Both the position numbers and the translations under genes were made by a program. A model generated the notes under the pieces. The model searched no databases. It worked only from the letters and a program-made list of their open reading frames with translations, and was not told the origin of the DNA. This document shows, one piece after another, positions 1-64,000 of a stretch of DNA of 64,000 nt. The number at the start of each line of letters is the position of its first letter. Position 1 is the first letter of the stretch. This DNA comes from Bryum argenteum (lineage: Eukaryota; Streptophyta; Bryopsida; Bryales; Bryaceae), in contig CM073324.1 in assembly GCA_037043015.1 (NCBI GenBank), positions 22,336,097 through 22,400,096 of the forward strand, in the 5' to 3' direction.

Positions 1-758
1 TAGAAGAACAATACTACAAAGTATTATGTGCTAATATTTGTCTTTCAAGTGTATGTGTGAGTATGAAGATTATATTTCTATAAGACTCTCCTAAACATTT
101 AACAAGTTACGTAGTGGTAATGTGTAAATATAGATTTTTCATTTAATTGATCTTGGTAGATGTTCATAACTCCTGAATAAATATGAGTCATGTCCACGTT
201 TATGGCGTATGTTATTTTTTATTTTTGTAGAAAGTGATGTATCTTCAATATCTTATTATAACAATTCATAATACTACAAGATCAAATATACAATGATATA
301 TTATTTTAAGATGCGATTAGTTGATATTGACCCCATTTGATTTATATGGCAATAAAATTTGTATTGAATAAAAATAATCTTTGTGGAAGCGTTTTCTTAT
401 CCTCAAGTAAAGATTTTTTATTTAATCTTATTTGACCCTTATGATGCTATGTGTTTTGGCAAATGACACTAAGAACTTACACCCCCAAAATACCAAGTGC
501 CCTTCACAGTGAATTAAGACATTAGGCTTGTTCCTAAAGTTTGCAATTTGGGAATTAAAGAAAAATACGTAATTTAAACTAAAAAACACATGAACATTAT
601 CCTATTTTCTCTTTTAAGTTGTTAAACATCAACATGCCATAAGTAGTACAAAGTAAGTAACATCTTCCGGACCATGATAATAAGATTAAATGAATCATCA
701 ATCCATTCGCAAAAGTAACTTAAGTATGGTTATAATTTATAGATAAAATAAAGAGATC
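1..758. other. AT-rich intergenic DNA
   Basis: AT-rich sequence with no open frame of coding character, no RNA gene and no repeat I could pair elsewhere in the window. It ends at the TTAA that starts the MITE at 759. Confidence 0.5.
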
Positions 759-1065
759 TTAATCCCTAGATATCCTTGATGCGAAATTGCCTAAATTCTC
801 CATGCTTATAAAGCCCCATTTGAAACAATGTTTAGAAGATCCAACCGTAGGATCTTAAAGTTCACTTGAGTTTTTAGTCACTTGTAAAATTTAAACCGTT
901 GATTCTTTTCCATTAGTGAGATCGTAATGCTCAAAGCAAGGAGAATCTTATTTGGGCGGGAACCCCAAATAGTGTAATCTGGATCTTGAAAAACTTTAGG
1001 GGGTGGGGGGAGTTCAAGAAATTCAAAATGGTTGTTGGAATAAATTAGAATAGGGTTAGGGTTAA
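759..1065 (-). mobile_element. TTAA-flanked MITE, piggyBac-like family, diverged copy
   Basis: The left end reads TTAATCCCTAGATATCCTTG and the right end GGGTTAGGGTTAA. Read in reverse, the interior (about 825-960) matches the copy at 25979-26246: a stretch like GAAGATCCAACCGTAGGATC, a stretch resembling AAACCGTTGA, and a GAGAT..TAATG..CAAAG block in the same order and spacing. The left end aligns with the right end of that copy (TTAACCGCTAAAGGTCCTTG in complement). It has no coding capacity, so it is a non-autonomous element. The telomere-like GGGTTAGGGTTAA is simply the degenerate inverted repeat. Confidence 0.6.
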
Positions 1066-1154
1066 GAGGAGTGGCCGCCATCCTTAGCTCCCCACCAAGG
1101 TGCCTTCGGACGCCCACGCCGTCCGGGGAATTTTTTTTTTTAAAAAAAATAAAA

Positions 1155-1244
1155 AAAAAATCTAAATTTAGAATCCGGTCGCTCCGTCCGATCGGTCGGC
1201 GGACCGATCGGACGGAGCGACCGGATTCTAAATTTAGATTTTTT
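1155..1244. repeat. Perfect 43-bp palindrome with 4-nt loop
   Basis: Arms 1155-1197 and 1202-1244 are exact reverse complements around the loop GGCG. Each arm has a GC-rich core (CGGTCGCTCCGTCCGATCGG) and an AT-rich base (TCTAAATTTAGA) running into A or T tracts. The transcript of either strand would fold into a very stable hairpin. Perfect conservation of both arms implies recent origin or ongoing correction. It may be a foldback element or an inverted dimer of the neighbouring GC-rich unit. Confidence 0.85.
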
Positions 1245-1272
1245 AATTTTTTTTAATTTATTATTTTTTTCT

Positions 1273-1427
1273 TTGGTCGGGACGACCGCCCGGTCGACCG
1301 CCGACCGATCAGACGGCCTGGCCATCAGCCAATTTTTTTTTTTTTTTTTTTTAAATTTATTTATTATTATTTATTTTTTTTTCTCGGTCGGGTCGACCGC
1401 CGACCGATCAGACGGCCACTGCTCTAC
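1273..1427 (+). repeat. 99-bp direct repeat of GC-rich block plus poly-T tract
   Basis: An identical 26-nt block (starting GTCGACCGCCGACCGATCAG) occurs at 1293-1318 and 1392-1417, exactly 99 bp apart. Each copy is preceded by a long T-rich tract and TCGGTCGG. The same GGTCGG/CCGACC motifs build the palindrome at 1155-1244, so the whole 1120-1560 region seems to derive from one GC-rich unit amplified in both orientations. No coding function is evident. Confidence 0.65.
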
Positions 1428-1470
1428 CGGTCGCCCCGGGTTGGGCCGGTCGGCGGGCCAGTTGCCCGGG

Positions 1471-1557
1471 CCAAAGACCGGTCGCCCCGCCCAAAGACCG
1501 GTCGCCCGGGCCGAAGACCAGTCGCCCGGGCCGAAGATCGGTCGCCCCTTTTACCTT
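1471..1557 (+). repeat. 20-bp GC-rich minisatellite, four units
   Basis: Units start at 1471, 1491, 1511 and 1531, a strict 20-bp period with consensus CCAAAGACCGGTCGCCCGGG. Units 3 and 4 carry CCGAAGA at the start. It lies in a strongly GC-rich patch with AT-rich DNA on both sides. Confidence 0.8.
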
Positions 1558-1640
1558 AGGTAAATAGTCCAAAATCTCTAAGTCACGGACGCTCCCATAA
1601 CCCCCTGCGGACGTCCGGACGTCCGGACGCTGTGACATCC

Positions 1641-2313
1641 CTGATTAGGATATGCAAGGTGTTAAGTTTTTGGTGCTGAAAAAGTTTGGCATTACTTATG
1701 ATATGTGACACATGCTGTAGGCTAAATTGGCGCAATAAGTGATTATCTATGTTGGATAGTTTTTTTTTTTTTTTTAATTTTTTTTTATTTTTTAAATTTT
1801 TCTCTTTGAACCATAAATGATTATTGGTGTCACATTTGTAAGATTTCTGGAATAGAGATTCTATATCTTCTGACATTCCAAAGATTGTTTTGATTGTCAA
1901 ACAATGGCTTTTGCAATTATTTGGATGTCGTTGTTGGAGATGCATAGATGCAATAAAAACACTTGTCCACGCTACCCATGATCTTCCACTTTCAGTATAT
2001 TCATTAGATACACATCCGCATTTAGTAGGGGAAGTTGCATAGTCCCTCTCACCTTTTGCAATGAGTGGCAAACTAGTTTCTAATGTGAATGCTTCTAATA
2101 AAGTCTTATGAATATGACAACAAATGATCTTACAAATAGAAACATTGAAGGTCGAACTACAATGTGAAAGTAAATGTACCTAGGAGTAATTTTGACTACA
2201 TGTCCCATACATTGGATTCCACATTTCAATCCTATATGACTATATTATATCCTATTTGATAACAAGCCTAGAAAGATGCACCAATACATTATTCTTATTA
2301 CATCTAAGTGAAC
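1641..2313. other. Intergenic, no supported gene
   Basis: AT-rich with a T-rich low-complexity run near 1760-1800. A reverse-strand open frame covers part of it but is lysine-rich across the A/T run and matches no family I know, so I do not call it a gene. Confidence 0.4.
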
Positions 2314-3037
2314 TTAACCCTTAAGCGGGCCGAATGTTGATTTTCGACATTCTGGATGACACCACGGATGTTTGAACGCTCCCCGCCTTCTCGTCGTCGC
2401 GATTTTTCATCCATCGATTTTTGCCCTTTGTGGGTAAGTGGGGAATGTTTATTGTGGGCTTTACTGCCCTTCCAAATTTTATTTTCACAATTTACAATGG
2501 CGATTTTAGTGGCAGAATTCTTGGTTTTTTTAGGAGTTTCCTTCGTTTCGGTGTGAAGTTTTGCCATTTGGGCATTGAAATGGGGCAGTTGGGCATGGGG
2601 GCTAATTTGCAAAAGAAATATTAGTGGAAAGAGGGATTTGGGAAGATAAGTTATAATTTGGAAAGAAGTGGGAGGATTAGTGCATAAATGCAACTGTCAT
2701 GGCGGTTGAGCCACCAATTTCAGCCCCCATCACCAATTTGAAGGGCCCAACCTTAGAGTATTGAACACCATGAACTTATTCAAATTCAAACTTCTTGCCA
2801 ACATAATTTCTCCATGCCAATCCTATCCAGCATCAATACTCTAATGGAAATTTGCATCATATGGTAGCATCCATCAATTCACATTCAAAATTCAAACCAC
2901 CACAATCACACCTAAGATATCACATCAATCAATGCCATAATTTTTTAGTTTCAATTTGAATGTACATGAGTTTTCAAACAAACTCCTCCTCAGTTGTGTC
3001 CAACACACGTTCCTCCTATTTCTATCTAACACATATA

Positions 3038-3457
3038 ATGGAGAGTTCAAAAGAGAGGTTGCTTCATGATGCAAGGGAGGAGTTAGTAAGATGGGCTACA
3101 ATTGACAAGGGTTTGGGGGAGCAACAAGTGGGTTTTTTGTTAGAGCTTTTGGATAGAGATGTGTTACTCAATTTGCCATGTTCAAACAAGGTTGACAAAC
3201 GCAATACCTCTGAGGGAATTCGTCACCTGTTCTATCACCATGTTAGCAATATTTTAGGATGGAAGGAGAGGGTTTGTGAGGGAGATCCATTAGGAATTAG
3301 TTCTCTATTATATTCTTTGATTCGTCAAATCTGGCCTACTGAACACCATGCTAACAACGAGGAGCACAACACACCAAGTATCAAGGGAGATGGGGGAAGA
3401 GGAGACAATCAGCAGCTTCCAGGTATGCTTACATGTCACCAAATCTTAGTAGCATAG
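3038..3457 (+). CDS. Hypothetical ORF inside piggyBac-like element
   Basis: The frame is open from 2960; the start at 3038 is preferred because the first 26 codons look like leader sequence. It encodes about 139 residues with an acidic/basic helical N-terminal part (residues 1-50) and a Gly/Asn-rich tail. I recognise no domain. A plausible splice donor (CCAG/GTATGC) lies at 3421-3422, so this could be an upstream exon of the transposase or an accessory protein of the transposon. It is also possible that the frame is fortuitous. Confidence 0.3.
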   Translation: MESSKERLLHDAREELVRWATIDKGLGEQQVGFLLELLDRDVLLNLPCSNKVDKRNTSEGIRHLFYHHVSNILGWKERVCEGDPLGISSLLYSLIRQIWPTEHHANNEEHNTPSIKGDGGRGDNQQLPGMLTCHQILVA

Positions 3458-3489
3458 AATTTCCATGGAAATTGGGTTTCAACGAGCTG

Positions 3490-4190
3490 GGAGGATGGTA
3501 TCCAGGGTCAACAGCGAAGAAGGGCAGTCGTCTGCGAGCTGCTCCCATCGGACAGCAGAGGAAGAGATCTCGCCCAACGGCCGCGAAGTCCACCGACAGT
3601 TCCTCCATCGCACCAGAGCGGCCGCGAAGTCCAGACCAGCTGCGGTCAGCCTGCAAGGAGCCAACAAGCTGTTCCATCGGAGAGAACCCCGGCCGACAGC
3701 GGCCAGCGGAGCGTGGATCCACCGACAGCGCAGCGACCTGCAGCGACTCGGCGGAGGAGAGCGACCCAGCGGCGCGGAGGGGAGCGACCGAGCGAAGCGA
3801 CCCAGCCGAGCGGAGCGACCCCGGCCGACAGCAGCTTGGAGGGGACCCAGCGGCCGGAGATGGGAGGGGCATCGGCGGCGAGCGAACGGAGCCGTTGGGG
3901 ACCCCGGCCGACAGCAGCTTCGCCGAGGATTTCGGCAGCGCTCCCCGACCGCGCGACCTCCGTCTCCACCGACGGCGCAGTTGATCTCCACCGACGGCGC
4001 GGACAGCGCACCCCAACCTGTTCGACCTCCACCGACGGCGCAATTTTACAGCGACGGCCCGGACAGCGCTCCCCAACCTCGGTGAGGATCTCCACCGACG
4101 GCCCAAGAACTCCAAATGGGACGTGGGAGTAACCCGCCCGCAGCAATGAGGGGGGAGGATCGGCTTCGGGGTCCTAGACGCGCGCAATGC
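3490..4190. repeat. GC-rich degenerate repeat block in 5' part of piggyBac-like element
   Basis: Very GC-rich and almost free of stop codons in all six frames, so the long overlapping open frames here are not evidence of genes. Short motifs recur, such as ACCCCGGCCGACAGCAGCTT near 3821 and again near 3901, and relatives with AGCGGCC. A stretch near 3850 (CCAGCGGCCGGAGATGGG) reappears in altered form near 7365 beyond the transposase, so the two GC-rich blocks flanking the transposase share origin. Confidence 0.6.
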
Positions 4191-4606
4191 AGCCGCTCAA
4201 AGATCCAAATCAGGCACCAATCTCATGGACATGCAACGAAGCCATCATGTCATGAATCTGCCACAAGAGATTATCGAGCCTCTAGAAGTTAGAGTACTTT
4301 GCAAAGGCAACGCATAGATCCGGTAAAGTGAGATTGGAGACGAAGAAGAGGAAGGATTGATTCGAGTGGGTTAGGGGAACAACTACTAGCGATTTTTGTG
4401 TGTCCAATGTCGGCAAAGATTGATATATGTGGTGCAAATGAACAATGAAACTAAGCAAGTGCCATTTGGTGAGATTGCTCCCATCTTTGCTCACACCATA
4501 CTGCGAAAACACAGAAGAAGAATGCTTGGGGAACTCAAGAACCAGGGGCTTGATTAAAGCGATTCGAAGATTCGAGATGTGGAGAAGAACGAATTCTTAC
4601 TCCTAA

Positions 4607-6885
4607 ATGATGACCTTGGCGGGGCGGGGAGTCCTGCTCGGCGGGCGACCTGTGCTCCATCGCAGGGAATTTCGGAGACCAACGGTCAGAGGGCACCTAC
4701 CCCGGCCAGGCCAGCCCGGTCATCGGACCAGCCAGCGGCGCGGAGGGCAAAGACCCCGGCCAGGCCGGCCCGGTCATCCGACCAGCCAGCGGCGCGGAGG
4801 GCAGCGACCCCGGCCAGGCCGGCCCGGTCATCCGACCAGCCAGCGGCGCGGAGGGCTACGACCCCGGCCAGGCCAGCCCGGTCATCCGGCCAGCCACCGA
4901 GGCAGTGTTGGGCTACGACCCCGGCCAGCCAGGCAGCCTGCAACGACTCCGGCGAGCCAGCCAGGTCGACGATTTATTTGGATGGTGGAGCGGTGTTGGG
5001 CCCTCCAGCGGGCCAGCAACTGGCGAGCTCCAGAGGGTTCGGCCCTCCACGCACCTCGACGGGGTTGGGGGGGTCAGCCTCCAGCTTCCAGCTCGACGGA
5101 TGCTATTGGAGTGGAAGGTGTGGGGAGAGGGAACCGCCAGCCCGAGCCCATTGTGGGCCACAATCAAGTCTCCCATGCGAGAGAGCCCATTGTCGGGCAC
5201 AGCCCCGTATCACATTCGAGTTTTGATCATACAAGGGTAAGTGGGCCACATGGAAGGGGCAGAGGAAGGGGTGTAGGAAGGGGACTAACTAATTGGGATG
5301 TTGGTCTAAGTTTCAAGGAATGCTTTGAAGACAAATATTGGGGGAAATTTCGATCAACTTACACTCATGATAAAGTTGTTTTCACCGGACCTAGTGAGGA
5401 TCCTCCACGTGTTTTTAGGAAAATCTCTCCCGTGTTAGACTTGTTCCACAAATTCTTCACTAGGAAGACTTTGAGGAAAATAATGAGAGAATCTAACCGG
5501 TATGCCGCTTCTATTGACCCGACCACGGAATGACTAGGGGGCCAAAAGATTGGTGGAGTTTGACCGTGCCGGAGTTGGAGGCATGGTTGGGCATTAGTAT
5601 ACTAATGGGGTTAAAAATTTTACCTAACCGTAGATGCTATTGGAAAAGTAGCGAGAAATTTTTCTATTGTCATACTATTGCTAACACTATGAGCATGAAG
5701 AGGTATGAGGCTATAACGAAGTGTTTACATATTCATGATGATTCCATGGCCCCCATGGATAGAAATGACCCTAACTTTGAGAAATTAGTGAAGTTGAGGT
5801 GGCTAATTGAGGAGGTGAGGCACCAATGTGTGTCAAACTGGAATCTTGGTCAATACGTAACCGTTGATGAGCTAATGGTGAGATACAAGGGAATCTACGG
5901 CCATGGCATGAAGCAATACATGCCTAACAAGCCGGTAAAATTTGGATTCAAGATTTGGGCGGCCGCAGATTCGAAATCCAAGTACCTTTACAACTTCCAA
6001 GTCTACACAGGGGCGGATTTGAAGAAAAATCTTCGAACGGCGAAACCGGGGGAGGCAAAAACGGGGTACGAAGTGGTGATGGGATTGATGGACGGATTGC
6101 ATGGGCGGGGCCACGTTGTCGTCACCGACAACTTCTTCACTTCACCGAAACTCTTCGTCGATTTGCACTCCTTGGGCACATACGCCACGGGCACCGTGCG
6201 TTCCAACCGGATTGGTTTGCCGAGCGACTTGGTGGACAAGCGGAGATGGGTGAAGCAACCCCAAGGGAGCTCCGATTGGCACATGCATTGCACCGGTACG
6301 TTATGTTTTCTTGTTTGGGTAGATAAAAAACCGGTGCTTTTATTGTCAACCCATGCGGAGCCGTTGTCACCGGATCCGGAGGTGCCTCTCACGGTGCCCC
6401 CGTTATACTCGTGGGAGGACGGAGCACATACCCACCTCTCCTATCCACTTGGAGTACACCCGCATGATGCGGGGTGTGGATGTGAGTGACCAACTCCGGG
6501 AGTCTACACGGCCTTATCCAAGACCCACAAATGGTGGCATAGGATATTCATGTTTTTGGTAGATTTATCAATTACGAATGCATGGATCATTCACAAGCGG
6601 GAGAGTTTGGATTTGGGGCTTGGTGCTATGAACCATTTAGACTTTGTCACGGCATTGGCATTCTCTCTCATGGAGAATTGGCGGCGGGACCGGATGGGCG
6701 TGGTCTCTCAATGCACTTATACCCCGGGCACTCATGGGCTTGAGAAGGTTCCCCGAGCTAGACACCAATGTGCCACGTGCAAAGACAAAAAAAAACTTAC
6801 AAATTATGTTTGCAAGGATTGTGGTGGTGCATGGTATCACATGGGGGATTGTTTCAAGAAGTCACACTTTGTACTCCGAAGGTAG
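4607..6885 (+). pseudogene. piggyBac-type transposase (DDE_Tnp_1_7), frameshifted
   Basis: The product would be a DDE/D transposase that cuts and pastes at TTAA. The frame from 4607 gives an Arg/Gly/Pro-rich repeat region, a GRGRGRGVGRG stretch, then the typical N-terminal block (VVFTGPSEDPPRVF, FHKFF, IMRESNRYA) to a stop at 5533. The reading moves to the next frame at about 5530 (DWWSLTVPELEAWLGISILM). The catalytic region follows: first Asp in TVDELMVRYKG (about 5860), second Asp in VVTDNFF (about 6120), then ATGTVRSNRIGLP. After about 6420 it shifts again to give MRGVDVSDQLR with the third Asp, then shifts back near 6505 (KTHKWWHRIFMFL). The C-terminus has a Cys/His zinc-binding cluster (CATC, CKDC, H, C, H; 6768-6870). 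Three frame changes argue for an inactive copy. All catalytic Asp residues are still encoded. Confidence 0.88.
4700..4925 (+). repeat. 54-bp minisatellite, about four units
   Basis: The marker CCCCGGCCAGG starts at 4700, 4754, 4808 and 4862, exactly 54 bp apart, with a diverged fifth start at 4919. The period is 18 codons, so the array stays open in frame. In the frame that continues into the transposase N-terminus it codes for an Arg/Gly/Pro-rich 18-residue repeat. Confidence 0.85.
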
Positions 6886-7019
6886 TGGGTTATTCATCTA
6901 AATGTAACATCCCATTTCTTCCATCTTCTTTTGTTTATATTTGGCTTGTCTTATTTTTAATCTTTTTAGCTATGATTTTAGAATATCAATGAACTATACC
7001 AATGTGTTTTTTTTATCGA

Positions 7020-7450
7020 TTGAAATACTCCAGGGACTCCTGCTTTGCAGGTCCAGGGACTCCCATGCGAGAGAGCACCAGGGATTCCAGCGTGGCGAGG
7101 CATGGGGGGGGGGATTTAGTAGCGACATTTGTTTTGCCAGCATGATGGCGGGGCATCGGGTCAGCGGCAAGGTGGGGGGGGGGGTGATCACAAGCTCAGC
7201 CCATTCCACTGACAGGCGGACGACCAGCAGCGGGCTTTGTGGCAGCTGCCGGCCCGACCCCTTCCACAACGGCAGGCTTCTTGCCAGCTGCCGGCCCGAC
7301 CCGAGCGGAGCGCCCCATCACGGAGCATCGACGGCTCATAAAGCTCCTCCTCTTGTGTAATCCAGCGGCCGGGGATGGGCGTGGCGGGGGCATCAGATCA
7401 GCCCTTTTGGGGTTTGGTCCAAACCGTTTCCAAACCTGACAGCCCTATTA
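7020..7450. other. GC-rich 3' block of piggyBac-like element
   Basis: Follows the transposase stop after an AT-rich 3' stretch. It holds G-runs (7087-7097 and around 7173-7182), a repeated CAGCTGCCGGCCCGACCC (two copies, about 7245 and 7281) and segments shared with the 5' block, such as TCCCATGCGAGAGAGC (near 5170 and 7060). No coding frame is credible. Confidence 0.5.
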
Positions 7451-8056
7451 GATGGTGGCAGACACCTTTATCCGGAAGGACAGATTTTATAGTCTCTTTT
7501 AGCTATCCTCCCATTATTTTTGTATTTTGTGTGTTCTTCTTTTCAATCTATCTTTATAAAAGGCTGCCCCCTCTTACACCAACTCTTGTCCACGGAGGAC
7601 AAAAGCGTGGGTGGGCAGCCTTGAAACACTATTGAGAAATAGCTCTTTCCTCAACCCACATGCGTTTCAAATAGTACTATGTGCAAATGGAAGCTCACAA
7701 TTATGTTTTTTTTTTTGGAATAGCTCCTTTGCTTCATGCCGGATATTATTGTACTTGACCAAATTTGATTTTGAGGGAATTCTTGATACGACTTTTCACT
7801 CCAAAGTCTAAACTTGGTGACTGCCCCACTATTTTCAGCCCCCCATTTTTGCCTTCAATCATGTGGATGAAGTACCCCCCCCCCAACTCCAAATGGCATG
7901 AAACTTGGCATTTCAACTATTTACAAAAGGGAGAAGAAGATCCGTCGGTTAGAATTTAAGTTTACTGCCTCTCTTTTCTTTTAACGACCTTGACATTTTT
8001 TCACAAATTGGACCCCTCTCCAACTGCCCCGATGGATTGAAACGTTTAGGGGTTAA

Positions 8057-10038
8057 AACTTTAAGACGTGACTACAAGACTAATTAGAACAATAAGGTCT
8101 GAAGATCTTGTTTTATAGAAAAAAATATAAAAACATATTAGATATATTAGTAGAGTCCATAACATCCATATACATGAAGTACATTCTTGTTTGTTTTCAC
8201 CATCAAGATCCTAGAGACCACTGGTTTGATTGGGGCGTTGAAGAGATTATTGGAAGCTCGTATTTTTGGAGGAATGTAAATACTTATTAGAATGGCATTA
8301 TGATTTTTTGGGTGTTGAGTTTTTGGTGCTTTAAACTTTATGAAGGTTCTTGTGGTATAGGATCTATAGTAGTGTAGAGTTGGAGCAACAAATAGTTATT
8401 TTTATTTGATAGTGATTAATTGAATTTGGAAAATTTGCAATAGCTTAGCAAAATAGCCAATGTCATGTTATATGCACTCTTTCATTGTAATAATAGAGTT
8501 AGAAGTGGAAAAGTGTTGGCTACTATTATAGTTAGAAACATAGATTTAGTCTCTTTAGCTCTGAAAATAGTATTCTAAAATCTATAGTGTTAATCTCGCC
8601 CTAAAAGAATTGATTAGAGCTTCTCTTATATAGGTATGAGTAAATTGTGTTTTAGTATTGTGTGTTTGGTGATGTGTATATGTTGAAATCTCAATTGTTT
8701 GGCCAGTGTAGGCTGTCTAAAATAGAAGATACTATATCTTCAGGCAATTCAAAGATATTGGGGGCCTACACAATAACTTCTGTAATCATTCAAGGTGGTT
8801 CTTCTTGGTTGTTGAGGGATGCACACTCCATTTGAAATAATTGCTAGAGCTGCCCTACAAATTCTACTACGATTGCCTTCAACGTGCAAAACATCCACAT
8901 TGATACATGACCGCCAGATTCTCTCATTTACTTTTCAATTTGTAAGAATGACGTTGCACTCAAGAGAAAAATGATTAACTTGCAAGAAGGAGGGCAAGGA
9001 ACAAAATCTTCCTCCTTAATATTGTTGTTTAGGCCTCCTTTACGAGCAAGAACTAAGGCGTGCCAACATCTGAGCCTTTATCCATATGTAAAAGCATTTT
9101 TTCCTTGCAAGTAGGTTTGACCTCAAGTAAAGGTATTCAATGAATTGAATCATAGAAGATGGAATCATGCCACAATGCTTATATGATATTTGCATTGAAT
9201 TACACTTTTGGAGTTAAAAGTATAACCAATCGAGATATTTTTTCATAGAAAACCTATTTTGTCATAAGAACATGATAATTTTCATTTAATTATATAGAGA
9301 TAAATCATAAGTAGTCATTGGTTAAAATTTAATGCATGAGAGCACTGTTTGCTAACAAGGCTACTATAAAGAGCCCTTATTTTCAAATTGACCTTTCAAT
9401 TGTTACCCACATATTAAAGTTTAATAGCCATATATTAGACCAAAATTTGATCATATGGGAAACTTCTCAATTTGAGCAATTGATTACATGCAATACTTTT
9501 ATTTTTATTTTTAAATGAAAAAAAACACACATACATACAGGCTTCATACTTCAATGCTTCATTTGATAGCAATATATCAAAGTATTCACATAATAACATT
9601 GAAATACAATGACTAGTTCTTATTCTAAGGAGATTTGAATTAAGACTTGAGCACACACAAGAAAATGCACAAACAAACTATTAATGAATTTGGATCACAT
9701 TAGAGCATCCAAAAGTAATCATGAGATTTAATATGTAATCTGCCAAAATTAAGAATGTTAACTCTTGTATACGTGACTCAAACAATTTTTGAACATGGTA
9801 AACAAATATGTGATATCTTCATCTAAAAGCAAAAGAATCCATGTGAAGAAGTTTCAATTAGACAAGGGACGCTTCAAATGCGTATTTGCAATAAAAATAT
9901 CATTACTTCGTGTCGGAGATGCGACTGTTGGTAAGAAATAGTTAGGTCTATTGTAGGGTGTCTAGAATTTGTGTTTCAAGCCAACCTAAATATATGGCAC
10001 GAATAAATTTAAATATGTCTAAAGAGGGTAGGACAATA
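8057..10038. other. AT-rich intergenic DNA
   Basis: I see no gene, RNA or paired inverted repeat here. Confidence 0.4.
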
Positions 10039-10829
10039 TTCCCTTCCACCAATTTATATTGAATTCTATCATCTTTTGACCATTCAACCTACCAACATGT
10101 TCATACAGACTAAGGTAGAGGAACCCATAGTCGATACAAACAGTGAAAATCATGGCAACTTTCTTTGATTGTGCATGGTGGCTTCCAGGTTTAGAATGGT
10201 TGCACTAAATTAAGCAGCAAAATTAGGTGGCTTGGTTATTGTTAGCCTTGTGCTCGGCTTTAAGCATGACCGGCCTCTAGTGAACGATAGTATCAACTAT
10301 TAGTTATGTGGTTAGCTTAATTACATCAGTTTCCATCATGGGAATTAGTGAATTTGTGTTTGTGAACTAGTCTTATAGTCATCGGTTACAGGTGAAGCTA
10401 CATATTGGTAACTAGTCCGGATCAACTTTTCACCTTTTTAATTTGTAGTAATTTCAATTTTGAGAAAAAAAAAATTGGAAAAATGTGCATTCTACCTAAA
10501 CCTTATTTCCCTATACAAGAAAATTTTCTCCCCATGAGTAATACAACTTCTACTATGCAAATCGCCTTAACTTATCGACTATGGGTTCCTCTACCTTAAA
10601 CATTGCTATTCATTACTATTCTCTCTATCACCGTGTAGTCCATGCCACGTTCTTGTATACATACTCAAATAGAAGGTTTCCCTTCCACCAATTTATATTG
10701 AATTCTATCATCTTTTGACCATTCAACCTACCAACATGTTCATACAGACTAAACATTGCTATTCATTACTATTCTCTCTATCACCGTGTAGTCCATGCCA
10801 CGTTCTTTGTATACATACTCAAATAGAAG
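10039..10829 (+). repeat. Recent tandem duplication (about 150-bp unit) split by an insertion
   Basis: Segment X (10039-10113) recurs at 10677-10751 with no difference I can see. Segment Y (about 10599-10675) recurs at about 10751-10829 with a single 1-bp indel. The order is X, inserted element, Y, X, Y, so a unit X+Y was duplicated in tandem and one copy then received the element at 10113-10596. The second copy preserves the uninterrupted X-Y junction. Confidence 0.85.
10113..10596. mobile_element. 484-bp MITE with 24-bp perfect terminal inverted repeats
   Basis: The left end starts AGGTAGAGGAACCCATAGTC and the right end is its exact complement; 24 bp match. The flanking sequence is TA (or TAA if the terminal A is excluded) on both sides. 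The empty site in the duplicated copy reads CAGACTAAACATTGC, which confirms clean insertion with a 2- or 3-bp target duplication. TA would suggest Tc1/mariner, TAA PIF/Harbinger. It has no coding capacity. Confidence 0.85.
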
Positions 10830-10895
10830 ATTTATTTAGCATTCGATTGTGTTACAATGCCACACATTTAACACAATCGAATGCTAATAAAATCT
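10828..10895. repeat. Hairpin: 27-bp arms, 14-nt loop
   Basis: The 19-bp core TTAGCATTCGATTGTGTTA at 10836-10854 is perfectly complementary to 10869-10887, and the outer 8 bp of each arm are nearly complementary. It begins exactly where the second Y segment of the tandem duplication ends. It could be a tiny foldback element or a precursor-like hairpin; nothing shows transcription. Confidence 0.7.
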
Positions 10896-10899
10896 AAGA

Positions 10900-12334
10900 G
10901 AATTGACGCTAATATTATTCTATTGATATAACCCAATCTTGATATTTTCTTGCAATTTAAATTTTATTCCTCAATGTTATTGACATGTATATTTACCTTA
11001 CATTTTAGAAGCTTTGGCACCTTGAATTTGCTCTTATGTTAGGCATAGGATTAAAGTGACTCTTATGTGAGTGTATCATGCACTCTATCAACGAATATGG
11101 CACCTTCTTTGTGCATCTTTGAACAACCGCTAATAAACAAAGTTGCTACTTACTAAATTTGCCTAAAATTTCTCAATAAATGTGAAGATAAGATAACCTT
11201 TGATGAATGGTTGAAGCATGTTTCACGTGTGCAAATTCCACGTGTGCTTAGAATTGTTGAACTTCTACAGTTTTAAGTTTTAAGAGTCACTTTACTTTTA
11301 CTTACTCATAGTATGATATTTTCTCATAAGTAATAAAGAGGATACAAATTTTTTTGAACTTCAGAGAGGTATTAAGCACTTGCTCACTCTTTCTCATTGG
11401 GAGGTGAAACCTCATAAGCGTTCTAGAGGATTTTCATATGTTTTTAACACTATTCGTGATTTATAGTTTTCCTTGTCTTAGAAGCTATTCACTCTCAAGC
11501 TTTAGAAGTAAAGTTAGGGTTAGAGATTAGGTAAAAATTTTAAGCTCTTTTTATTATTGGTTTTACCCTTAAACGTTCACATGTTTGTTTTTGAACTATG
11601 TACACTTGAAATTATAGTTTTCCTTTCTTACAAAGATTTACATGTACAAATAAATAATGAAGAAATTTCCATAGTGAGTACAATACCATATGCAATGACT
11701 ACAATCTGAAGTCCAAGTGCACGAAGCAAATTATGAATTACTATTGTAAGTTGACTTGCAAATAGCCAAAACAAATTATATTATTTTAACGACAGGCACT
11801 TGCCAAACAACCTCAAACATAAATATGGCCCTTGCAAGGCAAACTTATATTACTATTTTCATATATATATATATATATAACATTGGTGATTTTCTTTTCC
11901 TATTATATAGATATATTGTATCTCAAATAAGAATGTTCTATATTATCTAGGAAGAATGACTTGAGGTAATATAAATATTAAGGGTTATGTAAGCATTTCA
12001 TTGAGTTACCTCAAATGAGTTGAATAATCCCAAGTCTTTGATTTGTAATTAAAGAAAACCATGATATAGGCTCTATATATAAGTTCATTTGATTTACTTA
12101 TTGTGTTATGAATTAATGTTCTATTATATAGTTTGTAGAATGTGCGCGTATTCCTTGGACACATCTGATTCTTGTAATGCCTCCCCTTTAATTTCTCTAC
12201 TAACACTACCTCTCACACATCATTCGTGACGTGGTCACGTTAAAAGCTTTGATGTGGGCCATGTTTGGTTGATCAAGTTTTCAGGATTTGGCAAATCGGC
12301 GTTATTTATATCGCGGTTTGACATGGTCCAAAAC
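10900..12334. other. AT-rich intergenic DNA
   Basis: Contains a short AT microsatellite near 11860-11880. No gene recognised. Confidence 0.4.
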
Positions 12335-12544
12335 ACGAGATTCAACTTTGAATGTTACGATCTCACATATGGTAAGTAATTTGAAACTTAAATTTGGTAC
12401 ACACATACATGGACAAGTTAGGTACAAGATCTCACAATTAAATATCATGATCACATCAAAAGTTGAAAATTTTCATCTTGCATTGAAAAAGGGTGGTATT
12501 GAGGAATTTTGGCAGTTTTGGAGGATTTCAACTTTTGGGGTTAA
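12335..12544 (+). mobile_element. Partial TTAA-MITE (right half)
   Basis: Ends in CAACTTTTGGGGTTAA at 12544. The interior (CAACTTTGAATGTTACGATC, then TTGGTACACACATACATG, GTTAGGTACAAGATCTCAC, GAAAAAGGGTGGT) matches the right halves of the copies at 23443-24189 and 44686-45194. I could not find a left TTAA end, so it is truncated or its left part has diverged beyond recognition. Confidence 0.55.
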
Positions 12545-13489
12545 ATTTGAAAAAGCATTGGCACTATAGACTTGGAACAGAGGCCTTTTCTTAGGTCGAA
12601 GTCAATACTCTTTCCATACATCGACAAAGCCCTACAACCTTTACTCAACTTGACACTAAATATGGACATCATATACTTCTACAATCATATTACCAGAGGT
12701 AATGAACATTATTTGCCATGAGAAACTAAGTAACACTATAGTTAGTTTTTTATTTGGTTACAAATTGCATAAAGATTATTTGTCCAATTCAAAGTGTTTT
12801 TACTAAAAATGAATGGGTGCCATAAATAGAACTCCTAGAATTGCTATATGTTTACTTCTCTTGTAAACCTTGGATTACATTGAAACGTCATTTACAAATA
12901 TGTCATATATTAAAAAAATGTAGTTTTTGTGCACCTATGGTGAGTGCTCCAAAAAGAATAATCTAATTCCACTTATGGCACATCAAGTGTCAGAAGTTGC
13001 TATATTTCTTACATTTCTAGTAGTGAGCTACCATGTACTAGCCAGCTATTTTGTTCTCGTAATTTCACATAAACATTGTGAGGGCAATTTCTTGGGAAAA
13101 ATAAGAAATGACCACTTCCATGTATACTCAACAAAAGTAAAATATAAGAGAAATATTCTTCCAACTTGTCAAGGGGCACTATCTCTTCCCAAACCGGGAC
13201 CTTGACAAGTTTACGAACACCAAAATCCCAATATAGGTATCAAAAGAACAATATTGGCATGCCTTCTCGCCTTGGCAAGCCCAAAATTGTTAATTTGGAC
13301 TCTATAAAAAGAATGATGGAGCTAGGATTATCTTGTTAACAAGGTAGTGGTCTAGATTCCTTAAAATAAAATTTATTGGCTCTAATTAATCAATTGCACA
13401 ATCAATAGTAGGAGCACTGAAAAACTTCTTCTTATGAATGTATTTACTTAATATTTATCTTCAACATCTCATTCATCCCTATATAAGAG
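12545..13489. other. AT-rich intergenic DNA
   Basis: No gene, RNA or repeat partner recognised. Confidence 0.35.
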
Positions 13490-13770
13490 TAGTCTAAGAT
13501 AGAGTAGGTCTCAGAATGGAGCTCTAGTAATCTTCACTTATACGGACATGATAGCTACCCCTGCATTAGTACTATGTACTCAATGCCAAAATCATGGGGT
13601 AATACTTTAGGGCACCGTGTAAGGAACACCTATATTTCCAACTTCATATATTCATAGCTCATCATAGAAGAGTCCAAAAATGATGATTCCACTTGCTCAT
13701 CTTTGAACTGATTTTCCCATGTACAAAATTTGTTTGCATTGGTAATATCCCTACTTGGAATAAGTCATTT
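13490..13770 (+). repeat. Dispersed ~300-bp repeat, copy 1
   Basis: Shares, in the same order, the blocks AATCTTCACT..GACATGATAGC, ATGTACTCAATG, TAGGGCACC, GGAACACCTATATT, TTCATAGCTCAT, GAGTCCAAAAATGATGATTC and TTTCCCATG with the copies at 24330-24610, 33105-33954, 40850-41010 and 44380-44640. It is non-coding. Its ends and class are not clear. Confidence 0.6.
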
Positions 13771-14211
13771 TGAGGCGCCTAGACTAGCAGCTGCAAAGGC
13801 AAAGAGTTTGTGATACATCTCAAGGTGGCCACAATTAAGGAGGTAGAGGCCGAGGTCACTATAGCTAGACCAATATGAGTTGATGCCTTAAAGGCTTTTC
13901 TAGCATGCAAGGAAAACAGCATTGGGACTACCACTTTACAAGGGTAGTAACATGTTACCATTAGTCTAGTGCAGTGAGACCTTTCAAGTAAAAGCACAAA
14001 AAAAACACAACCCCCTCCAAGTAGTTTGCTACTTTCACGATTGTATTTCTCTCAATTGATTAATACATTGATTGGTTAAGAAAAAAAAATTAAAAAAATT
14101 AAAAAATTAAAAAAAGAAAAGAAAAAAAAAAGAGCTGTTATTAAACACCTTCCTATACCTACCAAAACTTAAACTTTGACGGATTTTGTTACCTCCTCCA
14201 CAATGAATGCT

Positions 14212-14477
14212 TTAACCCCTAACTTTCCTTAAAACCCGAAACGGGTTTTGGAGGTTCCCGCAGGAGAAAAACTCAGCCAACTTTGACCATTATAATCTCA
14301 CAAAAGGGGAAGAATGAACGGTTCAAATTTGGTACGTGAGAAGAAGGTCAAGTGAACTTTGAGATCTTACGGTTGAATCTTTTGGATAATGCTTAGATTG
14401 AGAGTTTTTGTTAAATTTAAAAGAAGGTCAAATTTTGTGACTTACACCCTTTTGCAAGAAGGAAATTTAGGGGTTAA
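14212..14477 (+). mobile_element. TTAA-MITE, 266 bp
   Basis: The left end is TTAACCCCTAACTTTCC and the complement of the right end is TTAACCCCTAAATTTCC. The interior carries CAACTTTGACCATTATAATC, AACGGTTCAAATTTGGTACG and AGATCTTACGGTTGAATCTT, all shared with the copy at 25979-26246. TTAA is at both ends. Non-autonomous. An A-rich low-complexity run (14082-14133) lies just upstream. Confidence 0.85.
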
Positions 14478-15415
14478 ATCTATCTTACTAGCGCCTGCAA
14501 TTTCAAATTACACTATTCATGCCAATGTAGGGCAGAAATTCATATAATACTTTTCTAGTCAAAAGTGGGTACGTGTAGATGAAATTAGGTTAGAGATTAT
14601 AATCTCAAAAATTTCAATCTTTCATGACTATGCCCAAATTGGTGGGCACAATCCTTTTTTCAGTTTATTATTATTATTTTTATATATGGCAGAACAGTGG
14701 CAGTGGAATGCAGATTGAATCGACATGTTTGGATCGTGGGAGTGGATGCTGTCAACTAAGTAAAGTTAAATAATTAATTAAGCTCCAAGTGGGTCAAGAT
14801 TAAATGTGCAGTACTGTACGAGCATTTGACCAAGTCACCTGTCCACTCATTTGACCAAGTTGGTTTAGAAAAAAATTAAAAAATAAATAAATATCAGGAC
14901 GATGAAGGAGTCTACTCCTCTGATTTGAGAAACACCATGATTTGCTAAAAATGGTTGGATTTTCTTTAATGGTCTGGATTTCCTGTACACGCGGTTGGGT
15001 GTTCTTCAATGTGGATTACTCATTCTTTTCGAGATGAGTGTTTGAACCAAATCTTGATTATTTTCAGAGATTGTGGGTCCCATTATACTACGAACATATA
15101 CTAAGAAAATTCATATCAATTTCATGGTCATGGCTTTTGGCCACAAGCAGTTACATTCATAAATCAAAAATGAACTTTTGAGTGGCTTAATCACTCTTGT
15201 AGTGTATCTAGGGAGGGGTAAAGGAGCTCCCTAGTTTTTAATGTATTGGTTCAGATCGTCAAGGAGTATTTCAAATGAATAATTTGGGGCAACACACCCC
15301 AATTCTGAATTCAAAATCATCAAAAACGGTCTTTGGAGGGTCTCCACGGATTCTAGGGTGCCTACCTGAGAGCTACCACGAACCATTGCCCAGATATGTG
15401 AGTGCTGGAAGTCTC
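14478..15415. other. Intergenic DNA
   Basis: AT-rich, then increasingly GC-rich toward 15300 as the gene island begins. No gene recognised. Confidence 0.35.
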
Positions 15416-15479
15416 TACAGGGTTATCCCGCAAAGGAGGTAGAGTTAACTCTACCTCCTCTTTAGGGGATAACCCTGTA
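15416..15479. repeat. 64-bp imperfect palindrome upstream of gene
   Basis: TACAGGGTTATCCC at the left pairs with GGGATAACCCTGTA at the right. The inner GAGGTAGAGTT/AACTCTACCTC pairs perfectly, with only the connecting 6-8 nt unequal. It lies about 600 bp upstream of the start at 16076. It could be a foldback MITE or a promoter-region cruciform. Confidence 0.7.
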
Positions 15480-16075
15480 CGAATCTGAAGTTGGTGCGGT
15501 TTTAGGTGCGGTACCATAATCCGGGTTAGTTTCCACCTATACTCCACGTCACGCAAAGGCCGGCCCGTCCCCATCTCCCACGTCACCTCCCGCCTCAAAA
15601 TTCCCGCCACACCACCCTCACGTTACGTCGCGGCCGACAGCTGGACAGAAAGATACTCCCAAGACCGCGGACGACCTGGGGCACCCACCACCTTCGCTCC
15701 GCGGCAACCGGTGCCCGTGCATGTCGGCGCTCTCCTGTGAAGAAAAGAAAAGCGGTTCGATCGGGACATGCACAGAAATCCGTCTCAAGCTCCTTCCGAG
15801 CTCCTTCTTCGCAAAGATTTTGCTTATGTCACTTGCCTGACCCGATCCTGCAGTTTTGGGTTGCGTCGGTGAGAAGTGACGGCGTCGGGTCGCGTAACTG
15901 CAGCCAGGAATCCGCTCCTTTGATGCCGCCTGACCCCGCTACTTGCTTGCTCAGCATCGTCGGTACTGTACCCACCTTCATCTGCTCCTTTCAGACGCAA
16001 GTCGGCCCCGATCTTTGCACACTTTTGTAGCTTAGTCTGTGCAAGATGTTGAGGTTTTGAGTTTGCGATCGAGCG

Positions 16076-16672
16076 ATGGTGGATGAGAGCTGGTTCAAGG
16101 GCAAGGGCGGTGCGATGGGAGTGCGATTGAGCGATGGCAGCGGGAAGCGGGGTGGTCGAGAGATTATGGATCAAGTGATGTGTTGTTGCGGGCCACGCTG
16201 GGGCCGGAAGTACAGTACCGTGGACGAGAATAGTTCAACATCGCCACCGGAGCTGCGAACGAAAGGGAGGTGGCAGGTGGACGAGGACGACGAGTATTTC
16301 AAGCCGCCGGTATGGAAGCAGATCATGCTCAAGGTGAAGGCGCAAGCGCGGCAAGCTAACTGCGGCACCAATAGCGGGCATTGGGAGAATTACGACTCTC
16401 AGAGCTACAAGAAGAACTTCGACAACGGGGAGTTTGAGGCGAATACTGAGTTTGATGACAAGTTAGGGTTGAAGGAGCAGGCCATGTTGCAGACCCTCGC
16501 TTCTACTCGATCTCTTGATGGTTCTGATGCTGATTTTCAAGTGCTTGTCAAGAGCAACCCTCCCAGTGCTCTCTCGCCTTTGCCTGTCAATCGCTCCAAG
16601 GACGACTTCGTCCCTATTTGGCAACGGCGTGCTTCCAGCCCCGTCACCCTCGATGTCCGCCACCGAGCATGA
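16076..16672 (+). CDS. Conserved plant-type small protein, function unknown
   Basis: Single-exon frame of 198 residues. The N-terminus is Gly/Ser/Lys-rich and includes MCCCGPRWGRKY (from about residue 34), where clustered cysteines could be lipidated. An acidic stretch (DEDDEYFKPPVWKQIMLKVK, about residues 64-83) is followed by YDSQSYKKNFDNGEF (about 103-117). That layout, a short 'VWKQI' helix and a 'YDxxSYxxNFDxG' block, resembles small plant-specific proteins of unknown function that I recall only in general terms. No catalytic motif or transmembrane segment is seen. The start at 16076 is the first Met after a stop. A later Met at about residue 31 is an alternative, since the sequence around the first Met (GCGATCGAGCGATGG) is nearly repeated 50 bp downstream. 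A long 3' region without genes follows. Confidence 0.7.
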   Translation: MVDESWFKGKGGAMGVRLSDGSGKRGGREIMDQVMCCCGPRWGRKYSTVDENSSTSPPELRTKGRWQVDEDDEYFKPPVWKQIMLKVKAQARQANCGTNSGHWENYDSQSYKKNFDNGEFEANTEFDDKLGLKEQAMLQTLASTRSLDGSDADFQVLVKSNPPSALSPLPVNRSKDDFVPIWQRRASSPVTLDVRHRA

Positions 16673-16757
16673 CAGCTTCGTTACAATTTTTTCAATACTT
16701 CCGACCAGGATTTCTTCACTCTTACCTACTACTTTGAAGATGTATATACCGTAGCTA

Positions 16758-17300
16758 CAGGAGCCAACTCAAATTTTGTATCACTGTTTGAATCTCGTAT
16801 ACAATGTCACTTGGAGGTTGCTTAATGAGGCTGCAGACTCTCAGTTGAGGGTTCTTTTGATTCAATGTAATTCAAATTCTCCAGTTCATGTGATGTTCTG
16901 GTCAGTACTTATTGTTCAGGACTTTTGAACTTTGTGTGTATGTGGGTAATCTTTAGACGAAGTATACAACTCCCGACATGTTTAGGTTCAGGAGCCAACT
17001 CAATTTTTGTCTTTAATCTTGTACACAATGTTACTGGGAGGTTGCAGAATTGAGGCTTATGCTCTTAGAGCATGCTTGTCCATTGTAGTTTACATGCTTC
17101 AGGTTACGTGATTTTGTCGTATGAGCTTGTTTGTGACACCTGAAGGTTGTTCTAGATGTGCTCCTGTATGTACTTTTGAAGCGAAGTGTGTGCAGGGTTT
17201 AAAGTGCATGTTGATCCACATGCTCCCGGTGAAGTGATTTTGTTGCTGAGCTCGTTTGTGGATTCTGAAAATTGTTGTATGTGGGTTTGATCAGGCTAAA
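16758..17300 (+). repeat. Decayed tandem duplications downstream of the 16-kb gene
   Basis: CAGGAGCCAACTCAA..TTTTGT, a TACACAATGT..ACT block and GGAGGTTGC occur around 16758-16835 and again about 231 bp later (16989-17060). GTGATTTTGT..TGAGCT(T/C)GTTTGTG repeats at about 17110 and 17232. These probably include the 3' UTR of the gene at 16076-16672. Confidence 0.5.
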
Positions 17301-17847
17301 GGAAAGTGTTGTGATTGATAGATTTCTCGACATGGTTATTTTTTCAACTTAGATTCCTGTTTACTAAATTTGAAATTCACTGTTGAATCCACGTTGTCAA
17401 CTTCAAAATTTGGCTTGATCCAAACAGGCGATTCTCCTTTTTACACGGTGTTCTATTTCTTGAAGTTCATGAACTCAGGGAAGTGTTGCAATTGGCTACG
17501 TCCATGGACCCAGACGATCGTGTTTCATTGAGTGCATGATGTAAACTTCCCGGAGGCTGCTACCGCTTTTGCTTTCGAGGAGGCGTGTACTTCGCTGTAG
17601 GCATCTCTTGCCCTCAGATTAAGCTACCCCTAGATAGACATGGAATATAGATAGCAAATCCAAACTAACATGACGTCGTCCTCGTCATTTCTGACTTCGC
17701 ATGAACAGTCTGTTATTTTTATTGATTGAAATTACTGAAAATTCGCGCTCTCCTTATTGATTTAGAAACTCTCTTAATGATATTCATTATTCATTGCTTA
17801 CCAGCGTTGATTAGAAGAGAGTATTACAACTTTGAGGTACAAAGTAA

Positions 17848-18072
17848 ATGTACTGCAGTGTTCCAAGGTTTTTGGAGCCGGCGAAACTGAAGACTAAGGT
17901 TCGTCAAGGCGGGGGCCGGTGCAGTGAGGCTTCGGTGGCGAAGCAACTGAAGATTTGTGGCAAACAATGCACGCGTTGCATCGGTGACTCGATACCAACT
18001 CAATGGACATCAGAACGCGGACAGGAATGCCCGAATAACCTCGACTTTGCCCTACGCATCATCAGAGGTTAG
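17848..18072 (+). CDS. Short ORF, uncertain
   Basis: A 74-residue frame in a relatively GC-rich patch between two genes. It is basic with several Cys (CGKQCTRC, about residues 37-44), which could resemble a zinc-binding knuckle, but I recognise no family. It may be transcribed non-coding sequence or an exon of an unrecognised gene. Confidence 0.2.
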   Translation: MYCSVPRFLEPAKLKTKVRQGGGRCSEASVAKQLKICGKQCTRCIGDSIPTQWTSERGQECPNNLDFALRIIRG

Positions 18073-19267
18073 CTGCTTCCCATGAATCTAGTCAGAAACC
18101 TGGATTTCCAAAACTCGATTGAGCATTGCGAGGTGGGATTTGATGAATTCGTCATGATCGATTCGTCAACGAGGTCTCTCTTCCCCTGGTGAATCCACCC
18201 TGGTTTCTAGTGTTAGGTACTCGGTATTTGATCATGTCAGAGTAGCACACATCAGATCGTGACTAATGACAGATATTGCTTGTAATCTGAGCTACCATCT
18301 CCTTTCCTGCTAGCCTTTTGTCGAATTCATCAAATCTAATGTAAGGTTCTTGTGAAGTACGGAACACTCCTCTTTCGCTTGACAAATCATTCTGAGTAAA
18401 TCCCGATCTAGTAAGCGATCTTCAGTCTCAAAACCACATGGTTGTAGAGGCAGGGTGCTACTCCAGCCAAACAATTACCCAACCGCAAGGCCACTAGAAG
18501 ATATTCCTACCATTTTTCTGGTAGAAGTACATGAGTACACTTCATAGGTGGGTGTATACTTGTTAATATGGGTTTACTTGTTGGTATGGCTCGTACACTA
18601 ATTCCACCTTTCCACTATTATTTTCCTGTTACTCGTTTATGTGGACGCTATCAAGTGGGAATGAACACCAATATCTCCAGTTTTGCCACATTCTCTTTCC
18701 TCTTTGTCTTCTTCGGAGTTTGGAAATCCTCCTTATCTAATCCATAACTTCAACTGGAACCAGAAACCCCGGATTAATGAAACTGAGAACTTAAAACCTA
18801 AAACCCCAAATCTAAACCCCTGTACCTCTGTTCTGGTACGCCTCACTCTTACATGAATGTGATGAGACCCTGGTCTTTCCCGTACATGTGCAGCAATGCG
18901 ACATCCAGACATTTAGGAATTAAAGAGTGAAGAACCACTTACAAAGTCCGGAAGACTTCGAAAAGCTCCGACATAGCATGGCCATGGACAGCACGAGACA
19001 AACTTCCCGCTTCACTCACCACCGTCCATTTGCTGTTGAACGACGTCACCATTGTGTGAGCATTAACGCATTCATGCAATGACCATGAAAGACCGTCACC
19101 TTTCTTGCGTGAATAGTTAAAAGTGGCGTTCTGAATTTCAAGTCAACGTGGTCATTATTTGACCAAATTCTTTCAAAGTCAGCCACCTCTTTACTTCTTC
19201 CAACCATTGTCATCCGATTGAACCTCGCACGGCAATCGCCCCAGAGTGATCCAGAGAGGGAGGAGCT
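18073..19267. other. Intergenic and promoter region of the reductase gene
   Basis: No coding frame of note. The last part must contain the promoter and 5' UTR of the reductase at 19268, but no single element can be assigned with confidence. Confidence 0.35.
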
Positions 19268-20610
19268 ATGGCGATCGAGACTGTGCGCAACAAGCAAGTG
19301 AAGCTGAAGCAATACGCACCGGAAGTCCTCACGGAATCCGACTTCGAAGTGGCAGCAAGCGAGATCAGTTTGGAGCTCCAACAAAGCTCATCCGATGACG
19401 TTCTCGTGAAGAATCTGTACCTGTCGTGTGATCCTTACATGCGCCATCGCTTGACTGGCCTCAATTACTCACACCACCCTTCTTTCAAAATCGGCCAGGT
19501 AGCGTACCTTCTAGCATTTGGCACTGAACCCTAAGTATCCTTTATCACCTGCACATTCCTGAGCTTCCAATTATGTACTGGAAGATTAGAATCAGACATG
19601 AAGATTGTAAGATTGAATGGCTGATAGCTGGTGCAAGCAGGTGCTAGAAGGTTTTGGGGTGAGCGAAGTGGTGGTTTCCGGGAACCCTAATTTCAAGCCA
19701 GGCGACCATGTGACCTCATGGACGAAATGGGAGGAGTACACCGTCATTGTCGAGGGGAAGGGGTTGAAGACCATCGACCGTTCGGTACCAGCGCCGCTGT
19801 CTTACTACGTGGGCGCTCTCGGAATGCCGGGGTTCACAGCATACGTTGGTTTACACGAAGTTTTGAAGCCGAAGAAAGGCGAAACCATCTTCGTCTCTGC
19901 AGCTTCGGGAGCTGTGGGCCAAATGGTTGGCCAGCTCGCTCGAGAAGCTGGCTTATACGTCGTCGGCAGCGCTGGCTCCCAAGACAAGGTTAGCAAGCAA
20001 GCAATCGGTGATCGTTTTTTCGGTGACAAGCATTCGGTGAACGTTGCTCTGACAAATGCTTGATTGCATCAGATTGAGTTGTTGACGAGCAAGCTTGGGT
20101 ATAACGCGGCATTCGACTACAAGGAGGAAAAAGACATCAATGCTGCTCTCAGGAGGTACGAATCCTCAACCAAGCTCTCTGGTTTGTTTGTCGATTTCAA
20201 GCTACAGAGATGAAATGGTGTTTTTCTTGTGCAGGTACTGCCCTCGTGGTATTGACATGTACTTCGAGAATGTGGGCGGCAAGACGTTAGATGCGGTGAT
20301 TGACAACATGAACCCGTTCGGGCGAGTAGCAGTGTGTGGATTGATCGCGCAGTGGACAGACGGCAAGGCCGAAGGTGGTCTTTTGAATTTGTATCAACTG
20401 ATCAGCAAACGCATTAGGATGCAGGGGTTCTTGCAGTCGGATTATCAACATTTGCAGCCGAAGTTCATGGAGCTTATGGCTGGGTACCTGAAGCAGGACA
20501 AACTGGTGTACTTGGAAGATATCGCCCAAGGCCTCGATAATGCTCCTGATGCTTTCTGTCGCATGATGAAGGGATCCAAAATCGGCAAGCAAATTATTCA
20601 AGTCATGTGA
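19268..20610 (+). CDS. NADP-dependent alkenal double-bond reductase (P1-like MDR family)
   Basis: Reduces the C=C bond of alpha,beta-unsaturated aldehydes and ketones with NADPH; plant P1/AER-type enzymes detoxify lipid-derived carbonyls in the cytosol and some act on phenylpropanoid aldehydes. Four exons with GT-AG introns: 19268-19498, 19641-19988, 20073-20155, 20235-20610. They join to 345 residues, the usual family length. Diagnostic segments are VLVKNLYLSCDPYMRHRLTG in exon 1, the NADP-binding AASGAVGQMVGQLA (about residues 164-177) followed by YVVGSAGS, and YFENVGGKTLDAV in exon 4. The zinc ligands of alcohol dehydrogenases are absent, as expected for this branch. The start is the first Met, giving the family's normal N-terminus. 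It converges on UBL5. The exact substrate cannot be told from sequence. Confidence 0.93.
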
Positions 20611-21167
20611 TTATCAGATTCTTATATTCTTTTTGTACATGAACTGAGGCCTTATTATGTATACGAATTCACCCAATCTTCCTTTCTTTCCAGAGATCCT
20701 TCATCACCAAAGCTAATTTGTGATTCAATTTTCATGTACCCACAGTGATAGCATCGGTTTAGAAACACAGATAGATTTACTTTCAACATTTACTACAAAT
20801 TGTAGAAGATTACAAAAATGATGCTATCACTTGGTTTATCCTTCCTAATTACTTTGCCTATGCACAGAAATTGCTTACATTGCTAGCTTCACAGGTTATC
20901 TTATTGTTGTTACAATAGTCCCTCAAGATTCTCAAGTTGCAAAATACCAGAAGGTTCACCTGTGAATATTGACTCTTCTGCACTTGGGATAGTATCTACT
21001 GGTGAGTCCATATCTTGATAAGGTTCTCACAGTCTGCATATGCATGCGTCTTCATCATCTTACGGATTTGAGTGTAGAACCAAAGCTTCTGCTTAGCGTG
21101 CTCCTGAAAGGGAGGGATGCCGAATCAACGGACATAGTTGAGGAGGTGATGGTGAAGGTTAGTTGAT

Positions 21168-21389
21168 TTAGTTGTAGTAAAGCTCGAGGCCCATGCCGTC
21201 GTGAACCTCGTAGTCAGCCAACGTGATGTGGTCCTTGTAAATGGTGTACCATTTCTGGATGCGGATCTTTTCAGGGCGCGTGCCTGTCTGGGCTGCCACC
21301 AGCTTCTTCAAGTCTCCGATGGTGTCATCCGGATTGCACTTCACGCGAACCTTCTTCCCCAACCTGTCGTTGAGCACCACCTCGATCAT
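21168..21389 (-). CDS. UBL5: Ubiquitin-like protein 5 (UBL5/Hub1)
   Basis: A 73-residue, single-exon coding sequence with the full ubiquitin-like fold and no tail beyond it: [16 protein letters not shown] at the start, [16 protein letters not shown] in the helix and a Tyr-Tyr-Asn end where ubiquitin has Gly-Gly. The family is non-conjugated; it binds spliceosomal proteins through the HIND motif and supports pre-mRNA splicing, with a mitochondrial stress role in animals. The length equals that of eukaryotic UBL5. The stop is 558 bp from the stop of the convergent reductase gene. A 5' UTR intron is possible just upstream (AG/GT-like sites near 21400) but not proven. Confidence 0.95.
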
Positions 21390-22554
21390 GATTCCAAACT
21401 CACCTGTGATTCCACACCAGAACTGGAATCAATCATCATACTCTACCCATATCACCTGAACGCGTCCTGATATCAGAAAGCATCGAGAATGATCTACGAC
21501 CACTAAGAAATTCGTGAATGATTAGAAATCCCAAAAATCCCACCTCTACAAATGTAAATGACACCAACAGTATGTCAAGAACATGTATAATCTATAACAC
21601 TCACAAGTTTCGTAAATGCTTGTGTAACCTGCTCAACTCTCGAAGGACCGTTCCGTAAACATGAGGAAGATTCTAAAATGTACATCACACCCTAATCAGT
21701 AAGACATCACCTTCTAAATCTCATAACAGAAAAGAATGATTCCTTCTTCACCAATGCACATTCTCCTGAAAAATTCCACAAGCAACTTGCCATTCTGAAT
21801 ATCGATCGGTTTCTGAGCTCGTTCCCTTAAGCTCTTCGTGACTAAAACCCTAAAACGCCTTCAAAGCTTGATGAGTTAAGACTTGACACTGAAACTAAAA
21901 CTCTTGACTAAAACTCCGTAATCCATACAGCTTCAGGAGTTATCGCCTTCGAATTAGGGTCAGAATGCCACCCTCCCAAGAAATTTCATTTACGCCTTTG
22001 ACAAAATTGCGCAATCGAACATGCTAGTCTCGAAGTCCTTGGTCCGGATGTGGGCTCCTGATTGATTGATCCGTGCCACAATTCGATTTCAAAAAGAGGA
22101 GTAGGGTTTATCCAAGAGATTTGACACCACCGCAGTGTAGCAACAATCGGGAAAACAGGAAAAGCATAGATACATGACAAATGATATTCAACCCCAAAAG
22201 GTCTAAGAGGGGGAACAATCTTCAACGTTCACCCCAAAATGAGGTGATTTTCCAGATTTTTCTACGAGATTATCTAAAAATTTGTAACCCAAGGATCAAA
22301 TTTTAAAAGTTCTACAAAAACATTCAATGGTGAGGATTGGGAGATCCATGATTTGATGGAAAATGGGCAGTAGAAATCTATTTGGGCATTGAACTTCAAT
22401 CAAGCATTAAAACTCCATACAAAGACAAAATTCTCAAGCTCTCTTGAAAATATGTTGCATAACAAAGTTACCTACTACTCTTATGTTCATTTGTGAGGCT
22501 TGCAATGAGCGGAAGTACACATACACTTATCATTTCATAAATATTAGAATGTTC
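21390..22554. other. UBL5 upstream region and intergenic DNA
   Basis: The first few hundred bases should include the UBL5 promoter and 5' UTR. No other gene is recognised. Confidence 0.4.
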
Positions 22555-22597
22555 AACTCGGATGGGTGACCTCCCGAGAAGTCCCGATGCTGCATCC
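22555..22597 (+). pseudogene. 5S rRNA 3' fragment
   Basis: The stretch CTCGGATGGGTGACCTCCCG, continuing with AGAAGTCCCGATGCTGCATCC, matches the last ~43 nt of plant 5S rRNA (GGATGGGTGACCTCC..GGAAGTCC..TGCATCC). The upstream 75 nt of a 5S gene, including the internal promoter boxes, are absent, so this is a fragment and not a working gene. It could be a dispersed 5S remnant or part of a 5S-derived SINE. Confidence 0.75.
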
Positions 22598-23442
22598 ATT
22601 TAAATGTTGTTATGTCCCGTAGGTCGAAGGGGCATTTTATTCACACCATGTCTATAAGGGTTTGGTGTTCTTCTTTATTTATTTATTTAGAATTTTTAAT
22701 TTTCAACTTGACAAACTATGACAATTTATTAATTTCTTGTTTGAAAATTTGGGCTTCAAAATCCTCTTCCTATTACACAATCTTTGACCAACATTGAGGT
22801 TCTTTATCTTGTCTCATCTTCTATATTGTCTTATTATTTATCTTGCTATGATTGTCGGTATTTCATACTAAACAAAAGCAGACTGACACTCTTATAAATG
22901 TTATACATTTCAAGCATGTTGACTTTAGGGTTCAAGTTTTATCAGGCTGACAAGCCTCCACAAGTAGTAAGGTCATACAAATAATTTTAAATTGCAAATT
23001 TCCAAGATGACCACTGATGTCACATGTGTTATATGAGCCCCTTATTTATGGCAAGCAACTCTTTGTGAATTTCTTTGAATTGAATTATGTTTTAGTCGAA
23101 AAAAAAGAGGAAAAGAAAAAAAGGAAAAAAAATTCTATTTTATGGTACAAGAGAAACATTCTCTACTACACAAGAGTTGTTGATTAGTGTTAATGTTTTT
23201 TTGAGATTTGAAAGTGTTGTATTTTTACAGTTGACATTAATTTTTATCAGGAGCATAGATTACAATATGATGGTGAACTCAAACTTTTTATACGAGGATT
23301 GCTAGAAACCTATACATGTGATCTACATAGAGTTTTTATTTTTTATTTTTATTTATGAATTACAAGATAGAAAAAGCTTTGAAGTTAGTCTTGGAATAAG
23401 TAGGATAGTTTTGTTGAAAAAAAGTGAAGAAAGTTGAATGGT
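22598..23442. other. AT-rich intergenic DNA
   Basis: Contains an A-rich run near 23099-23135. No gene recognised. Confidence 0.35.
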
Positions 23443-24189
23443 TTAATCCCTAAAGATGACTTGAAGCTAGGCTTTTGTCAATCTCTCATTTACTATGTAT
23501 AATTCCCATGAAGTTGAAACCTTTTGGAGGTTGTAGAGTTTTTCATGGTCATTCCACATAGTTACTCTAAGAAATATTCATGGTCAAAGTTTAAAAATAG
23601 TACGAGTGCATGCTGAAATGTGCACAAAATTACAAATATGCTCATTAAAATTTGCCCAAACCCAATTACATCACAGAAACTTTGAAGTTTTACTAATATC
23701 TAAGTTTATTATTTTTTGCAAGTTTTGTTTCTTGAATGTGTAGAAGAGGTTCCAACACATGATATTTTTGTTTGGATTTCCAAATCTATAATTTTCCACA
23801 AGCCTTTCTTATTGTCAAAGACCGACCTTTCTATTTCAATAATTAAGCATTTCCTTAATGTTTATAGATCCTATGAGGGTAAAAATTGCATAAATATATT
23901 TTACCTTTCCTAGAAAGAAGAATGTGAAGAGCTTCACTTCATAGTTATTTCCCAAAATGTTCTTTTTGGCCTTCAAATCATTGCATACCTTGTCTACAAC
24001 AAAGGAAAGAAAACTTTTTTTCCAACTTTTAACATCATAATCTCAAAATCAATGAGAAATTTAGATTAACAATTTGATACACACATACATACACAAGTAA
24101 GGTACTAGATCTTACAGTTACATACTTGAAAAATGTTACCTTGCTTTGAAAAAGGGTAGTTTTTAGGGTAGTCAACTTTTGGGGTTTAA
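23443..24189 (+). mobile_element. TTAA-MITE, about 750 bp
   Basis: The left end is TTAATCCCTAAAG and the right end CAACTTTTGGGGTTTAA. The interior parallels 44686-45194 block by block: AAATATTCATGGTCAAAGTT, TTTGCCCAAACCCAATTA, a TTTTTTTCCAAC..CATAATCTCA block, ACACATACATACACAAGTAA and GAAAAAGGGTAG. The right half also matches 12335-12544. No coding capacity. Confidence 0.7.
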
Positions 24190-24329
24190 AAATACAACAA
24201 ATGAAACCCAACTTGCTATGGAGAAAGTGAAAAATGTAGAGGTTGATGGAGCAAAATCTAGACCACTTGTAGGCAATTTGAGTAAAAGAAGATCTCAAAA
24301 TTGAGACTTCTCTCCATAAGTTCTAGTAG

Positions 24330-24610
24330 AGTGGTCTAAAATGGAACACGTCCCACAATGAAGCTATTATAATCTTCACTCACAGGTACATGATAGCTTT
24401 TTCATAGTACCATGTATACTCATTGCAAGGATTACAAAGTATCACTCTAGGGCATCATTTTAGGAACACCTATATTCCCAATTTCAGAAATTCATAACTC
24501 ATTGTAAAAGATTACAAAAATGACGATTCCACTTGCACTATCTTTCTACTGATTATTTCCGTGCACAAAAATTGCTTACACTAGGAACATCCCAAAAATT
24601 GAGCCATTAT
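24330..24610 (+). repeat. Dispersed ~300-bp repeat, copy 2
   Basis: Same block order as the copy at 13490: AATCTTCACTCACAGGTACA, TGATAGCT, ATGTATACTCATTGC, TAGGGCATCATTTTAGGAAC, ACCTATATTCCCAA, TTCATAACTCATTG, AAAAATGACGATTCC. Non-coding. It follows the MITE at 23443 by about 140 bp. Confidence 0.6.
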
Positions 24611-24619
24611 TGAACGCCT

Positions 24620-25978
24620 TACTACACAAAGACTTCTCAATCCACCTACACTATATCATTGTTACCATTTGTCAGGACAAATTAAATCAATTGTCGAAGT
24701 ATTTATTGATACACGCCAATTGAGGTCCTATCTTCTGCATACCGGTATATGTTTTTTTATTTCCCATGTACAAGTGGACGTATGAAAAAGTATAAAACTA
24801 CACTTGGATGATATAAGCATTTCATCCGTTTTCTACATTAGAATAGTGAAAGTGTGATATTCTCTATGAGGATTTTCATAAAACTTTAGTGGAAGGAGAC
24901 ATACTTGGCTGAAAAATATTAGTGGAGAGCTTGGTGAAAATACCACACTTTTTCACCAATGTGATGTGATATCATGTCCCTGAGAAGGTGATACAATAGT
25001 ACCTGGATAAGATCAACGTCCAGTTAAGAACATTGTCCTTGTCCCTTTATTATGCAAAGAGGCATTGTTTTGTTATGGTCAACTTTTGGATAAGATCAAC
25101 ATTTTTGTCTGTCCAAAAACGTTTATTTAATCCAAGCACCACTGTATGTTATTTTATATCAGTTCTCTGTCTATGTTAGAAGGTTCTATAACCCATCAAG
25201 TTCATGAAGCAACCTATAGGTACTCATGAGCTACACTCAAGGCGTCCCACTTAGAATTTAGTGTACCCATAAGGTTGGACGATTTACAATACCTATGTGG
25301 CTTTAATTTCAAGAATTCATAGGCAATTTGAGAAACTTTTAAAATTTAAAGTCTAATTGACCCAATCTTCTCTTTGTTAAAAATTATTCTCTTTGCCACT
25401 TCACAAACAAACTTGTTACTTGAAATTTTGTTGATTTTTGAACCCTCTACTTTGAAGTATGAGAATTTGGCTACACTTTATCAAAAAGATATTGCAAAAA
25501 TATTATCATTGACCTACACACCACAAACCATGAATAAAGAGACATGCAAATTGAAACAATTTCGCACCCTTTTGTCCCAATTGACACTTCTCAACACGTA
25601 ATTTGTTATAATGTGAATATTCAAATTATCAATTCAATAACAGTTGAGCTTGAGACAGAGCTAAATGTACCCACACATTGAGTGGAGCTAAAGTGTATTT
25701 TCCCGAACTCATTGAATATTCCCATTCTAACGAAATACGTGTTCTTTGGGTCGAAGGCCAATACTATCATATCTAAGGGTGGGGCTTCCATGCAATTATG
25801 GTGATTGAATAAAAGTAAAAAATCAATAAAAAATAAATATCATCAAAGTTGATGTATGTAGCTGCCATTGAGAAGTAGAAATAATTATAATAACATTCTA
25901 AAGGACATTTGTGAGCACAAGAACCTCCTCTCATAAATCCATGTGATGCAAAGGATTGGTTTTTACTTTACATTTTAC
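24620..25978. other. AT-rich intergenic DNA
   Basis: A short inverted pair (about 24846-24867 with 24934-24955) is the only structure noted. No gene. Confidence 0.35.
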
Positions 25979-26246
25979 TTAACCCCTAAAGGTCCAAGAA
26001 AGCGGAAAACGCTTTTTGGAATTTCCGCGGGGAGAAAATTCAGCCAACTTTGACCATTATAATCTCAAAATTGGAGAAAAATTAACGGTTCAAATTTGAC
26101 ATTCGAGAAAAGGGTCAAGCTAACTTCAAGATCCTACGGTTGGATCTTCTAATCAATGCTTAGATTGAGTTTCTTTGCACCTGAAGTAGAAGAAGATTCT
26201 TTTTGATAATTTGAACAATTTTGTATCAAGGACCTTTAGCGGTTAA
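25979..26246 (+). mobile_element. TTAA-MITE, 268 bp
   Basis: The left end is TTAACCCCTAAAGGTCC and the complement of the right end is TTAACCGCTAAAGGTCC: 16 of 17 identical, with TTAA at both ends. The interior contains CAACTTTGACCATTATAATC, AACGGTTCAAATTTGACATT and AAGATCCTACGGTTGGATCT. It is the best-preserved short copy of the subfamily that also includes 759-1065 and 14212-14477. Confidence 0.88.
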
Positions 26247-27455
26247 AACCCTTATACTCAAGTGAGGCCCAATTTTGGCTTCCTTTTTACTCAATTTTTG
26301 GGTTATCAAGTTGACATTGTAGTGTTCCCATACCTTTCTCACAAGATCATTCTTCTTAATATATAAGTATAAATTAATTGTGAGTTATTCCCAATTTTCC
26401 TATGTTGTTTAAAGCATTGCATACTCGTTCTCGTATGCATTTTAGGTATGCGTTTTTTAGGTGAGAATGCTCAAACATGGGCTATGGTAAATGAGTAACT
26501 AAGTACATTCGGAGTGCAATTTAGAGGCCTACAAATATTGATTGATTAATTGATTTATTTTTGTTTGTTGTTCTAGAGTATAGTAAAGTGTTTTTGGTCC
26601 CACTTGGCTTTACACTACATTGAGAAAAGGAGAATGACCATTCACTTTGAGGTCCCCAAAGTAGGCTAAATTTTCCATAGTGTTTTCATGATCTCCTTGA
26701 TTATAGTTGAGTTGAAACAAATGCCAATTACAATCAAAGAGACCATGAGGCTCAAAAATCATTGATTGGTCAGTGTTGGATTATTTAAAAAGAAAGTAGG
26801 AAAATGGGGAGGTTAAATGAGAGAATGATGAGGATTTATATAAAAAAAATTGAGATCTAACTTGTTTTGGTCCGAATCCATTTTACACTACAAGAGTGAC
26901 CAAGCCACTCAAAAAATCCATTTTTGATAATGTGGCATTGCTCTTGGCCAAGAGCCATGACCACGAAAATGATTTCAATCTTCTTGGTTTGCTCTTAGTC
27001 TATAGTGTAAAGAGACCCTGGATACAAAATTGCATGAAAGCCATATGCTTTGCATTCTTTAAAATTGTGTCTACGTAGCTGATTTCTTTTTTTATAGTAG
27101 CTAGGCAATTTCTTAGTTGATTACATTAATATATTAATTTGTTCATTGTTGGGCATGTTTTCATTTTTACAATTTAGCGATAGAACCAATTGTATGCCAA
27201 AGTATACATATGGCTTGTCATTGTGTAATATTGGTCTTTGTACAATATATTTTTATCTTGTATTAGTTCTTTGTAGGTTGTTTGAGTTTTAGAAAATCTG
27301 CTTTGATGATTGAAGTATTTGAGGTCCCCAAGTATAGCCATATTTCCCCCTTTGTAACCACTATAGGAGTGGCTTGAGCAAAATATGGGTTAAGGGTACA
27401 TCCTTATATTGTAACTCTTTGTATGGGGATTGTTTGTGTTTGGTCAAATATTCAT

Positions 27456-27523
<68 letters not shown>

Positions 27524-28617
27524 TTGATCACAAAGTAAATATCTCCTACTATGAGCATTGTATTGGTCAAATTAGGATATGATGTTCATTGAATTTCCTG
27601 ATATGATAATGTTGCATAATAACGGAACGGCTAACTTTTGTACAAGGGGTATGTGAAGATCTTCACATGCGAATAATTAGAGTATCATGCATACTTGAAA
27701 CCTACCGTATGTCTTTAGAGTGAAGGTTTTTCATGTAGATAAGTCCAACAAAGATCTTTGTACGTCTCTTGTGTTACAAAGATAAAATATCCAATTCTAA
27801 TATTACATACATGCATGCAAACACTCATATGAATTTTCATCAATGTTTCCATAATGATTTTCTTCTAGTGTAGCTGGAAATCAATTTTGCATACAGGCAA
27901 CAATTGTTTGAAAGTTAAGGAGGCCCCTTTGAGATTGCCTTTGAAGGGCCGTAATGAAACATGCCCAAACCACATGCTCTTGCTAGTATACAATGTTTTT
28001 AAAAAGTTGTTCGTCCACGTTTAGTAATCACTTGTATTTATCTGAACGCACCCTTGAAAGTAAACACCTACCAAAATTCCATTTTCAATCAAAACACTCT
28101 TATTTCTTCTTTTTTTTTTTTTTTCTTTTTCTTTCAACAACTATGTTCATTGCAAAACAAAAGTACCGAAACTCGCCACTTGAATTGTGCAAATCAATCA
28201 TATCCATGCACAAACTAAAACAAGTGGTTGGTTGTCCGAACACTCCCCTTGTAAAGGTGAAAAATGGTTGCATAATATAATATACTAGTAAAAAAACTCG
28301 GTTGCTTTTAACCAAAAAGAGCAAAAAAGGAAGGCCCCATTGGCGAGTGCGCTTTTCCAAGACCCCCCACCTGCGGTTTCTTATCCTCTGGTCGTTGCCT
28401 CTGGTTCCCTCTGGCTCTCCTCTGGAAGCGAAGTTGACAACGATGCCCCCACCGCATGGCCGTATTCAATTCGCCGCTTACTTAACTGCCACTGATTCAT
28501 TCCTTCCGGTCCATGGACCGACCACTCACATCCTGGGACCGCATTCCAGAGCTTGTGATAGAATGGTCTTGTATCTGTGAATAGAATCCCATTCGCATTG
28601 CGCAACTTTCAGGTGCC
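26247..28617. other. Intergenic DNA, CER1-like gene promoter at right end
   Basis: AT-rich until about 28300, then the GC content rises through the promoter/5' UTR of the CER1-like gene. Apart from the AT microsatellite at 27458-27519 nothing is recognised. Confidence 0.4.
27458..27519. repeat. (AT)n microsatellite, about 31 units
   Basis: Uninterrupted alternating A/T over about 62 bp; self-complementary and probably length-variable. Confidence 0.95.
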
Positions 28618-31575
28618 ATGGCGACCAAGCCGGGCGCTTGGACGGAATCACCGTGGGCTAATCTCGGTGCATGGAAGGTGAACACGCAATGCACAGTCAA
28701 TGGATTCGTCTTTCAGCAATGGCGGGTTTGTGAATGAGCACTGAGTGAATGTGGGGTGTTTGCAGTATACGCTCTTTGTGCCGTTCGCAGTGAAAGCGGT
28801 GCACACGAATTTGCTTGGAGGTCATGAGGTCGATAATTTCTGCTTCCACATGCTCGCTGTCTCCGCCCTCCGATACCTCCACGGGCAGCTTTGGATGAGC
28901 CTCTCTCGCTGCCACTGGCTCACGGGAAAGTACCGAATTCAGACGAAAGGGATTTCGTTTCCGCAAGTGGATAGGGAAAGTAACTGGTACGTTTCTTGCT
29001 CATGTTTATTCTCTTGAAATCATCGATTCACTTTTTAGAGTTTTGGAGTAATGTGGGTGTTGTGGTTGCGCTGCAGGGATGATTACATAATTCTTCACTT
29101 ACTAGTAGCAACAGTAGTGCACGCCGTGCTACCAGGTTTTCAGAACTTTCCACAGTTCTGGAACTCACAGGGGATGCTCATTCTCTTACTATTGCATATG
29201 GGTCCAACGGAGTTTATATATTACTGGCTTCATCGTGGTTTGCATCACCATGTGCTTTACAACAAGTATCATTCGCATCACCATGCGTCGTTCATCACGG
29301 AGCCTGTTTCAGGTTAGTTAGTCAGTTAGTTCGTTGACGTGACGAGAACAGTGTTTTTGTTGTTGTCGGTGGTGAATAAAATATTCACCGGTGTCGGTGG
29401 AATGCACAGGGTCGGTGCATCCGTTCGCCGAGCATTTGATGTACACTGCGAATTTCGCAATTCCGTTTTTGGGGACGTGGGCGCTTGGAGGCGCTTGCAT
29501 GGGCATGTTCTACTTCTACTGGCTCTTCTTTGATTTCATGAACGCGATTGGGCATTGCAACTTCGAGTTTTTCCCTCCCTGGGTTTTTCGCGTCTGCCCT
29601 CCTCTCAAGTATCTCGTGTACACTCCCACGTAAGACCCTCGAAAGCATCCGTTGCCATGAATGTTGCATGCTGTGAGTACATCCACTCTAACGTGCCGCT
29701 GTGGCTCTAATCTTTGGCTCTATTCAGACCACCTTTCCATTACCGTAGTCATTTTCTAAAATGTCATCAAGAGTCGTCTTGTGTCTCTACTCAAACCACC
29801 TTTCCACTAGGGCAACTACCTGGGAAAGGGATTTACCAATTGTGTAGTCTTAGTTGGCAGCAAGAATTTAGGGTTTTTGGGTGATGGTTGCAGGTACCAC
29901 TCGTTGCATCACTCGCATGTACACACGAATTTCGCATTGTTCATGCCACTGTATGATTACCTCGGTGGCACTGCAGACGCGATTTCGGACTCGCTCTACG
30001 AGCAAGTGCGAGACGGCAAGCTGCAAGAGAAGCCGGATTTCGTCTTCCTGGCGCACGGAACTGAGTTGTTGTCCACTTTTCACTTGCCGTTCGGAATCCC
30101 ATCGTTCGCGGCCGCGCCGTATGCGCCCAAATGGTTCGTGTGGCCATTGTGGCCTCTCGCCGTGCCGATCATGCTCCTCTTCTGGGCGTTCGGGAAAGTT
30201 TTTACCTCTGATACGTATCGGTTGAAGCACTTGCGCACCGAGACTTGGGTCGTGCCGAGGTTTGGATTCCAGGTAGGGTACATTCCAACTATTGCTGGAA
30301 GGGTCCATCTGACTTGGAACGAGGTTCTGATGTTACAGGGTTCTTTGTGGCTTGCAGTACTTTCTTCCTTTCGAGAAGCAGCGCATCAATCGCCTCATTG
30401 AATCAGCCATTCTGAAAGCCCAAGACCAGGGAGTTCGTGTCATCAGTCTCGGTGCCCTCAACAAGGTAATAAGCTTGAACCTCAATCTCTCAAAACAGCG
30501 GATCTTGGAGTAGAAATGAACAGAGTAAAGGGAACCAATGTAACTTGTAAGAGTAAGCAATTGAAAAGATTTGACACAGAAGAACGTAACCAACTGTAAG
30601 ATTGGCACACACATCATTGCTAAGTGAGATTTACAGCTCATTTGAAAAGCTAGGCTTTTCTCTGATGAAAGAGCGGTTGCACAGAATGAGAGCTTGAACG
30701 GCGGTGGAACCCTGTTCGTGACGAAGCACAAAGACCTGCGCATTCGCGTTGTTCATGGCAACACCTTGACAGCAGCAGTCATTCTGAACGAGCTTCCCAA
30801 GGATGTAACAGAGATTTTCCTCACAGGGGCCACGTCCAAGCTCGGGCGCGCAATTGGTCTCCATCTATGCCAACGCGGTGTACGAGTTTTGGTAACATCC
30901 CATCTCCACATCAAACATGCTATCAATGCTTTTTCTCAAATACATGCAATGTCCATGGATCCAACACATGCATGACATGAGACATGGGATGTGTGTAGAT
31001 GTTGACGACATCCCGTGATCGATTTGAGTCGATACAATCAGAGTTGGCACCGCAGTACAGGGAGAACATGGTGCAAGTGACCAAGTACCAAGCAGGCCAG
31101 ACGTGCAAAACATGGGTGATGGGGAAATGGGCCACACCCGCAGAACAGAGCTGGGCACCTGCAGGCACTCATTTCCACCAATTTGTGGTGCCTCCCATTG
31201 AAGAATGCCGCAAAGACTGCACGTACGGCAAGCTCTCGGCCATGCATGTACCTAAAGAAATGAAAGGCTTACGCTCCTGCGAGGTGACTACCACCTCCAA
31301 ATTCTTACTCTGTCTTTTACTCCCACTCCGACAAGTACTCGTCGAAAACTGCAGTATAACAAAATTGTTTTCGACAAGTACTGAGGTTGAGTTTGTTATT
31401 GTGGGGGGTGATGCAGATGACAATGCCACGAGGTGTGGTGCACGCATGTCACGCCGGAGGATTAGTGCATGCGCTGGAAGGATGGGAGCATCACGAAGTG
31501 GGTGCTATTGACGTGAGCCGCATTGATGAGACATGGTCCGCAGCTCTCAAGCATGGCTTCAGACCTGTTTGTTAA
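28618..31575 (+). CDS. CER1: CER1-like very-long-chain aldehyde decarbonylase
   Basis: ER-membrane enzyme of cuticular wax synthesis; CER1, working with CER3, turns very-long-chain acyl-CoA-derived aldehydes into alkanes. Nine exons: 28618-28677, 28766-28986, 29077-29312, 29410-29629, 29894-30272, 30358-30465, 30685-30891, 30999-31283, 31417-31575. All introns are GT-AG and they join to 624 residues, essentially the length of Arabidopsis CER1. The fatty-acid-hydroxylase-type half carries three histidine clusters: HRGLHHH (about 146-152), HSHHH (159-163) and HSLHHSHVH (248-256); hydrophobic membrane segments lie between. The C-terminal WAX2-type domain has [14 protein letters not shown] and [20 protein letters not shown]. 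Intact His clusters favour CER1 over CER3/WAX2, which has lost some of them. The start gives the familiar MATKPG N-terminus. Confidence 0.93.
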
Positions 31576-33104
31576 TTTTCATAGCACATTATATATCGGC
31601 TTTTTGTAAAGTTTTTGTTAGCTATCAATCACAATCCCATTTTGGCTTTTAGAATCAGTCACTGTCCAAGCAATTCGGTGCGGCAATGTTGACTCCACCC
31701 AGACTGTTGAAGTTTGATTTTTTCAATGGCAGTGGTAGGTTAGATAGTCATGCTTTATGCTTTTTGTTGAGGAGGAGTTGCACTCACTCAGTTTGTTACA
31801 TAAAATTCAGACAAATCTGAATAGATCATTCGTATGAAAACATGAACCGACTGAAAGTGCTGGTTGTGGATGTTTCTGGTATGGTTGAAGGTTGTAAGTC
31901 TTTACTCACGAGGAATAACGATTGCTTGGAAGTTCTAAAATTAGGAATTGTATGATAATTTATTAGAGAAAAGTGGGTCTGAAGTTCTTAACAAAAACTT
32001 TGTATGAACTTTTATCAATGTGTCAATGGGAGACGTAATTCAAGAATTCATATTACATTAAGATGTTCACCCTGAGGGCCATACTATAGTTGCTGTAAGT
32101 GTTGGTGAAAGTAGAAGTGATAGGGTTGGTGAAAGTAGAAGCTATAGATGCTGTAGGTGTTGGTGAAAGTAAAAGTGATAAACTAGGCGAGCGCTTCTTG
32201 TGATTGAATTTGTTTTCTCAAGAGTCTATGTAGTTGATGGTAGACAATCTCTCTTTACCTTCTCTCAAGGCCTACAAAGATGCAATAGAGTTTGCTATTC
32301 TTATTTATATTTCACATCATTATTCTCACTATAAAATTTTCATGTTGAAGTTTGAGCCATTACTAAGTAGTCAACAGGTAAGCGAATTCATGTTGTTTTT
32401 TATCAATGTTGTTGCAAGCCATGTGTTGAATTAATGCCTTGAATATTGCCAATTGTGTCACCTATCAAGGTTGTGTTAGTGGACATGGTCAAGTATGGAA
32501 TTCAAGTCTTTGGATATGTAGTTTGAGTCGATGATCCTAGTTGGGTTTATGGTTTGAGTCTTGTGTCCATTGTCGTTGTGTACTCGAGTTGTTGGGTTGT
32601 TGGGTGCTTGGGTCATTGGATTTGCACTTTGAAGCTTGAGTATGTCGCTAACGTCGGATGCTTGGGTGGTTTAATGCTTAGAACTATGCTTATTTATCAT
32701 CAAAATATGTTTATATGTGGTAACATACTAGGAATAGACCAATTGTTTTTGGTTGCGTGTATGGACATTCTTAATTGTTCATTTTTGACCAATGTGTATG
32801 TGGTCTAAGGTTATTTGCAAATACAGAAAATTTAACAAGTTTTGTTGTAATTTATTATTACAAATGGAATGTCTACTTATACTCCTACAGCTTGTTTTTC
32901 CCCAAATAGAGGAAAAAAAAAAAAAAACAACAAATTTCTGACAAGGACATTTATGTCACTTTGAAATAAATTATTTAGTTTGAAATATACAAGTTCAATT
33001 GATTTGGTTCGATGTTTAATTAGAGTTTCTAAGACTTTCCATCATTGATTTGTCACTTTCTTTCTTGTGCAGTATGTAGATATAGTAAGGTGGTCAGTAA
33101 TGAC
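31576..33104. other. Intergenic DNA
   Basis: Begins with the 3' region of the CER1-like gene. A short decayed repeat (GTTGGTGAAAGTAGAAGTGA and variants, three times) lies at about 32098-32182. No gene recognised. Confidence 0.4.
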
Positions 33105-33954
33105 GCAATTTTTAGCATGGGAGAACTATAGGAAGTTCCCGATGCAAGCAATTTTTATGCATGGGGAAAATTGGTAGAAAGCTACAACAAGTAGAATCAT
33201 CATTTTGGTCTCTTCTACAATGAGTTATGAATTTTTGAAGATGAAACTATAGGTGTTCCTAAAATGATGCCCTATAGCGACACCCTAAAATGTTTGCAGT
33301 GAGTACATGTCATTGTTGTATGGAGAAGCTATTATGTACCTCTGAGTGAAGATTAGGAGAGAGTGCTCAAAAATGGAGAAGTATTAATGATGGTGCGCTA
33401 GGCTTCTTCACCTAAAGGTACATAATCGCTTGCATGTCAACAATACCATGTACTTGTTGGATTTGGGTTTCCAAGAACCCATGAGTTCATGGTAGTTTAA
33501 GCGTCATACAATTTGTGTAGTGGGAATACCATAAGACGTTTGTCTTAGTCGTATAAAACGTAGCTTGGAGGGTGATGAAATTACATTTGATTGAAACATT
33601 TCATTCAGTATCTCCTTCTATAGTTGGGTGGCAAGTTACCTTGAACAATATAATGTATTATTATGGTTACACAATTCCAACAGTACTTACCAGAGACATT
33701 ATAGGGTGTCAAATTAGGGCACCATTTAGAAATACCCATAGATCCATCTTCAAAATTTCTTAGCAAAATTGATTGTAGAAGAGTCCAAAAATGATGACTC
33801 CACTTTGACCATCTCTCCATTTATTTTCCCTATGCATAAAATTTGCTTTCACCAGTACCTTCACTGCGGATTGGAAAATCTGAAATTTGAGTACTCTCCC
33901 TTACTAAATCTTCACTGTGAGACCTCTTTCATTTTGGACCACTCAAGTATAAAA
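33105..33954. repeat. Inverted pair of the dispersed ~300-bp repeat
   Basis: 33105-33356 carries the repeat in reverse (CTACAATGAGTTATGAATTT, AGGTGTTCCTAAAATGATGC, AGCTATTATGTACCTCTGAG). 33405-33954 carries it forward (GGTACATAATCGCTTG, ACCATGTACTTG, AGGGCACCATTTAGAAATAC, AGTCCAAAAATGATGACTCC). The two are head to head with about 50 bp between them. The forward copy is expanded by extra sequence between about 33440 and 33690. Confidence 0.6.
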
Positions 33955-33967
33955 TTGAAGTATCGTA

Positions 33968-34348
33968 GGCACCACAAGCCTTGGCTCGGTGGTTAGGGCT
34001 TAGGCCCGCAATGAGGAGGTCGTGGGTTCTATTCTTCATGCCGGCGTGGTGCTCACCACTATAGTCCACCCAATTATTGTGGGAGGTCCTTGTGCTCACC
34101 ACTATAGTCCACCCAAGTACCCAACTATTGTGGGAGGTCCTTGGACCTTGTTGTATGGGTACCTCAAAGCCCTTTGGGGGGATACTACGTCAAGTATCTT
34201 CAAGGCACTAGTAACTAGGCTAAAAACGAGAGGGGGGAGTAGTATTATTCTAATTTCCCCTTGTCCGGTGACCATCGGAATATTAGCATTACGAACGGAC
34301 ACTTCATTCAAGCCGGCCTCTTAGAAAGGACCGGAGTTTCTATCTATC
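33968..34348 (+). mobile_element. tRNA-related SINE, copy 1, with 13-bp target duplication
   Basis: The 5' head reads GCCTTGGCTCGGTGGTTAGG, an A-box-like sequence, and GTGGGTTCTATTC about 35 bp later, a B-box-like sequence: the RNA polymerase III promoter layout of tRNA-derived SINEs. The 3' end is GTTTCTATCTATC, a TCTA-type tail. The 13-mer TTGAAGTATCGTA occurs immediately before (33955-33967) and after (34349-34361), a perfect target-site duplication. An internal segment (GTGCTCACCACTATAGTCCA) is duplicated. It is inserted within or beside the dispersed repeat at 33405-33954. Confidence 0.88.
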
Positions 34349-34734
34349 TTGAAGTATCGTACACACCATAGTACATCATTGTATCCCCACTTTGATCAAA
34401 AGACAACTTCAATTAACTAAAAGGAATATTGTCAATCATCTTCTCATTTTTGCATGGACAAGCGTCTCCACTGCCGCATCGCCGCAATTCCGACGCTTGT
34501 CGATGATCATGCTCCCCATTAGTGGACTATTGCTGTAGCACCAACAAAATTGTTGTAGCTGAATCGAGCAAGAACGATCGCAGAACGACAATGTTCACAA
34601 ACCCAGTGCCAATTGATTGCCAGCATGCAGGCCTGTGAGCCTGAGAGCGCGGGTCTGAAGTCTTTACACATCGGCGATGGCGAGAGTGGTAAGTCACGTC
34701 AGCTTCCATTCAGGATCATGAATAACTCCTTGTC

Positions 34735-35552
34735 TTCTCGAATCGCGAATTGCTCCTTCGCTTCTTTCACAATTCGCAAGCTTCCTGACCTAACCTTGAA
34801 CTTGGATTCCTCTTAATTAGGTCAATAGTGGCAGTATGAGACACTGTAATCCGAAAATCTTGGAATGATGTACACTACGCTCGCAATCTGAAGAAAGGTG
34901 ACAATCTTACGGTTATTAAGATAGAATGTCTGGAAAGATCCTAGTACAGGGGGAACGCCCCGCATTCCTTCGGTTGCTGCCGGGCGCCCTTCCCCCATCT
35001 GCCGCATGAGCCAGCATGCGGACAAATCTTCAGCTGGGTAGCCACTGGTGTTTCTGGATTCACCCCACTTTGGGCTGCTGCCATTGGCGCATTCCACCCC
35101 GCTATAAAAACAGCGTTATGTTTCGAGGGGTGCCTGGCGACGATCGGAAGAACGCGGGGCTTTCCCCCTGTGCTGGGATCACACCGAATGTCTGAGGGAG
35201 GGTTGCCGAGAAATCAATGCATGGGTATATGGATGGAGAATTGAGCATTAGAGTTCCCATGTGGACTATGATAAATGATGGCCAGGATGTGGATTCGAAA
35301 ATTGCTACTTTCACAACATCGCAACCTTGAACTTGGGTTCCTCTGAATTAGGTCAACAGTGTAAGCAATGGCAGTATGAAACACTATAATCCGAAAACCT
35401 TGGAGTGATGTACACTATGCTCGCAATCTGAACAATATTAGGGTTTGTAAGATGAAATGTCTGAGGGAGGGGTGGTGGAGGAAATCAATGCATGATTGGA
35501 ATTGAGCATTAGGTTCTCATATGGACTATGAGAAATGATGACCAGGATGTTG
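34735..35552 (+). repeat. Tandem duplication upstream of F-box/LRR gene
   Basis: Blocks ACCTTGAACTTGG..TTCCTC, TGGCAGTATGA, ATAATCCGAAAA or TAATCCGAAAA, GATGTACACTA..CTCGCAATCTG, TGTCTGAGGGAGGG and GAATTGAGCATTAG occur in the same order in 34735-35290 and 35291-35552. Copy 1 is longer because a MITE (34933-35185) was inserted into it. The array lies in the putative 5' UTR intron or promoter of the F-box gene starting at 35570. Confidence 0.82.
34933..35185. mobile_element. 253-bp MULE-type MITE with 9-bp target duplication
   Basis: GAATGTCTG is present on both sides (34924-34932 and 35186-35194), a 9-bp duplication typical of Mutator-like elements. The terminal inverted repeats span about 44 bp with clear identity: left GATCCTAGTACAGGGGGAAC, complement of right GATCCCAGCACAGGGGGAAA, both followed by GCCCCGC. 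The paralogous site in the tandem duplication (about 35454-35463) lacks the insert. No coding capacity. Confidence 0.88.
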
Positions 35553-35569
35553 TTTTGTATTGTGCAGAG

Positions 35570-36934
35570 ATGGAAGCAGAGGAGTATGGCAACATAAACT
35601 CAGTACTGACAGACGATGCGTTGCAAGCGGTGTTGTCGAAGCTGAAGGTACCCTACGACAGAGATGCATGCGCGCTCGTGTGCAAGCGATGGAAGGCGAT
35701 CTACGACAGAGGAAGGAGGTCTATGCGACTACGCGCAGGGCCTCTCATGCTGGAGAAGGTTGCAGCTCGCTTCTCAGGCTTGACCAACCTGGACATGTCG
35801 GAGAATGCTTCACGCGCGTTTTACCCTGGCTGGAAGGACGCCGATCTCATTTTAGTGGCGCGCAGCTTCCATCACTTAGAATGTCTCTACCTCACTAAAT
35901 GCAAAGGTACTCACCAACCAAGCACCTTCTAACTTAATTTTACTGGACATTGCTGATATTCTATGAGGAACGTGCAGGAATTACGGACAAGGGCCTTACA
36001 GAAATTGGCCTGAATCTTCCCAAGTTACAATTTTTGGATCTCACTGACTGCAAGCAAGTCACAGACACGGGAGTGGAGAGGATTGCCACTGGATGTCGTG
36101 ATCTCCGAACTCTTTATCTGAGTCGTTGCAAGCTCATTACAGACAAAGCAGTTGGGGCGCTTTCACAGTGTCGATTCTTGGAGTCTCTTGCCTTGCAAGG
36201 CTGCAACAAAGTAGGTGACGATGGCCTGTGCAAGCTCTCCGAGGTGCTCTTCAAACTCCGAAACCTTACAACCAACAACCATCCAGAAGCTGACACAGCC
36301 ATGTTATTTAACGATCATGGCATGACATTGTTCGCAGGGTTGCAGTGTTTTGGAGGTGCTTGATGTGAGCAAGTGTGGACAAGTAGGGGACGCAGGGGTG
36401 AAGAGCATAGTGCAAGCAAGTTCAGCGACGCTGCGAGCGTTGATACTGGAAGACTGTCCGCAGGTTGGCGATGCGGGTGTGATTGCAGCAGGGGAGTGCT
36501 GCCAATCTCTGGAGATTCTGCTCCTCGGAGGATGTCGACTTTTGAGTGATCATGCTCTGGATGCTCACTTCAGGCGACACACCAACCTCACCACCTTGCA
36601 AGTGGAGTATTGCATGAAGTTGAGTGACGCTGGCATCATGTCCATCTTCTCCAACTGCTCACTGCTTGCCGTTTTGGACATCAGATGTTGCTCTCTGCTC
36701 ACCGACAGGTGCTTCGACACTCTCACGCTGGGTGCCAATTGCTTGAAGGAGCTTAAGATCAGCGGCTGCTCGGGTATCACCAGCGTGGGAGTTCAAAAAG
36801 TGGCGGAGAGGTGCCCTCACTTGGATTTTTTGGAAGCTAAATACTGCGAGCATATTACCACTTTTCATATTGTTGGTTTAGCTCTGCCTAACGGGTGTAA
36901 AGTCTCTCTAGACTCTCAAACCTTTTTGTTTTAA
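35570..36934 (+). CDS. F-box/LRR (RNI-type) protein, At5g23340-like
   Basis: Probable substrate receptor of an SCF ubiquitin ligase; the N-terminal F-box binds SKP1 and the leucine-rich repeats bind the target. Three exons, 35570-35906, 35978-36243 and 36338-36934, with GT-AG introns, join to 399 residues. The F-box covers about residues 10-50 (LTDDALQAVLSKL..CALVCKRW), followed by RAGPLMLEKVAARF. Repeated Cys-containing LRRs (ITDKGL, VTDTGV, ITDKAV, VGDDGL, VGDAGV and so on) fill the rest. Length and N-terminal wording resemble the Arabidopsis RNI-superfamily protein At5g23340. The start at 35570 fits the family. A donor-like GTAAGT at about 34689 could join an upstream in-frame segment (Met at about 34625) and extend the N-terminus by some 23 residues. 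The substrate is unknown. Confidence 0.9.
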
Positions 36935-37278
36935 CCTTCATGAATCATGTCTGCATATTGTTGGCATGGTTAATCACTGTTTCTGTGAATGATTTTGAGG
37001 TCATCGGCAGATTAGCTCTGGAAGCCTGTGTAGGCTCCCGAAGGTCTCTCTTCCACAATCGTGTTACAAGCTTGTTTGATCTACATGGCAGTAAGATTAC
37101 TGAAACAAGCAATAACTTGTATAACAACACAAATAACTAAGCAGACTGTCCAACAATTGCATATCCACCCATGCTTTGAGACATTCTAATGTCATTACTG
37201 CTTTAATTGTTGCTATAACTATAGCAATTTAATGAGGTTGTCACATATGTCTTGTCAATCTGTCGGACTTTCCTCTCA

Positions 37279-37388
37279 ACTCATTGAGTTATTGGTGTCG
37301 CATAGACAATGACCAATGTTGTATACATAAGTAACTCATTGAATAATTGGTGTTGCATAGACAATGACCAATGTTGTATACATAAAGT
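37279..37388 (+). repeat. 55-bp tandem duplication
   Basis: TCATTGAGTTATTGGTGTCG..CATAGACAATGACCAATGTT recurs 55 bp downstream with few changes (TCATTGAATAATTGGTGTTG). Confidence 0.85.
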
Positions 37389-37600
37389 CATGCATTGGGT
37401 GCATCCTCGAGCTTTCTCCTCCAATTTGAAGAGTGCCACTCAACCTATTTCTTATACCAATTTACTAGACCACCTCATGATGAAGGCCAAAGGTTTGTGC
37501 GTAGGCAAAGTAGAGGTACGAACCCGAGTGAAATCATCACTTTTCTATGCTTTTGCAAATTGTTATAAATATTTTACACCAGACTTCTAGGTGCTTCCAC

Positions 37601-37695
37601 AATGGTGCCCTTACACTTGAGAATGGTGCCCTAGAACTCAAGAATGGTGCCCTAAAAGTCGGAAGTGGTGCCCTGAAGCTCAAAGGTGCCCTAAA
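37601..37695 (+). repeat. 21-bp minisatellite
   Basis: AATGGTGCCC starts at 37601, 37622 and 37643 and AGTGGTGCCC at 37664, a 21-bp period, then a shortened unit near 37685. The period is seven codons, so the array gives a 7-residue NGAL-type repeat in one frame. The frame has no gene context. Confidence 0.8.
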
Positions 37696-38184
37696 ATGGC
37701 ACCCTATGATTCAAAAATGGTTCCCTAAATAGTGTATGAAGAGATCTTTGCTCTGGTCTTCGCTTTTAGGACATATCATAATACTGGATTCGGAAACTCC
37801 GTGTAGATATCTGAAGCTACATTATTGGTACAGCTCTCCATATTAGAGCACTTGACCTTGTATCGAGCAAACTCAATAGGAGGCAAAGGCAATAAGCGGA
37901 AACCAAAAAGAAAAGTACTCTAACAAAATTTGATGAATGACAGGATCTTGGTAGCACCTCCGACTATTAATCTGTGGGTTTTTACATTCAGCATCGGATG
38001 CAACAGTCACTTGTTTACTACAACTGTGTGGTGGTATAAAAAGCTCCTCTATGATACACAGAAGTATGGTGGCTTGGACAGCCGAGAGCGGAAGAAACAA
38101 GAGAAAAGAGAGAAAAGAGAGAGAAGAGAGAAAAGAGAATTCTAAACCTACAGAAGAAACACACGATCTTTTGTACAAGTACAA

Positions 38185-40062
38185 TCAAAAAGAGGGCACT
38201 ACTCCAAAGCCCGAGTCCACGGACGAGAACATCTGCTCCACGTCTGAGTCTGTCCTCTTGGCGAACCTGCCTTTGATCCGCGGCCGGCTCTCCGCATACG
38301 CTTTCCGCGACGCGTACCGAATCGTCTTCTCGAACTTGCGCTTCTGCCTCTTCTCCTTGTACCGCATCACGCGTGCTTCCCGGTCTACCACGTCCACCAC
38401 GCCCCCGCCCACCTGCTGACTCTGACTCTGACTCTGACTCTGACTCTGCTGCTGTTGCTGTTGCTGTTCCTGCTGCTGCTGCGACCCCGTCTGTAAGCAG
38501 CTCTGAGAGTCTGTATACGGCGTCGATATGTCACTCAGGCTCGAGTCCGGTACCACCGCCGCTTCCAAAGACGAACACGAAATCTGCACTCGCACCAAGA
38601 CCGCTCTTCAATTGGTGCTATAATGAGCTCAACACAACATTCCCTCTCATACTGCATCACACAACTTGAGAAAGAGCCCATGTCTAGGCATGCTTGTGAG
38701 AACGAGGTGCATGAACTTACGCTATGAGACAGAGTGGAGGAGCCATAGCCGTAGCTGTGGGTGCCCTTGAGAGGAAACGCCCCGTCTCGGGAGAAGGGAG
38801 GGTCCACGGAGCACAAGCCCGTGTCCTCGGAGCACTCGTGCACTGGCACCAGACTGTCCGGCTGAACTCCGGTCACGCCGGCATCGTCCAAGTCCAGAAA
38901 TGGATCCACGTCGGAGAAGATGTCAGCAAGCGTCTCCAGCTTGGCCGCCTTCTGCGGCTTCACGGGGCTGTAGGGACGCAGCGGCGACGACGGTGCTACT
39001 TCGTCATCTGCTACAACCCACACATTCACCATCAGTCAGGCCACATGACAACACTGCAGATGTGATCTGGGAATCCCATTCAGCTCCTGCTCATTCGCAG
39101 GGTACCAAGAATGCCTTTATTAAAGCACACTACACATATCTTGGACGGACTTCGCCATTACCTACAATTTAGTGAAATATAATAGGACCACGTTGCCATT
39201 CTCCCAAGATACAGTGGTACTCAAGGACAATGCAGATTTGGAACCGTTCTGGACAAAAATTCTGCAGGATTCGTACAAGTGACTACAGCGTCCTCAATCC
39301 TTCGGCCCGAATGGCTATGGAGACTTACCAACTGGCTCCACCATGTCACGAAAAACCCTCCACTGTCAAAAATTCCGAGTAAGTGCCCCGTGTGATGTGT
39401 ACTGTCAAACACTATGACTGCCATCCTCCGCAGATTAGAAGCTCTACGGGAGTTGACACACAGAAGTGAATACAGAGCAGCTTCGAGTGGTGGGCGACCA
39501 ACCACTGAGTTGTTTCTTAAGCTGCCTCCGCCATAGCCAGACTCAAAGTAGAGATTCGAGCCGACCTTTGAATATATATATGAGACAGTGTAGGGTGAGG
39601 AGTTAGCAAGGAAGTGAGGGAGGGTCCCATACCTGCAGCGCTGCCGCGGATGATGGCGTTCGCAGGCATCTTGGGATGCGGGAGCAGCCACGAAGCCGCT
39701 TCGGTGTCGGCATCGTCCTCGGTGGTGAGAGGACGGCATTCCGGAGACGGCAGAGTGTCCGCGGGGCTGGCGGGGGCCTCGAAGAGCGGCGTGACGGGCA
39801 CTCTCTCGTGGCGCTGCGCGAGCGGGTTGGCAGAGTGGATGTCCGTGTCGCAAGCGACGCACAGCGACGCCGCATCCGCCTTGCAAGTCACCACGGCGGG
39901 AGCCACCTCGCACACTTCACACATCCACACGCGCTCGTGCCGCGACGCCAGCTTGTTGGCGCCGTGCACCTTGCCATCGCAGCTCACGCACAGGAACGCT
40001 GCATCGGCCCGGCAGTACACCACCGCACTGCACGCGTGGCAGGCATCGCAAGCCTTCGGCAT
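38185..40062 (-). CDS. COL: CONSTANS-like transcription factor, two B-boxes and CCT
   Basis: Nuclear regulator of the CO/COL family, linked in plants to photoperiod and light responses. Three exons on the minus strand, 40062-39633, 39007-38721 and 38583-38185, with GT-AG introns, join to 371 residues, close to Arabidopsis CO. Two zinc-binding B-boxes lie at about residues 6-46 and 49-89 ([26 protein letters not shown]). A variable middle follows, with a Gln/Ser-Gln tract at about 274-297, then a CCT domain at about 307-350 ([27 protein letters not shown]). The protein ends in GFGVVPSF, the C-terminal VP-type motif of group I members. The ATG at 40062 starts directly before the first B-box; a TTG codon upstream is not needed. 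Converges with the F-box gene. Confidence 0.94.
38412..38481 (-). repeat. Coding microsatellite: poly-Gln then Ser-Gln in COL
   Basis: On the plus strand (CTGACT)n is followed by GCTGTT/GCTGCT-type triplets; in the COL frame this is a Gln run with one Glu followed by alternating Ser-Gln. Pure hexanucleotide units imply length polymorphism just before the CCT domain. Confidence 0.9.
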
Positions 40063-41221
40063 ACTCCTCAAACCTCTACTCTCTCCGCCAAAGCGCAGGC
40101 GTCAAACGGGGGGCACGGAGCGAGCTCACCCCGAGCTCCACCAATGTCAGAACACCAGCAACACCAGTGCCAGCTTCCTGCCTCTGCTGACCCACATACG
40201 CACAACCTGGCAAACCACCGTGCACGACCTCCTAATCGCAAAACACCCTCCTTGCTCCTCGACACTGATTAGCAAGCAAGAAATTCGACGGGTGACTTGG
40301 ATCCTGCTGGTTCGTGAACGAGCGTGTGGGTATTGTCGACGAATTAGAGATGCTGGGGGGCATGCCGGAGGCGCACGGAGCCGGAGGTGCGAGCTCGGGC
40401 GTGCTCTCCAGAAGTCTTGATTGTGCAAACTAGAGTGCAAATGCGTTGCGAGGAGGGGGCCGCACCCGCAAGGAGGGCCGTGACGGGGACGACAATGCCG
40501 TGTCCTGTCGCATTACAGGCTTTGGCTATGGGCAGGCACAGGAGGTTCTCTCGCTTGCTGCCCTGCTGCTAACTTGCCCGCTGTCGTATTGATTGATGCT
40601 CTTTGGGTAAAACCATGAGTCCACAACATCAAATCTCCAACTCTTGAATCGTTTCACCCAAATCTTGACCCAAGTGGTCGCTTGAATTACACATGGTAAG
40701 AATTTCAACTTTGAGAGCTATGTAAAGGTTTCGAGGCTGCTTGGAAAAGTGGAATCCTTCGAAATTGATGCATGGCTAACTTGGCCCCGTAACACTAAAT
40801 GTATATAATCATTTGGCATTCTGATTTTCTATGTACTTATACTAATTAGGTAGGAGAGAATGTTCTTTTAGGACACCACCATAGAAACACCTATAAGTCT
40901 AGTTTCATAGCAGATTGTACAAAGAGTTCTAAAATGATGAAGTCTTCTGTGTACTTTTGTTGATGCATAGATTCCATTTATACTTTTAGTTTACAAATAC
41001 CCTTTACGAAAATTTGTGCCATCATTGAATACTTAGTACCTTGAATAGTGAGAGAAAGTCATAAGATCCATTTATATGCTCATTCACATTTGAGGATTTT
41101 GATATGTTTCCATTCAAATTTTGAAAGAATACTTCTTGATGAATTGCCTCCATGTTGAAGATTGGTTTTTCAACTCTTCTAGGACCCAACTTTTGAAATG
41201 CATGCCATGTCATAACTTGTC
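40063..41221. other. COL promoter region and intergenic DNA
   Basis: GC-rich to about 40570 (5' UTR and promoter of the COL gene), then AT-rich. A fragment of the dispersed ~300-bp repeat (AGGACACCACCATAGAAACA, AGTTCTAAAATGATGAAGTC) lies at about 40850-41010. Confidence 0.45.
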
Positions 41222-41813
41222 TTAACCCTTAATCGTCACCGGTGACCAAACTGGTCACCAAGGTCATTGTTTTTGCTTTTGGGGTCCGACACAGTGGTAG
41301 GGTGCAAATCTTGTCCAAAGGCACCCCTATTCTTTTGTTTTTCTGAATCCAATGCTCCTTCCCGATCGCCTTCTTGAGGTTTGTGTGATTCGCGCGCAAT
41401 TGTAGGGGCCATGTGATCCCATGGTCAATGCTCTTTGACTTGGCCTTCCTTTTTATTTTTTTGACGATTTTTTTTCAAAATAATAAAAAATCTTGATCTT
41501 TATCCCTATACCATGCTCTATGATGCCAATTTTCTGAAAAAATGACCCAAGGAGGGAAAAACCAAAAAAGCAATATGATATTTCTCACTCATGATCAACA
41601 ACCAAAACATTTTTTTCTCAACGGTGCCATTTTTTGAGATTTTACCCGATGTGATCAATCTTTTTTGCATTGGTCACATCACCAAGTTACCTTGATAACC
41701 ACCGTTTCCGATTCTCAAAATTGTTTTACCTTAGTGCAGAAATAAGGCCAAAAGACAATGAGGTTGCATTTCTCTCCAATTTGTGGAAAACAAGGATGTC
41801 AATTAAGGGTTAA
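41222..41813. mobile_element. TTAA-flanked element, 592 bp
   Basis: The left end is TTAACCCTTAATCGTC and the complement of the right end is TTAACCCTTAATTGAC, with TTAA at both ends. CCCTTAA resembles the left end of the large piggyBac-like element at 2314 more than the CCCCTAAA type. The interior includes GGTGACCAAACTGGTCACC, a small palindrome. It has no coding capacity and differs from the short MITE subfamily inside. Confidence 0.8.
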
Positions 41814-42306
41814 GCAATGGAGATTGTGTGAATTAATAGCATGCATAGTTGTGCATGGAGCTTGTGTTTTTAGTCGTATAACATGAGGCACATGAGGCGT
41901 ATTTCACCAGTATTTCACCAATGCAGGCTTATGTTTTGAATCAACTTCATTTCTCCATGATTGTTTAAGGCAAGTATAATTTTAAGATGAAAATTTGGGA
42001 CAAATGACCTCATGACTCTAACTTTGAAACAAATGATCTACAATGAGTTTATTACATGATGATTCCAATAAGGTGTTCATGGCTTACCTTCATATATATT
42101 TGTGACATTATAAAGCAAATGAACTTTTTGAACTCAAATTAGATCTTAAATTTAGGAAATACCAAAACACTAATGTAGCCATTGCATGAGGAAACATCCA
42201 ACTTGTGTCAAAGCTTTTCATTATCTTCTATTGAAGGAAATCTTTAGACCATGCTTGATCCACTCACGAATGGAAGTATCAATAGTATTCATCTTACAGC
42301 TTTTTT

Positions 42307-42644
42307 TAGTTAGGGCTCATGGCCCCCAATGAGGAGGTCTAGGTTCTATTCCCCATGTTGACGTGGTGCCCACCACCATAGTCCACCCAACTATGGTGGG
42401 GAGATCTTGAAGCTTGTTGTATGGGTACCTCAAAACCCTTTGCGAGATACTATGTTAAGTATCTTCAAGGCACTAGTAACTAGCTAAAAACTAGTGTAGT
42501 TATAGAGTCCACCCTCAAAGAGGGGAAGTAGTATTGTTCCAATTTCCCCTTGTCCGGTGGGCATCGGGTTATTAGCATAATGAACAAACGGACACTTCAT
42601 TCACTCCAGCCCCTTAGAATGGGACCGAAATTTCTACCTATCTC
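42307..42644 (+). mobile_element. SINE copy 2, 5' truncated
   Basis: Starts within the tRNA-like head (AGTTAGGGCTCATGGCC) and lacks the A-box-like part. It keeps AGGTTCTATTCCCCATG, the body (GGGTACCTCAAAACCCTTTG, AAGTATCTTCAAGGCACTAG, AATTTCCCCTTGTCCGGTGG, GGACACTTCATTCA) and the 3' end TTTCTACCTATC. No convincing target duplication is seen. Confidence 0.8.
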
Positions 42645-42789
42645 CATTCTACTCATGAACATTCAAAAATAAGTCAAACAAACACTCTATCATAAAGACC
42701 TTCTTTCTTATCTATGACTAGATGACCTTATTATTATCATCGGATGAATGTCATCCCAATTCGATTCGTGGCTGTAAACTCAGATTCTC

Positions 42790-43250
42790 CAGCAGCTCAC
42801 TTCTCTCACGTTACGTTCGCCCACAGGGCCAATAAGGAGCCCTCCCTTAATGACGTGGAGGGGCACTTATGAGATGGGGCCCGCCATTCCCCCATCCAGA
42901 GTAATCTGGCGGACCAATGAGGTGGCCGAATTTCCCACCCATCGCGGGAAGCCACAAGGTGAAAGAGGCGGGGCCAGGGTGGAGTGGTGGACCCTGCCAG
43001 ATCGGCTCGCTGATCCGGTCCCACTGGCGTGGCCAATGGGAGCTCCGATTTCGATATACGCCATGTGACCCTCCGCCTGGCCCAGCCACATGTGCCCCGA
43101 TGGATATCCGACCGTCGGATTCCCGGGCAGCACGGAGCCATGTCCCCGGCCCTCGAACTCTGCCCCGGTTGGGAAATTTTTCTCATCTAGGGTTGGATAG
43201 TAGGGTGGCGGAAAAAAACAACCCGCGGGTATCTTTCTTGTCAACTTGGC
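42790..43250. other. GC-rich island between two SINE copies
   Basis: A sharply bounded GC-rich block in AT-rich surroundings. It carries three CCAAT motifs (GGCCAATAAGG, GGACCAATGAGG, GGCCAATGGG) and no frame that I recognise as protein. It could be a solo promoter/LTR-like remnant or the relic of a gene promoter. It lies between SINEs in opposite orientation (42307-42644 and 43355-43800). Confidence 0.5.
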
Positions 43251-43354
43251 TTCAGCCCTAGGTTATGAGTCAACACTTATTTGGACAGGACTAACCAAAG
43301 TGGATATGCAGATAAAACTATAAATTGTTAGGCACATTTAGGTGATTTGGAGAA

Positions 43355-43800
43355 GATAGATAGATAGAAACTCCTGTCCCTAATTCAGGGGCAGGCGTGA
43401 ATGAAGTGTGCGTTTGTAATGCTAATATCGTGATGGCCATCTGGCAAGGGAAAATTGGTGATGGCCATCTGACAAGGGAAATTGGAACAATACTACTTCC
43501 CCCTCTCTAGGGTGGACACTATAACTACGCTTGTTGGAACAATACTACTTCCCCCCCCCCCCCTCTCGAGGGTGAACACTATAATTACGCTTGTTTCTGA
43601 CTAGTTACGAGTGCCTTGTAGATACTTGACATAGTATTTCCCAAAAGGCTTTAATTTAGCTATACAACAAGGTCCAAGGACCCCCACAATAGTTGGGTTG
43701 ACTATAGTGGTGAGCACCATGCCGACATGGGGAATAGGACCCACGACCTCCTCATTGGGGGCCATGAGCCCTGACCACCAAGCCAAGGCTTGTGGTGCCC
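43355..43800 (-). mobile_element. SINE copy 3, full length, with internal duplication
   Basis: In complement it starts CACAAGCCTTGGCTTGGTGG and has GTGGGTCCTATTCCCCATG as B-box-like region and GTTTCTATCTATCTATC at the 3' end. Imperfect flanks TAGGTGATTTGGAGAA (43339-43354) and TAAATGATCCGGAGAA (43801-43816) are probably a decayed target duplication. It is longer than copy 1 because a block with GTAGTATTGTTCCAA and a GGCCATCACC block are each repeated. Confidence 0.85.
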
Positions 43801-44379
43801 TAAATGATCCGGAGAACATTATAAGATAGAGTGCTCAAAGATGGTTCAAATTTCCTACTATGTATTGAAGTAAATAGTGTAAGGTAACCTGCTCAATAAC
43901 CGTCCAAATTTCATATTGGAAAATCCCTAACTATTTTTGGCGTAGTAGCAATTCTCATGTATTAGCAAAGTACCTAGGAATATATTCCTTCAGTATGAGA
44001 ATTTTTTGATATACTCAGAATTTTATAAAATTAGATGAGTAGAGGCTCATAGGTGTTCCAAGAACCGTTCACTATGGATTCCACCTAAAGTCTAGCTTAC
44101 AAGTACAAGTACATTGGGCTTTGTAGATGGAAAGAAGGAATCTTCTTTCTGGTTGATTAGCCTATTGTGCAGTTTTCAATGTTGTGGAGGTTTCGAGCTG
44201 GTTACCTTAAGTAATTTCTGAAAATGGAAAGTAAGGCCCTTTTTAGACTAGAGGCGAGAAGTCACTAGAATAAGAAATTTTGTTAAAAGAAGAGCTTTAA
44301 ATTTGATTCAATTCTATGTTGAGATTTTCAATTGGTTGATTTTTCATTAAGGCTTCTTAACTCTAATTTGAAGAGGGCC
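43801..44379. other. AT-rich intergenic DNA
   Basis: No gene or repeat partner recognised beyond the SINE's right-hand target duplication. Confidence 0.35.
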
Positions 44380-44640
44380 AATGTGGGAGGATAGACAAAG
44401 TGAATTCATAACTTTTGGACTCTTTTACAATTTGCTATGAATTTCTGAAGGTGTTTCTAATATGGTGCTCTAATTTGACACACTATAATGTTTGGGATGA
44501 GTACATGGTATTGTTGAAGTGTGAAGCTATTATGTACCTCTGGCTTGAAAAGCCTAGCACTTCATTACTGATACTTCATTTTGTAGCACTCTCTCTTACA
44601 ACATTATTCAACATTGTCTCTTATAGTAAATTGAGGTGAG
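44380..44640 (-). repeat. Dispersed ~300-bp repeat, reverse copy
   Basis: Contains, in reverse, the family blocks: TTTTGGACTCTTTTACAATT, GCTATGAATTTCTGAAGGTG, GAGTACATGGTATTGTTG, GAAGCTATTATGTACCTCTG. Matches 33105-33356 in the same orientation. Confidence 0.6.
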
Positions 44641-44685
44641 AGTGATTCATTGGACTTTGTTTTTTGCTTGAAATTGTTGAGGTTC

Positions 44686-45194
44686 TTAACCCCAAAATTC
44701 CTCACTTACTTACTTTAGGAGATATTCACAGTCAAAGTTTGAAAACACGATTTGAAATTTGCCCAAGATTGCCGGTACATGCATATTTATTCTCAAAATC
44801 TGCCCAAAATTAATTAAAATGCAGAATCTACAAAAATTCACCAAAAATTGAGATTTTATTTACCTAAAAGCATGATCTTACTAGGAACAAGAATTTGAGG
44901 ACCTTCATGTCAAATTTCCTTTTAAAAATGGTTTTCTTGGCCCCTGAAAACTTCACTTTGGCATTTTACAACATGGAAAAAACTTTTTTTCGAATTTTGA
45001 GCGTTATTATCTCACAAATGATGAGGAATTTAAACCTAAGATTTAGTACGCATGTTCATGTATAAGTTAGGTACTAGATTATAATGTTACATACTTCAAA
45101 GCTTGTCAAAATTCAAAAATTTGCATCTTGCACCAAAAGGGGGCAATTTTGAGGATTTTTGGTTGTTCACAGGTTGCTCACCTTTAGGAGTTAA
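44686..45194 (+). mobile_element. TTAA-MITE, 509 bp
   Basis: The left end is TTAACCCCAAAATTCC and the complement of the right end is TTAACTCCTAAAGGTG, with TTAA at both ends. The interior is parallel to 23443-24189 (GATATTCACAGTCAAAGTTT, AATTTGCCCAAGATTG, TTATTATCTCACAAATGATG, TAAGTTAGGTACTAGAT, CACCAAAAGGGGGCAATTTT). Confidence 0.75.
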
Positions 45195-46650
45195 AGAAAA
45201 GTTTGTGTATAATCATCAATCATAAGTCTCTAATCAAACAAGAAACAGTGGAACGGTAAGGGCTCTGTCCTTACTAGCAATAACTTACATGAAACTATAT
45301 ATTATTGAAACTACAAAATTGTGTGAATTTAAAAAGACATGAAACGTCTTTGGAAAAAATCTTGTGATTTTTATTTTAGAGAAAATATCTTGATAAACCT
45401 ATTTCACAAATCAATCAAATTTTAAATGTGTACGCATAACAGAATCAAAGTATGTTTTTCTTTTGAACATTGATAATGTCTTTGGTAGTTGAAATATACA
45501 ATTTATATGTTTATGAAAATCTGGCTAATATCTTCTGTAACTTCATGTTTGGCGTCTTAGCAAGGAGAATTTGTCCAAATATGATCTATCAAAGATTTTT
45601 GTTGATAAAGTGATTGTTAATGTTTGATATAAATTTTATTTGGTGATACAAGTTAGTATTTTTTTAAAATTTATTATTTTTATTTTAATTATTATTTTTA
45701 TTTTTTTAATTTATTTTTTAAAATTTTATTCTTTTACTCACATTAAAATCTCTGATAACAATAAGCGGACATTCAACTGATTGTTGTAGAATCTCCAAAT
45801 TACATGCAAATTAGTTGGATAAAATCAGTATACATCTATGTTGTGTATAGCATTTTGTTTACCAAAATTGAATAAAGCAATAACAATTGGGACCACTATA
45901 TGTTTTAGTGTAGCAAGATTTACATATCATATGATGTTCATATATCATAAGTATTCTATTCCAATCATAAGCATGTATGTACTTTTATCAAGAAGTATCA
46001 ATATAGTTCATTACTTCATCCGCATGTTGTACCTATATAGTCAAATTTCGACCAAAAATTGTAAGAATACTAGAAATTTTTTGGGTTTTTTTTGAAGTTT
46101 TAGGAGGCTGCCCTTCCAAAAATGAAAAATCTTTGAATTGGGTCTTTTTGGAACTTCAGTAGTGGTTTGGTACTTATGTTATGAATATGTTAAAGAAAAA
46201 ATTCAAAAATTGTCCAAACTTAAACTTCTCGTTAAAAACTTAAAACCTAAAGTTTGTAGATGACAGTTTTAAAATTAAAATTTAGCTTTGTATAGTTCAC
46301 CACATACACTTTGGAGTATAGGGAGCAGTCAATAAAAATCTTAAGCAAACATATGATTTTTAACCCCTTCGAATGGCCTGTAGAAAATCCCCAAAAACCC
46401 ATTTTGGCTTTTGAAGATCTTTAAGGGTTGAATAAGCAATCGCCATCAATATGCTCATAAAAAGTAACGCAGTGTAAATTACATTCTTCTAATTTAACAT
46501 CTAAGAGTTCTATTAAAATAATTATATTAAAAAGGATAATTATCTAAGTAGTGAATGTTTTAAAACATAAACGGAGTTTTTATGATATAATCAGAGTATT
46601 CGTGAATTAATTGGGTTTTGTGAAATGAACAAGATTTTATGAAATAAAAG
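45195..46650. other. AT-rich intergenic DNA
   Basis: T/A low-complexity near 45660-45735. A weak TTAACCCC / GGGTTGAA pair at 46360-46432 is too short to call an element. No gene. Confidence 0.35.
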
Positions 46651-46900
46651 GTGACGTCCGTAGTGATGTGCCTAGTGATACATAGTGCTTGTTTAAATTG
46701 TGCTTTTAATAATATCAAAATAAATGATTAGATTTGTCACTTTTCTTAAAGTTCTTAAGAGGTAATGAGTATTACGGTAGCCCACTGGAATGGTACATTG
46801 ACAAATGACAAATACAATAATTTATCTTGATGTTATTGGACGCACATACAATTGAGAAAAGCACTCTCCGTTATTAGGGACAAGTCACTACAAACATCAC
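46651..46900. mobile_element. Foldback/MITE with ~85-bp arms
   Basis: 46651-46735 (GTGACGTCCGTAGTGATGTG, AGTGCTTGTTTAAATTGTGC, AATATCAAAATAAATGATT) is an imperfect complement of 46817-46900, leaving about 80 bp between the arms. Related single arms occur at about 48625-48690 and 59650-59760. The outer sequence near 46886 (CACTACAAACATCACTTTCA) begins with CACTA, but without a transposase or matched target duplications I do not assign a superfamily. Confidence 0.6.
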
Positions 46901-47936
46901 TTTCAATGCCATTTTATATTGGTAAAAATCTCATATGAAACACGTAAGAACTTACGTTACAAATTTGTGTATTTGTATGTATATCACCCTTTTCATCCTA
47001 TTGATATAAGATTCATAACTCTTAATCAATTTTGGTTTTATAGCTTAGATTGAAGTAAAATTAGCTTTAACCTCATTAATTCTCACAACTTTATATTAAT
47101 TTCAAATTGACTCCTTCGCCTCATTGCAGAAACCATCTCCTTTGGCTCGACCTAGTCATTCTTGTTGTCACTGATCAAGTCGATTAGTGCATATTTGACT
47201 TAGAAACTTCCTCTGACTTCGATAATGCTTCTTCCGATTTGACAATCTTAGAAACCGTAAGTGAACGTTGTCAAATCGTAAAAGCAGGCTGTGCGCAGGC
47301 CTAATAGACCAAATTCATCATGCATTCTCAAGTGTCTGCAATTAAACACTTGGAACATCAAATTTGAATGCAATGTCATCAGCCATGATTAAAAAACCAA
47401 AAACAAGAAAACCAATGTTTAGTACTTTGCAAAAGAATTGTATTCTCCTCGTTGATTGAATCCTTTTATTAGTTATTGAAAACTAGTCACAGTTAAATTA
47501 CTAAACTCTAGTCATTACAGTTCAGTGGCATAGGCAACATACTTCTAATTTTTAAAGCACAACCATATAGTCGAACCTAACTCATAACATATTTTTAATT
47601 TCAAATAACAACTATATTGTCAAAACCAACTCATATTGCAGTATACAAAAAACATAACAAAGAAATTTAAGTTCTCCTTACTATTATGTGAATGAGTTGA
47701 GAAGATAAGTGTAAATTTATCTAATAACTATCTAGCATCTTGTGAGATACTATAGTATCTACCTTTAACTATAAGGGCTCTACATGGTGAGGAATTAAAA
47801 AAAAAGAATTTTAACTCCCAAAGTTTCAAGACTAGTAGATAACAACCTTCAAGTGATGTCTCTAATGTCTCCAATGACTTGTTTATAATAACACAAAAGT
47901 GTTAGTTTTAATTATGTTTTTCTAATAATAAAAAAA

Positions 47937-47969
<33 letters not shown>

Positions 47970-48057
47970 TATTATTTTTATTTTTTTTTCATCACTTTTC
48001 TTTAAATTTTTTAGTAATCTAGAAGGCCATAGCATGTTAATAAAAAATAAAATAAAA
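46901..48057. other. AT-rich intergenic DNA
   Basis: Contains an AT microsatellite at about 47946-47970 and A/T runs. No gene. Confidence 0.35.
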
Positions 48058-48060
48058 TAA

Positions 48061-48469
48061 AGGCCTATTCGCACCTGGCCTTAGAGGAGGTTTTAGGAGG
48101 GGGTCTTAACTCCATTAAAAAGTGTGTGTTCTCACCTACATTCATTAGTAATTACCAATCCTACATGGATGTCCACATGGCACACTTTAAAGAGTAGGGT
48201 ATTAGCAAACATTTAAGAGGACAAAAGAGATTTGAGCAATAGTAGGAAATACTTATGGGAGCACCAATATTGGAAAGATTCTCAAATTTTCCTCACTTAA
48301 GAGTGGTCTTATGTATTGTCCTACTTGAGGGGTCATTACGTAATCCTCTTACTATTGATTACACCTTTACAAACCTCATTGATGACACGAAGAAGGTATT
48401 CCTCCCCAAATTGTGGGGGTGTTAAATTTTTAGTCACGCTCTTTGCAAAGGCCAAGTGCGAACGGGCCT
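48061..48469. mobile_element. Tourist-like MITE, 409 bp, TAA target duplication
   Basis: The left end is AGGCCTATTCGCACCTGGCC and the complement of the right end is AGGCCCGTTCGCACTTGGCC, 17 of 20 identical. TAA flanks both sides (48058-48060 and 48470-48472). A GGCC-containing terminus with a 3-bp TAA duplication is typical of PIF/Harbinger-derived MITEs. A possible transposase source of that superfamily lies at 56283-57130, though no link between their ends is shown. Confidence 0.82.
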
Positions 48470-48472
48470 TAA

Positions 48473-50179
48473 GGAAAAGTGAAAAATATAAATATTTTAT
48501 TTTAATATCTTTAAAAGCAGAAATAAAACAAGGACTATGAGTTACTACAAGGTAACTTTTGGTGCCGCCTTGTACTAGTACTTAAAGCATACAAATAGTT
48601 CCTTGCATTAGTAGAAACGGCAGTAGAAGTAACCTCTGTAGTGACAAAGAGTGCTTGTTTTAATTAAACTTTTAACGACATCAAAATAAATCATTATAAG
48701 ATTCATTTTTTCCTAAGATTTTATTATCATTAGAAGAAAATTGCAAGAAAGTGACGTCTTGAAACACAAGAATTTCTTTCATTCTGCACTACTAAAAAGA
48801 GAGGTGTTTTGTGGTGTGAAGCACATAGTAAACTTAATGTATGATGCAAGTGTACAAATTAGAGTTTTGCCATGTACTTTATGTGATTAGCACATGGCAA
48901 ACATTTGTACTGTGCTATGCTATCTATAAACTATGCAAAATTTTCTAGGTAAAATAATGAAGTTAAAGTGGTAAATTCAAAAGATGCATGCCATGTGTCA
49001 AAACATCATGAGTTAAAAGTTTAAACACTTTCCTCACAAATAATGTACTTGATGCTATGATTTTTGAGGATGTAGTTACGACATAGATTATGGACGACTT
49101 ATACTATTTAATGAAGAATAGAAATATTGTGAAAGTGTACATTTTGAGAAGTATGTAAATATTGAGCATGTCTTTATCTATTTACACCTAAAAGTTTGGA
49201 GGGTCGCTCGATGGCGAGCTGTTTATCGAAAAGAGTGTCACTTGATTTTGTTTCTACTTTTTTACAGCTTCGTTCGCTACCGCTACTTCATGTGCCATCC
49301 TCTCTCCTTCAAACCTACCAAATCTTTCAAAAATATTTTATAGGTTGTTGGTGTAAAACTAACCTGCCAAGAAAATAAACTAAGCACTTACAAATATTTT
49401 AATCAAGAAGAGATAAAGTCAGATAAAGTTGAGTGATTGATAGTGAAGTGAATACCTTTCCAAAGATAGATTTTAAGTGTAAACCTTTGATATGGTTCAC
49501 TTTGTCAGAAAAGCCTTACCACGTGGAATTAATATAATTTTACATATTGAATTTCAATAAGCTATATAAATTAGCTATGTGGATGAATACTTGGTGCGAG
49601 TTTGGTATGATTATATTTGTTATATTGATTTTATGTGCATTGTTAATTTTTTCGTATTTTTACAAGATATGATATTCCGAACGTAAAAATACAAGAACTT
49701 AGATACCTTAAATAAGTGTCAATTAGTTTAGCCTAAAATACTTAGGGATTTAAATTGCCTATTTAATTTTGTTTGTTCAAATTTTTGATTTAATATGAGT
49801 AATTATTTATGAGTAGTGGGACTTAATCATGAAGGTAAATCCTTCGTTCGTTAATTGAATTTAAGGGTAATTGAATGATGAATGAATGAGTTCGTTAGGG
49901 TTTTTGGGGCAACTACGTTCAGTTGAGCTCTCTTCCTTTCTATCCGGCTCTTGGTTGCTTGTTGATTATTTTTGGGAGTAGAGTCTGTGTGTAAGTTTTT
50001 TGAGAGATCCTCTGTTTGGGGTTGCATGAGTTGTAGAAGGTCAAGTGCTTACGATTGCATAAGATCAGAACTAGAGTTGCTTAGAGTGATTGTTCTTGGA
50101 AGGATCTCGCGTTGTTTTGTGTGAAAGTTAGGAAGGAAGCTAATATTGGGTGTGCTTGTTGTTGGAAGGTGTTATAAAA
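48473..50179. other. AT-rich intergenic DNA
   Basis: Contains one arm related to the foldback at 46651. No gene recognised. Confidence 0.35.
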
Positions 50180-50600
50180 CCCTTTTTCAACAAGACCAAG
50201 CTCGTCCTAAACGGATCAACGTCAAAGAACAGGTGGCCGTTTGCGTGAAAGAGGTTTGTTGTGGCGGCAAAATTAAAAGACTGACTTGAGGTACGATAAT
50301 TCATGATTGACAACGAATCATGAGACAAGCCTTTAAATTTACGAGCGTCATGAAGCTTTCCTTCAAACAAGACTAAGTTTGTTCTCAATGGATCAACAAT
50401 GGAGGAGTGGTGGCCGTTTGCGCGGAGGAGGTCTACTGTGCGACATAATTCAAAAACCAACTTTGAGGTGCGATAACTCACGATTTTTACAACGAATTAG
50501 GGGACAAAACTTTGAATTTAGAAGCGTCATGAAGCCCTCTTTCAACAAGACTAAGCTCCTCCTCAACGGATCAACGACGAAGGGGTAGCGACCGTTTGCG
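50180..50600 (+). repeat. 178-bp tandem repeat, about 2.4 units
   Basis: AACAAGAC starts at 50189, 50366 and 50544 (spacing 177 and 178). Each unit contains CAACAAGAC(C/T)AAG, ACGGATCAACG or a variant, GTGGCCGTTTGCG, AACGAAT and GAGCGTCATGAAGC. The third unit stops partway. Units have diverged by point changes. No family recognised; it may be the tandem-repeat region of a decayed retroelement. Confidence 0.75.
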
Positions 50601-52251
50601 TGACCGAGTGTTCAGCGGTAGCCGGAAAAAACATAAAAAAGCCCATCCTTCTCAATTATTTGACATTTAATTGTGTTACATTTGATTTCATGTGTGTGGT
50701 TTGATAAGAACAATTTTTCTGAAAACTGGTGGCTTTAGTCATTCAAAACGTATTGTGTGATTTGCATTAATTTTAGTTCTGTGCTTGGGTTGTGCATGTT
50801 GTAGTGATTTTCAGCTGGTCTTGTATGCTTTTGTATGTTGGTTTGCGGATTGACGGGCATTACAGAAGGGCTGCTCGATTTCTCTTAGAAAAACCTAGTT
50901 ATTTAAATCTTGCTTTGCATTTGAAATTGCTTCTAGATCTTTTTCTAGGATTAAATGGGTGTTGAAATTGCAAGGTTGGTGTTAAGTATTGCAAATCTAG
51001 TTTATGTATGCTAGGTTTTGTGTTGTAATGTGTTATATTGATAAAGTTTGGAGATTTTTATTATGATTTGGCCCATTTGATCCCTATTATTGAATTTTAG
51101 ACTTTAGTGGTCAATTGGAGGCCATCTGAGCCTCCCAACGCCACATTTGGTGAATTTTGCGTTTAAATTTACTGTCGGGCCTACTTGGTTGATTGAGATT
51201 TAAGTCTATTAGCAAAACCGAGTAATTCATTGCTTAGAGGGTCATATAATTGCCACACCTCACGGACCTTTGTTGCAATTTCCCGGAAACCTGAATTTGT
51301 GCTTACACCAAGCAATGACATAAACATCCTCGAATAATCCCATGGGCTGCAACATCACAGGTCAAAATATTCTAGAGCTGCCTAATTCTACCTATTTCTT
51401 CAAACCCTCATGATAGCTGCAAAAAAATTTAATTGAAACTATGTACTAAAAATAATTATAGTCACTATGAATATGTTATCGTATTCTTTGATTGGTATTG
51501 TACACTTCAAGTGTGAAGAAAATGCGGTTAAAATCGATGAGCAATTCAATCGATAAGAAGAGAACCATAGAGATGGGTTGATGGAGAGTGAAGACACCTA
51601 TCTATTGCTTTGAAGCAATGGACTTCAAAAATGCTAAGAAAATGAGACCATAAGATGCATTCATATACATTAACATTCACCATCACACAACCCTCAGCAC
51701 TCCATAAAATGTAATAAAGATCACATCAAACAATCGAGGGAGAAAAATACATCTGGATCCAACTGCAGCTGAACTTTTGGCCACCAAAGTGGCCGGATCT
51801 ATCTCCTCCTTGTTTGTCTTAAAGTAGGCAAGGAGTCCACAAAAAACCAACTTAAAAACGCAACATAATTCAAAAGCACGCTCTCTGATTTCTTTTATAA
51901 CTCAAGCTATGCAGCCTCAAAGTTAGGTGTCTAGCTGCCCTCCACCACGAATTTGCTTCCACTAAATCGAATGTAATTCCTCCGTCTAAGCTCCAACAAG
52001 CGTAAGCCTATGATTTTTGGATAGCTGACTCTTAGACGCTCATCTCTTTTAAACAACTTGCGCAAATTCGTATCGAGGTGATTGCTACGCCTCTCAAAAG
52101 TCGGCAGATCCAGATCTTGATTGAGAAGTCCACCTCTCTTCCTTCTCTTCCTATGTACACACACTCATCACACCACCAAGCATTCCACACCCTCTTGTAA
52201 CATGATTTTTTCCATCATGTAATTCAAATCATGTCACTTCCCACACAAACT
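50601..52251. other. Intergenic DNA
   Basis: Mixed AT-rich sequence with no credible gene. A reverse open frame of 77 codons near 51931-52164 is Arg/Leu-rich but has no supporting feature. Confidence 0.35.
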
Positions 52252-52520
52252 TTAACCCCTAAAGGCCCATGATGTTTTGGGAGCTTGAAATCCCAACACT
52301 GACCACTATGTACTAATGCGGGTACGTCCAATATTTTTGGAAATTTTTGATAACTTCAACCGTATGATCTTGAAGTAGACTACCATAGGTAGTAGTGTGA
52401 AAATTTTCAACCGTTGGATCATCACTGGATGTGAGATCATAACATTTGAAGTTGACTGTAAATTTTTTTTGGCCTTGACCGTAAAAGCCGAATCGGCGGC
52501 CGTGGGCCTTTAGGGGTTAA
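52252..52520. mobile_element. TTAA-MITE, 269 bp, perfect 18-bp ends
   Basis: The left end TTAACCCCTAAAGGCCCA is exactly repeated in complement at the right end. The interior has CAACCGTTGGATCATCACTG and ACAACTTTGAAG-like motifs (ACATTTGAAGTTGACTG) reminiscent of, but more diverged than, the other short copies. It is the clearest pair of ends in the family. Confidence 0.9.
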
Positions 52521-54274
52521 TCATGTTCCTCACTTTTTTCACACAACACACAAGAGAGAGAACAAGAGGTCTCTCACCTTAGCAAAAGGAGAGACAAGAA
52601 AAAGAAAATGAGAGCATAAAAAAAACATGAGGGGAGAGAGGAAGCATTAGAGAGGAATTTTCATGTCTTACCTTCCTCCTTACCTTTTGTATTTTTACAT
52701 TTACCTATTTCCTTTTACTCTAAAACTATTTTACGTCTCATATTCTTCAATTCTAACAATTTAGTCATTCTTTCTGACATACAGATATGCAATTGTCACC
52801 AAGTTGTCATTTTCAATGTTTTTCATAATTAATATAATAACTTCCTACCCTATTTCTATAAATTCCAATCAAATGCGCTTAGTCCATAAGAAATATACCA
52901 ACTACTATAATCAAATGCATTTTGCATCTAGATATGGAGTGCCAATATAGACGGCTAATATGTGAGCTATTTAGATGGCTTTTAAAACCTCACGCGAAAA
53001 TATCTATACTCGTTCGATATATTCATTATAAGCTCGCTTGAAACACAATTTTTTAGAAAAAAAAATAGTACAATTTAGAGGATATAACAGACACTAAAAA
53101 GATCTCACAATGATGAAGGAGATATGTATCGAGACGAGCCTAGTGAAGGAATCCAAAGTTGATCAAGTGAGAAAATAATAGCGATGTCTGGATATGTTAT
53201 TATAGATGAAGACCAAATTTTAAGTACAATTTTTAAGACTAATGTGATTGTAAGGCTTTGAAAATAAAATTTCCATCTTTGAAGTAGAGAGGTCACACAA
53301 GTGTAATTACAATGAAGCTCACCTAATTTCTTCAACTTCTCTGTTGTGTGCAATCTCAACTTTTCAAGCCACCAAAATTTGACGTCCCGTGCTGATTGTT
53401 CAAAAGCTCACAACTTCTTCCTCTCTACAAGAAGTCAGGTACCTGATTCTTCCAAGGTACAAAATTGAGCTCGATCTAGTCTTGCATGTTCTAGCATTGA
53501 TCATCTTGAACTCGACCATGAAAATTCTGTAATTTCAACTTTCAAGCATGTATGAATTCTCGAAGAGATTTACCGAAAATCTCAAGCTTCGTTCTTTGCA
53601 TAAAGAATGTGTGAGCACTCCAATTAATCTTGTGTACGTTGATCTTTTTTTGAAAATAAGTGCAATCCTTGTGTACTGCAAAAAAAGAGGATGCTAGCAT
53701 AGTATATGCCAAGCCTTGGACAACGAACAAAAGACATGAATTCTATGAATATCCTAATACTTTGAGCCCCGCTGAAAACCTTTGTGAGTGCAAATTACCC
53801 TGCATGGATGGTACTTGTTGAAGAGGATCCAGTAGTAGTGCATACCTCCCGCCGTGACCTCCCGCATGCTTGCAATAAGCTTGCGCGCATGAGCCAAAGA
53901 GCTCCGTTTGAAAGCGTTTGTGCGGCTCCGACATCTCCGTGTTTGGTCAAAACCTAGGCAGAAGGAAGAGTGTGCTCTTCGCGTGCGACTTCCGTTTGTT
54001 TACCTCTTCCCCACTTTTCTCAATCAATCACGTGCAAGATACAATAGTAGACAAAAATTAATGCTCACATCCACACCCTTCCTTACGAACATGAATCTAA
54101 ACCGTCTCTGAAAGGGCTTCTACCAAGTGAGTGCAGAAGGACTCTTTCAAGAACTCCTCCAGGGACTCAAGTGACTTTAGAGACTATCGAAAGAGGTTTA
54201 GAAGACTCACAATTGTGATTAGGATTTATTCTATTGTGAGCAATTTTAGTCTTTTTGTTTTTTTTTTTTTTGCA
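52521..54274. other. Intergenic DNA, left flank of Harbinger remnant
   Basis: No gene recognised. The left end of the PIF/Harbinger element should fall in the right part of this stretch, but I found no inverted-repeat partner for it. Confidence 0.35.
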
Positions 54275-55146
54275 ATGGGTGACTTAAGAGATAGCCTATT
54301 GGCTTTTATGCTTGAGGATAGCCATATGGAGGTTGAGGAGACTCAAAATGGGGTTTCAAAGGCAAGCTATGAGAGAAAGTAGAGTGATAGAGTTCTCCAT
54401 TTTTTGTTCAAAATTGTTGAGGAAAAGTATTGGGAGTATGATAAAAAGGCTTTCAAGGCGGAGAATTGGGATTACTTTGTCGACGTCATCAATACACAAT
54501 TTCCAAAGGAGACTCTACGTACCGGCAAACTAACAAGGGAGAAATGGGGGAAGATAAGGAGTTTATATCATGAAGAGAAGGAGAAGCAATCGGCGACCGG
54601 AGCAGCACCTTTAACATGGACTCCATGGTTTGCCCTTTTTGATGGTATGTATTCTGACACTGCTAAGTCAATGGCATTCCAAATGGTAATTATCAAGGGC
54701 GCCTTTCTTTGTGCAAGGAGAATGAGAATAATGTGCATGTTTTGAGTGATGAGGATGTGATTCTTCAAACTCCACTGCTCCCTCTTTCTTCCTCTATGAC
54801 TTCCAATCTCACTCCCCGCTTTAAGACTGCTAGGGCTCCTAGATGTGAGAGGCAAGTGAACCGCAACGCCAACAAGAGAAAGCGCAAGATTTTGGAAGGT
54901 GATAATGATATAGCCATTGCCATTTCTTCGATTGGCTCTAGTCTTCTAGGGTTGGAGAAGATTGACAAAGAAGCTGATTGACAACGAGGAGGGGCGCAAA
55001 TTAACTATGAAAGAGAATTTGCAGATCGCGACCCTATTTGTAAATATTCTGAAGAAGAAGGATCTTTCTACTTCTTGATTCTAGTTGAGATGTTTGGGTT
55101 TGATTTTACCAAGGCTTGCAATTTTTGCAAATCTTCAAGGATGTAG
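54275..55146 (+). pseudogene. PIF/Harbinger ORF1, SANT/Myb-like DNA-binding protein, broken
   Basis: This second protein of PIF/Harbinger elements binds DNA and brings the transposase to the ends. From ATG 54275 the frame reads 35 codons to an in-frame TAG at 54380, continues in the same frame with a SANT-like trihelix (WDYFVDVINTQF, GKLTREKWGKIRSLYHEEK, WTPWFALFDGMYS), and shifts frame near 54700 (LCKENENNVHVLSDEDVILQ). A basic stretch (NANKRKRK) and a helical tail (SSIGSSLLGLEKIDKEAD) follow before a stop at 54981. One stop plus one frameshift make it a pseudogene. It converges on the transposase at 56283-57130. Confidence 0.75.
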
Positions 55147-56282
55147 TTACTACCTTTTCATTTGTTTTAAAGTTTATTGGTTTTATAGTGTATTTTCTAC
55201 ATCAATAGAAGTTTGTCTATTTTGTGTTGAATTTAAATGATACCTATAACTCTATAATGACATGAAATTCCTAAAACCATGTAACTAAGTAACTGATTAA
55301 ATCTGTGTATCTCATTTTGAAATTAATTTCTCATATTTCAAAGTAGAAGGGGCTTTTTGAGGTAAATAGAAAAGGGTTAAGGAAAAGGGGTTTTTATATT
55401 AAAAAGTACTTAATTAGTATCCTATAAATATTATGGAAGCATCAAAATGGCTTTAGAAAGATCCAAATCACTTTTCACAAATTACTTTAGCTTACCTCTA
55501 CCGACCAGAACTTTGAATAATTGGTAGAAAATATAAAGAAGGTGAGAAAATTAATAATAAATAATAAATACATCAACTAATTATGACACTGTAAAAATGA
55601 TTGTGGTGTTTAAAAATTTTTGAAAACGACGCATCTATATGCTATGAGTTCCTTCCAAAAGTTTTTACTCATTGGAACTTTGAATAGTAGACAAAAAACA
55701 AATAAAATGTGGGTGAAAAAGATTATTGTACTTGAACTAGCTAATAAAAACCTTATAAAAATGATGGGATCATAAAATAAATCATTGAAGTAACGCATCT
55801 ACATGTCATCATTTATGTGGACCCACCAGAAATTTGAATAAAGAGGTGAATAAAAAAGTTATGGAAAGATGAGGATTTTATATCTAATATATTTCTCAAA
55901 TTACTCAAGATTAATTTGATTTATGAAAGGAAGGTGTGTATGCAAATGTATTAAAAATTAACATGATGGAGGTGGTTTTTAGGTTTGTAATAGCCAATAA
56001 GGACCCTAAAAATATGTTTGATTCATCAAATAATTTATAAGAAGAATCGGGCTATTTTTCTTGAATTACTGTAAAGTGGCTTAAGTGACTAGAATTTCGA
56101 ATAATAGAGAAAATTTTGATAAAATAAAAGAAGAAAATATTTTTAAATCTTAAAATAGCTAATAAACACATTATAAAAATGATAGAATCATAAAATAATA
56201 CACAACTAAGATTACATCACTCATTTGGATTATTATAAACTCATTGAGTAAAAAAGTGCATTTTTCAATGCTTCTTTATCCC
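55147..56282. other. AT-rich spacer between Harbinger ORFs
   Basis: Contains several decayed copies of a pattern around AAAAATGAT(T/G)..CATAAAATAA..ACGCATCTA, seen near 55595-55630, 55755-55800 and 56175-56200. No gene. Confidence 0.4.
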
Positions 56283-57130
56283 TCATTGCAGGCCCACCTT
56301 GTCTAAAGACCGGGAGACGGACGTTTCAAATCCAACAAGGGGATCTACTGTATCCACACCCCTAGCTACAAAAGGCTCTGCCTTGTGCCACATCTCACAG
56401 TAGTTGTGCAACCAACAACAAGCCACTGTAATTCTAGCTGCTTTATCTAATCTAAAATTAAAATGCCTCAAAATTTTCCACCTAGTTTTCAAACTGCCAA
56501 AAGCGGTTTCTATTATAACTCGTCCAAAATTCATTGAGAAATTAAATCTCTTTTTGTCAACATCATTAGGAACATTGAATTTTTTCATAAGAAATGTTCT
56601 AATGGGATAAGCAAAATCGCCGACTAGGAAAGGTGTGTAATTCACACCACCAACATCCTAAATAAGAGTTTGCAATTTTTGACACTTGCTCAAATCTTTG
56701 TACAAACTAGATACTTTGAATTGACCACCATCATGCACACCATCTGGTTAAGTAGCACAAACATTCCAAAATATACGTTTGGAGTCACATACCGCTTGCA
56801 AAAGTACGGAGTGGAACTTCTTCATGTTGTAAAAGTTTTTAGACGCCGGTGTGACAGCTTGACTAGGCCGCTCTTCCAAGAGAATGTATATACCATCTAT
56901 CGCCTCACACATCCTGGGAATCCCTGTAAGAGCCTCAAAATCATGGATAATGGTTTGCAAACGCTCTCTTGTAGGGATAAAAATGCACTGGAAAAACAAT
57001 TTGGTCTCACTAGAGAGAACCTCACAAACTATGTCCACATATTTCCTTACTACTGATGCTCCTACCTTAAAACGGTCCGCCGTATGTACCGGACCAAACC
57101 CACGACTCCATGAGCTAATCTACAAAGAAC
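56283..57130 (-). pseudogene. PIF/Harbinger transposase (HARBI1-type, DDE_Tnp_4), nonsense mutations
   Basis: One continuous reverse frame from about 57105 to 56283 broken by in-frame stops at 56750-56748 (TAA) and 56660-56658 (TAG). Upstream it reads GPVHTADRFKVGASVVRKYV, then IPRMCEAIDGIYI with the first Asp, PDGVHDGGQFKVSSLY after the first stop, LVGDFAYPIRTFLMKKFN with the second Asp and RVIIETAFGSLKTRWKIL with the catalytic Glu. All three acidic residues survive, so decay is through nonsense changes and not loss of the core. Together with the SANT pseudogene it marks one PIF/Harbinger element whose ends I could not find. Confidence 0.9.
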
Positions 57131-57254
57131 ACAAGCAACTATCTTCTTAATCTCTAATTGCGGCCTAAGTTAATGAACACAATTACTTTTCAAGAATGGA
57201 TTTAACATTTCCAACAAGTTGTTAAAAGCGGGAAAACCCATTCTATAAAATTGC

Positions 57255-58185
57255 TTAACCCCTAAACTACCAAGGCCTCCGATTAGGAGATTTGCGATTT
57301 CGGGCAGCCTAAGTTAAGATGTTAAAAGTAATATTTTTGCCTAAGATTTTTACTGGATGTTCCTTACACTACAAGGTGTATGTGGGAAAATTTGCAAAGT
57401 CAAACTCCACCTATGGAGTTCTTAAACGCACATTTTATTTTTCAACCTGGAGCGGAAGGAAAAAACTTTTTATTTCTACCTTTTTTTAAATTTTTTTTTT
57501 GGAAATCTTTTCTTGATTGATTTTGTACTTAGGTTTCCAAGTGACCCAAGTTGAAACTTTTACCAATCCTACAAGGGCACCCTTCAAAAATTACAAGAGC
57601 TAGATTCAAAGTTTTTTTTGATATTTCAATTTTTTCTCTCAATATTTGCCAAAGTTTGAGATTTTGGAATTTTTTGAATTTCTTTCTTCTTGAAATTCAA
57701 AAAATCAAGAAGGTACATACTCACCGTTCATTTTTCCCCTAAACCATATACAATAAACGTGGTGCGTGTTTTACCAAATCCTTGATTTCTACCTTCTTCT
57801 AGTAAATAAATTGCATGAAGGTCCAAAAAGCAAAATGAGTGTCTAAAACTTTGCATGGGCATGCCCAACTTAGTTATATACATGGAAAAAAATATGAGCT
57901 AGATGTTTAAGGTATAAGCATCACGTTTTCCTTTGCACAAAGTTGACTATGTTTGCTGAAAAAAAAATTGCACCAACTTTGAATGTTACGATCTTACAAA
58001 TGGCTACGATCCAACGGTTGAAATTTCAGCCGCTACCTCTAATGGTAGTTCTCTTCAAGACCATACGGTTGAAAGTTTCTAAAAAGTGTAAAAAATATTC
58101 TCACACTCCAAAGTTTACAAGGTGGTATGGAATTGCAATTTTGGAGTTTGGAGCTCACAAAACACCATGGTAGTTTAGGGGTTAA
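57255..58185. mobile_element. TTAA-flanked element, 931 bp, perfect 18-bp ends
   Basis: The left end TTAACCCCTAAACTACCA is exactly matched in complement at the right end, with TTAA at both sides. It is three times longer than the short MITEs but shares subterminal wording (TTTGAATGTTACGATCTTAC, GATCCAACGGTTGAAATTTC). The middle is A/T-rich with no coding frame of note. It sits about 125 bp from the Harbinger transposase pseudogene, as an independent insertion. Confidence 0.88.
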
Positions 58186-59387
58186 ATTTCTGATGATGCA
58201 TATTCTTACTTGATCTCCAAGCTACTCTCTCTACATAATTTTAATGTGTGGATTGCCTTGGCTCAACCCAAAAATTCCTAATGACTTTTGACCTTTTTAT
58301 TCTATTGAGCCAAACTAAAAGAGGAAGAAGATGGAAAGTTTAAGAGGAAGAACTGGATACTTTTAACACATGACGTGTTGTAGAAGTCCCACTAATAGAG
58401 AGGTCATAAGCATAGATAGAAACATCCAAATTATCACAACTTGAGTACAAAAAGAAGGCTCCATCTTCTCTAAAAATCAAACACAATGATGACAAGTAGT
58501 TGAAGCTTTAAACTCTGAACCCCTAATTAATACAAATTTCCTAAGACTTACACGAATATAAAACTAACATCAAAACACCGCAAAGATAACATGAGTATAA
58601 AAAATTTTGAAAAAAAGAAAGAAGTAGTTTTCTAAAAAAAAAATAAAAAAAAAATGTATGAGAGTATCAAAACTCCAAAACAAGGGGTATCGGAGTACAG
58701 AGACACTCTGGACCTTTGAGTGGGGGGGAGGGGCGAAAGAGGTTCCAGCTGCCCCAATGTTAACCTTAACCAACCCAAAAAACCAAAAAGAGGCTTGCCA
58801 GTTGGCTCTATGCAATTGGCGGGGTGGAGGCCCGCCAGCCCATAGGTCGGGGCAAATTGCCTGAGCCATATGGCTCATGTGCCCAGGGCAAATGCTTTCC
58901 CACACATCCGGCATTGACATGGCCTCATTTCTTGCGGTTCTAACGAGTCGTCATGGCTATCGTAAGATTGCAAGTGTTTCGATGGCGAAGATAACAACGA
59001 AGGATGAGTGTGCAGCCGCTCTGATTTTACCCAAAGCCCCAACGCCTAGACTATCATCCGTAATTCCATTTGGGAGAGGTGATTAGGGATTTACCGTCTT
59101 CGCTCCTCATGTCTTCGTCCCTCCTCTTACTCCAGAATTAGCGACGTCACCACATCACGAAGCCTCCATTTCTGATAGTGTTGTTGTCATTTACCTTTAA
59201 TGACAATTTGCAAAAATGTCTAATTGGAGGAGTCACGTTAAACAAATTTGTCACTTAAGACAATGATTTTACCTTTTCACCAAAGATAGAGCCTCGTCAC
59301 TTGAAACGTCAACTTTGACATTTTGTCACTTAAGCCAAAACCGCAAGTGTCACCTTTTGTGCATATTTCTATTACTATAATTTAGTA
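58186..59387. other. Intergenic DNA
   Basis: A moderately GC-rich patch at 58710-59060 carries no recognised protein. 59200-59370 repeats a GTCACTT(A/G)A motif several times, like subterminal repeats of a DNA transposon, but I cannot define the element. Confidence 0.4.
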
Positions 59388-59626
59388 GAACCCCAATTCT
59401 GTTAAAATGGCACTATGCCATGTGTCATTTTGTCACACTAGATCTTACATTTGTGCTCATATAAAATGGTATATTCTGTAATATCACAATTTTTTTGTAA
59501 TATCACTTCTTTATATACATTGTCACTCATTTTCCCTAATATCACCTTAAAATTCTGTTATATCACATGGTTTTTGAGCTACAGTTCAGAAAGTTGAAGT
59601 GTGCCATTTTAACGGAATTGGGGTTG
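59388..59626. mobile_element. 239-bp MITE with TA flanks
   Basis: The left end is GAACCCCAATTCTGTTAAAA and the complement of the right end is CAACCCCAATTCCGTTAAAA; about 24 of 26 terminal bases match. TA flanks both sides (59386-59387 and 59627-59628). The size and TA duplication fit a Tc1/mariner (Stowaway-class) MITE, though the terminus is not the classical CTCCCTCC. Confidence 0.75.
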
Positions 59627-59790
59627 TAGGCTATGGTATGCGTAGTACACCAAAGAAAACAATTACGGAGGATAATAATTTACTTTGATATTATCAAAAG
59701 CACAAACAAAACATGCACTCCCCGTTACTACGAACATCACTTTTAGTGCCATTTTCTATTAGTGACCCTCAATTTTGTCCTCTTTCAATG

Positions 59791-59824
<34 letters not shown>

Positions 59825-61592
59825 ATTTACAGTCTATTATGAAGTATGTAACTATAGTATCATGTCTTTAACTTGTCAAGATCATCTATGCCAAATTCTA
59901 GACTAAAATTCCTCACTGGTTATAAGATTATAACATTTAAAGGTGGAAATTAAGTTTTTTTTGCTTGTTGTAAAAAAGAAAGCAATTTTTTGAGGGCCAA
60001 ATAAACCATTCAAAAAGTAAATTTGAATTGAGGCTCTTCAAATAACTTGTTCCTACGAGGGGTGAAAGAATATCTATGCAATTTTTACCCTCATAAGACC
60101 CATCAAACTCAAAAAAAATGCTTGATTTTTCAGAAGAAGGTACAGTGAAATATATAGGCATGTATATATATAGGCATGTATTTGACAGGAAAAAAGGCAT
60201 ATGAAATTTCAATGTATTGAAAATCTGAATGGTGAAGACATGCCTTAGTACCTCTTCTACGTGCATTATATGCACAGGGATTCAAACTCATGCAATCCAA
60301 AAATAGTAATAAAGAGGCTAAGCATAGACAAATTGGCCACAACATGCCTCAACATACTTGAGGGTTAATATCTCTTCAAACACCTTTTTTGATGTTCTTT
60401 TTATACATGTGGCTCACATTCAAGTATCAAATATTCAAATATTCAAATATTAAACATTCAAATATTAAATTGAGTTGGCGCAAGAAACCTTGACATTGTC
60501 CTCGAGTGAAACATGACATAAACATTTTTAACTACAATGATTGCTAATGGATTATTTTCCACACACGGCTTGGATTAGGACGTACAAGATAGTTTTTGAA
60601 AATTTATTGCATTCCAAACAATTTGGTGGTAGTTTCATGACATTTTGATCATTTGTAATAGTAGATATGTTTATCGGAAGTCACGCTTGTTTACAGTGCC
60701 ATCTGAAGCTTACAATATGAAGTTCTAAACTTGAGCTTTTTGGTGAGTACAAGTCATATTTTTTCTTAAAACAAGTTGCATATTCACAAAATGAATTGGA
60801 ATTTGGAAGAGCTTTCTCTAGAGATGGTTGAAGTTCTTTTTTCTAGCATGACTTAAACCCAAAGCATGATATTAAAGATAATGGTATATCATACCTAATA
60901 TGTAAAAGAAATGGTGTATTATCATATAATTATTCATCTTTTCAAGAAAATTTTCACAAAATTCTCTAAACTACGTTACCTTTTCAATACATTTTGTAGG
61001 AAGCAGTTTGGAATCTTCTTGAGAACACAACAACCACTTGAAAATTGAGACATGTTCTCTTGTTTCTGCTGTAAACATAAACTTCTTTGGATTATTGTAC
61101 AAGAAACTCTAATTTCACGTGCTTAAACACACGTATATGTAACACTGCATTACCAAAATGAACCAGAATTGAACATCGCAAATCAAAGAATATATAAGAG
61201 TGCTCACAAGCAAAGGTTTAAGAGGAATGTTGGAAGACAACTTTCAACATGCACCTTGGTAAGAGTCAATATTCCAGGTGCCTCGCCCTTGATGAATCAT
61301 CCGGTGCGGCGGCCAGAAGAAATGGAACAAGTATAGTTTGTGACCAAGGAAATTGTAAGCACCTCCAACCCCATGCATGTAGACATGAGCAAGGACGACT
61401 AAGCTCCCCCATCTGTATGAAGTGCACGGAGTTGACAGAAATTACGTAGTGATCATGCTACTGATCGACACAAATTGCGTCCAGAATCACTGGCACCAAT
61501 GAACGAAATGTCAGGGTGATCTAAGTGGACAGTAGAAACGACGAATCAATGAGTACGAAAAGCAAATAAGAGGGGGTGACAGATCGAGCAAG
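59627..61592. other. AT-rich intergenic DNA
   Basis: Includes an arm related to the foldback at 46651 (59650-59760), a long T tract (about 59791-59817) and a short AAATATTC repeat near 60425-60460. The last few hundred bases are the 3' side of the GRAS gene. No other gene. Confidence 0.4.
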
Positions 61593-63394
61593 CTAACGTG
61601 CAGGTACCCAGGCGGAGGCAAACGCCAGGCTATTGCCTTTCCAGAGTAATGACTGCGTGCACTCATCTTCGTCATGCTTCATTCCCCAGCCAGTGTTGTG
61701 GTGATCCACCACATCCTGCAACGCCGACACCATGTCTTCACTGGCAGGCAGCGATCGGAATCGGAGGCGTCCCATGCGCTGCATCCATTGCCGCTTCGAC
61801 TCTAAGCGCTCCGTGCGTTGCTCGCCTTCGCGGGCCACAATGTTGTCAATCTTGCGGGCCACATTCCTCTCATACTCCAGGCGGTCAGGATGACCCGCGG
61901 ACCAGAACGTGGCGATGAAGTCGAACGGCATCCACTCGAACGCGTATGAGTTTTCTACCCGCTTCGCAACGTCGGTGGCGGTGGCGTCGCAGTCTTCCTC
62001 GTAGAGTGTGACGATGGCGGGGTTGAGGGTGCGGATCAGGTGGAGGAGGGTGTCTCGCGGACAGAGCGGTTGGGAAGTTGACGATCCCAGCGGGACCACG
62101 CCCGCCGTCTCGTCGGCGAGGTAGTGCAACCGGATGGAAAAGTTGACGCCCAGTGCCTCACCCTCGCGCAGATCGAAGTCGCTCGCTGAGAGGAGAGCCT
62201 CCAACGGCGGGGAGAGGACATTGAACTCGAACGGGACGTTTTTGAGGCGGGCGTACTTACTAAGACGGAGGCCGACCTCTTCGTAGGTGGTTTGCAAGCG
62301 CGGCGCGATGGGCAGTATGGCGCTGGAGAGCGTGAGACGGAAACGATTCGGCGGGCCTCCTGCCCGATCCGCGAGCGCCTCGATGAAGGTTGGCCATTGC
62401 ATGCCGTGCGTGGTACTGAAATCCAGAACGTGGATCTGCTCCATTCCCTCGAACGCTTCCACTAGTGCGCCGTTCGCTGCCGTGTACCCGAACCGGAAGT
62501 ACGGTGTCAGGTCCACGAACCGCGTTAGATCGTTCAGGCTCCACCTTCTCTCCGCCCACTGCACTTCTGTGACATACTTATCATATTGGTTTCTTCGCAT
62601 CAAAACAACCAATCCGGAACCAATCCATGGTCGAATACAACTCCACAATTCAACCCATATCATCATGCTCCCAGTATCCATTGCAGGGCTTAGGTACTTA
62701 TCATATTGGTTTCTTCGCATCAGAACATACTTTACCTGACATAACCAGTCCATTATCTAATATGTCTCCATAATCCAACCGAAATCGTCATGCTCCCAGT
62801 TTCCATTCCAGGACCTAGAGGATGAGATACATCAACCATACAAAACTAGCTCACGCTCGATCTCCACTATTAAACAAATCCATCCTGCTAGCTCTTATCC
62901 CTGAAGACTCTAGCCGGCAACGTGTGCTGCAAAGGGGATACCGTTGGAGACGTCCCATGCAGGGGTGGTGTCGCCTTTGCAGCACCGTACCCCATCTCAA
63001 ATTAACCAGGATTTGCTTCTGCAGCAAAGATCAGGGAGTGTGAGTACGCTTAGGAACAGAGAATCAAACACGGGAGAATGTCAAGCTTTCTCACCCAATT
63101 TTCAAGGGCTTTTTTCTGGGTTCGGCCGTTCGGCGGGTTTTGTGTGAGAGTGGGGTGGTTGCTGGTAAGGAGTGCGTGCTTACCAGGGACGTCGATTCTG
63201 GAGAGGAAAGTGGGGTCCAACATGGAGCCACCACGACGCAGGAGCGCCTGCAGGAAATGGGCCGTGACGCGCTCGCTGGGCTCGCCATCGACAGCGGAGA
63301 CCCTGAGCAATGCCGACACAGCTTGCTCCACGGTGGCGACATCGTTCTGCTCCATCGCTGTAGCGCACGTTATGAGAAGCTGCTCTGAAGTCAT
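61593..63394 (-). CDS. GRAS-domain transcription regulator, SCL32-like
   Basis: Nuclear plant regulator consisting almost only of the GRAS domain. Two exons on the minus strand, 63394-63184 and 62566-61593, with a 617-bp GT-AG intron, give 394 residues, near Arabidopsis SCL32. The start at 63394 is the first Met after an in-frame stop and leads directly into the first leucine-heptad region (MTSEQLLITCATAMEQNDVA), so there is no long variable N-terminus. The VHIID-type motif is IHVLDFSTTHGMQWP (about residues 115-129), preceded by VDLTPYFRFGYTAANGA. The C-terminal SAW region ends in NSLAFASAWVP. The acceptor at 62567 was chosen because it keeps phase; the nearby alternative six bases downstream would break the frame. 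Assignment to SCL32 among GRAS subfamilies is by overall resemblance. Confidence 0.9.
62576..62820. repeat. ~120-bp tandem repeat inside the GRAS intron
   Basis: TCATATTGGTTTCTTCGCAT occurs at 62581 and 62701 (120 bp apart). TCATGCTCCCAGT occurs at 62663 and 62788 (125 bp apart). Two full units and a partial third lie next to the intron's 3' splice site. Part of the array stays open in the exon 2 frame, so it could be misread as an N-terminal extension of exon 2. Confidence 0.8.
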
Positions 63395-64000
63395 GCTTTC
63401 GATCGAAGAATACGTACTTCTCGTGGCTCAGTCCCGAAAGCACACGCCTGCACTTCCACGATCACAACTTTCATCACTTCAGAATTCAATACTTCGAATC
63501 TCACCTTTACAATGACTTCTCAAGCTGATGTCGTTGAATGTTAAAACACAAAACTAGACATTAGAAGGTATACTTTTTGGGAATCATTCATTTGTGAGTA
63601 TAATCAACATGTAAACTTAGCTTCTTGATATAAAGGCCCTCTCAGATCACAAACTACAAAAAATTACACCAAGCTAAGCTAAATGGTGGGGAACTATCAT
63701 ACATAATCATAACAATAATTTACAGCATGAATAAAGCTCAAGGGCTAAGCTTTGATTATTATGACGCAAAATTACTAACCATATTCACCTTGAAGAACCA
63801 CTTGATAAAAGAACTGACACGAGATGGGTTCATGAATGACTATGTTTACACAATTTCAAAATCAGTTAAATACATAGTGATGGATATACTATATTGACAA
63901 GTAACCAGACAATCTTGATCTCAACTTTGTAAAGCACCTATTCATGTGATGTATATAATTAATTTCTACCTTCATTGTACATTGCCTATTCAAAGTCAAC
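63395..64000. other. GRAS gene upstream region
   Basis: Presumed 5' UTR and promoter, GC-rich to about 63530 and then AT-rich. No specific element can be assigned. Confidence 0.4.

Follow-up and report, generated by a model that had tools for sequence, protein, structure and literature searches.

The TTAA-flanked elements in the 64,000-nucleotide stretch of DNA analysed here (the window) are very probably internally deleted MITEs of a native piggyBac transposon, moved at TTAA by the transposase of the coding lineage L071 or of a close relative. An earlier note on this DNA had described nine such elements as one family. Their description as TTAA-targeting MITEs of the piggyBac kind and as a major repeat class holds, but they form several families of different age: five of the nine are intact MITEs, three are decayed relatives, and the right end of the remaining one, at 759, is doubtful. 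As expected of MITEs, they are short, bounded by terminal inverted repeats (TIRs), present in many copies of one size and without a long reading frame; no ORF of at least 150 aa is listed within the nine, only four of which exceed 450 bp, enough to hold one. A motif like AACGGTTGA recurs in the element interiors.

The elements share their ends. A search of the whole 259-Mb genome, as the earlier note had suggested, returned 14,192 occurrences of TTAACCCCTAAA versus 172 for the reversed control. With an adjoining TTAA required, the window holds seven exact ends versus none in ten second-order Markov nulls, and 13 ends with at most one mismatch versus a null mean of 0.2. Inward-facing pairs 100-1500 bp apart number five at up to one mismatch per end (14212, 25979, 44686, 52252 and 57255; 0.0 in the nulls) and eight at up to two mismatches (0.3 in the nulls). 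Between 15 and 18 of the 18 terminal bases match in 14212, 25979, 41222, 52252 and 57255, and the identity of the outer 18 bp claimed for 52252..52520 and 57255..58185 is exact (18/18). With approximately 109 exact ends per Mb, compared with 55 genome-wide and 25 in a 200-kb sample of twenty hand-picked 10-kb stretches across C1-C10 (5 exact ends, 13 one-mismatch ends), the window has more of them than average; the nine elements and a 5,743-bp transposon cover 15.4% of it when the boundaries of the earlier note are used. Matches to our element library fill 5,218 of the 200,000 bp of the sample (reversed control 0), a figure that includes 1,816 bp of self-matches from four library elements drawn from the same 200 kb. 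Among 14 inward neighbours on C1, discrete size classes of 264-268, 586, 930-936, 978-982 and 1311-1315 were observed. The family searches gave 319 to 4,730 first-look candidates per family, which are not copy numbers and of which only part were scored.

The youngest family is represented by the 269-bp MITE at 52252..52520 (no strand assigned), whose perfect 18-bp TIR, TTAACCCCTAAAGGCCCA, is the same as both ends of L071, a coding piggyBac of 5,709 bp; the comparison with full-length piggyBac ends proposed in the earlier note therefore yields an identical match. In reversed orientation, the MITE corresponds to 34 bp from the left and 245 bp from the right end of an L071-type element, at 68.7% identity, and looks like an internal-deletion form of such an element. 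Its boundaries are set by many other genomic copies. All 39 other scored copies are at 100% (rounded), and of five copies read, one matches the window copy at every base and the other four deviate from it at one same base; because the copies are so alike, the family probably jumped very recently. The 18-mer TTAACCCCTAAAGGCCCA occurs at 533 exact ends versus 0 in the control. Among the 100 places listed, which cover C1 and part of C2, inward pairs fall at 268-273 bp in 26 cases (23 of them exactly 269), at 5,700-5,716 bp in 14 and at 11,156 bp in one, with 18 ends unpaired; the pairs at about 269 and 5,700-5,716 bp indicate that the MITE and the coding element are bounded by one and the same terminal sequence.

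Between these ends, L071 contains an intact, open frame of 909 aa with the DDD residues and a DDE_Tnp_1_7 domain (E 1.3e-75). The frame matches the solved transposases PDB 6x67/6x68, which we take to be T. ni piggyBac, and 9c0f, bat piggyBat, with E values of 4.3e-25 and 2.6e-27, respectively, and its three Asp positions, presumably the catalytic residues, align with those of piggyBat and the 6x67 transposase. It differs from both in its distant sequence and in the long N-terminal part that precedes the match. All 25 other scored L071 copies are full length and at 100% (rounded), and each of the 116 scored transposase matches in the genome lies above the Pfam cut-off. The earlier note would have counted ends shared with coding copies of another superfamily against its reading; the coding copies found to share them belong to piggyBac, with the DDE_Tnp_1_7 domain and DDD residues. 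Further piggyBac copies fetched were L072 and L074.

For each MITE, the best two-piece alignment to the L071 ends was scored and compared with those of five shuffled versions of the same MITE. Both ends of L071 are matched by 57255 (469; shuffles -95 to -67), 52252 (200; -17 to 6), 25979 (156; -16 to 8) and 14212 (151; -15 to 21), and mainly its right end by 44686 (109; -27 to -1), 759 (94; -13 to 7) and 12335 (86; -24 to 3), while 23443 is weak (25; -55 to -22) and 41222 scarcely aligns (2; -63 to -20), so that derivation of its ends from this coding element does not extend to 41222. Even the four MITEs that align best show only 62-69% interior identity to L071, which is therefore regarded as a relative of the parent and not necessarily as the parent itself.

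The 931-bp MITE at 57255..58185 (plus strand) has a perfect 18-bp TIR, TTAACCCCTAAACTACCA, and 39 other scored copies at 93-97%, each over at least 924 of 931 bases; its right approximately 400 bp are 74% identical to the right end of L071. The idea that bases 13-15 vary between copies yet match within each copy was abandoned: nine of ten 930-type copies agree there, L015 being the exception, which suggests that the bases mark subfamilies. Likewise, the 930-type interior was considered as part of the piggyBac copies L040 or C7:9532427 and rejected, as L057 shows the C7 copy inside a 930-type MITE. At 14212..14477 (plus strand) lies a 266-bp member of a 268-bp family, recognised by its ends, its copies (39 others scored, 92-93%) and its L071 alignment. 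The 268-bp MITE at 25979..26246 (plus strand), 73-77% identical to 14212, owes its boundaries to a single relative, L002, aligned end to end at 93%. A second young family is that of the 592-bp MITE at 41222..41813 (no strand assigned), with TTAACCCTTAA ends and 39 other scored copies at 95-100%; judged by these values, it is nearly as young as the 269-bp family. Alignments begin within 8 bp of its left boundary in 39 of 39 scored copies and run 0-19 bp beyond its right boundary in 38 of 39. For 57255 and 14212, as for 41222, the boundaries are set by many other genomic copies.

The remaining elements, none with an assigned strand, are older or incomplete. A decayed TTAA MITE at 44686..45194 (10 of 18 terminal bases matching) shares its interior with a decayed member of the same group at 23443..24189 (11 of 18), whose right end seems to have one extra base, with a fragment at 12335..12544 that retains only the right end (12544), and with L007, L015 and L028. 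The element at 759..1065 is a partial, reversed 25979-type relative with TTAA at both coordinates. Because 42 bases at about 1016-1057 are identical to DNA adjoining the right end of the piggyBac copy L048, its right end is doubtful, and it does not stand as the clean element first listed.

Duplication of the TTAA target, as expected of piggyBac, was observed where a piggyBac copy lies within a 268-type MITE (L054/L055), where a 268-type MITE sits inside its own kind (L067, L068), the hosts in these nests being relatives of 14212, and at gap-free empty sites of a 930-type copy that read TTAA (L064, L065). Four empty-site relatives of 57255 read TTGA, one base off TTAA, as does the one empty paralogous site found for 2314..8056; the L070 empty site reads TTAG with indels nearby, and at L063 a small gap interrupts the junction. 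Of the 19 joined junctions, only 4 found a match within the 40 scored rows, and the empty sites observed belong to paralogues and do not represent excisions. A longer or non-TTAA duplication had been named as evidence against the piggyBac reading; the nested and empty sites read contain no longer one, and several paralogues read TTGA or TTAG. The available text of PMC2872659 defines the superfamily by TIRs of 12-19 bp and a CC[C/T]T terminal motif. CCCT fits the TTAACCCTTAA ends of 41222; the L071 and 52252 ends, which form the perfect 18-bp TIR, read CCCCTAAA, one C beyond the motif.

The window also contains a 5,743-bp piggyBac transposon of another lineage (2314..8056, plus strand), matched over its full span by two other copies at 94-96%. 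The open stretch of its transposase (5518..6489, plus strand) matches DDE_Tnp_1_7 (E 3e-57) at profile positions 30-280 of 349; because the domain is cut short by the end of the frame, this copy looks broken. Over 298 aligned positions, the fragment and the L071 transposase are 43% identical. That the MITEs were moved by the transposase of this lineage appears improbable, even though it carries part of the end signal: TTAACCCCTAAA is exact at the right end of 2314..8056 and likewise at 16 of the 17 right ends of this lineage checked (L040 being excluded), AAGATCCTACGGTTGGAT lies approximately 101-120 bp from the right end in 25979 and in the piggyBac copies L038 and L039 of this lineage, and 25979 and 52252 score 53 and 47 against the window-type copy L037, above their shuffles, which suggests that the two lineages share some of this signal. 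However, the two ends of 2314..8056 are unlike (TTAACCCTTAAGCGGGCC / TTAACCCCTAAACGTTTC), the left one differing from the MITE ends (TTAACCCTTAAG), and past base 12 of the 52252 ends identity sides with L071. Against the ends of 2314..8056, 52252 scores 37, 25979 44 and 14212 27, three to five times below the L071 scores of 200, 156 and 151, and 57255 scores -30 compared with 469; the transposase frame is also interrupted. The earlier note was thus right about the class of the mobiliser, but the window's own element is not the closest partner found, as L071 aligns far better.

Kolobok is another superfamily that duplicates TTAA, and TTAA alone names no superfamily; a search for a coding partner of 41222 found none, its score against the L071 ends being only 2. 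Nevertheless, we consider it very unlikely that another superfamily of this kind accounts for all or some (for example 41222) of the TTAA elements, given that the 18-bp ends of 52252 belong to a coding piggyBac to which 25979, 14212 and 57255 also align, and that a further piggyBac, L073 (ends TTAACCCTTAAACGCCC), starts like 41222 for 11 bases. Slightly less probable still are old, inactive families kept alike by gene conversion or recent segmental duplication. Copy identities of 92-93% in the 268-bp family and 93-97% in the 930-bp family, as scored, would agree with this, and a piggyBac pair on C8 (L040) matches into both flanks and so looks like a segmental duplication, which leaves the right end of L040 not established. 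Young copies, in contrast, stand at unrelated places: in five fetched 269-bp copies and the window copy, and in nine 930-type copies and the window copy, the flanks are all different right up to the TTAA. Furthermore, one base common to the window 52252 copy and a C7 copy is absent from the four other fetched copies, a pattern that copying to another site would produce. The end motif also resembles the plant telomere repeat, and 759 and 23443 are weak pairs; yet chance TTAA pairs or telomere-like CCCTAAA runs are refuted for the five intact elements, and hardly conceivable overall, by the near-zero nulls for exact ends, the discrete size classes on C1 and the consistent boundaries of multi-copy elements.

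Returning to mobilisation by L071 or its kin, we propose the following hypothetical mechanism, with cut-and-insert chemistry as in T. ni piggyBac, in which (i) intact elements of the L071 lineage or close relatives would make the transposase; (ii) this would recognise the common ends, which consist of TTAACCCCTAAA and an extension specific to each family; (iii) recognition would include the end segments that the small MITEs keep, about 35-50 bp on the left and 225-245 bp on the right; and (iv) a MITE would be cut out at TTAA and inserted at another TTAA, with duplication of the latter. The several families would have arisen through internal deletions that occurred separately and at different times, those of 52252 and 41222 having amplified very recently. 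An L071-type transposase probably moves these MITEs, and their movement may still go on. We infer a very recently active native piggyBac/MITE system, and on balance we lean towards present-day activity of a native piggyBac in a land plant, with at least 26 near-identical full-length coding copies and with 269-bp and 592-bp MITEs still spreading.

In rice, Ping/mPing (PIF/Harbinger) pairs a young coding element with a short MITE that hardly varies and has matching ends. The L071 system resembles it in these respects, its activity here being only inferred, and differs in superfamily and target; if our reading is true, it would be footprint-free at TTAA. MITEs of piggyBac are known from animals. 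Pokey of Daphnia pulex, as far as the available text of PMC3849761 describes it, is an autonomous piggyBac with MITEs (mPok) that keep the TIR and end segments of 160 bp (5') and 350 bp (3') and target TTAA, as here; however, mPok numbers 90 to 110 copies, partly in 28S genes, unlike the hundreds to thousands of candidates per family in this plant-like host. In Acropora, according to the accessible part of PMC2872659, the TTAA MITEs known as CMITEs have a TIR identical to that of the coding piggyBac AmiPB1, weak interior similarity, and nested and tandem forms; these features recur here, while host and TIR sequence are different and 26 scored coding copies are near-identical. A review lists PiggyBac among seven MITE superfamilies of angiosperms (PMC10004981, available text). 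The searched literature (titles and abstracts, with most subscription papers outside it) contained no young piggyBac/MITE pair in a plant, which is weak evidence of newness. If active, the L071/MITE pair would let the tolerance or silencing of a new MITE burst in a plant be studied directly, and could yield a plant-adapted, seamless TTAA vector. As for other content, the window has no Rfam match at the gathering threshold, and Pfam searches of 20 window frames found GRAS, CER1-like, B-box, LRR, zinc-binding dehydrogenase and DDE domains, among others.

Exact TTAACCCCTAAA ends occur seven times in the 64-kb window (C4:22336097-22400096 of a genome of 258.8 Mb in 25 contigs), which also holds plant-type genes, compared with none in ten Markov nulls, and inward-facing end pairs are likewise more numerous than in the nulls. 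The earlier note had described at least nine elements with TTAA flanks and/or related interiors as a dense MITE family. Five of the nine listed (14212, 25979, 41222, 52252 and 57255, named by their start positions) are intact, whereas 12335, 23443 and 44686 are decayed members of an older group whose interiors resemble one another and those of the genomic loci L007, L015 and L028, and 759-1065 has a related interior but a doubtful right end. The large piggyBac element spans 2314-8056, with boundaries set by two other copies spanning 1-5743, and its DDE_Tnp_1_7 domain lies at 5518-6486; upstream of this domain, a GC-rich unit of about 54 bp forms a tandem array (4689-4899). Another dispersed repeat, with copies 76-81% alike, occupies 13577-13696, 24417-24549, 33203-33344 and 44383-44542.

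The genome-wide search for the end motif bore out the claimed abundance, with 14,192 occurrences of the 12-base end versus 172 for the reversed control. Among 100 listed 12-base ends in the first 8.4 Mb of contig C1, neighbouring pairs less than 1.5 kb apart comprise 14 inward, 5 outward and 0 parallel pairs, the inward ones in spacing classes of 264-268, 586, 930-936, 978-982 and 1311-1315 bp. Family searches, with identities taken from the best approximately 40 candidates scored (query included) and copies counted without the query, yielded at least 39 other copies each for 57255 (near-full-length, 93-97%; 4,730 candidates), 14212 (92-93%; 2,519), 52252 (all 100% when rounded; 1,292) and 41222 (95-100%; 319), the candidate totals being those of a first look and not copy numbers.

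A PF13843 profile search of the genome gave at least 116 matches, all above the cut-off (the best 116 of 776 candidates scored), and no match in 14 control genomes. In the lineage of the window's own element, right ends read TTAACCCCTAAA in 16 of the 17 copies checked, and the left ends seen start TTAACCCTTAAG. Four transposase copies of other kinds were sampled (L071, L072, L073 and L074). L073 carries TTAACCCTTAAACGCCC on both sides, as L021 does at one end, and is covered end to end at 97% by one other copy, on C5. L071 (C2:2423466-2429174) carries TTAACCCCTAAAGGCCCA on both sides, the same 18 bases as 52252; its open frame of 909 aa matches the piggyBac domain, and three of its Asp positions, which we take to be the catalytic residues, align with piggyBat and the 6x67 transposase. 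The window's transposase fragment shares 43% identity with this frame over 298 positions. At least 25 scored copies besides L071 are all 100% identical when rounded, 24 covering 1-5709 and one 2-5709.

The best two-piece alignment of each MITE to the L071 ends was compared with shuffles, reversed and complemented controls, and other lineages. Scores far exceeded all of these for 52252 (34 bp left plus 245 bp right, 68.7%), 25979 (50 plus 226 bp, 65.3%), 14212 (46 plus 233 bp, 63.8%) and 57255 (310 plus 594 bp, 62.3%). For 44686, 759 and 12335, scores of 109, 94 and 86 were above shuffles, the fit lying nearly all in the right end (left ends of 12, 6 and 4 bp, respectively); 23443 scored weakly (25), and 41222 gave no convincing match to the L071 ends (score 2). 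L037, a member of the window's lineage, scored 53 with 25979 and 47 with 52252, both over their own shuffles, which indicates a weaker signal common to both lineages. Based on these alignments, L071 is, among the coding elements found, the one nearest in sequence to most window MITEs, though not to all, and it is a relative rather than a proven parent. The proposal that the window's piggyBac-like transposase probably mobilised the MITEs is retained as to a piggyBac partner, a coding copy sharing the 18-bp ends of 52252, but the window's lineage, with its weaker signal, is not the closest partner found. A subterminal motif resembling GATCYTACGGTTG recurs in MITEs and piggyBac copies at a distance of about 100-130 bp from their right ends (25979, 14212, 759, L038, L039 and L057) and could be a candidate transposase or host-factor site.

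A piggyBac copy on C2 lies within a MITE of the 268-type (the size family of 14212) as CTCTCC-TTAA-[element]-TTAA-AACCCG, and the uninterrupted counterpart L019 reads CTCTCC-TTAA-AACCCG; in L067 and L068, a 268-type MITE is nested in its own kind with TTAA at either junction. With the joined flanks of 19 insertions as queries for empty sites, the junction was crossed in all of the best 40 of 620 candidates, but these represent four of the 19 insertions (L015, 28 rows; 57255, 10; 2314 and L032, one each). Nine were read in detail. The TTAA target assumed earlier holds at the nested sites and at the empty sites L064 and L065, but four gap-free empty sites of 57255 read TTGA, as does that of 2314, where small indels start a few bases further along, and the L070 target is TTAG, with indels close by; in L063, a gap falls on the junction itself. 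The 268-type MITE L069 (C8:17740001-17740380) carries tandem repeats of a left-end segment about 34 bp long, giving three successive TTAA-bounded ends. At C2:1907221-1918618, the L071 18-mer recurs at two 5.7-kb spacings that lie head to tail and share exactly 4 bases, a layout that would fit insertion of one element into the TTAA bordering the other.

Among five copies read of the 269-bp MITE (the family of 52252), that on C7 matches the window copy at every base and the other four depart from it solely at base 114, with flanks all different. Together with the open L071 frame, this near-identity at differing flanks points, at the sequence level, to very recent movement, so recent that mutation since would be almost nil, and we infer that movement may still be going on today. 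We propose that intact L071-type copies probably make a transposase acting in trans on the MITEs, which would qualify by keeping the TIR and end segments, and that this transposase probably cuts a MITE at TTAA and reinserts it at TTAA. The T. ni piggyBac uses hairpin chemistry with seamless repair, and by analogy the Bryum argenteum elements may do the same. Passages in the literature describe coral MITEs and the coding AmiPB1 (PMC2872659) and Pokey/mPok (PMC3849761), list PiggyBac among the MITE superfamilies of angiosperms (PMC10004981), give 1,230 PiggyBac entries in a C-fern repeat table (PMC6890710) and report piggyBac as a plant tool (PMC10794571). On the showing of these passages, the kind of system is already known, and what is notable is its host group, scale and youth.

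The longest contig seen, C1 (44.1 Mb), has few TTAA elements for its size: its first 8.39 Mb hold 100 exact 12-mers (11.9 per Mb versus 54.8 genome-wide), the young 18-mer of L071 and 52252 occurs nine times on the whole contig versus 91 times in the first 22.6 Mb of C2, and 5 of the 116 scored transposase matches lie on it. C1 may be a sex chromosome or an otherwise unusual chromosome.
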